Assembly (NCBI GenBank): GCA_025449115.1
Contig: JAHLKC010000094.1
Coordinates: 62,001 to 126,000, forward strand
DNA from: Chytridium lagenaria
Lineage: Eukaryota; Chytridiomycota; Chytridiomycetes; Chytridiales; Chytridiaceae
Direction of reading: 5' to 3'
DNA: 64,000 nt
The notes under the pieces are model-generated. The model made no database searches, had not been told where the DNA came from, and saw only the letters and a program-made list of their open reading frames with translations. How positions within the stretch are numbered: position 1 is the stretch's first letter; each line of letters begins with the position of its first letter. Position numbers and translations under genes: made by a program. This document shows positions 1 through 64,000 of this stretch, piece by piece.

Positions 1-17
1 TGACTTACACGAGTGTG

Positions 18-2652
18 ATGAATCCTGAGCGCTTCCATCCCTATGCCACAAATACAAGAAATCCCGCGACATCCTTCTCATCAACAAGGTCGCCAAGCGG
101 GAAATCATCTCCAGGAGCTGGTCGTAATCAGAAATCTGCTGATTTGAACGATATTTTGGAGAATTTGGATAATGCGCTTCGGACAAGCCCATTATCCACC
201 CGTTCTTTTAAGGAACCGATGCGCCTGAATGCCTCACAACATTTTCAATCAAGCATCCTTTCTGAAACTGCGGAATCGTTTAAACGATCCACCGCTCAAA
301 GTTCTTCATCAAAGGCTGATGTTAATGTGTACACTTCAAAAGGTTCAAAAACAGTCGACCTTTACTCATATCAGTAGACGCCGACCTTATGAAGGCTCGC
401 ATAGAGATAAGGGATTTGAAAAGGATGCTAGGAGAATCGAAGAATGAGTATGAGCACCGGCTCCTGGAATTGGAGAAGAAGAAAACCATTTTAGAGGTGC
501 TGCAGGAGGAGCAGAAGAACAAGTTGACGGTAGAACTCATTGAAACAAAACATTGTAACCTTAAATTAGAGAGCTGATAGCAACATTGAAAAGCTTTTTA
601 AAAAATACAAGGAGTTAGAGGAGGTGTCATCAAAGACAATTGAGGAGTTGAAGGAAAAGTTGGTGAGTTACCGATAGGATATTAAGTTATTTCTGATTCC
701 TACGGTTTAGGAAGAGTTTGAAAATGCTGTGACAGATCTTCGGAGAGAAAACACGGAACTTCGGGAACAGAATTCGTTATTTCAGAGGATTATGAGGATT
801 CCAACAGCAAGCTTGAACACATAACACGACAGAAAGACTCACAGATTATGTCAATAAGAAATGATTTAGATAAGATGAAAAAAGAGGTTTGATATTCTTT
901 TGTCGGCTGAATAATAAAGGTTAAGTTGCGAGAGGAAAGGAAGACGAGAACTGCACTTGAAGATAAAGTAATCGAGCTCGAGGACGCGTTGAGTCAAAAA
1001 GAGTCTCTGCTCAACTTGCAAGAGTCTTCGGAAAATTACAATACCATCTCAAAGCAATTTAAAGGTAAGTTTGCAATTTTTGTACCTCATAACAATTATC
1101 TTAGATCAAGTTCAAGAATTAAAAAGTATTGAGCAAAAAAACCATGAGCTTTGCCGTGAAATTTCATATTTGAGGTCGACGAAGGATAACGCAGAGCGCT
1201 TGAAAGAAGAGAAGGCATCTTTGCTCCATCAACTTGAGGATCTTTCAAAACTTCGAGAAAAATTGGGCGAGACAGAAATGGAAGTCGCTTCTTTACGGGC
1301 GGAAAAAAAGAAATGGTCAGCGTTCCTCGAATTGGATGATTGCATTGGCTTTGAATCTCCGTACGCGCTGTCCAAGTCTCTTGCAAAGGAGAGATTAGAG
1401 TTTGCGATGTTGAAGGAGAAATTTGGACAGGAAAACGCTACGCAGAAAGGCATGTTATCTTATATTGATCAACTGGAGGGAGAGGTATTTCGATACACGA
1501 TTATGCGGCTAACGAGGTTACAGCTTACAGGCGAAAGAAGTCTGCATGCGGAGGCTAAAACGAAATACGAAACTCTATTTCGGACCCACAAAAGATCTGA
1601 AAAAACTCGCGAGCTTTTGCAAAAAGAAGTTCAATTTTGTAGAGAACAGCTGGTAAGTCGCAAATACAACTATACTGTCTTACTATGTATAAAAGCGTGC
1701 CTACGAGCTTGAAGAGGAGGAAATGGCACCAAATTTCGATCGCGTGAAGACAGAGCGTGTGCATCAACTCGAACAGCTTTGTGATACTTTTAAGGCTCGC
1801 ATATCGGAATTGGAGGTTGAGTTGAAGAACTCTGCACACTTTGATGCTTCTCAATTGGATGTTACGACGCGAAGCCTATTTTCACCGGAAGCCATTGAAA
1901 AAATGGAATTGTTGGAATCTGGTAAGGCAACTACTTAACATAGTCATTATTTACTATTTTTTAGAAGTGTCAAGTTTACGGAAAGAAAAAATTCTCCTTG
2001 AAAGAGAACTCAATTCCGCAAACGAGCAACTGACGATTTTGGAGAATGCTGTCGGACGTGGGGTTTGCGACATCTCTAACATGAGGATTTTGCAAATGGT
2101 GGATAATCCACAATCGCAAGATTACAGAATCAGGAAAAACATGTTAGATGCTTTGAAGAAAGAAAACACGGATCTTCGACAGCAAATCGAGTCTTGCGGG
2201 AGAGCGGGTGATGTTATTCCTGTATCGTCGTTAAGGACAGTTCAACTGGAGTGCGAGGAGGCGAGACGACAGATTCAGGAGAAGGAGAAGAGGATGATGA
2301 GATTAAAGGAGGTTTGACATAGTGCTTTGGTTTACTGGCTTACACTTTAAAGGTTTATGCGGCTAAGGCTCAGGAGTACCGTGAAGCTGTATTTTCGCTC
2401 GTGGGGTATAAGGTGGATTTCCAGGAAGGAAGAGTGAAGCTTGTTTCTACGTACTCGAACCCCGACGACCCGTCGTTCTTGTTTACGAGTGGGCCTAACG
2501 ATGAAGGAACAATGCAGCTCGTAGGCGGCTCCTCTGAACGACTTCCGGTGTTGCAAAGAGCAAGGCAGTACTATATCGATGAACGGGGGTCTGTACCGGC
2601 ATTTCTCGCTTCGGTCACGTTAGCGGGATGGGAGCGGGAGAATCGAAAATGA
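18..2652 (+). CDS. MAD1: Spindle assembly checkpoint protein Mad1
   Basis: Mad1 holds Mad2 at unattached kinetochores to delay anaphase. The sequence shows a Ser/Thr-rich N-terminus (about residues 1-115), then long heptad-rich coiled coil in several exons, then a compact C-terminal domain at about 2352-2650. That domain has the family pattern: an E..FSLVGYKVDF strand, a LVSTYSNPDD segment, MQLVGG, and a final SVPAFLASVTL helix. Introns can be seen at about 663-710, 1065-1104, 1650-1694, 1925-1970 and 2311-2353. The ATG at 18 is the first available, but the true start could lie outside the window. The frame breaks near 375 and 575 although the coiled-coil sequence continues in another frame, so single-base errors are likely. 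The family call rests on the C-terminal domain; the coiled coil alone would be uninformative. Confidence 0.8.
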
Positions 2653-2752
2653 AACTTATGATTGTGAGATACCCAATTATTGTAAGATCCTGTAAAATTC
2701 TATAAATTAAAGCATTTTTGTCCAAGTAGAATAATTATGTATTTAAAAAGTC

Positions 2753-5513
2753 TCAGGGAAGATTGACGTCCTGCGTCTCTGGCCAGAAATCGCCAGGTGT
2801 AAGAGAGGTGATCGACGATACGGCCATCGGGAATAACAGCGGTCTCGGAGTTGTATCTGAAGACCGTCGTATTTTTTCAAGACCATTAGGTGCCTCGATA
2901 CTTGCACTCGGTTGTTTGATAAATTCATCTAAATGGTTTCCACCCATCGAGTAATCCACTTCATCGTCCTCGTCAATTCGTGGATCAAATCGATTAGGTT
3001 TGAGAATGCGTAATGAATTCTCGGAGGTAAATGCTGTGTTTGAATCGGGACCGTGGCTGGAAGATATGGGGTATTGAAGTTTACTTGATGACGTTAAGGG
3101 AGATAGGTCTGTGTAATCCTCTTGACGTATTGTGTGAGAAGAGAGTGACCCGCCGTCGGTATAGACGTCATCTTCACTTTGATTTCTAAAACAAACTTAA
3201 TAATTGTCCACATCCAATAATAAAAACGACTTACTCAGCATCTTCACCGACAACATCAATCAACGCCTTCAAATTTGAGAGTGTATTTCTTAGATTCGTA
3301 ACATTCATCCCAACATGATTCATTAACTTTAACGTTAGCCAGTAAAGGCCTAAATCAGCTCACCTGCTCGATATCCTTATTCAACAAAAAGACGCCATAC
3401 TCAAAGCGTAATTTATCCACACCTTTAAGGAAAAGCGGAAACCTGTACACACAAGTCAATCACAGAAATAAAGAGAAAAAAACAAAAACAACACACTTAC
3501 TCCCTGCTGCCGGGAAATTGACGAGAGACACGATCAAGAATCATGGAGCGTGATGACATAGGGTTGATGGGTATCTTAATGGAACTTCAAGGTATGTCGC
3601 AATCATAATAATCAAATGAGCAGTGTATCCAAGACCAGTGGATATCCGCTCGTCATCAAAACCTATCGTGGATAATGTAAAGGTCGTGTTCTAATGACGG
3701 GATGAAGTACCAGAAAACTCAGAGTTGGGTAGCTTAATACCACGAATTGACATAAGATTTCCAACCAAGCCCTTTCCAGATTTTAAGACGCGGTGTTAAA
3801 AATTAAAAACCAACCAGCTCGATAGGATAAATAGACTTCATATCAAATATCAAACGCCTCTGTCGAAAACTGATATGCGCACAGGTCTTTGAGCATCCGA
3901 GTCTGAAAGAATCAGTAAACCTGCAAAAATTTCTATCTCACTTTGTTCTCGCAAGTTCAGCTTGTTTTAGATCCAACCCATGCCTTGTAGACTCCCGATC
4001 TGGCCCGGACTCTCGAAGCTGTCGATTCCTTATCGCCAAAATCTCTTTCATTTCCTTCAACTTCAGTCGACCTTTAGAAGTTAGGAACTTAGTACAGAGA
4101 GGAATTCATTTTACTTGATTGGATACTCTGTGTTCTAGCAGTCATTTCTTTTTCTATGAACGCAATTCTCCCCAAAATTTCGGCTCTCCGTTCCTGCAAA
4201 ATTTAGACCAGGACGAACTTGAGAAACTTTACAGTTGCAGTAAGTTTGCTTTTTCGGGAAGCTAACGCCTCTGAACTTCGCTGAAGCGTATTGATGGAAT
4301 CTTGTATTAGCAAAATCTCCTTTTGAGCCGCCACGATTCTAAAAACTTGTCAACCAATGGGTAGCATTGTAAATCGCACCTGTTGATGCATTCTAGCTTA
4401 TACGATCCTTTAACCTAATCTAATATTAACCATGATAGAGAGGCCTTTTAAAACCTTTTGGTGATCCACTTTAACTGGCAAGGATTCTTCAGCGTCCTCC
4501 TGATCACGTCAGAAATGAGAGTCAGGAAATGCACATACCATATTGCCAGCCTTTGCAAGTGTATAAAATCCATCAAGAAATTCAAATAATGGCGTATTCG
4601 CGGGAAACACCTTTTCATGATCTGCAAGCTGGCATCCTTAGCCTTGATAGAGTAAATGAACACAGCTTACATCAGTCCCTACAAACTCTAGCGACGAAAA
4701 ATCCAATGTCCATTCAGAAATAACTCTATACTCTCGACTTCCATCTGGATCTTCGACTGAATCCGCCGACTTCCTTCCCCAAAGCGTGAGCCGATACTTG
4801 CCTTTTTCATCAGCAAGCTTCTCGGAGGGTATTGATTCGGGGAGTAAATGCCATGAAGGGTTCTAATAACTTCATCAGCATTGAATCTAAGGTCGCCCGC
4901 TTACTCTTGATGCATGCTTTGTATCGCTCACGTACAGGTCCTCATTGTCAAGCAAGCTTAAGGTGAAATAGGTATCCATCATATCCGCAAAACTTGAAAG
5001 ACTTTGTGGGAAGAAGTCGAGAAAAAGTTGACCAGAGCCAGTGCTGAGACGGTTTAAAGCGGCTTCTGCAAATCGAATGTACGCGGGGACCTTTGGAATG
5101 AAGAACGAGTGTCCTTCTCATCATCTTCTAGAGTAACGCATGGTGCAACTTCCTTGCCATTGGTGGGAGATAAGGTAGTGGCATTAGTGATTGTGGGTTC
5201 GTCGCCGTTTTTAACGGAAAGGAGACGGGGTTGGCGGGAGGAACGGCCACGGAATTCGAGGTTGCGAAAGCAGATTGAGACGACATGCCGTAAGCGACGC
5301 TGCTGAGAGTATGTTTGGTCAAGGTGTTGGATTTAAATGAATGTAGGTATGAAGAAAAGATCCTCATAGATGTTTCTTACCTGCCGGGATGAATGCCTCG
5401 TCATTCTTGGCCGAGGTCACTTCGCGGATTGCACTTGCTTCAAGGTTGCGATGTGAGGGTGTAGTACAAAGGATTTTGGGATTTGTTTCCTGTACTAGTA
5501 TAAATACATTCAT
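2753..5513 (-). CDS. UVRAG: UVRAG/Vps38 subunit of the PI3-kinase complex II
   Basis: This subunit partners Vps30/Beclin and Vps34 on endosomes and autophagic membranes. Read on the minus strand, the gene gives a C2-like N-terminal domain (about 4600-5090, including [16 protein letters not shown]), a coiled coil (about 3900-4330), and the family's most recognisable block at 3230-3660. That block contains [36 protein letters not shown] and [13 protein letters not shown] disordered tail ends at the stop at 2753. About ten short introns are visible, for example 3187-3235 with a clear donor and acceptor. The ATG at 5513 opens a frame reading into an [11 protein letters not shown] segment like the start of UVRAG. 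The reading frame between about 5100 and 5370 cannot be joined cleanly, so the second exon is uncertain. Confidence 0.85.
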
Positions 5514-6251
5514 GGCCCTAACCATCTATTTTTTTGTTCGTTCGTTTGTTCATTTCAACGCATGCCATTCCAAAACTATATCTATATACTTATTTATTCA
5601 AATTGTTGTTTGTTGTGTTAATATTCAAATTTGAAAAATAAAGGACTGGACGGAGCCTTCTCGCTGGGCCATTAACTCAGATCGGGTTCAATGGAGTTCC
5701 CAAAGTATGTGTTCTAATGATGTGGATATTCGTTTGTTCAGCTCATGTTATGTGCATCTTCCTCGTGTTATTTCTAATTTTCGAATTTTTTAGTGCTGCA
5801 TTGCAACTGCATGTTATCAGATCTGATTTTTTGTCCTATTGGGCGGGCTTTGCCCCCCCCCCAATTTTTCATACATCGAATTGCACTTAACTTATCATAC
5901 ACTTTCTTATACGCGTTTCAAATTTTTGTGTTGCAGCAACTAGTTCAGCGCATAGCGCGTACTCAATACGGCTTTATAAAGCTGGCTATACGTTCATCAC
6001 AGCTATTATAAAAGGTGCGTATTTGTTCTACCTAACACGGGTTTATATGATATCGCAAAGCGAGCAGTTTGAATTCTATTCCTACCCTCCCAAATAACCT
6101 TTTATCCACATATAACTTACAGGAATCTTTGGTATCTTCTTTTTAGCACGAAGAGCTCAAGCGGATATAGCTTACAAATGATGATAGCTACGCAGGTACA
6201 CACATTTATGACCTCTGTCAAAGTTTTTCAACAACAAATTGACAATCCTCC
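5514..6251. other. Intergenic, divergent promoter region
   Basis: AT-rich spacer between the divergently transcribed UVRAG-like gene and the CRIB-NDR kinase gene. A C9 run lies at about 5854. Several short open frames show no recognisable protein. No RNA gene was seen. Confidence 0.5.
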
Positions 6252-8583
<2,332 letters not shown>

Positions 8584-9096
8584 GGGAGGAAATGGATGAA
8601 GACCAACTATTAGTATCACGTTTTATTATCCCGCATGATTTGGTCAGCAGTTCTTTTTCTCTGTTTTTCCTTATGTAATTTGAGCATTTTGTGGCATCGT
8701 AAATACTACGGACTATTGGATAAAGTAAGATGTTCGTGTTTAAAACCTCAACGTAATAAGTAAAAGTATAAGACATAATTTTTCCTGGTTAAATAATGCT
8801 ATTTGTAAAGATTGAAACTGTTTTTGACTTTAGTTGTGACGGTTCTAGTTCGCCTGGTTCTCGGGGAACAAAAGATTATTACGATTTAGATTAGGGGATG
8901 CACCGGTTTTTAACTTACACCCAAATACGAATAAATTCACAGAGACATCCCCACTTACAGCAATTAGGCTCAACAAAGCTGTATGTGGAATGAACTCTCT
9001 ATTCAAACCCTAGCATATTCCTTCAACCATATCGAGATGCGTGACAATTCCAATGACAATTCCCAATTGTTTTGATTCTTCGATTGTTATTAGTAG
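8584..9096. other. Intergenic spacer
   Basis: AT-rich 3' flank of the kinase gene and promoter of the FBF1-like gene. No open frame here looks coding. A start-proximal TATA box is not obvious. Confidence 0.5.
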
Positions 9097-12000
9097 ATGG
9101 CTGCAGCAAAAGCTAAAGGCCAGAAGGAGAGTCTGGACATAGACTTTGACGACTTTGATGATCTAGATGATTTATTGAAGGACGAGGATGGCGATGATCA
9201 CCTCGGGGATCTGTTAGGGATAAAAGGTCCTTCCGCTAGTAAATCTACAGCTCCTAATGCTGCTGCCACGTCTGCCTCATCTCCACCTTCTAATTTAAAG
9301 GTAGAAGTATCTTGAAACGTTTTCTAATCTAACCATGTATACTTTTGTTCTGCATACATGTTTAATCAGCCAAGTTTTCTCACACCCACCACCACCTCCA
9401 CCTCCACCCCTCAAGACCTCCCCAAATCCAACTTTAACGCTCCATCCTCCAACCCCAACCTCACAACCCGCCCCGAAGACCCCGCATCCACCCTCCGTCC
9501 TTTCCCTCTCAACACCGATGCCGAAAAAAACTCTCGTCGCATGTCCGCCCCCATCTTTGGTGCAAAAAGAATCCCCGACGACGATCTTGACGACACTCAA
9601 ATGAACAACCTCCTGAGTTCTATGCAAAACACAAAAGGTCGAACAAGTCCGGGTTTAAGTCATGATGGAATTCCCTCTCTGCTTGTCACTAAAAGTGAGG
9701 ATACACCCGCTGCTCCATGGTTTTCAGCGTCACATGGAGCGCTTGGAACGAAACCGTCAAGTTTTTCCGCTACAGAGTCGATAAGAAGTGCATCACCTAA
9801 CAGTTTGTTGGACTCAAAACGGTCCCCGCCGCGCCCTAAACCTGGTGTGGATGAGAGCGATGATGATATTGATTTGTTGGACAGCATGGGACTTGGCGAG
9901 GGAAAGAAGAAGGTGGATAGTTCAAAGACGTCGACTGCTGGGTTCTCGTTGTTGAGTTCGGATGCGTCGAATGGGAGGAGCAAGTCGCCTTTGACGTTGG
10001 GGAAAGAGGAGGGGTTCAAACCGTCGAGTGGGGGGAGTGCGGGAGGAGGAGGAGCTTTTGGTGGAGGTTTTGGGTCTGGAGGTGGAGGTTTTGGTGGAGG
10101 AGGGATTGGTGGAATAGGTGGTGGGACTTTTGGGGGAGGAGGACTAGGGGGAGCAGGTGGAAGTATAGGAGGAATGGGAGGTGGAGGTATAGGAGGATTA
10201 GGAGGTGATGGAGGTGGAGGTATAGGAGGATTAGGAGGTGATGGAGGTGGAAAAACTGGAGGGTTTGGTGGTGGGCTCGGAGGAGGAGGTTTAGGAGGAG
10301 ACATCAACAGCAAAAGCGGAGTCGGCAACAATGACACGGGTGACGATTTCATCCCCTCCTTCCTCCTCGACAATTCCAACGGTCGTCGACGACGCGGTCC
10401 CCACCAGGTTCCACCCCCAAACTCACCACCCCCATGACCGAATTTGAAAAAAAGGACGACGCGTTAGGGATCCCGACGCTTAGTTTTCTCGATAAACTGA
10501 AATCGGCGAGTAACGGTGCGATTGAGGGACGGAGAGGGAAGGAGGAGGAAGGGAAACGAGGATCGACTTCGCATTCTACTTCAAGTATTCTGGAAAGCGT
10601 GAAGGGGGGACAGGGGAGGGGAAGTTTGGGGTCGGAGAAGTCGGATATGGCAGGTATGACAATATTGTCGTTTTTGTTTTGGGTGTGAAAGCTAATGGAT
10701 TCTTTTTGGTTGATTGACGAGTGTAGATGCTAAAAGTGGTGAGTTTATTTCTCAGGGATTATTTTTTATTAACTCCATATGCCCAGCGGCACCTAGCAGC
10801 GGTCTATCTTGTAAGTCACATATCATCCCATTGTATCCTAAGTGTTCAAAGTCCTCGACTCGAAACCGAAATTCCTTTCCAAAGAAAAACAACAACCTAA
10901 ACCCTCTCAATGTAAGTACAAATTCAAGTAGAAAATTTGGACAAAGCTCACATAAATATGTTAACACTTCAACAACAAAGCCTCAAAACTCTCCACCCAA
11001 AACCCGACTCAGACTCGGAAAAATCAGATTCATCCATCTCCATCAAGCAAAAAAAGAAACCCAACCCAAAGATACCAACCCACACACCCGTCATTCACCA
11101 AACCCATTCACAGCCATCCAAAAAACCCTCAAAACCCATAAAGGTAACTCTCTTAACAACATCCCTATCTAACCCACCCAACCTCAGACGCCAACCAAAA
11201 AACCCCGCTCCCCATCCCCAACCCCAACCTCCTCTATCCAAAGCATCAGCGCCTCCGACTCAGACACACCACCACCCCCAAAAAACCTCCCAAAAAACCC
11301 GTCGACTCTCAAAAAGAATCCCCCTAAATCACCGCAACTTCAAAAACCGCCCCCCAAATCAAAAAAAACCAGACTCAAGTGACAGCAGCAGCATCCAAAG
11401 CCTAAGTCCTAGCGAAAGCATCCTTTCCATCTCATCCTCCGAAGATGAGGATAGTCACTCCATTCAGGAACCCACTGGATCACTCAAAGAACTTCAGAAA
11501 CGCATCAAAAGTTTGGAAAAGGCTCTTGAATCCGAGAAAACCGCCCGTCAAACCATCGAAGTAGATCGCGAAGTCGCTAAAGTAAAAGCGGAAACCGCCG
11601 ATATTGAGCTTCGGCGCGTTCAACTTGAACTCAAAGAAATCGTGACAAAGGTACCTTCCAAGTTCTGAAACGTATCTAATTTTTTTTTTCGAAGAACACG
11701 GAAGACCGTCTCGCACTCCTCGAAACGCACACCGCTGAAAAATCCACCGCCCTCGAAAACCTCAAATCTGACCTCAAGATTGAAACCGACCGTCTCCTCA
11801 ACCAGCAAAAGAATCAGTGAGTTCCGCGGATTTTGTAACGCGTTAACCGTTCCGTTGTAGCTTGTTCAAACGCATTCCCTGGATCTAGAAAAACTCAAAT
11901 GCGATCATGAACACCATATCGCGGATTTGAAAGCTAAGCATCTCGTGGAGGTAATGAATACGTCATGTTTTTTGTTTTTTTTGTCTTTTCTTTTCTTTTC

Positions 12001-14090
12001 TTCTTGATAGGAAACTGATGATTGGGTGTAGATGGAAAAAGTGATTTCCAACGCCGAAGCAACCCGACGCCTCGAAACCCTCGCCACACGTATGGACCAC
12101 AGCTCCCGAGTCGTCGACACCCTCCAACAACGCATCTCCGACTCCCACATACAAAACATAAAGGTCCCTCTTCTCTCCCTCCCCACAATCCTAACCTTTT
12201 TGTATAGGAACGAGAAGACTCTCTCACAGCCCGTGAAACGCAATTAAAAGAGGTACACCCCCGTGAAGTCTGTATATGCTTACTGTGGTTTTAGCTCCAA
12301 AACCATTTACTGATTCAACGGAAACTTCTTGATGAGGAACGTCTTCAACTTCGTCATGATACCGCTGCGCTTACACATGAGACGACGCTCACAAAACAAC
12401 GGCTGGAAGAGGAACGCCACGCTACTGAATCTTCACGTCTCGCACTCGAAGAAGCAATAGTAGGACTTTTTTTTTAATTCACATCGCACTCTCAACCTCC
12501 CACCTATCGAACTCTCTACTTATCCGCACACTCTCACCATTCGTCACATTCTATACCCATACATCGCACTCTCTATCCATCAACACACCCTCTCCATTCA
12601 TCATTTTCTACCTATTCAGAGCAGTCTCCATCCATTCATCAAACCCCCCAACTTTCACACTAATCCCCTCCGCCCCTTAAAAAAGGTAACCGCCCGTTCC
12701 GAACGCGACGCCGCCCTATCATCTCTCCACCAAGAACGTCTCGACTTTTTAAAAGCAAGAGAAAGCTGGTCTCTTGAACGCAAACGTGTCGAAAACGCTA
12801 CAAAGGATGAAATGCGCGCTATCGCCATGGAAAAGGCTACTTTGAATGCACGACGGGATGCTGTGGCGTCATTGGAATCAGAGGTGATGAAGGTGAAAGA
12901 GAGAGAGGAGAATCAGATTCATGCTGGTGAGAGAAACCTTAATACGCTTTACTTAATGCCTGTCGTTTTCCCCCGTTCCCAACCCGTTTCATTTCCCCCG
13001 CAATTTTAAAGCTCTGACCATAAGATTCCCTTTCCCCCCCACCCCCTCTTAGATCGAACCGTTTTAGAAAAGAGTTCCACGCACTCGCGTTGAAGCGGAT
13101 GGAGGTGCACCGTGAGGCGGCGTTGTTGAGAGCTGAACGGTTAGCGGTGGATGCAGTCAAGGCAAGGACAGAGGCCGAAGTGGAAGCTTTTGAGACAACG
13201 AGGAGCACGACGGAACGGGAGGTGAGACAAACTGTGAGCATACATGATAGCGTTGGTGAGTGACCTTCCTTTCTCCCCCTCCATTTGTATTTATAAAAGT
13301 ATCCATTGCATTACTCCAACAAATTATTTTATTCATGGTTTTGTGGTGGAAAAATGGAGCCGTGCTGTTATTTTAAGCGACAGTGTAGCCATCATTGTGT
13401 TAAGCAGAATGCACGTCCTATTGTTTAAAGCAACATTGCAGCCTTCCTATTTCTTTCATTTTCGTATAGGTATCGCTTCTTCTAACTTGTTTACATCAGT
13501 TCACGAACGTCAAAAAGCCGAAACCTTTCACCTCTCCACCCAAAAACTCCTCACAGACCTCGACCTTGCGCGTCAAAAGCTAAAAACCGAATCCGAAGAA
13601 GTACATGACCCTGCACACTTTTCCCTCTCTAACCCATTTTATGGTGACAGCTTGAAACCCAACGTTCCTCTCTCACCACACTCCGTGACAAACTCCTTCA
13701 AGACCGGATAGCGTTGGCTGAGGAGCGGGGGAAGGCAGTGTCGTTGATGAAGAGAGCTTGGGAGGAGGTTTGTGGAGGGTGTTTGGTTTTTTCGTTGATT
13801 GCTTTTTTCGGTAGAAACAGGATGGACAGAGGGATTATACGGGTACGCCGGGAATTGCTAAGGCGAATGTGCACGTGTATACACCGCCGTTGATGAAACA
13901 TCCGGAGGAGAGTGAGTATCTGCGAACAGTGGGTTCAAAGCTGGATAGAGTGATAGCGGGGTTACGGAATGTAAGTAGAGCCTTTTCAATTATTTTGTTG
14001 GTTGGCTGAATGGTGTTGTAGAATCAAGTTGATTTGACCGATCAGAAAGCGTACTTGACGCGTCGTGGGCGGACAGTGGGACGGTATTGA
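9097..14090 (+). CDS. FBF1-like ciliary transition-fibre protein (candidate)
   Basis: FBF1 sits on transition fibres at the base of cilia. The ATG at 9097 opens an acidic N-terminus (DIDFDDFDDLDDLLKDEDGDD, then LGDLLGIKG). It is followed by Ser/Pro-rich disorder, a long Gly-rich tract (about 10030-10310), and then many short exons of charged coiled coil between 11460 and 14090. The stretch RRLETLATRMDHSSRVVDTL..RISDSH, leading into ERE.SL.ARE.QLKEL, follows the spacing I recall from the FBF1 coiled coil, and the acidic N-terminus also fits. The last exon ends at the TGA at 14088-14090. Introns are numerous and some are composed of simple CACTCTC-like sequence (12470-12690). Several frames break in the middle part. 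It could instead be another coiled-coil centrosomal protein; the disordered half gives no help. Confidence 0.45.
10021..10313 (+). repeat. Gly-rich coding repeat
   Basis: Imperfect GGAGGTGGAGG-type repeat encoding GGxGGxGG runs inside the FBF1-like gene. The unit GGDGGGGIGGLGGDG occurs twice in tandem (about 10170-10255). The opposite strand is an open Pro-rich frame, which is a shadow of this bias. Confidence 0.85.
12470..12686 (+). other. Low-complexity intron of the FBF1-like gene
   Basis: Pyrimidine-rich stretch with recurring CACTCTC/CATCCAT words between two coiled-coil exons, ending in AAAAAAG before the next exon. It holds no coding signal. Confidence 0.5.
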
Positions 14091-14859
14091 TTTGGGAAAC
14101 AAAGTGTTGATGATCCCTCTGATTCAATTAAAACCGAATTTGTGGATAGTTAGACAGGCCAAAATAGTTGAGGACCTCTTTCTTTTCGGCCATTTGCAAA
14201 CACCATATTTTCACACTTCACATCATGCAACAAAAAGACAACAGATTTTCATATTTTCCGGGGATGTGTGAAAACGTACAAACAAAAAAAGAAAAAGAAA
14301 GGAATGTGGCTCTGATGAGATAAAAAAGAAAGAAACCCCTCTCCCCTCATAAGAGCCAAGCGTGCTGAAAAGAGAGAACAAAAACGATGCAGGAAAAAAA
14401 AAAGGTGGAAGGATCAAGTGAAGATTTTCGAGACGCGGAGGATTGAAAATAGAACAACATGCGAGACAAAATGCTAAGAAAATAGTGAGGAAGAACGTGA
14501 AAAAAAATGTTGGTTTGGTACAAGTTGAGAAAGAAACCGCGTCCTATGGTAAAGGGTGGGAATAAAAAAGGAGAATAAGGGGAGACGATCACCGATATCA
14601 CTTGCAGAAAACACTCATAATAATGATGAAACCGTAAAACGGTAAGTTAAAGGCAAGAGAGAAAAACACCAACTACTAAAAACTGAGAGGACCAAAAAAA
14701 AAAAAAACAAACAAAAAAGGACGGTGGAAAGGGAATGACGGACACTAAGTTTAAAAAATTTTTAACCGGAAGAAGAGAGCAATTAAAAAGAAAGCAAAAA
14801 ATGGGATCCCTGACGATAAAGAAATAAAAAGAAAAACAAACGCAAAAGAGGGTTCATGG
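14091..14859. other. Convergent 3' intergenic region
   Basis: Lies between the ends of the FBF1-like gene (+) and the homeobox gene (-). It is strongly A/G-rich on the plus strand from 14260 to 14850, with many AAAAAG runs. No gene seen. Confidence 0.5.
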
Positions 14860-17794
14860 TTACATAGCTTCAACCTGCCCCAACATCCCTTCCATACCCT
14901 CCGCAATGACCCCCAACCCATTAGGTGGAGACAAAGGCTCAGGCACCTCCAAAATCGGCGGTGGAATCAACGGCGACCCGGCCCCAGTAGGCGTCACGGA
15001 TCCTTCCTTCCCTCTCGCACCCACAAGCGGACTCCTGATAGCATGTTGCTGAAAGATGAGTTCAAGTCCCGACAGCGAGCTTGACCTGGCTCTCTGGAAC
15101 AACGGGAGATCGGTTGGCGCTGGTGTGGTGAGGGATGTGGCGAGGGAGTTGTGGAGATGACGGTGGAGAGGGGATGCAGAGGATGAAGAGGCGGAGGGAG
15201 GCACTGGACGACCCTTTGCGGCGAGGGTGAGGTTGGGGCAGGATTGACGACGACCAGAGGAGATAGGGTTTGGGAAGATGGAGGACGGGGCTGTTGAGAG
15301 GGATGAGGTTGCGGAGGGTGGGGAGGAGAGGGAGGGAGTTGTGAGGCCTGATGAGGTGGGGTAGGCGGTGGAGGTACTGTGAGGTGTTGTTGCGCTGAAA
15401 AGGGTAGGGTTCCCACGCATGTTCGCGAAATCGGTGAGAATGGGTGGAAGGTTTGGACCAGTGGGTTGATCGATGGTGAGGGTTGGGATACTTGATGTTG
15501 TGGATTTCGGCGTATCCATGTCGTTAAATCCGAGGTCCATTGGCATTTCCATAGAGGAGGAGGTGGAGATGGGTGTCATAAGGGATGCAGGAAGACCCAC
15601 GTGTGGACTGAGAAGAGATCTAAAGTTGATTTCGGACGTGTTGCTGGCGGCGGACGCTGTCGAGGTCATGTCGGATGGAGTCATGGTGGTCGTAGAGGAC
15701 ATGAGAGGGGAACCTTGTGACGGGATCAGGCCAGCCTGAGCCGCGGCAGCACCTGCAGACGTGTGAGGGACCATGGCGAGGAAGGAGAGGATAACGGGGT
15801 CAGACGCGGCGGTAAAAAGTTGATGCCTTCTACAGATTGAGGCTTGAGCGCCTTCGGTAAAATCGTCACAGGGGACCCAGATGGATTGTCCTGTTCCCAT
15901 TCGAACCTCTTTTGAAAAAGCGGGTTGGGTGGCAATATCAATAGTGAGGATCGCGACGTTTGCCGTGTGTCTTCCAACAGACACGTCCAAAATAGAAAAT
16001 AGCGGAACCTCCATTTGAAAGCCGTAGGTAGACTCGACAACCATCCATCTAAGAGTTCGCCTGACGGGATCCAAAGCGCAAATAAGATCACCTTGTGTCA
16101 TTGAAATGCGACGCCACGTGCCGATAGCGATAGAAGATGCCTTGAAAGTTTCACAGTACATAAGACCAGCATCGTTTGGCTGTGGCACTAGACTTGATGC
16201 AGCAGCAGCAGCTGAAGATGTGGCGACGGCAGCAGCAGCGGCAGCCATTGAATACGCGTTGTTGTTATTGTTCTTTGTGCTGATATCTAAAATGTGTGCG
16301 TGATAAACAAAGATTAGTAATAAATACTTAATGTCCGAAATGAATAACTTTAAGAAATAGAAGAACATGGAATAAACTATAGACTATAGGCATAAGGTAG
16401 AGAGAGAGTGTTTAGACATGCAACTTGGCATTTGTGCCATGGTTATGTCGGTAACACAATGCCGCAACTCTTGTACTACCAAGTTTATCTGTCATGATCC
16501 TTAATTCTTGGCTTTGAGGGTGAGAGGGTGACTGACTGGTTCTTTGGAAGGATCAAAAGAACTACAAGAGATAACACAAACAAACACAGCCTCATTCACT
16601 CTTGTGACTTTTTGATATCACTGACATCTCTCCATTCAATTCCAACTGACTGACAAACTGACTAACAAACTAACTAACAAACTAACTAACTAGACTAGAT
16701 ACATCAACCAGAATGGAATGTGTATAGAAATAGCCGACAGAGAGAAGAAAGAGGGGAGGGGGTGAATCAGATAGAGATCAGAAAGAAAGTAAAGAGTCCT
16801 TAAATATACTATACAAAAATCATCCTCTGGAATGTAACCCATCCCATCCCATAGCCCATGATATTCCAATATCTTCCATTCAAAAAACACTCGAACTCAG
16901 TAAATTATACCATGTCCCACATCTAATTACAAAAAAATAAACCTACAAAAACAAAAACTACAAAAAAAAACAGTAAAAAGGCAACAACTCAAATCATACC
17001 TGGCATCGAAAACCTCCTCGCGCTCATCAAACCAGAGGCACCGCCTGCAGCACCTCCAAGAGTCTCTGAATCAAGAAGCGACCGAGCCATCGACGCTGAA
17101 GCCGTATTCGACAATGTGCTCGAAAGTGAACTGAAATTGGTCGTGCTACTGTGTCTTCTACCTCCAGCAGTAGGTGTCCTTGGTGTCATGGGTGAATCAG
17201 AGGCAGATCCGTTCCCATCCATCCCTCCATCGGTATTCTGTTGCTCAAGCGCTAACATCTTTTTTTGACGCGCACGACGGTTTTGGAACCAGATCTAAAA
17301 GTATCATTTGAAAAGAGGTTATAAATAATTGGCAATGTTATAACGTTGGTATAATGTACTTAAAACATAAAAGAATGGGATAGACAAAGAGTAAATTCAG
17401 ACATATATGAGACAAGGCTTACCTGAACGCATCGCTCATTCAAGTGCACCTTTTCTGAAATAACTTTCCTTGCTTTACTTGTCGGTTTGGGGCAAGCCTG
17501 AAACGAACTTTCCAATATCGCCAATTGCGATTTCGATGCATGAATCCTCTTTTTCCTAGTGTCCTTCCCAGCCATTCCAATTGGCGGCTGATTCAACGGC
17601 AACCCATGCATCATGCTTCTCTGATAACTCTGCATCAAGGCTGGGTGGATTTGCTGTTGATACATGATGGATTGCTGCTGTTGCTGTTGCTGTTGTTGTT
17701 GGAATTGCTGTTGTTGTTGCTGCTGGAGTTGTTGTTGTTGAAACTGGGTTTGAAGGGTGTGGGTCATTGCTGTTTCGGTCCCTGTGGGCATCAT
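14860..17794 (-). CDS. Homeodomain transcription factor, Phx1/Hoy1-like
   Basis: Exon 1 (from the double ATG at 17789-17794) encodes a Gln-rich tract, then the basic start of a homeodomain (KKRIHASKSQLAILESSF). An intron at about 17300-17420 separates this from recognition helix 3, IWFQNRRARQKKM. A Ser/Thr-rich linker follows. After a large intron (about 16289-16998) comes an Ala-rich stretch and a C-terminal region with IAIGTWRRISMTQGDLICALDP and a WMVVES..GFQMEVPLFSILDV strand pattern. This pattern is characteristic of fungal homeodomain proteins such as Phx1 and Hoy1. A long Ser/Thr/Pro tail ends at 14860. It should be nuclear and bind DNA; targets are unknown. The 5' end is uncertain because an open frame continues upstream to 17939 in another frame. 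The 710-bp intron is unusually long for this window. Confidence 0.8.
16644..16697. repeat. CTAACAAA simple tandem repeat
   Basis: Runs of ACTGACTGACAAA and CTAACTAACAAA within the long intron of the homeobox gene. Confidence 0.8.
17655..17748 (-). repeat. Poly-glutamine coding tract
   Basis: CAG/CAA-type triplets on the minus strand encode about 25 glutamines just N-terminal to the homeodomain. The plus strand reads as open poly-Leu, which I treat as a shadow. Confidence 0.85.
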
Positions 17795-18914
17795 TTGGAC
17801 CGGTAACCTTACGGAAGCCAGGATTGGGAGATAGGATTAGGCTCGATTGGAATTCGGTCGAGATGGCGAATGGAGGGGGGATAGGTTGCCTCACTGGGTG
17901 GGGACTTTCCGTAAATTTGAATGTTGATTCCACACCCAAAACACAGACTCTCTCTCACACAGAAACAATACAGAGTAGGCTATACTAGCCTTCGGAGAGA
18001 TAGAGTACAAAGGGGGGATACTCGGTGGTGGATGAGTTGAAAGGAATGTAATGAACGGCTTGAGGCAGACGGCACTCAGTGTGGCAACAAGTCGAAGGTT
18101 GAAAAACTGGTTGTACAACTGGGAGGGGGGGCAACGACTGTGAGGATGAAACAAGAAATAATGCCCCCCTGCTCTCTCCTCTCTTCCCAAAATCCCCCAT
18201 CAATGAATGATGACCTTTTCCTATTCTTCATCATGATCCATTTACTGGTTTTCTTTTTGTTTTTGAGTCTCTTGGGATGGTTTGTTTGTGTAATGTGGGT
18301 ACACCCTGTTCGGAATAGTATACATGTGGTTGAGTGTAGTGTGTAAGAAAGTATCTCTAAATAACATGCTTTAAACCTACCTCAGGCGAGCATTCTTTTA
18401 TTATTGTTCTTGTTGCTCATAGATAAAGTTACTGTTGAACTATTTATTTATTTATTTATTTATTTAATTAATGAATGAATGAATGAATGAATGAATAGCG
18501 CACATGTGTATACATAAATCCTAAGATGCCACTGCTGTAACCCTTTTATCTCACTGATCTGCATTCTTTAACTTTCTTGTTATGGCTATTTCTCTATTTT
18601 ACTTTAACTTTTTTCTTTCTTTCGTTACAGGTATTTATCTAAAATACTGAATATCAATATATTCTACAATAAGTAAATAATAATTATAAATATACATCTA
18701 AAGTATTTATTTATAAACGGAAACATTACCCCACTGAACTTCACAAGGCGTCAAGCTGCTCCATCAACAATTTTTTTTTTTCATTCCAACCAACCAAAAA
18801 ATAATCACAAAAAAACGTTGTCCCCTTTGTCTGATCCAGAGACAATCATCCCCCCCCCACCCCACCCATATCACTCTTTACAAAAAACTTCTTCCTGCAA
18901 AGCTACATCAAACC
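17795..18914. other. Divergent intergenic region with microsatellites
   Basis: Separates the homeobox gene (-) from UAP1 (+). It contains (TATT)n running into (GAAT)n at 18441-18496 and C-rich runs just upstream of the UAP1 ATG (18850-18868). Short open frames on both strands are not recognisable. Confidence 0.6.
18441..18496. repeat. TATT/GAAT tetranucleotide microsatellite
   Basis: Perfect TATT units followed directly by perfect GAAT units. Confidence 0.95.
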
Positions 18915-20706
<1,792 letters not shown>

Positions 20707-21632
20707 ATGGGCTAAGGGAGGGTGGTTTGTGTGCTGGTTTTTGTTCCGATTCCGTCTATCCCCCACCTTTTTTTTTTAGTCTCTACGGATTATGTTTCCT
20801 TTGCAGTCAAGAAGTCTGATGTGTTTGGTTTGGTTTTTTAAAAGAGATGCTTTATTTCTTTTGTTGGGTTTGCCCATACTTGTTTTTCTATTGGTTTTTT
20901 TATTTTCACTCTACCCGTTCAACGTGTTTTCCCTTCCATTGCAGTGATTGCTTTATGTTTTTTCTCTCTTCAAAACTTTTGTTTTACATACCAAATGTGA
21001 AAAAGTATGGAAATAAGCAGCGAGAATCCCTTTTCCTTATATATTACTTTCAGCCGACGTTGCGGAATGGTTCCTGTTCCGTTGTGGCTCTGTTCGGATG
21101 TCCTCTTTCTTGATGTACATCTGTAGCTTTTTGTCAACGACGCCCTCACTTCCAATGTTTGACGCATCATAGGAGTCGCGACGGAAGTAGTCGCAACGTC
21201 CCTTAATCAGTAGGACATCCGTCCACTCACTCAATCTTTTCTTTTTCTAGTTTTAGAACTATTGCACAAGAGAGTCACATGATGCTGATTGGAATTGTCA
21301 CCATTTCATGCACAAACTTTTTATTTTTGAGATCTGAGAGAGAGGAGAGCCCGCTGCTCTGATTACGTCACGTTTCTATTCTTCCTTCTCATTCTTTTTT
21401 CCTGTGGGTTTCCGCGTTCGATAACGATAGCGTACGATAAAACGGGAGTTACTTGCTTGGAGAGGATAAGGAGAGGTTAGAGGATACACAGCAACGCTAC
21501 GCATCCATCCATCCATTCATTCATACATTCATTCATCCATCCATCTCCTTTCTTCCATAGCGATTGCTTACTCCCTCGTTTTATTCGATCTTATAGCTCT
21601 CACCTAACCCATTTTCTTAATCATCCAGTCAG
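20707..21632. other. Intergenic spacer
   Basis: T-rich 3' flank of UAP1, then the promoter of the lipase-type gene. A CATC/CATT microsatellite lies at about 21502-21545. No supported gene. Confidence 0.6.
21502..21545. repeat. CATC/CATT microsatellite
   Basis: Short tandem units of CATC and CATT upstream of the lipase-type gene. Confidence 0.85.
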
Positions 21633-24558
21633 ATGATCGACCATATCCTTGGTCGTCCTTCAGCTGGCTGGAAACGCAGTCTAGTCCTCCTCCTCACATT
21701 CCTCTCGTAAGGGCACCCTTAATTCTTTGCCCACACAAAAACTCACATTTCCATTCAAAGCGTTCAAGCGATCCGCAAGAGCGGCTTCGAACCCCCCTTT
21801 GTGGCTCTCCGGAAATGGAATCGATGGCTATGTAAGTCGACTTTTGGGATGATTATGATTGCTTATCGGCGGGTACAGCAAGAGTTCCACCTTGGAAAAT
21901 CGTGTTGGGGACGTTGACGGCTTCCTATGTCTCCAGCCATGCCTTATTGCTCCTGTTTTTGAATGGTGAGCCCCTTTTAAACATCGTCACCGATATCACT
22001 GACCGCCTTTTTATAGCGCCCGAGCCTCTTGCTAAGATGGTTTGTAAGATACCTTTTTCTCGGGATGCTGATTGTTCATTTTTTGGTTTTTAGTATACTA
22101 GGAACTTTTATAGAGCGACTTGGGTTTTGACGGCGTTGGATGCGGGGTTTTTTACGGCTATGCATATTAGGCCAGTGTTTTTAAGGGATTTCATGTCTAT
22201 GGTTTTCTTTGTTATGTACCTCTTTCATGCTGAAGCGCGGACGAGAAGGTGCATATATTTCTAATTCTTAATTTTGGTTCAGCTCTTCTTTGCTGCCTTC
22301 TCGTTAACCGCAAAGCGCATCGTGCACTAAATCAACATAACCAGGTTCGCAAATTCCGCTCCGTCGCCACTATCGACATCATGCGCGCGTCGTGGGAAAA
22401 ATCCCTTAACCCTTACCTTCGTCTCCTCACTTTTGCCGACCGCGGCTTCCTCCGTATCCGCCATGACGTCAAAATCCCCCGGCCCCTTCCTCCCTCCCCC
22501 ACTTACTTCTCCAACGGCACCTCTCCGCGACATTCCCGCACGTCTCTTTTCGCCGGAACGCGTGAGGAGCTGAAACACGCGACCTGCGTGATCCTCGATA
22601 TCCCTGGTGGAGGGTTTGTCGCGATGCACCGAAATGTCATGAGGATTTATCTGTCGACTTGGGCTCGTCAGACTAGAGTGCCGATTGTGTCGATTGATTA
22701 TGGGAGGCGCCAGGTACCTTATCATGGGCTTTGGAGGAGTGTTTTGATGCGTATAGGCTTTGGGTGGAGAGTAATGGAGTGTGGTTGGGTTGGAGGGTGG
22801 TATGTGACGGATAAGACGGGAGGATGCAGGCGAGAAGGAGCCTATTAAAATTATTATTGTGGGAGATTCGGCGTGAGTAACTTGTTTCCTCTTTTTTTCT
22901 TATTTTTTTTTTGATAGTTTTTTGTTGATTTCTGGTTATGCTCGTAGCTGAGGGGTTTTTTTCCGGTTGCGATTTCTTTCTTTTATTGACTATGTCTAGT
23001 GGAGTAAATTGGGCTGGACTACCATCAAATGCCTCGAGTCCACCACAATTCGCGTCCCGCCCCCGCAGTGTATCCTCATCTATCCTGTCTCAACATCGAC
23101 ATGGAATGCTGGTAAATATCTCTGTTTATCCTTCATAGCCCCGAACCTTACCCTCTTCCCCCAAAAGGATGCCCTCTGAGCAGATCCGGCTCTTCCGCGC
23201 CGAATCTAAAAAAGACATGTCCATGACTCGTGGTGGAGCTTCATTCTTCCACTCATGCGAATCACCTTTGGCTGTGCCGCTGCCGAGGAGTATTAATGTG
23301 TTGAAGAATGAGGTGGATCGGAGGGAGAGTTGGTATAGGATTTTTCGACGCATAATGATGATCCGGACCGGCGATTCCGTCGCGTTGTCGATACGAGTCG
23401 GATGAGTATTTTACGGATAGGTTGATTTCACCGGATGTGGGTTTTTATTGTATTTTTTTTCTTCTTCATTCCTTTTTTTCCCTTCCCCAACTCTTTTTTT
23501 TTCTTTTCTTTTTTTTCTCACTCTGGGAGTTTGTATTTGGTTCTTGGTATTCTTTTTTATTTGTACTGGTATGGGTTTAGTTTTGTTTTGTGGATTGTTG
23601 GCTTCTCTCTCGCAAGAGTTTATTGGCTAACCCTTTTTTTTCCATTAGTGCTTCGTGGAATGGCTCTTCTCTACTCGGCTCCTCTCCAAAACCCATTGAT
23701 TTTGATAAGACTACCATTTATCACCCGTGAGGCCCCCGACGAGATCCTTGCCCGTTTTCCTCGCACTTCCTCATTTGCGGTGAAAAGACCCTCTCGTCGA
23801 CGACATGGTGATTTTTGCCGGACGTTCCGTCAAGCGAAATAAAGCTCGTCGTGAATGGGAACGTCTCCGAGAACGTCAGGAACGCGATCAGACAGACACG
23901 ACGAACCGGGGTGACCTTTTCCACCAAGAGGGTCATCCGATGCCGTAAACCTTCAGTTCATTTCGATGGTGACACAAGCAGTAGCCCGACGGATTCTGGG
24001 AGTGAGGAGTTGCGAATTGTAATGACATATATGGATCATCATGTGTTTCATCGGGATCCGGATACCATGGTCCGAGTCAAGATTTTGGAGGGGATGTCAC
24101 ATGCTATTTTGCAGATGGCGGCGGTGCTCCCTGAAGCCAAGCAGATGGCGACGTTGTTGAGTGATTGGGCCTTGGAGTTGTTTGAGGATGATGAAAGTGT
24201 GCAGCAGGTTGGGTTGACACCTGGGGATGAGGCGCAGAGTCTTACGGATTATTTGATGAAGGGGGTGACGGGACATGGTCGTCAACCGCCCAATCATGCG
24301 GAGGGATTGAAAGTTCCGATGCAGTTGGCGCCGCCGAGATCTGTGATGGGGGCTTTGGGGGGTACGACTTCGGAGGAGCTGTTGGAGAGGTCGGCTTTGA
24401 GGGTGAGTACGAGTGGGGCGACGGTTGTGGGGAGTCGAGGGGGGAGTCCGAGGATGCAGAGGGCGAGGTTGGGGGTTAAGAGTGGGGAGGAGAAGGTGAC
24501 GGAGAAGAATTTCTTGGAGAGGAGGAATAAGGCGTTGGCGGATAATTACGATATTTAG
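21633..24558 (+). CDS. Hormone-sensitive-lipase-type alpha/beta hydrolase
   Basis: The ATG at 21633 starts MIDHILGRPSAGW. Several short exons with hydrophobic, membrane-like segments follow (LTASYVSSHALLLLFLN; FFTAMHIRPVFL; MVFFVMYLF). The hydrolase core then begins: LDIPGGGFVAMH is the oxyanion-hole HGGG region with Pro in place of the usual His. The nucleophile segment IKIIIVGDSA is at about 22850-22872, just before an intron. The acid region CGEKDPLVDDMVIFAGR lies at about 23780-23825, and the catalytic His is in ILEGMSHAILQMAA (24090). It probably cleaves acyl esters of lipids at a membrane. Frames break repeatedly between 22700 and 22860 and near 23350 and 23775, each by one base, with recognisable family sequence on both sides. 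Either the copy is decaying or this stretch is poorly sequenced. The substrate cannot be told. Confidence 0.75.
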
Positions 24559-24807
24559 AGGGATACTTTTTTTTTGTGTGGGTGATTTGGAGGGGGGAGG
24601 GTGCCATAAATCATTACAATATATTTCAAGTTTGTTGTTCTTTGGTTATATTCTATTTGTGTGAAGTGATATTTGCGTAGGTATTATTTAGGGGAATGCA
24701 GTTTAAAGAACTTGCGAGGTCGCGTTATTCTCATTTACTTTCTCTCTTCTATGTTCCGTCCTTAATGTTCGGACATAATTTTTTTGAGGACAAACCATCA
24801 GTTCATA

Positions 24808-27416
24808 ATGTCCTCCTTCTCGTCAGGTCCTACAATGTAAGCACACCTCACCTTAACCCCATTCATCAATACGCATAAAGAGATCCTCCAACATTAACTC
24901 TTCCATCAGAGCAAGACAACACCCCACATCCACCCTTACATCAACCGCATCAAGACCCAACGACCCCTTCCCAACCTCCGCACAAGTCATATCCACATAC
25001 AACCCCAATGCCGAAAACATACCCCCACATAACCATGCCGAGAGGAAACAGATGGACAAACACCTCACCCCTACTCCAACAGATATCACGCCTTCCCGAG
25101 ACTTTCAACACCTCTCTGTCGCTTGCAACATGCTCGAAGACCCGTTTTCGTCGGACCCTGTGTCAACCACACGGTTGTTTCAGGAAGTCAAAACCCCTGA
25201 TGTGAATACACCGGAAGAGATTAAAGTTTCAGGGGAAGGACGTGCGGAGTTGGGGAAAACAAAGAAAAAGAGTAACTACATTCCCCCATTTTTACCGTCT
25301 AATATTGGATTTTAGCTGTTCGTTACGTCCCATCACGATACATGGAGGCTGCGAAAACCGTGCGGAAAGATAAACTGTTACGGAGAAAACCGCGGTGAAG
25401 CTGAAGGTGGTGAGACCTGTGAGGATGGCGATTTCGGCGGGAACGCATAAAAAGACGAGAGGAAATCGCCAGAGACAATGGGGAGGTCTGGAAAGCTTGG
25501 GGGACGGAGGTGAGGAGGTTACCAAAGGATATGGAGGTTGCGGTTGCTGCGGAGGAGGGTGGGGTGGAGAAAAAGGGGAGAGTGACGACGGAGAATCGAG
25601 TGGGGAAGGAGGAAGGGGAGAGAGGGAAGGGGTTGTCTCCGGATGTTGTTAAACCGGTAGTGAGGGTTTTAAAGGATACAGGAAGTAAGCTTGTGAGGAG
25701 AACATCACCGAAAGGCTTTGAAGGTACTGTTGGCGGGACCGCGGCGGAAAGAAAGAACACAGAGACGAGATCAAGACTGTGTCTCAGCCTTTAGGAAAGG
25801 ATGAATCTACCGGAGTCGTGGCGTTGCTGCAAGAAGCAGTGCAGCGCCTCCCGCTGCAAAGAAGGAAGGAATGACAGTGCTTGCGAGATTAAAAGAGGTT
25901 GTTCCAGTAAACATGGATTCAGGCACAGGAGGAAAAGTCGATCCAAAGGAGCAGAATGAGAATGGAACGACACAACCGCGAGCAGTGATGTCTGGACATG
26001 AAGAGAAGGGGAATATCACGGCTAAAGTCGAGACCCGTGGATTGGAGGCACGGATATCCCCACCTAAAATGAATCACGCTGCAAGTGCCTTTGAGTTTGT
26101 TATGGAAGAACATGTCACCCACCCTGTACATAAAAATTCGAGACCACCCCTAAAGACTTCTGCAATATCTACAGCTGTGAAAGAGACCGTTGGAAGTAAA
26201 GCGCGACTTGGGGGTCGGCGAACTGCGACTCACGACAAACCACCACCACCACCTTCCTCCGACAATGTTGCTTCTTCTCGAGCCACAACCTCGCACTCGC
26301 ATTCTGATACCGCTGCTTTAAATCACGATAGTCTTCACCATATGCCTGCGCCCAAAAGACCCCCTGATGCATCTCACGATATTGCTGCAGAGGTTGCTGG
26401 GCTTTTGCCAGAGAAAATCGCGGAGGAGACGATGGTTGCAAAGGCGAGACTTGTGCAATGGGCGTTTTTGAAGGCGAGAGCTGATCATGCGTTTGAAAAG
26501 AGGAAGGAGAAGGCGGAAGTGAGTTTTTTTTTTGTTTTTTTTTTTTTTTTTTTTTTTTTTTTGACCGCATCTATTTTTTGTTTGGAGGATAGTTATTGAC
26601 GAGTATGCCTTTTTTTTGGGGGGTGTAGACGCAGATTCTTTTGGCTTGGTCGTTGTTGCAACAAAAGCGAGCGGAGAGGGATAGATTGAGGAATGAGATT
26701 AATGTGAGGGTGAGGTTGAAGGAGCTTTTGGAGCAACTTGGCGGACAGGTAACGTTTATATTTCATAGAATATTTTGCTTTTCCGTTTGTTTGTTTTTTG
26801 TTTTTTTGTTTTTTTTGTAAGGGAGGCTTTAGTTCTTATGGTTATCTGGTTTCATTTTCTTACCCGCCTTTTTTTTATACGATGTTTCGACAGTCTGTCT
26901 TCCTTGAAGCGATGGAAGCTGTCTCTGCGACTTTTAGGCAACGGTATAGCCGTCTTGTGGCGTTTGTGCAAACGCAAGCGCAGCAGGTGCACATCAAGGG
27001 CGGGGCAATCACTGACACAGGTTTGTGTAGATTCGTTGACGAAACTGTGATGTTTTGATGAAGTTTTTTTCAACTCACTCCTGCTTTTTTATTACGTACA
27101 GGGAAGATTAAAGAAATCGTTGATGAAGCTGCGAGCCTCGTCTCTGAAATTCTTGAGGAGAGGAAGGTTTCTCTGTCACAGGTGAGGGCGTATTTTTTTT
27201 TTTGTAAAAAAAAAATCATACTTTTTCGTTAGTGTTTTTTTAAGTTAGTCCATTCATAGGTTTCGGCCATCGCGCAAGCCTACAAGGAGCTTCGTGAACT
27301 TCAGGATGGAATAAGGGCAAGGGAAGCTTCTTGTGAAGGGTTGGAGAGGACGATTGAAGATGCATCGTTGCTGCGACAGAGTTATGAGGTTGAGCTGATG
27401 CAGCTGCAGAGATGAT
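24808..27416 (+). CDS. HAUS8/AUG8-like augmin subunit (candidate)
   Basis: Augmin recruits gamma-tubulin to the sides of existing microtubules in mitosis, and HAUS8/AUG8 is its microtubule-binding subunit. Exon 1 (ATG at 24808) joins across a short intron to a basic, Ser/Pro-rich disordered half. That half includes the VRYVPSRYMEAAK segment, like the SRY motif near the HAUS8 N-terminus. The C-terminal half matches the AUG8 pattern: ARLVQWAFLKARADHAFEKRK (compare plant QWRF), then ILLAWSLLQQKRAERDRLRNE, EAMEAVSATFRQRYSRL, HIKGGAITDTGKIKEIVDEA and a final coiled coil. Introns lie at about 26521-26627, 26750-26893, 27020-27102 and 27181-27259; the first contains a long poly-T run. Frames break between 25390 and 25860. 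The call depends on the C-terminal order of motifs. Confidence 0.6.
26523..26561 (+). repeat. Poly-T run within an intron
   Basis: A T run of almost 40 bases with one G interruption, inside an intron of the HAUS8-like gene. The exact length is unreliable in any sequencing technology. Confidence 0.9.
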
Positions 27417-27866
27417 CTGTTAATGAGGATTTTTGAGAGAAAACAAAAACAAAACTAATAATGTGTTGGCAACTCTTTGGTTTCTTTTGTGATTTGTTTA
27501 TTGGTGATGTTATGTTTTGGAATAGAAATGTAAAGAATCGGTGGTGTTGGAAATGAACATGACGTACAGTTGTGCGGATGATTTCCGAACGAGACCTAAA
27601 GGAATGACGACATTCGGGGTGAGACATCCCAGGTTGAATGTACGATGTCGCTTGTCGAGGAACGCAATTCAACTTGGGGACGAGGACGTCCTTACATTCG
27701 GTAGGTATCACCCAATTGTGTTCTTTGACAGGTTGACAAGGAAAAGTGCAATCTTTGATCCCAAAACAAAGCATCCCAGCAGTCATCTTCATACAAGCAG
27801 ACGAGTGCTCGTCATTAAACACCAAACGAGTTTACCAACCAAACCAGCACCATATTTTTTCGTAGA
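27417..27866. other. Intergenic, no supported gene
   Basis: Both strands have an open frame here (plus 27541 on; minus to 27382). Neither resembles a known family, and the two overlap, so at most one could be real. Confidence 0.4.
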
Positions 27867-28974
27867 ATGCAGAGGGCGCAAAGAGCCCTGCCCGGAGTTG
27901 GATCTCCATTGGGCTCACTATCATTGTTTTGCTGGTGATGTTGTCGTTTTGGCTATCAGCTGCTCCGAAGGATGGGGCGAGAAGGGTCAATGGCCGTTCA
28001 AGGATGAGATTGAGTATGAGGGAAATTCGCAGAGTATACCAGGTTTGTTTTGCCGTTGGTCGTCCGTTTCCTGTTGAACTGACATTTCCAATCTTTGATT
28101 CAAGCTGGCGCAAGTGTGGGATCACATAAACGGACTCATACGGCCATCACTCGACGGAACAAGGCATCACAAACGGTGGTCTCGAAACAGCTCAATAATG
28201 GTTTAACAGTATCAGTGACGCCCAAATTCCCGTCAGATATGGACGTTCTGGGGGATTCCAATCCACCCGAGTTCGTCAGAGATTGCATTCACGGATGGAA
28301 GAAACGAACCCGCATTATAACGTCACTGTCATCACCACCGACACTATCTCGCAACATGTCCGCATACCCATACTTCAAAGGCACACATGGAGTCTATGCT
28401 TGTTCAGCACCTTGCGGATTGGGTCCGTGTCGCCGTGCTTCAAGAACAAGGTGGGATCTGGATGGATGCGAGCATCATGCTGACTGGGAGCATGGATAAG
28501 ATTCTCGAGAATCAAGAGAAGAATCAAGCTGAGGAGCTTGTCTATCTCATGCCGTCTTACACCACCATCCAGAAATCCCGTCACGGATAATTGGTTCATT
28601 GCAAGTGTCCACAAGGACAATACATCACGGCATGGTTTAATGAGCTCAACAAGCATTCTGCAATTTCGGCATGAAGGACACATACCTTGATTACTCAAAG
28701 AGCAGTACGGTGAAGTCCGATACCAACGTATGGTTCAAAACATGAAGGAAGCAGGGTACCTTAAATCTCTGATCGCGTCGACAAAGCTTCTGGAAATCGA
28801 TCAAATCCCGTTGCCTTACTATGAGTCTGCCACAGACCCGATCGTCCCATGAGCCTGCATGAGAAGCTAAATTGGAACGTGACAGCTCTCGCTGAGGCGT
28901 TGCTGGCGCCGTGGCCTGTAAATGTCCCTGTCCCGCCTATGGTGAAACTTCGCAAGTACGAGAGTCCTACATGA
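27867..28974 (+). pseudogene. Caps_synth-type glycosyltransferase, frameshifted
   Basis: A type II Golgi-type layout is visible. A short basic N-terminus is followed by the membrane anchor WISIGLTIIVLLVMLSFWL (about 27900-27955), a stem, and an intron at about 28041-28106. The catalytic part reads, across frames, PPEFVRDCIHGWKKR.NPHYNVTVITTDTISQHV, then ADWVRVAVLQEQGGIWMDASI (DXD-like WMDAS at about 28460) and a downstream ITAWFNELNKHS segment (about 28625-28655). This is the order of the capsular polysaccharide synthesis / GT32-like family that transfers sugars to lumenal acceptors. At least five frame changes are needed. Some sit at short runs and could be errors, but the density is higher than in neighbouring genes, so real decay is possible. 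The C-terminus may extend to about 29080 in another frame. Confidence 0.6.
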
Positions 28975-30242
28975 TTAAGTTCATGGAAGACATCAAGGCG
29001 CGGGTGGGGATATGGATGATGTGGGCATCAGGAGAGTTTGTATACGAGGTTTGTGAGAGGTTTGGGGAAGCTGCGACTTGATATTGTTGGGTTGCAACCT
29101 CTGTCAGCCGAGTCGTCTGCATGAGGTGTAATTTGAGGCTTCTCGAAATTACTGATCTCAACGGGGATGATACTATTTATCAAGCAAGCGCTTTTGCACT
29201 TTGCCTTTATTTAATTTTTTATAATTATATTAAGACTAATTACTGTCGAATATCAATTTTGGGTTGACCTTAACGGTTAAACATGTATAAGAGCCTTTGT
29301 ATTTATCCGTTCTTATCTCTTAATTCTGACTGGAACGCAGGCTTCTTGAAGGTTTCGAAGACACCATAATAATAATGTACTCGAAAATCGGTAGCGGCGA
29401 GTAAGAGACGGCCGTAGTGTTTTACGCCGTCAGCAGGATCGCCCTCCACATTGGTGGCTCTTTGGCGAAGGTTTTGGTTTCCATTCATTGCCAGCCGCCC
29501 ATCGGCCAGAAGGTGTTTCCAAAAAAGAAAAAAAGGAGAATCAACCAACCAAAACGCGTGGATTATAAACTCCGTCGAATATAGCCACGAAAATCGGAGA
29601 AAAGCAAAGCAATTTGATTCGCCAGTTCCCCACACAACCCACCTCCTCACCATGTCCGTCCTTGCGAAATATCTATGGAAATTGCGTAAATGGGTCTGGC
29701 GCTGCTTCCGATGTAACAGCACCTCCCTTTTGGAAGTGCAATGCGACTGCCCCCCCCACCTGCTACCCCAAACGTGGAAGGAAGCATGGACGGCAGTGCA
29801 CGTCAAACACGTCTGTCGGACTTGCGCCAAACACAGAACACACCCAGATCTCAATGACTTTCTTTCTTTTTTGTCGGGCTGGGGAATGGTCGGATCCACC
29901 TTTTATTATCTCCTTCCTTTCTCATCTCTCTCGATCCCCACATTGCTACCCCATCGTCTCCCTCATCGCGCAGGAACTGGGATGCGGGGGGCCCCACGTC
30001 TCACTGAATTCAGTCATTCAGTCATGATGCCTTATTATAATTATTTAAACCCGCCCGAGGCGGTGGGGGAGAGACAGTGGGGCCTCCTTTACGTCTCTCA
30101 CCGATATAAAAGAAGACCGCGACTACCACAACCCCTTTTCTTCATCCCTCACATCCATCCACCTTAGGTTAGAACCAGCTTCCTGACCACCGGGCGATCC
30201 CAACACATCCTCGCAGTCTAACTCCCATACCTCATATAAAAA
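28975..30242. other. Intergenic region with weak open frames and a TATA box
   Basis: Spacer before the aminopeptidase. A TATAAAA at 30105-30111 lies 132 bp upstream of its ATG. On the plus strand, an ATG at 29652 opens about 170 codons (MSVLAKYLWKLRKWVWRCF...) with several CxxC pairs, but it runs into the aminopeptidase promoter. I see no known family. Confidence 0.4.
29303..29488 (-). CDS. Unrecognised small open frame
   Basis: From the ATG at 29488, 61 codons read MNGNQNLRQRATNVEG, then HYGRLLLAATDFRVHYYYG and a KKPAF end. The composition looks protein-like and the frame stays open upstream to 29899. I do not recognise it. It overlaps a plus-strand open frame, so only comparison with relatives can decide. 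Confidence 0.25.
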   Translation of the reverse strand: MNGNQNLRQRATNVEGDPADGVKHYGRLLLAATDFRVHYYYGVFETFKKPAFQSELRDKNG

Positions 30243-32088
30243 ATGCTTTTGGTTTCTGCCACCGCTATCCTCCTGGCCGTTTCTGCTGCGGCCCTCCGTA
30301 CCCCTCCCATGGGATTCGAGAGGCGTGAGGAGTACCACGCCGAGACTTCACCCTGAGCACCAGCTTTGCTGCTCTCAACCAAGGGCCCAGCCGTTCCCAT
30401 CACCATTCCCTCTGTCCCGGCTTTCCAGTCCGTCATCAAGCCAATGATCAACACCATCTCTCAGGAGGACTTGAACGCTTGGATATCAGGCTCACCCAGT
30501 TCCCCGAGCGTTACTACAAGAGTCAGAACGGTGTTGCTGCTGCCGTTTGGGTAAGTTTTAGTTTTCTCCATGCTTCAAGTCTTTACCGCACTTGTTCTGA
30601 CCTGCTGCATATACATTAGATTAAGGACCAGGTCTCTGCGTTGACGGTCCCCCGCCGGCACCAAGCTCAGCGTCAGCTTATACAACCACTCTTGGAAGGT
30701 TCAACCCTCCGTCATTGCTCGCTACGAGCCTATCACCCCCACTGGACAGACCGGCATTGTGATCACCGGCAGTCACTTCGGTGAGTTCTACTTTCGGCTC
30801 ATTATGTCGTTTAGTCTAATACACTCTCACCTTATGCTAATTATATTTTACATTTAAGACACCATCGCTTTCGGAGGTACCAAACCTGAGGTACATACTT
30901 AATATCTACCATATTCTTCTGCCTTTCGTTTATGCCCAAACGTCTTTCCACTCGTCAGTGTTCTAATTAACATTTCGCTTTTCCTCATCTTCATTTAATC
31001 AACAGCCCAACTTGAACCCTGCCGCCGATGATTGTGCCTCTGGATCTGGAGTTGTTTTCGAGGCACTCCGCACCCTCACCAAGAACGGCTTCATCCCTGG
31101 TCCGTCCCATCGAGTTCCACTGGTACGCTGCTGAGGAGGAGGGTCTTTACGGATCCGACGAGATCGCTGAGGCCTACGCATTGGCTGGCACCAAGGTTGT
31201 TTCGTACCTTAACCTCGACCAGTCTGGCTGTAAGTGTCTTGGCTGTTTCTGCTTCGGCTCGTTGTCCTAAACCTCAGACGACTAATGGTTTCCTTTAACT
31301 TTAGATGTGAAGGCTGGAACTACGCCCATCATGGGCATCCTTACGGACTACACCACCACCGCCTCCACCGCGTTGATGAAGAACGTTGTCACTACTTACA
31401 CCAACCTTCAGTGGGTTGCCTCCAAGTGCGGATATGCCTGCACTGACAACGCGGCTTGGTACAACCACGGTTACGAGGCCGCTATCGCCTTCGAGTCCTC
31501 TATGGCTAACGCCTTCCCCTACAACGACCGTGTTACGTCCACCAACGGCTTCCTTGACACCATTGACAGGCTGGACTTCCCCCATATCAAGGAGTTCGTC
31601 AAGTCGACCATCGGATACATTGTAGAGCTTTCCCTTACCGGCTCGGCGACCACCCCCGCTCCCTCCCCGGTCCCTACCACCACTGTCGCTCCCGCCCCAG
31701 CCACAACGGCCACCATCACTGTCGCACCCACCCTCTCCGTCGTCGTCCTCACTAAGATCCCCACCGTTGCTGGTACCCTGCCCCCGTCGTGTCTGGCGTC
31801 ACCACAGTTACTCTCACCGTCGCTCCCACCGTCGCCGTCTCCGTCGCCACTGCTGCCGCCTTCAACGGTGCCAACCTTGTCCGTCGCGCTGTGACCACCA
31901 CCGTCACCGTCACCGTTGGCCCCTCTGTTGCCCTGTCAGTCGCGACTGCTGTCCCCGCCGCCCTTGTTCGTCGTGGCGGAGCTGGTTCCCCCACCCCTGC
32001 TCCCACCACCACCGTCCCCCCCGTGGCAAGCAAGACCACTGTGGCCTTCACCGTTGCTCCCACTCTCAGCCTCAAGATTGTGAACTAG
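30243..32088 (+). CDS. Secreted M28 aminopeptidase with repetitive C-terminal tail
   Basis: A zinc exopeptidase removing N-terminal residues outside the cell. The start has a signal peptide, MLLVSATAILLAVSAAALR. The catalytic domain gives GSHFDTI (Zn His), AADDCASG (bridging Asp), AAEEEGLYGS (catalytic and Zn Glu) and LNLDQSGY (Zn Asp). The last zinc His, expected in a Y.HS.DT context, is replaced: the text reads YNDRVTSTNGFLDTIDRLDF. Introns follow TGG at 30550, split HF|D at 30781, and lie at 30890-31005 and 31229-31305. After residue ~390 the protein carries a Thr/Val/Ala/Pro tail with a repeated TT.T.TVAPT...SVATA unit (31690-32085). A frame change is needed near 30355, near 31100 and at about 31785. 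A TATA box lies at 30105. Confidence 0.85.
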
Positions 32089-32619
32089 ATTGTGGAAACT
32101 GTGTCGGGTTTATTGACCTACCCCTTCTCCTATCCCCCTAAACTGTTTGTCTTGTGAAAGCCTCATTGTTCCTTGTTTTAAATGACCTCTATCTTTTCTC
32201 AAACTGATAAAAGAATGTTCTTTTTTTTGCGCTCTTCGCACCTCTTGAATACCAAAAAAAATAAAAGAGAACTTGAATTATGCATTGCGCATTGACAGAT
32301 TATTGAAGTATGCATCATTTTGATAGTGTAGTGAGTATTAAGTGGAGTCTATCCTCTACGAAAGCTCTTTTATCGAGTAGTCTGCATCCCAGATCATTCG
32401 TCCACTGGGTGCACAGCCAGTTACCAAGTTTACAATATATTCCGTCATTGTCTTAACCTGGAGTCGCGTTGTGCCCTTCCTCATAGTTTCCAATCCTATC
32501 ATATTACCATCATCATCATCAGATTATCTGTCAGGCATAAGCACGTTCAGCTTCCAGCCTGCAGCTACCTAATTTCATTAAACTTCAAATTTGACGGTAG
32601 TTGAACATCGTCAATTCAG
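32089..32619. other. Intergenic spacer
   Basis: 3' flank of the aminopeptidase and promoter of DHX29. A T9 run lies near 32221. No gene or RNA seen. Confidence 0.5.
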
Positions 32620-35600
32620 ATGGGGCCTAAAAAGAAGAAGGCCGCCGGCCCTGTCAGAGGCTTCGCAACAACCAGTATTATCAAACCCAAAACGGTTGAT
32701 CCTCCTCCCGCATCTCCATCTCCACCACCTCCCCCGAACCTGATGCGCCTTTCACTGAACAAGCTGTTGAAGAGTCATGGGAGAACCAACCTGTTGTGCC
32801 TGTAGCTGCACATGCGGAGTCCAATGGAACTGAGGCAGATCCTGGTGGAGTTGGGGCCGATGAAAACGCCGCAGCAAAGATGTCATCTATTGCAATGAAC
32901 AAAGTGGATGCCGAGATCCGCATCGCCGAAGCCAAACGCATCATTTTGGAGGAAGGCGGACATGTCGGAGATGGATTGAGAGTTGGGGCTGCCCTTGAGA
33001 GGGAAGTTCGGAACATTTGTGCGGAGGCTCTCAAGTGGCTCACGCCTGCCCCACATGCTGTAGCGATGGAAAACGGAAGCGTTGCTCCAGAGGTTGCATG
33101 TGACGTATTGATGTTGGAGAGGTTGGGCTTTGCAGGAGACGTTTGCGAGCAAGCAATGAAGGAAACTGGGGGCTTTGGGTTAGCTGAATGTGTCGATTGG
33201 GTATGCTTATAGGTCTCCCTACCACTTCTGACGGGAAAGTCGTTCGCTAAATTTAATGGCTTTTAACGTTGTGGTACTTTAGATATGCGTGAATGTGCCA
33301 GGAGACCAACTGCCTCCTGGGTTTGCGGACAAAGTAAATTTGGATTCCGGTTCGTTTAATATATCTTTATTTTTCTTTTCTGTTTTCATCATCAGGTACT
33401 TTCTAAAGTACACTTTATAGAAGAGGCAACGTTGAACCTTGTTGGGGCTACCCCTCGAGCAGCCAATGAAGTATCTGCAGTGACGTTTACACTTAGCAAG
33501 TCTACAGAGCCTCCTGCCGCAACTCCCGCCCCTGAACTATCTAAAACGACAACAGTCGACTCGAAACTCAAATCCCGAATTCTCCAGCTCACATCTCTTT
33601 CTGACGATGAACTTGACGACCTCGAACCTCTTCATGCTCCCAAGCTCCCTCTCTATTCTGAACACGCGCTCCTCCACATTCAGACTGACGAACTCAAAGT
33701 CGACCTTGCAAAGCATAAAGCGGCGGGGATGCCGCCGCCATGAAAAAAGCCGGAGCTGCTTTAAAAAAGGTTATGGGGAGGATCAAGGAGGTTGAGACAG
33801 AACGCGGGTGGACTGAAAAAGTGAAAAGGAAGGCGGATGTCGAATACGCCCGCTTGATTAGGGAACGGGTCAGAGTTGGTGTTGAGGAAGAGGCTGCGGA
33901 GGTGAAAGCTGAAGTAAAGGTCGAGGAACCGATACATCACGATGATGATGATGATGATGATAATGAAGGCATCGGTGGACTTTTCACTGAAGAACCCTCG
34001 ACACCTGCACCTCAACCTGTTGCTATATTTGGACTTGCCAGTGACTCTTCTCTCGTTGCCTATTCCTGCATCATGGACTGGAAAGACGCCCAAAGTCATG
34101 TTTCGTGAACACTGTGTAAGGATGTCGAGGAAACGCGAAGGTGAAATATGAAAAAGTGAATGTTGGACATGGGAGGGTTAGAGCGCGTGTTAAGGTCTCT
34201 GGGGTGGTCGGGCGTGAAGGGTGGACTGTTGAAGAACCTCAAAACTATGTTTGGGGATGTGAGAGAGGCTGAGGAGTATATTTCGGTGTGTTTTTTTAAG
34301 TTCGCCGCGCTTTTTTTTTAACAATTTTTAGACAATTGCTCTCTATCAAGAGTCGTCGCACCTTCCTCTTTACAGATCTTTGCCGCCACCTTCATCGAAG
34401 CGTGTGGCTTGAGCGCGAATCCCGTGACAAGGCCGCCTCCTCTCAACCCCTTCGAGATGCCGAAACGCAGCGTTTGGCCTTCCTTAACGATTTATTGAAG
34501 ACATGGAAATCTGGCAACGCAGCATTCTTACCAACAAAAGACGGGGCCAAAAAAATTATTGGGAAGAGGAAAAGGAGGCGGAGATGGAGGTTTAGCGTAG
34601 ATGCTGAGGACGCCGTTCGGTTGAAGGAGGTTTTGGAACGACGACGGAAGGGAGAAGGTTGGAGGAGATTGAGGGAGATTAGGGAAGGTTTGCCGGTGTT
34701 TGGGAGGAGGAAGAGGTTTGGAGATCTTGGAAAGGTGCAGGGTTTTAGTAGTGAGTGGAGAGACTGGTAGTGGGAAAAGGTGGGCGTTTTCTAATATAAT
34801 AACCCTGCTGTTTATATGTAGCTTATCTAAACAACTAAGCGAATTATTTTAGCACCCAGATCCCTCAATTTATTCTCGAACATATGATCGACACACTCCG
34901 TGGCCCTACAACTCAAATTCTCTGCACTCAACCCCGTCGTATCTCTGCAACATCCATCGCTTCTCGCGTTTCCGAAGAAATGGCTGATCCAATCCAGAAT
35001 AGCATCTCTGTAGGAAATACAGGCTCCCTCGTTGGCCATATCGTCCGCTTAGACGCACGAGTATCCCCATCAACACGACTCGTGTTTTGCACGACAGGCG
35101 TTTTACTTCGACGCCTTGAAACCGACCCGACGCTTACAGGCATCAGCCATATTGTTGTCGATGAAGTGCATGAGCGTAGTCTAGATACCGACTTCCTCCT
35201 CGTTCTTATCCGAAGACTTTTGATAACGCGAACGGATTTGAAAGTTGTCCTTATGAGCGCTACAGCGGATGCAGAGAGATTCGCGTCTTATTTTAGGGGA
35301 GTTGGGGACGTGCCGGTTTTGACGGTGCCTGGACGGACTTACCCTGTCACGCAGATGTTTTTGGAAGAAGCGGTAGAGCACACGGGGTACGTGCTTGAGC
35401 GGGGCTCGGAGTTTGAGGTGAAGGCGAAGGGTGGCATTAGGAGGGATGTTGGGGTTACGGTTACAGGGAAAGGTGGAAAGGGGATTAGGATGAGAGTGGA
35501 GTGGGAGGAGGCCATTAAGCCAGCTATTTCTGCACCTGTAGGTGATGATGATTATGAAGATGATGATGAAGAAGATTTTGGCGCACAAGCGTTTGATGCA

Positions 35601-37700
35601 ACCAGAGTCTCGAAAGCGACGTTAGATACTTTATCGAGAATGGATCCTACGAAAATTAATTTGGAGCTTGTAGAGGCGCTTATAAGAAAGATTGTCGATG
35701 GGGAGTTGGAGGAGAGGTTGGAGATGGGCGAGGTAGTGTGTTGGTTTTCTTGCCGGGAATTGCGGAGATAAGACGATTGTATGATCGCTTGAGTCATGAG
35801 GGGGTTAAGGAGAATCGAGGGGGAAAGATGATAGTTATACCGTTGCATTCGCTTGTTGGGGCTGCCGAGCAGGCTTTGGGTAATTATCCATTTTTACAGT
35901 ATATTTTTAGTTTCCTCCATCTTTTCCGTAAAGTTGTTGTGCTGAATTCTAACGCTTCTTTCACAGCGTTCAAACCACCTCCTTATGGAAAACGAAAAGT
36001 TATCCTTTCTACCAATATTGCTGAAACGGGAATAACACTTCCTGATGTTGTTTATGTTGTAGACACATGTCGTGCGCGCGAGGTTTCCTATGACGATCGA
36101 CGACATGTCACGAGGCTTGGTGATGTGCTTATTGCGAGAGCCAATGGAGAGCAAAGACGGGGCAGGGCTGGGAGAGTTGGGCCGGGTGTTTGTTATCATC
36201 TGGTTGGGAGGGAAGTTTACGAAGGATTGGTGGGTGATCTTATATTCTTAAACCAACTTTTAGTTTTAGAGTGGTATAGCTTACTAACTTTTATATATTT
36301 TTTCTTGAAATCAGCCTAAACATCGACCGCCTGAGATATTGAGGCTCCCTCTTGAGGAACTTGTTTTGCGTGGTGTAGCAATGTTATCGCAAGGTCGTAA
36401 AGCTGGCGATCCGATGACTCAAATTGATATCTCATCGTTACTCGCCGAAGCCTTAGATCCGCCCCCCGCTAAGCACGTGGACCGAGCCGTCACTATCCTT
36501 AAGCAGGTATTCACCCACCACGCTTCCTTTCTTTTTTTTGCTAACATCATTAGATCCAAGCCCTCACTTTGCAAGCCACACTCACTCCTCTTGGGTCCAA
36601 GTTGGTTTCACTGCCAACGGATGCGAGACTTGGGAAGATGATTTTGCATGCGTGCGCGTTTAGATGTTTGGACCCAATTTTGACTGTAGCGGCAAGTCTG
36701 AGTTTGGGGAAGGATCCGTTTGCGAAAAAGTTTGAAGATGTAGCGAGTGGCGGTGGGGCGAGCGGGGGTGGAGCTGGGAACTTTAAAACAGGTGATAATA
36801 CAATCTCTCTCCTTATGAATCCGTTTACTTACTATGGTTTAGTCGATTCCGATCTTCTTGCGATACATAACGCGTTTTCTGGATGGCGTAACGCTATTTT
36901 GGGAGGAAAGTCTTCGGCAAGAGACTTTGCGGCGAAGAATGGATTATCTTTTATGCAGCTAGTGCAGATTGAGGAGGCTAGGGCACAACTGTTGCGCGGT
37001 CTTGTCGATGCTGGAGCTATAGAAAAAGACGTTTTACTGGGGAAGAAGTGAGTTTACATTTCATTACTTTCTTCCAGATCTTTTCTTTCATCACTTTCTT
37101 TTAACCGCTGAGCTGAACTACCCTTTGTTGTATAGACTTCCATACCCTCTTCTCACCAGCATACCGGCATTATACTCTCAAAACATTACACCCTCTCTTC
37201 TACTTACCGTTCTCGCTACGGGCCTCTACCCTTCCATCCTCGTCCTTAAGCCTACTCCTTCTCACCTTCCCCAATTCCTAAATCCCCCACAAACGCCCAC
37301 TGACCGTGTCCGTATTCATCGTCGATCCATCCTACACGGTCAGCGCCTTCCTCCTGGCTTCTACGCCTCACACAGCGTCACCGGGGTTGACGTTGTAACA
37401 AAGTCTGGCGTCAAGATGACGGCGTGGGATTTGAATCGCGTTGGAAGTCTGGGTGTTTTGTTTGGAGGTAACGGCGAAATGGAAGTCTTGGTGAAAGGTG
37501 TCGGGGTAGGAGAAAAGCCTGGACGGTGGTATGTGAAATGCGTTGGGAGAACTGGGGGCCTTGTTGCGCGCTTTTTAGGTATTGTGAGACGTGGGGTTGA
37601 AATGAGAATGGAAAAAGGTCGGGGGAGTGAGGTTGAGGAGAAGGCGGTGGATCTCTTTATAAGGCTGGTGGAGGCTGAGGGGAAGGTTATGGGAATCTAG
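32620..37700 (+). CDS. DHX29: DEAH/RHA-box RNA helicase DHX29
   Basis: DHX29 binds the 40S ribosomal subunit and helps initiation complexes scan structured 5' leaders. The ATG at 32620 starts MGPKKKKAAGPVRGF. The N-terminal half has a UBA-like stretch (LMLERLGFAGDVCEQAM), acidic and coiled regions, the DHX29-type WTGKTPK motif (about 34075) and a LPLYRSLPPPSSKRVWLE segment. The helicase core follows: GETGSGKSTQIPQF (motif I, split by an intron at about 34782-34853), TQPRRISA, VDEVHERSLDTDFL (motif II), LMSATADAERF (III), STNIAETGITLPDVVYVVD (V) and EQRRGRAGRVGPG (VI). Winged-helix, ratchet and OB-fold regions run to the stop at 37700. Single-base frame changes occur near 32733 (a C run), 34075, 34150, 34715 and 35735. 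An acidic GAT repeat lies at 33938-33963. Confidence 0.9.
33938..33963 (+). repeat. GAT trinucleotide repeat (poly-Asp)
   Basis: Consecutive GAT codons encode an Asp run in the N-terminal half of DHX29. Confidence 0.9.
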
Positions 37701-38112
37701 GGTGGGTTTTTTGGTGTTTTTTTAAGGCGGCGCTTTCGTTAACATTTACTGGCATTTACTGGACTCGACAGAGCCGGATCCTATGGCTGCGTACACCACC
37801 GTCTTTTGTTCTGTTTGTCTCCCTCTTTGCCGTCTGATCTGTGCGGTGTTATAATTAGGAAATAACAAGGACGTTTCCCTTCTTTATCGCGCCTACAGTC
37901 ATACCGTTTTTCAAGTAAGGCCTATTTACATCAATATCACGTTTGGTATCTGGCCCTGTTGATTATTTGTGCTGTCCCTTTTAGTTGTCCTCAAAATTCA
38001 GGATGCTGAGCATCGACCGCTTTATATATGCGAAACAGAAAGCTAACACGTTGCTGAGCTAAGGTATCAATAAACAAATGATAAGATTTATATAAGCAGT
38101 ATGTGCACTTAT
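37701..38112. other. Intergenic spacer before the inverted repeat
   Basis: Unique sequence between DHX29 and the left inverted-repeat arm. It is not found near the right arm, so it marks the outer edge of the repeat. No gene seen. Confidence 0.5.
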
Positions 38113-38147
38113 TTTATTGGGTATGTCAAAGTTCAACAAGAGTTGAT

Positions 38148-38173
38148 GGCCGCTTGGACGTCAAACGTGGGCC
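38148..38173 (-). promoter_or_regulatory. Type I 3' hairpin downstream of gene A
   Basis: On the minus strand GGCCC-ACGT-TTG-ACGT-CCAAGC-GGCC. The outer GGCC arms and the inner ACGT arms can each pair. The same element follows genes F, G and L and a relic gene, with changes that keep the inner pairing. Confidence 0.55.
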
Positions 38174-38231
38174 TTGAAGGAAAGAAGGTAAGGCTGCCGA
38201 AGGAGCATGGAGACGTAAATTGCTCGATGAT

Positions 38232-38354
38232 TTACTGATTGGAAGCCGTGGTGGAGGTGGTAGGCTTGGTGGCGGGAGTACGTTTGCTCGAGATGGTCTT
38301 GACGGCACCGGCGGCAACGATGGTGGTCATGGGGACGTTGGAGAAGGAAGGCAT
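38232..38354 (-). CDS. MPSF peptide A (40 residues)
   Basis: ATG at 38354, stop TAA at 38232. The peptide starts MPSFSNVPMTTIVAAGAVKT and ends ISSKRTPATKPTTSTTASNQ: a hydrophobic, helix-like first half and a basic Thr/Pro/Ala-rich tail. Its mirror partner L in the right arm has the same 40 residues. A TATAATAA lies about 96 bp upstream (38450-38457, reverse). It is divergent from gene B. I do not recognise the family; the peptide has no cleavable signal sequence and no cysteines. Confidence 0.75.
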   Translation of the reverse strand: MPSFSNVPMTTIVAAGAVKTISSKRTPATKPTTSTTASNQ

Positions 38355-38886
38355 TTCTTGAGAGTTGGTTTGAGTGTGAAGGAGACTTTGGGAGATGTTG
38401 ACTTTTGATGTTGTTGTGAATGTGGGAAGTAGTGGGTGATGGAGGGGTGTTATTATAGTAAAATTAATAACCCTTTTAACCCTCATAAACATTTTTCAAC
38501 TTTTTTGAGAAAAGTTTAAGGGTTTGTCAGGAAAACAGTGCAAGACACAAACCCTAGTTTTTAAGTTATGAGCATGCGTCAGGTTAAGCCATTGTTGGTT
38601 GGATCTTCCATCGTGGCGATATTCGTTGTGGCGATGCGTCCTTCAACTTCGGGACATATCTAATTATCCGCGTAATGACCTGTGGTGAAGTCGTGAGACT
38701 CTCCAGTCTCCACGTATCGTTAACTAGGGTTGACGCTAACCCTCATAGGCGGATATAAAAAGGCTCCCTGTCATTACTCTGTTTCCTATTACCACTCAAC
38801 GCAACAGCCTTTCATCTCTTTGACCTTCAAGTCTTTACACAAACACCTCTCAACAGTCAAACCACCCTCTCAATAAATCACTAAAA
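38355..38886. promoter_or_regulatory. Bidirectional promoter A/B
   Basis: TATA boxes on both sides: 38450-38457 (for A) and TATAAAA at 38754-38760 (for B). The doubled element TCGTGGCGAT/TTGTGGCGAT lies at 38611-38635. AGGGTT words lie near each gene (38551 reverse, 38726). The 5' leader of B is long and pyrimidine/A-rich. Confidence 0.6.
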
Positions 38887-39004
38887 ATGCCTTCATTCTC
38901 CAACGTCCCCATGACCACCATCGTCGCCGCCGGTGCCGTCAAGACCATCTAACAAGCGTACTCCCGCTACCAAGCCTGCAACAACCACCCCTGGCTCACT
39001 CTAA
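38887..39004 (+). pseudogene. MPSF peptide B, 2-base deletion
   Basis: The ATG at 38887 opens MPSFSNVPMTTIVAAGAVKT-I and then meets TAA, because ACCATCTCTAAC of partner K reads ACCATCTAAC here. Without that loss the frame would continue, as in K, through a TPATKPATTTPGSL tail to the TAA at 39002-39004. As written it makes a 21-residue peptide. TATA box at 38754. Confidence 0.65.
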
Positions 39005-39738
39005 TTATCACCAATCTATCAAGACTGGTTCTTTCGCAAGCGTTTTCCTATTTCGTCGTGTTCAAGGGTCCGATTTTGCGACCATTTTCATCGATATACC
39101 ATGTCTATCTCTCATGTATAATCTCGCATAATTATACCCCAATAACATATTATTGAATTATTATCATATAAATTATTGTTTTTTCATAAGACAGTGTTTC
39201 AATTTAAGTGCGATGATAATATGGAGGATATGACATACATCAGCTCTGTGTGTTTAGTCCATACGCATCCCCGATAGTTATGCATCTCTTCGGCGTTGAA
39301 AGTTTGTTTGCTCTTCCATTCTGGTTCATCTTCTTATTTGAACGACCATTTTGCGAATAATTCTTAAAGAGCTTGCAAAAGAAAAAACGAAGCGTGAACA
39401 ATGTAGAATAATTTATAACGTTGAACAGCAGTTATTACGAGAGGATGGCATCGTATTTATTGAATTGTACTTTAATGGCTCATGATCATAGCTTCAATTT
39501 CCCTGGCGTGCGACTCTTGCGGTGCGACTCTTGCGGCCCATATTTAATTATGGGTGGGATAGGCATCTTGACCTCACGGCGCCATTTTGTGAAGGGATCA
39601 AAAGATGGCGGGATCCCATTGTTCGACCGACGTCAAGGTTCCGACTGAAGGTATATTATGATTCACTTGGTGGTGTCGTCATAAGTATTGATCTTTGTTG
39701 TTGTTTCAAGAAAGCGTTTACTGGTTTGATGAAGTCTT
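39005..39738. other. Spacer between pairs A/B and C/D
   Basis: Contains the B-type 3' element (CAAGGGTCCGATTTTGCGACC, 39062-39082). From 39180 on, the stretch is almost identical to 59240-59780 in the right arm. A 75-codon frame (39421-39648) is open in both arms but lacks a proper ATG at its start. A 13-base direct duplication (GCGACTCTTGCGG) lies at about 39508-39533. Confidence 0.6.
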
Positions 39739-39840
39739 TCAGTCAGGAGTTGAGGCGGAAGCTGCGGTGCGCTTGGCGTTCGTGATGGATTTGACGGCAC
39801 CGGTTGCAACGATGGAGGTGGTCATGGGGAAGGAGGGCAT
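39739..39840 (-). pseudogene. MPSF peptide C, premature stop
   Basis: Second subfamily: MPSFPMTTSIVATGAVKSIT then NAKRTAASASTPD. Codon 34 is TGA where partner J has TTA (Leu). Beyond it the reading frame would end in KTSSNQ and TAA as in J. TATAAAA at 39942-39948 (reverse), about 100 bp upstream. Confidence 0.65.
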
Positions 39841-40253
39841 GGCTGATACTTGGTTTTTGGGTGGGTTGAGTGTGTTTTTGTTAAAGGTGAAGTTGAGGTT
39901 GGCTGTGACGAGTGATAGAGATACAGATGAATTGGTTCCCCTTTTATAAGAGAAAACTATAGCATGCGTTTTGAGGGGTGGTTACTTGTTGGTATGGGAG
40001 GTTGTTCAGACGTTTTGTTTTCATGGATTTGACAAACCCCATGAAACCCTGAACGATTCTGTCTTCTGCGCTCGACTTTGCCTCCACGCAAAAAAACACG
40101 CCAACATCCATTCTAAATCCAAACGTGATATTGGTTCTTCAGCTGGTATAAAAGCAGAGGGTTTATTATCATACTTTTTCTCTCCTACATACCAACCAAC
40201 AACAACAAACCATCGCATTCCGCACTTCAACCAACCCACTCAAACCACCAACA
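39841..40253. promoter_or_regulatory. Bidirectional promoter C/D
   Basis: TATA boxes at 39942-39948 (for C) and TATAAAA at 40147-40153 (for D). It lacks the doubled ATCGCCACGA element of the other pairs. A CATGGATTTGACAAACCCCATG near-palindrome lies at about 40022-40043 and recurs in promoter I/J. Confidence 0.55.
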
Positions 40254-40369
40254 ATGCCTTCATTCCCTATGACCACCTCCATCGTTGCCACCGGTGCCAT
40301 AAGTCCATCTCCAAACGCTCGTCTCCCGCAACATCCGCATCCACGACGTCCACTACATCCGCTCAATGA
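40254..40369 (+). pseudogene. MPSF peptide D, frameshifted
   Basis: The ATG at 40254 reads MPSFPMTTSIVATGAI and then leaves frame. Compared with partner I, two single bases are missing in CATAAGTCC (CATCAGGTCC in I). The original stop TGA lies at 40367-40369. TATA box at 40147. Confidence 0.6.
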
Positions 40370-40965
40370 TCTGGATTAAAAACCTGTTCAAACGATCAAT
40401 CAACACTCTCTACAATCGTCTTGCGACATACGTCATTGGAATCGTTTATGATCCTTGGAACAACTTTACGGCAGGTCGATCAACGGTGACACTTGGATAT
40501 TCCTAGGCGCTGTCAGGACTCTCGAGATCGTCGAAAATTTACGTTCCGGCCAAGCGCTGACGGAAACGCCTTTTATCAACACGCGGACAAGCTTATCCCG
40601 GCCAAAACGCTGAAACTCACGCTTGTTTACTTTATTGTGATAAATACCACATGTTTAATGAAGTAAATATTAAATAAATGCTGTGTCGATTAAGAATAAA
40701 ATCCATAATGCGACTTGTTTTAGAAACGATCAAGATGCTATGATTTTGACTGCGTTAAACCAGAAACCATTTAATATGAGTTAGAAGTATTTTTTTACGG
40801 TCAAATGATATCTTCACGATCTAATATTGGGACAAGTATTTATTCTGTCCGTGAATATTACGTGAAAATGTATATGGTTGCAGATAGGGTCGCCTAATTA
40901 ATTTATTTTAGAGACCATCGGGATTGCCATGCGTACGCGTTGTGTTCGCTACAGACAAGTCCTGA

Positions 40966-41863
40966 AGTTGGATTCTATGGATTCCGCCAAATACCTCCCA
41001 CGGCTTTTGGATCTTCTTCATGCTATATGCGATAATTATTTGGATGATTTTCGTGAAAGCAAAAGATCTGTTAGGCAGCAATTCTTGACTCAATTTGCGC
41101 ACAACTTCTTTTAACAAGGTTTGCGGCCTATTCCTTCAAGCTCACTGTGGATAAGTTTTTCCAAGCCTTTGACGGCGTGTGATTTTGAGGGGAAAAATCA
41201 AAAATCAAAACGAAACGATCGAAACGAAACTCTTCAAGTCTTTTCCCATTTAAACGGCGCAATATATACGTATCTGTGTGTTCCAAAAAAAAGGCAGTCA
41301 CTGGGTTTCAAATATTGTCATAAGCTAACATTTTCCGGGTTTATAATACTCGAATGTCATCTCTAATCTACTCGGCATCGAAGGCAAAAAAACAAACAAC
41401 AACAAACACAAAAAACAAACAAACAGTCAAAAATATGTCAGCAAGTGTCTAGTCGAAACGAAAACAAAAAAAAAAGAAAAAAAAAAAAAGAAAAAAGAAG
41501 CGCCTTTCATCCTTACCGAAAAAAAAAAGAAAGAAAAAAAAAATAACATTTACTATCAGCTCCACTGTTTTTCAAAGCGTTTTCCCATCCCACATTTCTT
41601 GACGTTCGCGAAAATATCTGCTGCATAGAAAGTGTGATCGCTGATATAAAAACAAAAAAAAAAGGAAATGGAGGAGTCGCCGTACGAGGTGGCAAACTAT
41701 ATTCTCGAAAGTGTTGCTTTCATTTTTGTTTCAAAGTAAGTCTTAAACAAAAGTGATAAAACGAACAGCCAGGAGTAAACTTCTTTTAAATTCTTTTTCA
41801 ACTGATATGGTGTTAATCGCTCCAGGGCACCTTTGCTTCAAATGTCGTTGGCAGGATCCAACT
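40966..41863. mobile_element. Insertion of about 0.9 kb with 11-bp inverted ends
   Basis: The left arm has about 910 bp here where the right arm has 14. The candidate ends are AGTTGGATTCT (40966) and AGGATCCAACT (41853-41863), inverted with one mismatch. The inside is A-rich (41385-41545) and encodes no transposase that I can see. No clear target duplication. Confidence 0.4.
41385..41545 (+). repeat. A-rich low-complexity tract
   Basis: Runs of AAAC and AAAAAG within the left-arm insertion. Confidence 0.8.
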
Positions 41864-42329
41864 AATGAAATAGGAGTATTACATTTATTTTGATTACTGT
41901 ATTGTAGGAACTTGAATTATGGTAAAATATTATATTAATATAATCCATTCTTAGGATATGGTTGAATTTGAATTCTACGTGAATTTTAGTTCATACCAAT
42001 TTATGCTATTCTACGTGCTTTTTTTGAGAGCTTCTTCTAATACACTACAGGGAGTAATAGCTATGCCATTCATCGAATACGTGAACGATAAAAATAAACA
42101 AAAATTCAAAATGATAATTGACTCAATGGTTTATTATCGGGGTATGATTATGCGAACATTATACAGGAGAGATAGACAAATAGGTATTTTGATGGTCGCA
42201 GAATCGGACCCTTGAAATCGAGAAGCAGGAAAGAAGCTTGCGAAAAAGCCAGCCTTGATAAATCGGTGATTTTTAGAGCCAGGGGTGGTGGTTGCAGGCT
42301 TGATAGCCAGAGTACGCTTGTTTGAGGAT

Positions 42330-42458
42330 TTACTGGCTGGAAGCGGCGGCGGTGGTGTTGGTGGGCTTGGTGGCGGGAGTGCGCTTGCTTATAGAGATGG
42401 TCTTGACGGCACCGGCGGCGACGATGGTGGTCATGGGGACGTTGGAGAAGGAAGGCAT
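42330..42458 (-). CDS. MPSF peptide E (42 residues)
   Basis: ATG at 42458, TAA at 42330. It reads MPSFSNVPMTTIVAAGAVKT, then ISISKRTPATKPTNTTAAAS-SQ. It has one extra codon (IS doubled) relative to partner H. ATATAAAAA at 42556-42564 (reverse), about 100 bp upstream. Divergent from F and carries the type II 3' element. Confidence 0.75.
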   Translation of the reverse strand: MPSFSNVPMTTIVAAGAVKTISISKRTPATKPTNTTAAASSQ

Positions 42459-42992
42459 TTTCGATGATATCTTAAGAGGATGGTTTGAAATTAGAGATGT
42501 GTTTGCAAGAAGAGGCTATGAGTTGAATGATGAAACAGCGGTGAGGGAAGTTGGGTTTTTATATCCGCGGGATGAAAGTTAGAGTAAACCCTAATCACAA
42601 TGAGTAGTGGAGATCAAATCACCATCACAACTCACGGCAATTACGTGGATGCTCTTGAAAGGAAAGGCATCGCCACGAGACATCGCCACGATGGATCATT
42701 CATTTTGCATGTTTTTTTTAACAGGTGTCGGGAACGGATGCTCAAAAACTTTAAACCAGGGTTTTTGCTGTTGAGCTACGCCACAGGGATTCTGACAAAC
42801 TGGCCATTATTTGTCAACAACCCTACACATAATTCTTCCATCGTATTCTCTAAAACGTGGGGTAGGGTTAAAGAAGCTATAAATAGGCACATTCATCCTC
42901 TACACAAAAATTCCTCATTCACAACAACAACATCAAAAGCCAAACACACCTCCTTAAATCTCCTTAACACTCAATCCAACCCAACTCAAGAA
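42459..42992. promoter_or_regulatory. Bidirectional promoter E/F
   Basis: TATA boxes at 42556-42564 (E) and TATAAATA at 42878-42885 (F). Doubled ATCGCCACGA at 42669-42691. AACCCTAA at 42587 and AGGGTTT at 42758. Confidence 0.6.
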
Positions 42993-43118
42993 ATGCCTTC
43001 CTTCTCCAACGTCCCCATGACCACCATCGTCGCCGCCGGTGCCGTCAAGACCATCTCTAGCAAGCGCACTCCTGCCACCAAGCCTAACAACACCACCGCC
43101 GCTGCTTCCAACCAGTAA
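42993..43118 (+). CDS. MPSF peptide F (41 residues)
   Basis: ATG at 42993, TAA at 43116-43118. Same first half as A, with the tail SSKRTPATKPNNTTAAASNQ. An upstream in-frame stretch is open to 42600, but the TATA box at 42878 and the similarity between copies begin the gene at 42993. Type I 3' hairpin follows. Confidence 0.78.
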   Translation: MPSFSNVPMTTIVAAGAVKTISSKRTPATKPNNTTAAASNQ

Positions 43119-43172
43119 ATCCGCAAGCCTCCTTGATACATAAACACCCATATCCTTTAATTTCGTTTCCAA

Positions 43173-43198
43173 GGCCCACGTCTGGCGTTCAAGCGGCC
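43173..43198 (+). promoter_or_regulatory. Type I 3' hairpin downstream of gene F
   Basis: GGCCC-ACG-TCTGG-CGT-TCAAGC-GGCC; outer GGCC/GGCC and inner ACG/CGT can pair. Confidence 0.5.
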
Positions 43199-43240
43199 AT
43201 CAAACCATGTCGTTGACTTCAATACCCAATAAAACATATT

Positions 43241-44797
43241 TTGTTAATGCTAAATAATTTCCCTGTCTTTCGCAATTTAATCGATATAAAATGCACCTCT
43301 CACTTCAAAACCATTTAGTGGTTGCTACTATTATTGCCAACTCAGCCAATAATACTCAACTTTAAGACAAACACCCTCATCCATTTCTTGCCAGAATCTA
43401 GAGTAACAAACGACGTGACGATGTACCCATGGACCGATATAGCGGGAATCAGCTTAACAAGCCTTGCATGACTCAATAAATACTACGTAGGAGTGAAATT
43501 GTAACCAAAGATAGTGCTTATAATAGATTATGTTCAAAAGCATTAATGATGGCTCGGTTCTGGCAACGTCGGCCGCGTCGCTGTAAATGCATGCTATGTC
43601 GATGGTAACTTCATGGACTGTGGATGCTATGAAGCTTGTTATAAAACCATATAAGACAAGCGCGGCCTTCCAGGAAATGTTTGAAAGGAGCATAATCGCC
43701 CGGTAAGCAGCGTGAGGGGTTTCACCCCGAGAGCTGTTGTTTGGGCGGTATTCTCGCCTGGCATACTGCGGAGTGTGAACTGAAATGCGCGTGCGCGGGA
43801 TGTTTCGGTGCGAAAACTTGAGCGTGGGTTTTTGTTTGGGGTGCGCGGCATATTGCTGCAGCCAAAGGAAATGTTATCCTCTGATAATGTATTGCGGCGT
43901 GGATTGGCCGCGTGCAATATTCGGGATTCTCGCCAGCGAATTTTATTTTTTTGGGGTTGCAAAATTTTCTTAATTTGGACCAATCAACGCATTTTGCATT
44001 TATTTATTTTAATTTGTGGAGGTGGAGACAACATATTATTCTTTTCGTTTCCCAATTATATGTTGCCACTCTTCCCATCCCCCCCCCCTCCCCTTGGGTA
44101 TTGAAGGTAACAAATACATATTGAAAGAATTTTTTGGAAATTTTGGCAGGAGGGCGAAATGACGAGTAGTCAATGTGCATTGGTCTATCACCTGATCCTG
44201 GAGTCTCCCTCACCGTTGTACCCTGATCTTCATTGGTGTCTGCTTGATGCTGACAAGACCATGGACTTCAATAGGGCCAAGCTGTGGGATGATGGATCAG
44301 ACGTGTTAGATCAATGCACTGGACTGCTCGAGCATTGACTTCGTCCCTTCTGATCACTCATCTCTCCATACAAAGAGTTCCGATCACTGATCTCTCCATC
44401 CAGAGACCTCTTGTTTAACAACCAGAGGGTTCAATCTCCTCTTTCCTCTCATTCATCTCACCGTTCACTATTGGCACAGAGGCCCTCTTTGTTGGTCTTG
44501 TGTAACACCCAAATCTGGTGAATTTCAGGTGTTTGTATTTGTTTACGATTCAGATCTCTTGTGATTAATAAATGAATATAGATATTATTATTAATAAAGA
44601 TGCAAATAAATGCACCTGTTCAATACGGATACCATGTTTGAGATGCAGACTTTGATTGTTTCTAACCTTGAAAATTCATTTCAGTCCTTCCGTTGTTTAA
44701 GAGTGCGTCCTATGAGTGCGTTACATGGAACTGTGCGTGGAGGAGTGAATGGACGAAGTCGTCGGCGAACGAGGTTATCTTCAGCATCGTTCATCAA
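43241..44797. other. Left part of the core, no recognised gene
   Basis: Unique sequence between the left arm and the Helitron gene. 43680-43900 is richer in G+C, with open frames on both strands that I cannot place. 44140-44340 reads for about 60 codons (MTSSQCALVYHLILESP...) without a known match. The 5' end of the Helitron should lie in this stretch. Confidence 0.4.
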
Positions 44798-47700
44798 ATG
44801 AGTGAGCAAGATGGGGGTGACGAGAGTGATAGCTCTGGCGATGATAGCAGGTGTAAATAACCTTTTTTTTAATGACTTACTGTTATAAGTGCATTTTCAT
44901 TCTTGTCTGAAAGACGAATTGGGAAGGATAGACGAAGAGTATGATTTTGCAATTCCATCGGGGGAGTTTCGTCTTGCCGCCCATGATGCTTTTTGTGAAA
45001 AGATGGATATAGTAATTTGCAGTTGACTCCATGCACAGTTTGTGAGATGGGTTTTTTTGCTGATGATGTTGTAATGCATCGGTTGAATAATCGTATTATT
45101 GATGTATGAATTTTATTTGTTTAATAATATTTACCTTTGCACAGTATTTTTCAACTAGTCTTGACGAACGATGCAAATGTTCCTCAACTGTTACGAGATC
45201 AATACGACTGCTCATTTGTTGATATACGATTAATCCGGGTTGTTGGTTGTATCCACAAGGTATAAAGTTATAATGATATTTTATGTAATGTTTTTCAGGT
45301 TTTCTTGTAGACGGTGTTAACTCATTTGTGACTATTTGCAAATTTGTTATAAATCTCTTCAAAGCTCATACGAGCACCGTCATCGCCGTCATAGTAGACC
45401 ACCTAAATTATCGATCGCCAATGGCAATTTTCGTTGGGTTTTTACCGGAAGAATTTTCTACGGCAACAGACCTCGATGAGAAAAATGATTGCTTTAGCGC
45501 ATCCCGTCGATATATTTCTACGATTTTTTGTGGTGGGCAAAAGGTGATCAAGTCCCACAATTATTTTGTCAGGAATACCGAAGGGCCCGTTGTCACTATG
45601 ATGGGGGATATTGTCGGGAAGGTTAAAATTGTGATTATCGGAAATACCACCCCTGAAGCAAAAGCGTTCGCATTGAAAGAGAAACTGCAGACGTCGAATA
45701 TGCTAATCGGTTTCTTGATTTCTTCTTAACGAATCACCAAGATTACGTTGAGATTTCCCCGCGAACAGGGTTTCCTACATTTCCCAACGGTAATATTTTA
45801 TTAAAAATGGATAGTATTAATATTGTAATAGGTGTTGTGTTGATACAACCTCTACGGGACAGTATCATGATTCGGGATTGCCGAGTAATTTGGAAGAAAA
45901 TATCACCTTTGATGACTCCAGCTACAACGTTCCCCCGCAAGCTTCTTTTGACAACGCTTCCGCATCCACCGATTATTGTAGTATTCGACGAACGTCATTG
46001 ATACAGTCAGAGACAGCAACCAACGAGAATAATGAGAGTTTTTATATACTTCGTCGTTCCAGCGATTTTTTAAGCGATTCAAATTGGAGTCACGCGCCAA
46101 AGGCGTATCCTTGTCTCTTTCCGTTTGGTCGTGGAGGACCTGCCGAATTTCGTTCTGTTGCTGTCTCTGTCAATGCTTAATTCGTCGATACCTAAGTTTG
46201 CATAATTCGAGGTTCCCAACAGCATTCGTCATTTTTGTTTGCCCGCAATGGATTGGATGGGACGAAAAAGAGCCAATGGGAAACTATCTTATTTATTGAA
46301 GTTGAATCGCAGACTTGCTGAGTGTGGACAAATTAATCAAGACCGACATTAATCGATGTTTGCACTATGCTCGGTCTGTGAGTGAAGCGGAAAAACGTGG
46401 AGCTCAATTACCGTATCCTGATGACAGAGTACGCGATGTACTTGAATTCCGAAAAGGCATTACCTCCCGCCGAACAAAGCTTCTATAATTCATCGAAATC
46501 GCAATCTATGAATCGAGGTCACGTTCTTAATAAGCTTCGTGAACACGGTGTTTTTCAAATTTACTTCACCATATCTCCTGACTCTGGCGGGAACTTTTGA
46601 CATTGCGGTGATGCATTCTCAGGTTTCTTTACCTGACATACTGGCTCGAAATACTTTGAATCTTCCGAATATCGATAAACTGAAGGAAATTTCAGCTACG
46701 TATCCATTTTCGTGCGCACGAAGATTTGACCGATTGCTACGAGTAGTGATTTCCGAACTTTTGAATTTTGACGTGCGTTCCGGTCGTCCTAAGGGTACTG
46801 GAATTTTCGGAATCGTTAAAGATTTTGCTGCTGCGGTTGAAACACAGCAATCAGGACAATTGCACGCTCATTTTTGTCGTGTGGTTACATGGATTTCATC
46901 TTACCGCAAAAAGACAACCTTGACGCGTATCGCAATGATGATCAACGTCGAGAAAAGATAAATCAATATCTAAATCAAATTTGTAAAGTTGATCCGCCTT
47001 GTTATCCTCCGCAAATTCGTGGAGAAACGGGAAACATTCGATGCCCCGATTGTGACGGAGCTGTTTTACCGTTACTGCCGGAAGAAATTCCTTTTTCAAG
47101 TGTACCAAAGACATCGCAGGAATTCTCAGTATAGTCCGCATCCATTAAGCAAATGTTCCACATGCGCGAAGATGTTTGGAGAGACGGATCTTATAAAATA
47201 TTACCTCCAACAATGTGGAAGTGCTTCAGGCATCTCAGTGGATCCAAAAGATACTGAAAACTACCGATATAGTTAAATGCACTACGCCACATCCTGGAGA
47301 ATATCTGGCTCTACCTCGTCTTTTGTTTACAATAATCATTACGCTTTTATTGCTTCGATTTCAAGTGCATGACGCATTTCACACGTCCTCGTGTAATAAG
47401 AAGAGTTCGCGAAATCCACGAGGATTAGCTTGTCGGATGTTAATGCCACGTGAATGCGTCTACGGAGACTTAACTATAAATGACGACGGAACAATTATGC
47501 TGCCTAGATCATGCGGATCAGAGTATATGAATCCATATATTTGGGATTTGTTGATATCTTTACGTTGTAATTCATGACGTTCAATTTTTGATGGGTAATA
47601 CCTCAAAAAAACGTTAGCCTTTACATATGTAAATATATCACAAAAATCCCATATGTCGTTTCAAAAATCATAGTGCGTTTGCTTGTGCCGCATTTGATTA

Positions 47701-48340
47701 TTCGTTTCGAAAAGTAGAAGCTAGAAGTAGTAACCAAGAAGTTGCGAATGAGGAGCGCGGCGCCATATTTTTAAGAACACTACTTAATAGGTTGACGAAC
47801 AAAATGGAAATATCTGGACAGCTATGTGCTTTGTTTCTGATGCGCGATAGTTCTTTCTATTTTGGTCAGCAACCCATCTCCATCAATATGAATCCGGTTT
47901 TAGCCTTCCTATCGGACGACAATTTTATTGATATTCGTGTATCTTCAGGAGCCTCGGAAGACATCATTCACCCTTTACCACGCAACCACGTCATTTATGA
48001 TAACTGGTATCGGCCAGTATTTTGGAGAATGAACATTTCTATGGTTTTGTTAAGAAATACCAATCTCACCCGGGGATTTCACAGAATATCAATGGTCAAT
48101 TCTTGCACGGGTATCCTTTTAATCGCCATCTCGCGAAAAGAACACAAGCTTCTACAATCACATTGCTTGGTCAACCGATTCCAACATCAGAAACGAATGA
48201 AGAACTACGTTCGAAGATGCTATACCTTTTATTTTGTCCACATCGACGAGATTATTGTATTAGCATCGAATCCTGGTCAGAGTCTTTACGAGTATGGCGA
48301 GCAGGACATCCAAATCATCCCGGCAATCTTGCCTTAAACA
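44798..48340 (+). pseudogene. Helitron Rep part (N domain and HUH nuclease), decayed
   Basis: The first plausible exon starts MSEQDGGDESDSSGDDS at 44798. Later pieces give TPCTVCEMGFFADD, a VGKVKIVIIGNTT stretch, and LFPFGRGGPAEF, the Helitron family LFPYG.GG word, at about 46110. Then come HNSRFPTAFVIF, FQIYFTISPD (about 46553), GRPKGTGIFGIVKDF and GQLHAHF (46854-46874), which supplies the two His of the HUH motif. The later QVHDAFHTSSCNKKS...CRMLMPRE (about 47365-47450) is the typical cysteine/H block before the helicase. More than ten frame changes or stops break this part. Some gaps look like introns, but the density of stops (for example 47580-47800) suggests a dead copy. Confidence 0.8.
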
Positions 48341-48343
48341 AAT

Positions 48344-50668
48344 ATGAGCGAATTTCCACACAAGACGACGACACCGACAACGACGAAGAAGAGATGTCAG
48401 ACGAAGATCGCCTCATTGCACGGCATTCTTGGATTCCGGATTTTAAATTTACATACAGAAAACGAAAGTGCATCGGAAACTGGTAAACCTACTTCAAAAT
48501 CTCATTTAACAAATTTAGATGACTCGGACGCAGACGACGACGTCTTTATGTCGGAAGATGAGTCAAGGATAGTTGAAAATGATATATTTCAGCAAATATA
48601 CAGTGTGCAAGGACACCTTTTTCCTACAACTTTGCCCACAACTGTTGAGGAAACAGCTGACAATATACCCGATCGTCATCTTTCAGTCAATGAAATTGAA
48701 CTGCATCTGAAACGATCATCAAGCCAGTCTTTAGAAGATCCTGATGATGGAACCTCAGAAATACTTCGTCGATATCAGGATGCAGATTTTCGAAGAACGT
48801 TAGTAGAAAAAATTAACGCGAGCATGCAAGATATTCCATACCGCCCAACAGAACCCGGTGATGCCGATATAATTCTTTCAGAATTCCCCTCTATTGCAGA
48901 AGTGTCACAAAAACACACGTTGAATGAGATTCAACATGCGGTGTTTCGAAAAGCTGCCTCATATCTGTTGTTAGCATATCTTGAAGATATTGAAGAGTTC
49001 GCGTCCTCTACCCACCTCTCGATTTCTCTACCAAATACCATGCTCCATTTACCAAACAACAATCCGCAAGAAATATGGCGTTCATACGTTGGTGGTGAAG
49101 GAGGAACGGGGAAATCCAGGATAATAGCCGCGATCCAAGATTTTGCAAACAAATGGAGACGAACAAATAGCGTCGAAACATTCGCGTTCACAGGAACAGC
49201 GGCGGAAAAAATTGATGGCATAACAATGCACTCTGGACGAGGGATCGGAGTTGGTAAAGATACGATTATTCCGTCATCAATAACTCGACGACGAGCTGCC
49301 TCCAGCCGTCTTCTCATTATCGACGAGATATCAATGGTCGGACGATTGTTGTTAGGGGACTTTGATAAAGCCTGTCGTGTTAATGCTGAAACAGAAAAAG
49401 AAAAAAACGAAAGTTTAGGAGGAAAACATTGCGTCATTTTCGGAGACTTCCATCAGTTAGAACCCGTTCGACAGCAACCATGTTTTCGACCGCCAGACCC
49501 AACCACAAACGAAAAAGAAGCTCAAGGCTTCGAAACGTACTCAACTTTTGACGACGTTTATTTTTTGATCGAAAATCACCGCCAAAAAAACGATGTCGTC
49601 TACGCAGGAATTCTTAACGAAGTCAGGAAAGGCAACATCGACGACGAAAGTCTTCGTTTATTGAATTCTCGAGTCATAGCTGATATAAATGATTCAGTAA
49701 CCCGAAGAACGAGAGAAGAAGATGTCTTCCTTCCTGTAGTGGTCGGGTTAAACGTTGATGCTAGCCAAATACGAAAACAGCTAACTTTACGTCTATGTCC
49801 TGAACACCAAACTCTGTTTACAACTAAAGCGGTTCCATTACGACGTTCATCGAGGACAAGACACTTGGACATTCATCGTCTGAAGGAGCACGAAACAGAT
49901 TTCATTCCAATGACGTTGATGTTCAATGTAGGAATGCCGGTCTATTTCACAAGAAAAGTGACATTGGCGGATGCTGCAGATGCAAAACCGCTTGCAACTA
50001 AAGGTACCATCGGGATTATTATTGCAATCGACCTTGATCCTGAAGAACGTTCCACGAACTTAGAAGGTACAAATCAACGTTTCCTGTCGCATTTGCCAAC
50101 ACGAATATGGGTAAAAATTCGTGACAGCAAACGACAATACTACACGCGGATAGAATCACGAAACGGAGTAAGACAGGAAATTCAAGCCCCAAAAGGTAGC
50201 TTCATTATCAACATACATACTAAACTATCAAGGCGTCGTTCCCATCTGCCCGCAAAAATTAGAAGCCCGTTGCAAGGTCGGCCACGTCAACTTCACAAAA
50301 ACTGTGTTATCTTTTCCGTTTATTTCATTTTACGCGACAACTCCGGAAAAGTTGCAAGGCCTAACTCTTCCTGGGTAAATCAAACCACACAAAACTAATT
50401 AACATAATAGAGTTATCATAGCAAATTTGTACCGACAAGGGAAGCTACCCCCGGAGTCTTATATGTGGCCCTTTCGCGAGTCAGAAAACTGGAGGATCTC
50501 TATCTTTTCAACCCACTATCAAAACGCGACGTGCAAGCAAGTCAGCCCAAGGCAACAACAAAAAATGAAATTCTCCGTCTCCTTCGCAAATTTGATATCT
50601 CTGAACTCACAGAACCATTGAAGTCAAAAGCAATCGCATGGATTGAAAAAGAACTTTCCTATGTATAA
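48344..50668 (+). CDS. Helitron Pif1-type helicase part
   Basis: An uninterrupted frame of 684 codons (to 50398), then an intron at about 50371-50410 and a short last exon ending at 50668. Motifs in order: VGGEGGTGKSRII (Walker A, about 49090), FAFTGTAAEKIDG, LLIIDEISMVG (Walker B), FGDFHQLEPV, IENHRQ, LMFNVGMPV, then EKLQGLTLPG, and YVALSRVRKLEDLYL after restoring one base in a C run at 50452. This is a Pif1/RecD-like superfamily 1 helicase, fused to Rep in Helitrons to unwind DNA during rolling-circle transposition. The frame is much better preserved than the Rep part upstream. The 48344 start is only where the frame opens, not a true initiation codon. Confidence 0.85.
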
Positions 50669-50704
50669 ATAAAAACACCTATAAAAACAAGGGAAAAAAA
50701 AACC

Positions 50705-50985
50705 ACATCAAGTTGTATATAAACCATCACGTTATCCGACCCATAAACACATTATCCAAAGTTACATGCAACGTGGATAGCCGCATTTCCAAACAAAGTC
50801 GGATACCTCAATAACACTTAAACCAACAAATTTATATATAAACTACCGCGTTATCCAACCCATAAACGCATTATCAAATTCGCTGCATGATCAAATAAAG
50901 TCGGATACTTTTAATGAATATTGCAAAAAACAAAACATATAGACCATCACGTTATCCGAACACATTAACCGAACGCAAACGTATA
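50705..50985. repeat. Degenerate tandem repeat, about 105-120 bp
   Basis: Three copies of an ATATAAAC.A.C.CGTTATCC.ACCCATAAAC block, at about 50714, 50837 and 50937. After the first two, AAAGTCGGATAC recurs. It lies between the helicase stop and the next gene and might belong to the Helitron 3' end or the promoter of the next gene. Confidence 0.65.
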
Positions 50986-51185
50986 TAAACATAGAAAAGA
51001 TAAACAAAAAAAGTTATCTCAACAAAAAATAATGACTCTTCCAAAAAAACACGAAACAGATGTAAACTAGTACCAAACCACATAAAACTAACAAAATCAG
51101 ATAAACGAAGATGAAAAAGAGAAAAAACGATTGAAAACCGCACCGGAAGCAAAGGTCGTCGTAGAAGAGTTCCCGAATTCGAAAA

Positions 51186-51898
51186 TGATACAAACCGCAG
51201 AAAGCATCCTCATGGAACAACCCACCCCCACCACAAATCTCCAACAAACAGACCTTAACGAAATCCCTCCTTCCATCCTCCATCGATTAGCCAGAAAACT
51301 CCTAATCCTCCATAAACACTTTCCATACACCATATCCATCATCCATCAACACCTCCCAACCATCAAGCTCGGCGGATCGAAATCCACATTGTGTGTTGAA
51401 GGTCAAAGCAAAGCCCTTCAGTTTTACCTCCTCGGATCAGTCGATGATTTCAACTTCGAAGGACGGCTCATGGCAGGATCGATGAAATACTTCATGAACC
51501 TTCATCCCACCGCCGGAAACGTCAAGTACATCAACAACATCCTGAAGAAGCTCAATCACGGAGAAGTCGGCGTATATAAGGAATCCATCTCGTGCACCAT
51601 GTTTACGACCACGACATCAAGAACACCCAACAACGGTAAGGTACTACTTAAACAAATCATGTTAACATAATATATAGTCCAAACTTACTTCCTCATGGAG
51701 GAAGACTCAAGTTTGAACCCCATGACAGCTTCCAAGAACCGCACCATCAAGATCGACATCGGAAACATTGTCCTAGTACCTGTCACCATCTCTGCGGGAT
51801 CGAAAACATCGTACCTGAATATGACGGGAGTAGTTTACGTTATCGACAACAGCAAAAACTACTCCCCAACATCCGGAACCAACATTCCGGACTTCTGA
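51186..51898 (+). CDS. Unrecognised two-exon gene downstream of the Helitron
   Basis: ATG at 51186 (MIQTAESILMEQPTPTTNLQ). The frame stays open upstream to about 51090 but without an ATG. An intron at 51635-51678 (GTAAGG...TATAG) joins exon 1 to VQTYFLMEEDSSLNP, and the TGA is at 51896-51898. The product is about 220 residues. The first half is helical with PPSILHRLARKLLILHKHFP. The middle reads GRLMAGSMKYFMNLHP. The end alternates like beta strands (TIKIDIGNIVLVPVTIS, then YLNMTGVVYVIDNS). No domain is recognised. The undamaged frame next to a Helitron suggests either an accessory gene of the element or an independent resident gene. Confidence 0.6.
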
Positions 51899-52020
51899 TC
51901 ACCTGAAAACAGCTTATGCAACTTGCAAACAGCACTCGCAAACATGTATACCCTCGGCTTATACCAATAAATTGCTTATGCAGAACCAAAACGATATGTG
52001 CGGGAAACCCCGAGAGGATG

Positions 52021-52047
52021 GGGCCCCCCCCCTTCTGGGGGGGTTTT
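52021..52047. other. C-run/G-run perfect hairpin
   Basis: A run of C is followed by TTCT and a run of G, able to form a 7-bp all-GC stem. It lies about 120 bp past the unknown gene. A GC hairpin is expected near a Helitron 3' end, but the CTRR end is not evident here. Confidence 0.4.
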
Positions 52048-52152
52048 GCAGTCACAACTATGAAGGTACCGCGGTCCCCGGGAGAATTACTTTGTGAGAT
52101 TAAAGGTGAGGTTCTCAGGCTCAACCTGCGATTACTGTATTCAGCTTGTCTC

Positions 52153-52292
52153 ACAACTACCATTGTAGCTTCCAACCAGTTATTGAGCCTTTTTTTAATA
52201 CATAAAGAAAACACCAGCGTTGGCCGTCTTATATTCTCACGGCCCACGCTTGCGTTTAAGCGGCCATAAACTCTTTGTTGAAGTTGAAATTA
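52153..52292 (+). pseudogene. Relic of an MPSF-type gene 3' end
   Basis: ACAACTACCATTGTAGCTTCCAACCAG aligns with the end of gene F (ASNQ), but the TAA stop has become TTA. Downstream, AATACATAAA...AACACC and GGCCCACGCTTGCGTTTAAGCGGCCAT match the F 3' region, including the type I hairpin with a changed inner stem (ACGC/GCGT). The 5' half of the gene is absent. Confidence 0.6.
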
Positions 52293-52615
52293 TACTTTCA
52301 TTGCAAGTCAATATCTTTGTAGTATTTCGTAAATACTGATGACTTTTTGAGATTTCCGAAATAGTATTGAAAGTATCAATATTCCAGGAAAGCAAGATAT
52401 TGTGAGATATTATTTATCTGAGGGCGGCCAGATCTACTCTTTTAGGAAATATGTATCTTGTATATATGCTACACAGGGCTTGTCTGAATGGAGAGTTATC
52501 TCTTGTGTAACAGAGAGATAAGCCAGGGAGCTGGATCAGGTATCATCCATATCTGAATGATGACGATAACGAAGCCCCTCACGAAAAAGAGATTTTGTTC
52601 TCTTCAATATATTAA

Positions 52616-52641
52616 ATATTTATTTATTTATTTATTTATTC
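52616..52641. repeat. TATT microsatellite
   Basis: Tandem TATT units upstream of nitrate reductase. Confidence 0.9.
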
Positions 52642-52726
52642 GTTTATTTTACCAGCGAGGCTGCACTTTGACACTAAGAATTCCTACACACACAACCACC
52701 TTTGTTTTACACTTGGTATATTTCTA

Positions 52727-55627
52727 ATGACTGTGATGGAAGCTTCTTACGACAGTGCTGTCGACCTCACCTCCATGCTTGCAGACTCGCTATCTATTGA
52801 TGACCGTGACAAGGGTACTCCTGACGCTTGGGTCTCAAGGCATAAGGATCTTATCCGATTGACTGGGAGGTAATTCGCATTCCGTCATTCTTATGCCCAC
52901 TCTACTTTGCTCTATAACTTTCTCACTCATCTTCCACTGTATTTTTATTGGTAGGCACCCATTCAACTGCGAACCTCCGCTCGACCTGCTTATGAAGGAT
53001 TGGGTAACTCCTGCTCCGATTCATTATGTGAGAAACCACGGTGCAGTCCCGAAGCTTGAATGGGACAGTCACAGGCTCACCGTTGACGGGTAATGAATAA
53101 CACAGCATAATACAAAAGAGACTCACCTTCAACAATTATGATAAAACAGATTCGTCAACAACCCAAGAACCTTTACCATGTCAGACCTCCTCGCCCTTCC
53201 GAAATCCTCCTTCCCCGTCACCCTCGTATGCGCAGGCAACCGTCGTAAAGAACAAAACATGATTAAACCCTCCCTCGGTTTCTCATGGGGTGCCGCCGGC
53301 GTCTCCACATCGGTCTGGTCAGGTGTTCTTCTGGTCGATCTGATCCAAGCGTGTGGAGGTCTGAAAGCACCGGACGATTCCTGTCTTTATGTCACGTTTG
53401 AAGGGCCATCGCAGGAACTACCGAAAGGCATGTATGGTACCTCGGTGAACGCTGCGACGGCGCTTGACCCGAGATCTGACTTGCTGATTGCTTTTGAGAT
53501 GAATGGCGAGAGGTTGACCCCGGATCATGGCTATCCCGTACGTGTGATTATTCCCGGGTTTATCGGGGGTAGGATGGTGAAATGGTTGGGGAGGATCACG
53601 GTGACGGGGAAAGAGACGGACAGTATTTACCATTACAAAGACAACAGAGTCTTACCTGTCCAAGTGACGGATGCAGAAATAGCAGATGTAATTATTCACC
53701 GATTTTTTATGTTTTATTTGAACGCGCAGTTTATAACAGATGTCTGACTTTTTACTTCTTTATCTAAAAATAGAAAGATAACTGGTGGTATCATCCATCT
53801 CATATCATCAACGAACTCAACATCAACTCTGCCATCTCCCAACCCATTCACTCTGGCTCTCTCCAAATCCCACTCACCCCGACGCCAGCCGCCACTTTAC
53901 TAACTCTCAGTGGGTACGCCTACACCGGTGGCGGCCGCTCTATTACGCGTGTCGAGGTTTCCTTTGATCAAGGCGCGTCATGGATTCCCACCACCCTCCT
54001 CCCACAACCCTACCCGAAACGCCATATGGGTACCCGAAACTGGTGTTGGATGTGGTGGGAGATCCAGATTGACGTTGTGGAGGCGTTGAGACTTGAAAAA
54101 GATGAGGATGTGTGGAGATGTGGAGAGGTCTGTGTGAGAGCTTGGGATTCTAGTTTGAATACGCAGCCAGAGAAACCGACCTGGAATCTAATGGTTCGTC
54201 ACCTCCGTTTCCTTGCTTCAAGTGTCTGTTTTACGCGACTTTTGATCCTTACTTTTGTTGGTACTTTTAAAGGGAATGATGAACAACCCATGGTTCCGCG
54301 TCCGTCCCACACTGTCTCAGGTCGACGACTGTACACTGGAGATGACGTTTCATCATCCCACTGTTGCCGGTCCTACTCCAGGTGGTTGGATGACTCCGGG
54401 CGATTCTCCATGGGAGTACAACTCGCCCCGCGCTGTGGCTCCTATCGCACCTGTACCCGTCGAAGAAGTGAAGGTCGATGAGGATGACGAGCAAGAGATG
54501 TTGATATGGCCAGAATTTACGATGGAAGAGTTATCCAAGCATACAACCGACGACGATTGCTGGATTGTTGTTAACGGCAACGTTTATGACTGCACAGAGT
54601 TCATGGAAGATCATCCTGGAGGTAAGATAACATCTTTCTTCAATAAGCGTCTTACACTCGTTCAGGCGCTAGCAGCATCCTCCTTTCGGCAGCCACAGAC
54701 GCAACTGAAGATTTCACCACCATCCACTCTCCCAAAGCTTTTGAAATGCTTAAGAAATACTTTATCGGAACCATCTCCCCGTCTGCTCTTTTCTTACCAA
54801 ACACATATAACCCACTTCGCTTCGTCTCCTGCCAAACCCTCACCCCAACCACCCGTCTCATCCGGTTCACCACCCCCCAGAACTTTTCCCTCCCATGCGG
54901 TCATCACGTCTTTTTAAAAATCACAATCCCAGCTTCCCCTCCCGTCACCGTCATCCGCGCATACACCCCTATATCCGTTCGCGACACCATTGATTTCCTC
55001 ATCCGCATCTACGGAACCGGCGACGCGGCGTCCGGTATTGGCGTTGCGTCGCGAGCATTGTCTCGAATCGAAACAGGGGGTGTTGAAGTGATGATGAAGG
55101 GACCTGTTGGAGATATTGAGTATAAAGGACACGGGGTGTTTGATATGGATAGAAAGAGTTGCCATACACGAAGGATTGTGATGATGGCTGCTGGGACTGG
55201 GATTACACCTTGCTGGAGGGTGTTGGAGGGTGTTGCGAGGGAGTGGGAGAGTGGGGAGGTGGCACCGGTTGTGACGATGCTTTATGCGAATAGAAGTTTT
55301 GAGGATGTGTTGATGAAAGAGGAGCTGTTTAAATTAGTGGCGGATGTGAATGCGAGGGTGAAGAAGGTTGTGGTGAAAATTTTTGTGGTTGTTTCCGGTG
55401 GGATGGGTGGGGAGGATGTGGGTATTGATGGGGTGAGCGTTGTTGACGGTCGTGTTGATGGCGATATGATGAAAAGTATTTTGGGAACGTGTGGGGATGT
55501 TGGGGAAGAGAATGGGGTTTTAGAGGGGGATGTTGGGTTGGTTTGTGGTTCAGATGGGTTTGTGGAGGCTTGTTTTGAGGGGTTGAAAGGGTGTGGGTTT
55601 GATGAGAGATTGTTGGCGGCGTTTTAG
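52727..55627 (+). CDS. niaD: Assimilatory nitrate reductase
   Basis: Reduces nitrate to nitrite with NAD(P)H in the cytosol, the first step of nitrate assimilation. From the ATG at 52727 the molybdenum-cofactor domain has [11 protein letters not shown] (Mo-ligand Cys), [16 protein letters not shown] and [20 protein letters not shown]. The dimerisation domain follows ([19 protein letters not shown]). A cytochrome b5 domain has [12 protein letters not shown] and [10 protein letters not shown] with both haem His. The FAD/NAD module has [28 protein letters not shown] and a CGSDGF near the end. Six exons are separated by short introns (for example 53091-53150, 53690-53773, 54196-54273, 54622-54665), and every junction restores family sequence. 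No frame break was found, unlike most genes here. Compared with typical enzymes, the NAD-site CGP is CGS. Confidence 0.95.
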
Positions 55628-56544
55628 AGGGACGGGAATACTTTTTTTTTCTAACACATTATCCTATATTTTTTTCTTTCCCTGTTGAGATTCTGACTTC
55701 TCAGCGCATTATCCTGCTTTTACTTTATTTTTCTGGCTTCTGGTATCTCACTGGACACCTTGTCCGGTTTTCTTTTTCTTTTTTTTTTTGCATCATAAAT
55801 ATTTGTTTGGATAGCATAACATGTAGATTATGATCCTCTTTGCTGTTTTTTATTCTTTCTTACTTTTTTTACCATGTGATATCCACTTCAAGCCAGTAAC
55901 CGCACATCAAGGTCATGACGTACTCCAACTCTCACGATGCTCCACAAGCCAATCAGATTTGTGAACGAACGGGACTTGATGTCGGTCCGCAGGTCGATCT
56001 TGATCCATCAAAGCTTTGGAACCTACCTACGTTTCGTATTTGGCTTCACAAGACCAATTGCATCCAAAGTCGGCCGACTCTGATGTCAAGATTAAAATAT
56101 GGCTATGCGGAAGGGAAGACCGGCCCCAATATTGGCGGCGGCAGTTTGCATGTATAGCGTCACATATGAGCACCATCGTTTTGTTAACATAATGTTTAAT
56201 AAAACTAAACTTGAGATATGCTATAAACACTTTTCCTTCTGTATTGAATCTGTATTTAAGATAATTTAATATGTTCTTCCCTACAGCTTCGTTGTATGCT
56301 TTCAGAGTATTATTCTGTTCATCAAAAGGCATCGTTTTGTCCATTATTATAATTTCTTGCAACGCGGTTTATTTTGAACTTTCATAAATATTATCAGCCT
56401 TGTGCCGTTAAAGATAAATCAAAATGGACCCAAAACGGTACGTATTTTCAAACGCTGATAAAGCAGATCCAAACAATTCAATCTTCCTGTACACTTTCAC
56501 CAACACATAAATATCAGAAGACGGGAACAGAAATGAGCTTCAGT
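55628..56544. other. Spacer between nitrate reductase and the right arm
   Basis: T-rich 3' flank, then unique sequence. An 80-codon frame at 55915-56157 (MTYSNSHDAPQANQICERTG...) is not recognised and may be chance. Confidence 0.4.
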
Positions 56545-56588
56545 AAACATTTGTTTATTGGGTATTGAAGTTCAACCACATGGTTGAT

Positions 56589-56614
56589 GGCCGCTTGAAC
56601 GCTAGACGTGGACC
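56589..56614 (-). promoter_or_regulatory. Type I 3' hairpin downstream of gene G
   Basis: Same element as after F, with one outer base changed (GGTCC for GGCCC). Confidence 0.45.
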
Positions 56615-56661
56615 TTGAAACGAAAGGAATGGATATTGATGTGTCAGAAAGGCTTGCGGAA

Positions 56662-56787
56662 TTACTGGTTGGAAGCAGCGGCGGTGGTGTTGGTGGGCTT
56701 GGTGGCGGAAGTGCTCTTGCTAGCGATGGTCTTGACGGCGCCGGCAGCGACGATGGTGGTCATAGGGACGTTGGAGAAGGAAGGCAT
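56662..56787 (-). CDS. MPSF peptide G (41 residues)
   Basis: ATG at 56787, TAA at 56662. The first 20 residues match A. The middle differs (IASKSTSATKPTNTTAAASN-Q), losing two basic residues. The TATA box of its partner F is missing here, through a short deletion at about 56890-56902. Confidence 0.7.
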   Translation of the reverse strand: MPSFSNVPMTTIVAAGAVKTIASKSTSATKPTNTTAAASNQ

Positions 56788-57311
56788 TTCTTGAGTTGGG
56801 TTGGATTGAGTGTTAAGGAGATTTAAGGAGGTGTGTTTGGCTTTTGATGTTGTTGTTGTGAATGAGGAATTGTGTAGAGGATGAATGTGCCTTTTTCTTT
56901 AACCCTAGCCCACGTTTTAGAGAATACGATGGAAGAATTATGTGTAGGGTTGTTGACAATAATGGCCGAGTTTGTCAGAATCCCTGTGGCGTAGCTCAAC
57001 AGCAAAAACCCTGGTTTAAAGTTTTTGAGCATCCGTTCCCGACACCTGTTAAAAAATAAACATGCAAAATGAATGATCCATCGTGGCGATGTCGTCGTGG
57101 CGATGCCTTTCCTTTCAAGAGCATCCACGTAATTCCGTAGCCCGTGATGGTGATTTAATATCCACTCATTGTGATTAGGGTTTATTCTAACTTTCATCCC
57201 GCGGATATAAAAACCCAACTTCCCTCACCGCTATTTCATCATTCAACTCATAGCCTCTTCCTGCAAACGCATCTCTAAATTTCAAACCATCCTCTTAAGA
57301 TATCATCGAAA
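56788..57311. promoter_or_regulatory. Bidirectional promoter G/H
   Basis: Doubled TCGTGGCGAT at 57081-57104. TATAAAAA at 57206-57213 for H. On the G side the sequence that is GAAGCTATAAATAGGCAC in F is reduced to GAAAAAGGCAC. ATTAGGGTTT at 57174-57183. Confidence 0.6.
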
Positions 57312-57437
57312 ATGCCTTCCTTCTCCAACGTCCCCATGACCACCATCGTCGCCGCCGGTGCCGTCAAGACCATCTCTAGCAAGCGCACTCCCGCCACCAA
57401 GCCCACCAACACCACCGCCGCCGCTTCCAGCCAGTAA
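57312..57437 (+). CDS. MPSF peptide H (41 residues)
   Basis: ATG at 57312, TAA at 57435-57437. Tail SSKRTPATKPTNTTAAASSQ. Directly after the stop comes CTCTAACAAGAGTACTCC...GGTCACTCTAA, which matches the coding 3' half and stop of the K/B type. The gene is therefore a recombinant whose old 3' coding half is now untranslated. Type II 3' element at 57559-57579. Confidence 0.78.
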   Translation: MPSFSNVPMTTIVAAGAVKTISSKRTPATKPTNTTAAASSQ

Positions 57438-58589
57438 ATTCTCTAACAAGAGTACTCCGGCGATGCAAGCCTGCGACCAACACCCCTGGGTCACTCTAAA
57501 ACATCAGCGATCTATCAAGCCGGGGTTTTTCGCAAGCTTTTCTCCTAATTCATAGTTTTCAAGGGTCCGATTCTGCGACCATTCGATATACCTATTTGTC
57601 TATCTCTCTTGTATAATGCTCGCATAATCATACCCCGATAATAAACAATGCTCGCATAATCATACCGCGATAATAAACCATTGATTCAATTATCATTTTG
57701 AATTTTTGTTTATTTTTGTCGAACGTTAACGTATCCGATGAAGGCATAGCTATTACTCCCTTATTGTATTAGAAGAAGCTCTCAAAAAAAAGCACGTAGA
57801 ATAGCATAAATTGGTAGAAATTAAAATTCACTTGCAATCTGAAAGAATTCAACCAAAACTTATGAATTGATTATTTTCCTATAATGTAATTGCCTACAAT
57901 ACATTAATCAAAACGAATGTAATACTCCTACTTAATTTTATCTGGTCTGTAGCGAACACAACGCGCGTGGATGGTAATCCCGATGGTTTCTAAAAATAAT
58001 AGGCGACCCCATCTGCAACCATACATACTTTTACAGACGGCCGAATAGATATTAATGCTTTGACCCGACATCGGATCATAAATGTTCCACTTGACCGTAG
58101 ATAATACTTAACCCTTAGATTATATAGTTCTTATCCGACCGATGTCAAAATCATAGCATCTTGATCGTTGCTAAAACAAGTTGCATCATGGATTAAATTT
58201 AAATTGAATACAGCCTTTATTCAATATTAATATACTTCCTTAAAACGTGGTAGTCTATTATTCAAGACGTGGTTCTTATCACAACAAAATAAAACAGGCA
58301 TGAGTTTGGCGTTTTAGCCGGGATAAGCTTGTCCGCGTAATTGATGGAAGTCGTTTCCGTCACCGTTTGGCCGGAACGTATAAATTCGACGATCTCGAGA
58401 TTCTTGATGCAGCGTATAGGTATATATCCAAGAGTCACCGATGTCGACCCGCCGTAAAGTTGTTCAGAGGAACATCATTAACGATCCAATGACGTTTGTC
58501 GGAAGACGATAGTAGACTTTGTTAGACCTTTGTCGCAAGACGATAGTAGACTTTGTTGGAATGATCGTTAAAACGTTTTTTGAACCATA
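57438..58589. other. Spacer between pairs G/H and I/J
   Basis: Uninterrupted counterpart of the left-arm spacer. A near-exact duplication of about 33 bp (AATGCTCGCATAATCATACC...GATAATAAAC) occurs at 57617-57680. No gene recognised. Confidence 0.5.
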
Positions 58590-58706
58590 TCATTGAGCGG
58601 ATGTGGCAGACGTCGTTGATGTGGATGTTGCGGGAGACGAGCGTTTGGAGATGGACCTGATGGCACCGGTGGCAACGATGGAGGTGGTCATAGGGAATGA
58701 AGGCAT
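58590..58706 (-). CDS. MPSF peptide I (38 residues)
   Basis: ATG at 58706, stop TGA at 58590. Reads MPSFPMTTSIVATGAIRSIS, then KRSSPATSTSTTSATSAQ. TATA box at 58803-58809 (reverse). Intact partner of the broken gene D. Confidence 0.75.
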   Translation of the reverse strand: MPSFPMTTSIVATGAIRSISKRSSPATSTSTTSATSAQ

Positions 58707-59110
58707 TGTTGGTGGTTTGAGTGGGTTGGTTGAAGTGCGGAATGCGATGGTTTGTCGTTGCTTGTTGGTATGTTGGAGAGAAGATGTTGAAAATCCCCCT
58801 GCTTTTATACCAGCTGAAGAGCCAACATCACGTTTGGATTTAGAATGGATGTTGGCGTGTTTTTTTGCGTGGAGGCAAAGTCGAGCGCAGAAGACAGAAT
58901 CGTTCAGGGTTTCATGGGGTTTGTCAAATCCATGAAAACAAAACGTCTGAACAACCTCCAACAAAGTAACCACCCCTCAAAACGCATGCTATAGTTTTCT
59001 CTTATAAAAGGGGAACCAATTCATCTGTATCTCTATCACTCGTCACAGCCAACCTCAACTTCACCTTTAACAAAAACACACTCAACCCACCCAAAAACCA
59101 AATATCAGCC
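58707..59110. promoter_or_regulatory. Bidirectional promoter I/J
   Basis: TATA boxes at 58803-58809 (I) and TATAAAA at 59003-59009 (J). Shares the CATGGATTTGACAAACCCCATG near-palindrome with promoter C/D and lacks the ATCGCCACGA pair. Confidence 0.55.
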
Positions 59111-59233
59111 ATGCCCTCCTTCCCCATGACCACCTCCATCGTTGCAACCGGTGCCGTCAAATCCATCACGAACGCCAAGCGCACCGCAGCTTCCGCCTCA
59201 ACTCCTGACTTAAAGACTTCATCAAACCAGTAA
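59111..59233 (+). CDS. MPSF peptide J (40 residues)
   Basis: ATG at 59111, TAA at 59231-59233. Reads MPSFPMTTSIVATGAVKSIT, then NAKRTAASASTPDLKTSSNQ. TATA box at 59003. Intact partner of C. Confidence 0.77.
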   Translation: MPSFPMTTSIVATGAVKSITNAKRTAASASTPDLKTSSNQ

Positions 59234-59942
59234 ACGCTTTCTTGAAACAACAACAAAGATCAATACTTATGACGACACCACCAAGTGAATCATAATATAC
59301 CTTCAGTCGGAACCTTGACGTCGGTCGAACAATGGGATCCCGCCATCTTTTGATCCCTTCACAAAATGGCGCCGTGAGGTCAAGATGCCTATCCCACCCA
59401 TAGTTAAATATGGGCCGCAAGAGTCGCACCGCAAGAGTCGCACGCCAGGGAAATTGAAGCTATGATCATGAGCCATTAAAGTACAATTCAATAAATACGA
59501 TGCCATCCTCTCGTAATAACTGCTGTTCAACGTTATAAATTATTCTACATTGTTCACGCTTCGTTTTTTCTTTTGCAAGCTCTTTAAGAATTATTCGCAA
59601 AATGGTCGTTCAAATAAGAAGATGAACCAGAATGGAAGAGCAAACAAACTTTCAACGCCGAAGAGATGCATAACTATCGGGGGCGTATGGACTAAACACA
59701 CAGAGCTGATGTATGTCATATCCTCCATATTATCATCGCACTTAAATTGAAACACTGTCTTATGAAAAAACAATAATTTATATGATAATAATTCAATAAT
59801 ATGTTATTGGGGTATAATTATGCGAGATTATACATGAGAGATAGACATGGTATATCGATGAAAATGGTCGCAAAATCGGACCCTTGAACACGACGAAATA
59901 GGAAAACGCTTGCGAAAGAACCAGTCTTGATAGATTGGTGAT
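59234..59942. other. Spacer between pairs I/J and K/L
   Basis: Nearly identical (reverse complement) to 39005-39738. The 75-codon frame is also open here (59303-59530, minus) with one amino-acid change. The K-type 3' element is at 59867-59887. Confidence 0.6.
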
Positions 59943-60062
59943 TTAGAGTGAGCCAGGGGTGGTTGTTGCAGGCTTGGTAGCGGGAGTACGCTTGTTAGAG
60001 ATGGTCTTGACGGCACCGGCGGCGACGATGGTGGTCATGGGGACGTTGGAGAATGAAGGCAT
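59943..60062 (-). CDS. MPSF peptide K (39 residues)
   Basis: ATG at 60062, TAA at 59943. First half as A; tail ISNKRTPATKPATTTPGSL. TATAAAA at 60221-60227 (reverse), 160 bp upstream, further than in other copies because of a 36-bp duplication in the leader. Intact partner of B. Confidence 0.77.
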   Translation of the reverse strand: MPSFSNVPMTTIVAAGAVKTISNKRTPATKPATTTPGSL

Positions 60063-60626
60063 TTTTAGTGATTTATTGAGAGGGTGGTTTGACTGTTGAA
60101 GAGGTGTTTGTAAAGACTTGAAGGTCAAAGAGATGAAAGGCTGTTGCGTTGAGTGGTAATAGGAAACGGAGTAATGTTGCGTTGAGTGGTAATAGGAAAC
60201 GGAGTAATGACAGGGAGCCTTTTTATATCCGCCTGTGAGGGTTAGCGTGAACCCTAGTTATAACGATACGTGGAGACTGGAGAGTCTCACGACTTCACCA
60301 CATATCATTACGCGGATAATTAGATATGTCTCGAAGTTGAAGGACGCATCGCCACAACGAATATCGCCACGATGGAAGATCCAACCAACAATGGCTTAAC
60401 CTGACGCATGCTTATAACTTAAAAACTAGGGTTTGTGTCTTGCTCTGTATTCCTGACAAACCCTTCAACTTTTCTCAAAAAAGTTAAAAACGTGTTTATG
60501 AGGGTTAAAAGGGTTAATTCAACTATAAAAACACCCCTCAATCACCCACCACTTCCCACATTCACAACAACATCAAAAGTCAACATCTCTCAAAGTCTCC
60601 TTCACACTCAAACCAACTCTCAAGAA
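60063..60626. promoter_or_regulatory. Bidirectional promoter K/L
   Basis: TATA boxes at 60221-60227 (K) and TATAAAAA at 60534-60541 (L). ATCGCCAC pair at 60348-60373. A 36-bp tandem duplication (GTTGCGTTGAGTGGTAATAG...) at about 60141-60210 that the left arm lacks. AGGGTT words at 60251 (reverse) and 60428. Confidence 0.6.
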
Positions 60627-60749
60627 ATGCCTTCCTTCTCCAACGTCCCCATGACCACCATCGTTGCCGCCGGTGCCGTCAAGACCATCTCGAGCAAACG
60701 TACTCCCGCCACCAAGCCTACCACCTCCACCACGGCTTCCAACCAGTAA
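60627..60749 (+). CDS. MPSF peptide L (40 residues)
   Basis: ATG at 60627, TAA at 60747-60749. Residues are the same as in A. The end of the gene and its stop (GCTTCCA.CCAGTAAATCAT.GAGCAATTT) are duplicated in tandem at 60735-60815. Type I hairpin at 60856-60881. Confidence 0.78.
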   Translation: MPSFSNVPMTTIVAAGAVKTISSKRTPATKPTTSTTASNQ

Positions 60750-60855
60750 ATCATCGAGCAATTTTCGCCCATCTCCGCCAAGGCTTCCAGCCAGTAAATC
60801 ATAGAGCAATTTACGTCTCCATGCTCCTTCGACAGCCTTACCTTCTTTCCTTCAA

Positions 60856-60881
60856 GGCCCACGTTTAACGTCCAAGCGGCC
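60856..60881 (+). promoter_or_regulatory. Type I 3' hairpin downstream of gene L
   Basis: GGCCC-ACGT-TTA-ACGT-CCAAGC-GGCC; inner ACGT/ACGT pairing retained. Confidence 0.55.
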
Positions 60882-60922
60882 ATCAACTCTTGTTGAACTT
60901 TGACATACCCAATAAAATACAT

Positions 60923-61287
60923 GCTATATGCTACCCGGATAATTTTGCTGTTTGCCTACTGCTGCCTTCGTCACGCTGGCGATATAATAATGTTGCTGAT
61001 CCAACTTCGCTGACACCAAATTTCAGTCTAAAGCTGATAAGAATGTAAATGTTTAGCAACGCGCTCGATCATAAGCGTGTCCCTACTAAAAATGATGAAG
61101 CAGCATCTCCGCGCGGAACTTTAGAATATGGGCTTCAATTTTCAGGAAAAATCACTGGATTTGTTAATAAAACAGCGAGATAAAGCCATGCTAGTATGAG
61201 GGGACTAAAAAGTTTCAAAATACAAAGGTGATTTACAAAGACATATTCAAGCAGGAAAGAAGTAACTGAGTTGAAAGAGGGGTGTGA
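60923..61287. other. Intergenic spacer after the inverted repeat
   Basis: Unique sequence between the right arm and the end of the ferric-reductase-type gene. No gene seen. Confidence 0.5.
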
Positions 61288-63759
61288 CTAAAGTTTGAAA
61301 CTCTCAGCGTGGAAATGGAACAACCCTTCTCGACTTGAGAGTCGACGCGCGGATTCTCGCGTTAACGCTACGAGTCCATCAGGCCCGCAAGCTATGAAAA
61401 AAATAAATTAGAGTAGTCAGTATTTACGAAGTAGTTTTTAAATTGTGAACAACAACAACGCGAACAAGATTTTAAGAGAGAAACTCAGACTATAACTTAC
61501 CGACAACTCCCACATCTCCACTACCACCATCCCGTCTCACTTGCTCCTCCTCCTCTCCAACACATCTTCCACAACATCTCTCCCTCCACGTCCCCTCCTC
61601 ACCTCAAACCCACCCCTCCTGTTACTTTTATCCGTCTCACCTCTTCCCCACTCCCCACCTCTCACAGACCACTCCAACGCCTTCGAAGCCTCCTCCTCCC
61701 CCTCCCTCATACCCTCCCCATTTCCTCCCTCCCACTTTCTCCAAAACCCTCCACTCCCCCACTCACACAAACCACAACTTCAACACCACAGCACCATGCG
61801 GCAACAACGAGATCGTCGAGACAGGATAATACTGTTTCAGGGTCACGAATGTTCCAGATGAGACTTGCTGAGGTGATGATGTCATGGGTATGACAGGAGG
61901 ATGTGGGCAGTCGGTCAAGCGACATGCCGATCGCATCACCTATGAAGGACAAGAGGGGCGTGATCCCGACACCACCAGCAACACCCACAAATCCCCCAAA
62001 CTCTCTCGCAGAGAACGTGGGCCGTCCATATGGCCCCTCCACACGGATATCAGGAAACTTCAAGATTTCCTCATCCTCCTCATCCTCGTCTGAGTCTTCA
62101 CCCTCCAAAGTCAAACTGTGAGAACGTATCAGGACCGATTTTTTCAACTTCTCAGTGAAACCCCCCAAACTTTTCACCATGACTGTTACCCCACACCCTT
62201 GCGGCGCAACCAAAAGTCGTCTGATTCGTGTCTTCACAAATTCCTTGTCAGTGTAGTCGGGATGAGGCGGACCAAATACGTTGCGGTTGATGATAGAGCG
62301 ATGAAGGATGTCGGCGGATGCAGGAGAAACAGGTGGCGCAGAAGCGAGGGAGAAGGGGTGCCATGAAAGAGGTTGGATTTCAGGAACGTTGAGAAAGATG
62401 TATTGGCCGGGAGAGAACGAAGGGGATCGCATGGAGTTACAGTTATTGATTGAAAAGTGGCGGCATAGAGGAGGAGCGCAGATGTGGAGACGGACGCCAC
62501 CGTCTTTGGCCGAGGATAAAGATTGAATAAACGCGGTGTCTGTGTCATTAGAGTCGAAGTTGGGAGAAGAGGGCACAGGGTTCTTGTCATTGAGAATTGT
62601 GGCTTCGATAATGCGGGCAGGACGTCGCGCACGGATGAATCGGACCATACGGTCGAGACCATAAAAGCAGAGAGGAGCAATCGTAAATCCAAAGGCGTGG
62701 TTGGTATGGAGGAATACAAAAACGAGGATGAGGGGGAATAATATGAGATGGGAGATGTAGAAAAATGCAAACAGTCTTCGGCGAATGATGGGGAGAGAGA
62801 GAAGGAAGAGAAGACAGAGGAGGATAAAGGCGATGAGACCGTTGAAAATATGAGGACGATTAATCATATTTTTTTCATGAAACCTGTAATTAAGGATGAA
62901 TAAAACGTTAGTGTATTTAAAATCAGCTTTAAAAAAGTTTGATTAGAAGAGGATACTTACCATAATGAGACCAAGACTTCAAATAAAGCCCTCCGTGCAT
63001 GGCAATAAGTGCGATTCCACTAGTTCCAATCCACCGATGCCATATCAGAGCACTCTCAAAGGGTATCCCAAACACCATATCCAAAATCGAGTTTCTCCCA
63101 GCTGCTAGAGCGACGGACAAGCTTATGCATGTCAAGCCGAGGAACCCAATACGGGTATAGCCGGTATCGCGCTCTACGGAAGTATCAATGCCGCCGAGAA
63201 AGATGAGAAGGATTGTGAAAAGGAGAAGAAGGGATACTAGGGAAGTGAGGGTTGCCGGAATATAGGGGTGAAGATAAGTAGGGAGGTAGGGTTGTAAAGA
63301 TATGAGGGATAGCGAGTGGAGGCGTGCAATCAGGGGAGAGTGGAGATTTGTGGTGTTAATTTCCCTTATTTCGGCGTCGTTCTCGTCTTGAAGAAGAGTA
63401 GGTGTATCTACAAGATACATTCCCAATGTGTGAAGCGAAGCAACATAAAGAGTCAGAAGATCCACGCATGCAATCTTTCTACTGACCTTTAACTGTTCCT
63501 GTTTCAAACGATACCTCACCCTTTCTATGCATCTGCTTGCCTTCCCAAGTTCTTGCCGTCCAGCGCCTAAAGACCAAGGGTACCGCCGAGCCCAGCACCA
63601 GGATCACGACAGACACAAAGCCAAGGCCATGCCAACTGTCTTGCCATGGGCATATGGAAGGACCCAAGGCATTGACATGGTTGAGAATGCTGGAAGGGCC
63701 ATTCTGTCGTCATGAAAGATGATGCCACTGTTCCCGTCTCTTCTTATGACGCTGTTCAT
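61288..63759 (-). CDS. Ferric-reductase-family transmembrane protein (FRE/NOX superfamily)
   Basis: Moves electrons from NADPH via FAD and two haems across the plasma membrane, usually to reduce iron or copper. On the minus strand the ATG at 63759 leads into a first membrane span (VVILVLGSAVPLVF). An intron follows, then a domain with TSLVSLLLLFTILLIFLGG, ISLSVALAAGR and ALIWHRWIGTSGIALIAMHG (haem-binding His). After an intron at about 62870-62950 come two more spans (AFILLCLLFLLSLPI; YISHLILFPLILVFVFLHTNH). The FAD site WHPFSLAS and the NADPH-site GVAGGVGITPLLSF are present, and the last exon, after an intron at about 61393-61501, gives CGPDGLVALTRES and the end FHFHAESFKL. A frame change is needed near 63622 and near 61750. 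Whether it is a metalloreductase or an NADPH oxidase cannot be settled by eye. Confidence 0.85.
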
Positions 63760-64000
63760 GATGGGGGGGTTGAAGAGGAAGAAAAGAAAAATAAATTGAA
63801 CACGCTAGTTGCACAAAATGTACCAATCGCAATAACCTCGCTCTCAAACACATCCATGTTGAGGCAAATTCGCTATTGGCTAGAAGTTCTCCACATCGGT
63901 GGCATCACTTTTTCTCGTACAAAAAAACACAAACAAAGAATTATTTATCAAGCTGCAGGTTTAAATCAGTACCTACATCCTGCATTTTCATTTACGTTGT
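63760..64000. promoter_or_regulatory. Promoter side of the ferric-reductase-type gene
   Basis: Upstream sequence of the minus-strand gene, reaching the window edge. No clear TATA box. Confidence 0.3.

Follow-up and report, generated by a model that had tools for sequence, protein, structure and literature searches.

A mirrored array of tiny cationic-protein genes in Chytridium lagenaria, probably enlarged through inverted and direct duplications and kept alike by gene conversion

Introduction

The Drosophila genes Hsp70Aa/Ab and Hsp70Ba/Bb form linked palindromic pairs, which are under purifying selection and undergo gene conversion between their mirror copies, according to the published account (PMC3924832). 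On a larger scale, mammalian sex chromosomes and the willow W chromosome carry ampliconic palindromes, described in PMC7023750 as large inverted arms that hold multi-copy genes and exchange sequence by arm-to-arm conversion.

Here we describe an array of tiny genes in the chytrid Chytridium lagenaria that resembles both systems. With the Hsp70 mirror pairs it shares close linkage, palindromic orientation, selected coding sequence and, as we infer here, conversion; unlike them, it encodes an unrelated protein, has six genes per arm and a third, direct arm, and its inverted arms are separated by 13 kb of sequence that contains another gene. As in ampliconic palindromes, inverted arms hold multi-copy genes and appear to undergo arm-to-arm conversion. 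The chytrid array is, however, far smaller, and identity between arms 1 and 2 ranges by segment from 77.8% (3′ flank of gene D) to 100% (gene E), unlike the near-identity along whole arms in mammalian sex-chromosome palindromes; nor does the locus carry evidence of a link to sex or mating. Tandem families evolving by birth and death (named in PMC3924832) also have local copies, some of them decayed, but the copies described here are mirrored at the level of gene, pair and arm, and their identity is mosaic. We class the locus as a palindromic gene array, probably under concerted evolution: its inverted arms carry the same genes, and the clustering of informative sites points to patchy conversion.

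Results

Three neighbouring arms and a partial fourth

In the window (the whole stretch of 64,000 nucleotides that was analysed) two inverted arms with six tiny genes each enclose a 13.3-kb core (Table 1). The inverted arms, proposed in a first-pass annotation, were recovered when the window was compared with itself by BLAST, as two blocks: 38110-40959 against 60919-57942 (88.6% identity, 3,010 columns) and 41864-43233 against 57937-56554 (87.4%, 1,425 columns). Homology ended at the arm edges, a stretch of about 0.9 kb was unique to arm 1, and a single shuffled version of arm 2 gave zero matches to arm 1 at E 1e-3. The 12 family start sites in the window form an exact mirror (A- B+ C- D+ E- F+ / G- H+ I- J+ K- L+), as the annotation had it. 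The genes themselves are less intact than it implied: only 9 of the 12 (A and E-L) are full length, C terminating early and B and D being frameshifted relative to their partners.

The array was also thought to end at 60922, which proved wrong, because four further genes (M, N, O and P) lie beyond the window in a third arm. This arm begins about 1 kb past the window end and is missing the equivalent of K/L (the A/B part). It runs in the same direction as arm 2, and arm 1 is inverted relative to arm 2. A partial fourth arm, with a full-length gene Q and a frameshifted gene R, is found on another contig, C173. Given a third arm, a partial fourth and an ordinary core, the locus is not the one giant bipartite inverted-repeat element that had been envisaged.

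Table 1. Features of the array and its core (window positions unless stated otherwise)
Feature	Position	Strand	Remarks
Arm 1	38110..43240	+	genes A-F in three divergent pairs; from BLAST self-comparison plus multiple alignment
Gene A	38232..38354	-	40 aa
Promoter A/B	38355..38886		divergent; teloboxes; private 13-bp element 38607-38619
Gene B	38887..38952	+	frameshifted relative to K; 21 aa readable
Putative gene-conversion tract	39007..39987		inverted partner 58964-59942; 974/979 aligned bases
Gene C	39739..39840	-	early stop, 33 aa; J and P have 40 aa
Promoter C/D	39841..40253		divergent; one TATA box facing each gene
Gene D	40254..40379	+	frameshifted relative to I and O
Gene E	42330..42458	-	42 aa
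Promoter E/F	42459..42992		divergent; TATA box facing each gene; 13-bp element 42681-42693
Gene F	42993..43118	+	41 aa
Helitron	43714..52053	+	core insertion; ends placed from partial copies elsewhere in the genome
Nitrate-reductase-type gene	53145..55627	+	molybdopterin, cytochrome b5, FAD and NAD domain pieces; name inferred from their combination
Arm 2	56550..60919	-	genes G-L, arm 1 copied in inversion; BLAST self-comparison
Gene G	56662..56787	-	41 aa; public record BC829DRAFT_446361, 73 aa, apparent intron across stop
Promoter G/H	56788..57311		divergent; 13-bp element 57077-57089; consensus TATA facing H only
Gene H	57312..57437	+	41 aa
Gene I	58590..58706	-	38 aa
Promoter I/J	58707..59110		divergent; one TATA box facing each gene
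Gene J	59111..59233	+	40 aa
Gene K	59943..60062	-	39 aa
Promoter K/L	60063..60626		divergent; 13-bp element 60362-60374
Gene L	60627..60749	+	40 aa
Arm 3	127,039-129,985 (contig positions)		genes M, N, O and P; parallel to arm 2; BLAST comparison

A family of selected, probably highly expressed tiny genes

The family was searched for in the Chytridium lagenaria genome, where we found 18 copies, 16 on the contig of the window (C94) and two on C173. A sequence pattern gave 17 of them (reversed-pattern control, 0), and M, which carries a substitution within the pattern stretch, was added. Intact members encode positively charged proteins of 38-42 residues; four copies are decayed (B, D and R by frameshift, C by shortening). 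Scans of 14 members against Pfam and NCBIfam gave zero matches, as did a profile search of the PDB with the family. Among 276 candidates from a search of 5.8 billion proteins the only member was P0001, the family's own gene G, which is also the only one of the 18 for which a public protein record turned up. The lack of matches elsewhere says little, since annotation rarely captures proteins of 40 residues and the genome search covered this one species. Titles and abstract openings returned by a literature search gave no account of this locus, and the family is apparently undescribed so far.

The genes are under purifying selection. In the first 21 codons of the 11 type-1 copies pN was 0.004 and pS 0.082, and the first 15 codons of the six type-2 copies had no nonsynonymous differences at a pS of 0.20. 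Codon usage points the same way as histone usage: the index towards it was 0.57-0.76 in 11 of the 13 full-length genes on C94 and 0.33-0.57 in eight ordinary ORF pieces, the highest of which (0.57 and 0.51) reach into the low end of the family's range; the bias was marginal in I (0.43, p 0.049) and O (0.42, p 0.044). This suggests that the family is probably highly expressed.

In several of the outer genes a GTAA spanning the stop codon is a possible 5′ splice site. A conserved second exon, as in the 73-aa record of gene G, is nevertheless disfavoured: the corresponding acceptor lacks its AG in M and is followed by one additional base in F. We therefore provisionally prefer to read the genes as short ORFs. 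Known structured RNA or tRNA was discarded as their source (in the window, no Rfam match at gathering score and no ARAGORN gene), and the arms were not identified with a dispersed transposon or MITE, the family's copies having been found at two loci only.

Divergent promoters with common elements

In 14 of the 18 genes a TATAWA box precedes the ATG by 91-120 nt (1000 shuffles: mean 0.5, maximum 4). Nine promoters together contain 34 copies of the telobox AACCCT (7.66 per kb), compared with 44 in the other ~80 kb of the 84 kb examined (0.55 per kb), although these promoter counts are not independent, because the copies share ancestry. All six occurrences of a 13-bp element, ATCGCCACGATGG, in 41.9 Mb fall in family promoters (control, 0), and there it is confined to promoters of the A/B and E/F types. 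A general promoter class combining telobox and TATA box was not borne out genome-wide (59 matches against 114 for a control pattern), and none of four 500-base stretches taken from upstream of histone matches contained AACCCT; the pattern thus identifies no known regulon.

Patchy identity between arms

The spacer at 39180-39740, reported as nearly identical to its counterpart, matches it at 389 of 390 aligned bases (39346-39735), and F and G are, as claimed, more diverged (117/126 identical). This noncoding B/C spacer is 99.7% alike in arms 1 and 2, but arm 3 is only 86% alike there. Near-identical inverted tracts of arms 1 and 2 span 719 and 260 bases; in the 3′ flanks all three arms are roughly equidistant.

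We compared the three arms of this one genome at informative sites, defined as those grouping arms 1+2, 1+3 or 2+3. The labels were clustered, in 155 runs against 238 expected, a number as low in none of 5000 shuffles. Noncoding sites alone gave 121 runs against 198, and the gappy 3′ flanks 93 against 126, where clustering may partly stem from alignment. At 39385-39781 two runs, of 30 and 24 sites, unite arms 1+2, and at 40135-40302 a run of 12 sites unites arms 1+3. Such patchiness indicates gene conversion between arms, which we take to be a likelier source than repeated re-duplication. The earlier suggestion of an old duplication followed by recent, partial conversion is thereby supported, the third arm providing a polarised test.

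Discussion

A recent second duplication of the A-B-C block could also have made arms 1 and 2 alike without conversion. In both arms the high-identity block does extend to the outer edge, and the A/B part is entirely absent from arm 3. At D, however, the patch is the opposite one, arm 1 agreeing with arm 3 at 116 of 119 positions, and the E/F promoter block again groups arms 1 and 2 (96.7%, against 89.6% and 90.6%) within otherwise equidistant arms. Since these patches would demand several separate events, we consider this explanation rather unlikely. Assembly error, one arm being a misplaced copy of the other, is hardly credible, as the arms differ by substitutions, indels and the arm-1-only stretch of 0.9 kb, homology stops at their edges, and the third arm is unlike both others.

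The core was said to hold a Helitron and nitrate reductase, and it does, the latter as a nitrate-reductase-type gene by Pfam scan. Redox-enzyme genes are among the neighbours of the array. It is improbable that the inverted arms serve as a switch, whereby homologous recombination flips the 13-kb core and alters expression of this gene or a neighbour. Flipping as such is conceivable, as the near-identical tracts of 719 and 260 bases would be a sufficient substrate and mosaic identity hints at pairing between arms 1 and 2; but the assembly has a single core orientation, a genome search found no second full core copy, and, with a third, direct arm present, the inverted pair is just one among several geometries. 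Moreover, the genes facing the core on both sides (F and G) do so with their 3′ ends, so a flip would not be expected to bring an arm promoter onto a core gene. No dedicated recombinase was named among the ten window proteins scanned against Pfam, a minority of the window's ORFs.

Nor do the arms look like the termini of a very large mobile unit, as had been proposed, with the nitrate-reductase-type gene as its cargo. Mirrored ends do flank a cargo gene and a transposon-type helicase, but we regard this reading as very improbable. The family was found at two loci only, and its arms are of mixed orientation, arms 2 and 3 being directly repeated. The 25 bp flanking each arm end showed no convincing target-site duplication: the longest shared words were 6 bases for arm 1 left/right, 5 for arm 1 left against arm 2 right, the outer ends of the inverted pair, and 7 (ATGAAAA) for arm 3 left/right, with none of at least 4 for arm 2 left/right. 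The Helitron has its own ends inside the core, matching copies elsewhere in the genome (43714 on C20, C69 and C82; 52053 on C20 and C78) and leaving both arms outside. We read the Helitron as a separate insertion and the nitrate-reductase-type gene, which lies between arms 1 and 2, as a bystander. A link of the C173 copy to nitrate metabolism was also rejected: a Pfam scan that covered four C173 ORF pieces, together with six on C94 outside the window, named only a P-type ATPase (L010, on C94).

We favour, at a probability of roughly three in four, a lineage-specific array of tiny genes that grew by inverted as well as direct duplication and has been kept uniform by conversion. In this model the genes are paired divergently, each pair using a common two-way promoter of 400-560 bp; three pairs make an arm, present in three neighbouring copies, one of them inverted, and in part elsewhere. 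Conversion between arms would keep genes and promoters alike while the 3′ flanks drift and some copies decay. The likely benefit would be dosage, that is, many copies of a small, cationic, probably abundant protein of ~40 residues.

More tentatively, the family may represent a new kind of very abundant tiny cationic eukaryotic protein with a dedicated two-way promoter type, for which the array would serve as a dosage reservoir. Such promoters would comprise a telobox cluster, the private 13-bp element (A/B and E/F types) and a TATA box ~105 nt from each start. Genes this small are easily overlooked, as the single public record illustrates, and the locus supplies a well-defined orphan protein family. 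It is also a compact fungal case whose three arms, two one way and the other inverted, allow conversion to be traced within one genome, and its architecture is a fungal parallel to the gene palindromes of animals and plants.

The array and its copies

The inverted arms proposed by the first-pass annotation are real. Both carry six tiny genes of a single family, A–F in arm 1 and, in mirrored sequence, G–L in arm 2. However, the array is larger than the two mirrored arms described, with a third arm beyond the end of the window and a partial fourth on contig C173. The window covers positions 62,001–126,000 of contig C94 (162,048 bases) in the genome assembly of the chytrid fungus Chytridium lagenaria (41.9 Mb in 356 contigs). 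Searching this assembly with a degenerate nucleotide pattern built on the conserved core of the protein, we found 17 family copies, against no match in the whole genome for the reversed control pattern. Copy M, with one substitution within the pattern stretch, brings the total to 18, a count that more diverged relatives may have escaped. Fourteen copies are complete; of the other four, C is shortened and B, D and R carry frameshifts.

Coordinates of the array, the core and neighbouring features (window positions unless a contig or stretch is named)
Feature	Position	Content or basis
Arm 1	38110–43240	genes A–F
Arm 2	56550–60919	genes G–L, inverted relative to arm 1
Arm 3	C94 127,039–129,985, just beyond the window	arm 2 orientation; genes M, N, O, P; no K/L equivalent
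Partial fourth arm	C173	genes Q, R and a segment that matches D's upstream promoter
Nitrate-reductase domain set	53145–55627	Pfam: molybdopterin, cytochrome b5, FAD and NAD domains
Helitron_like_N (29.8 bits, cut-off 28.9) and PIF1 helicase domains	46512–46961 and 48338–50398	Pfam
Helitron ends	43714 and 52053	placed from partial copies elsewhere in the genome
Ferric-reductase-type gene	61707–63603	Ferric_reduct, FAD_binding_8; between arms 2 and 3
A+T-rich stretch, 0.9 kb	40961–41863	G+C 0.36; in arm 1 only
Gene E	42330–42458	
Gene H	57312–57437	
Gene N	1834–1959 of stretch L009	
Gene G	56662–56787	public protein record BC829DRAFT_446361

The mirror symmetry is nested: partners within a pair are inverted copies of one another, the A/B pair resembles F/E inverted (A–F 78%, B–E 76%), and C resembles D inverted (80%). 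In a midpoint-rooted tree of the six A/B-type blocks, A/B and L/K are joined (100/100) and separate from the other four, among which F/E, G/H and M/N group together against Q/R with weaker support (80/91).

Protein conservation and coding signals

Alignment of the 14 full-length members revealed an invariant MPSF, followed by P-M-T-T, V-A, G-A and, later, I and A; Ser, Thr, Ala and Asn are abundant in the protein tail. Net charge was +3 to +4, with at most one acidic residue, in the four members examined (F, I, J and K). Over the first 21 codons of the type-1 copies (n=11, all but R), pN was 0.004 versus a pS of 0.082, and over the first 15 codons of all six type-2 copies there were no nonsynonymous differences versus a pS of 0.20; these sets take in only the pre-shift part of the frameshifted B and D. 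We scored codon use in the 13 full-length C94 copies (Q left out) against five of six histone pieces (stretch L077 omitted). Eleven of the 13 lean toward histone-gene codon use (0.57–0.76), with lower values in I (0.43) and O (0.42); eight ordinary ORF pieces gave 0.33–0.57. We infer that the type-1 genes are probably highly expressed.

Genes E, H and N have a second, out-of-use C-terminal coding stretch 3′ of the stop, which remains coding in K; the end of their reading frame looks as if it had been replaced or duplicated through short recombination. The public record of gene G describes a 73-residue protein with an apparent intron, its GTAA overlapping the stop. This GTAA is retained at the stop in several outer genes, and the acceptor is missing in copy M. 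The family appears undescribed in Pfam, NCBIfam, PDB, protein and literature searches, which are blind to unannotated small ORFs of other fungi.

Shared promoter elements

Divergent starts on C94 are spaced 398–564 bp apart. A TATAWA box lies 91–120 nt upstream of the ATG in 14 of the 18 genes (shuffle control: mean 0.5, maximum 4 in 1000 shuffles); the exceptions are A, B, G and K, and in B and K the box is present but farther from the ATG. The telobox core AACCCT reaches 7.66 per kb in nine promoters (34 occurrences), against 0.55 per kb (44 occurrences) in the remainder of the 84 kb analysed. Using one promoter per type (A/B, C/D, E/F and Q/R), as a guard against shared ancestry of the copies, gave 17 versus 1.1 expected. 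The C/D-type promoters are poorer, with 1–2 copies apiece, none extending to a full AACCCTA. Each of the six A/B- or E/F-type promoters carries a single copy of the 13-mer ATCGCCACGATGG, and these six are its only occurrences genome-wide; the reversed 13-mer, used as a control, is absent.

One paper describes Saccharomyces Tbf1 as binding TTAGGG clusters and Candida Tbf1 as requiring a palindrome of TTAGGG motifs (PMC2834713). That a Tbf1-like factor acts at our promoters stays speculation, because the combination of telobox and TATA box is not enriched genome-wide (59 matches, 9 of them within this family, versus 114 for the control) and AACCCT is absent upstream of histone matches (four 500-base stretches). 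A further stretch, L082 (2,931 bases), has two AACCCT, but it is situated 3′ of a convergent pair of histone genes and so provides no promoter test.

The core and the origin of arm similarity

Pfam domains of both the Helitron and the nitrate reductase claimed for the core were recognised. Since the Helitron ends lie within the core, the element is an insertion inside it, distinct from the arm ends; without it, arms 1 and 2 would be ~5 kb apart. Its 5′ end, GAGGGGTTTCACCCC, is common to copies on C20, C69 and C82, and its 3′ hairpin end to copies on C20 and C78; a copy of ~1.9 kb on C20 looks like a relative with an internal deletion. Genome-wide, 43 pieces match the helicase piece, counting itself, often several per place.

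A second complete core was not found in the genome, DNA matches outside C94 being Helitron-derived pieces only; at the protein level, the molybdopterin piece matched one other place, on C140, 39–43% identical. The suggestion that the arms are the ends of a very large mobile unit is rejected: element ends and copy distribution disagree with it, and the arm ends showed no target-site duplication that was convincing. Near-identical tracts shared by the arms would allow flipping of the core by recombination, an unlikely reading here, and a flipped core would not obviously alter the promoter of any gene.

The 3′ flanks are about equidistant among arms 1–2, 1–3 and 2–3 (77.8, 81.5 and 75.4% identity after D; 88.4, 86.8 and 89.8% after E), so no clear difference in age separates the inverted pair from the direct one. 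In contrast, the noncoding B/C spacer is identical at 389 of 390 positions between arms 1 and 2, versus 326/380 and 325/380 to arm 3. The E/F promoter also groups arms 1 and 2 (96.7% versus 89.6 and 90.6%), whereas the D gene groups oppositely, arm 1 being nearest arm 3 (116/119, versus 112/119 to arm 2). Informative sites are strongly clustered, with 376 sites forming 155 runs versus 238 in shuffles (0 of 5000 as low). Noncoding sites alone (319 sites, 121 runs versus 198), 3′-flank sites (189 sites, 93 versus 126) and a broader set including poorly aligned columns (503 sites, 230 versus 322) behaved likewise. Such clustering is the pattern predicted by conversion between arms and, together with the B/C spacer, supports the partial gene conversion put forward earlier. 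The main rival is a recent re-copying of the A–C block, which may explain part of the mosaic because this block extends to the outer edge of arms 1 and 2 alike.

We read the arrangement as an amplified array whose arms conversion and selection keep alike. For the mirror-image Hsp70 pairs of Drosophila, a review argues that crossovers between copies tend to be harmful and to disappear, leaving conversion, and that palindromic orientation possibly limits copy-number change (PMC3924832). The architecture of the Chytridium array is a new fungal example of an already known kind.
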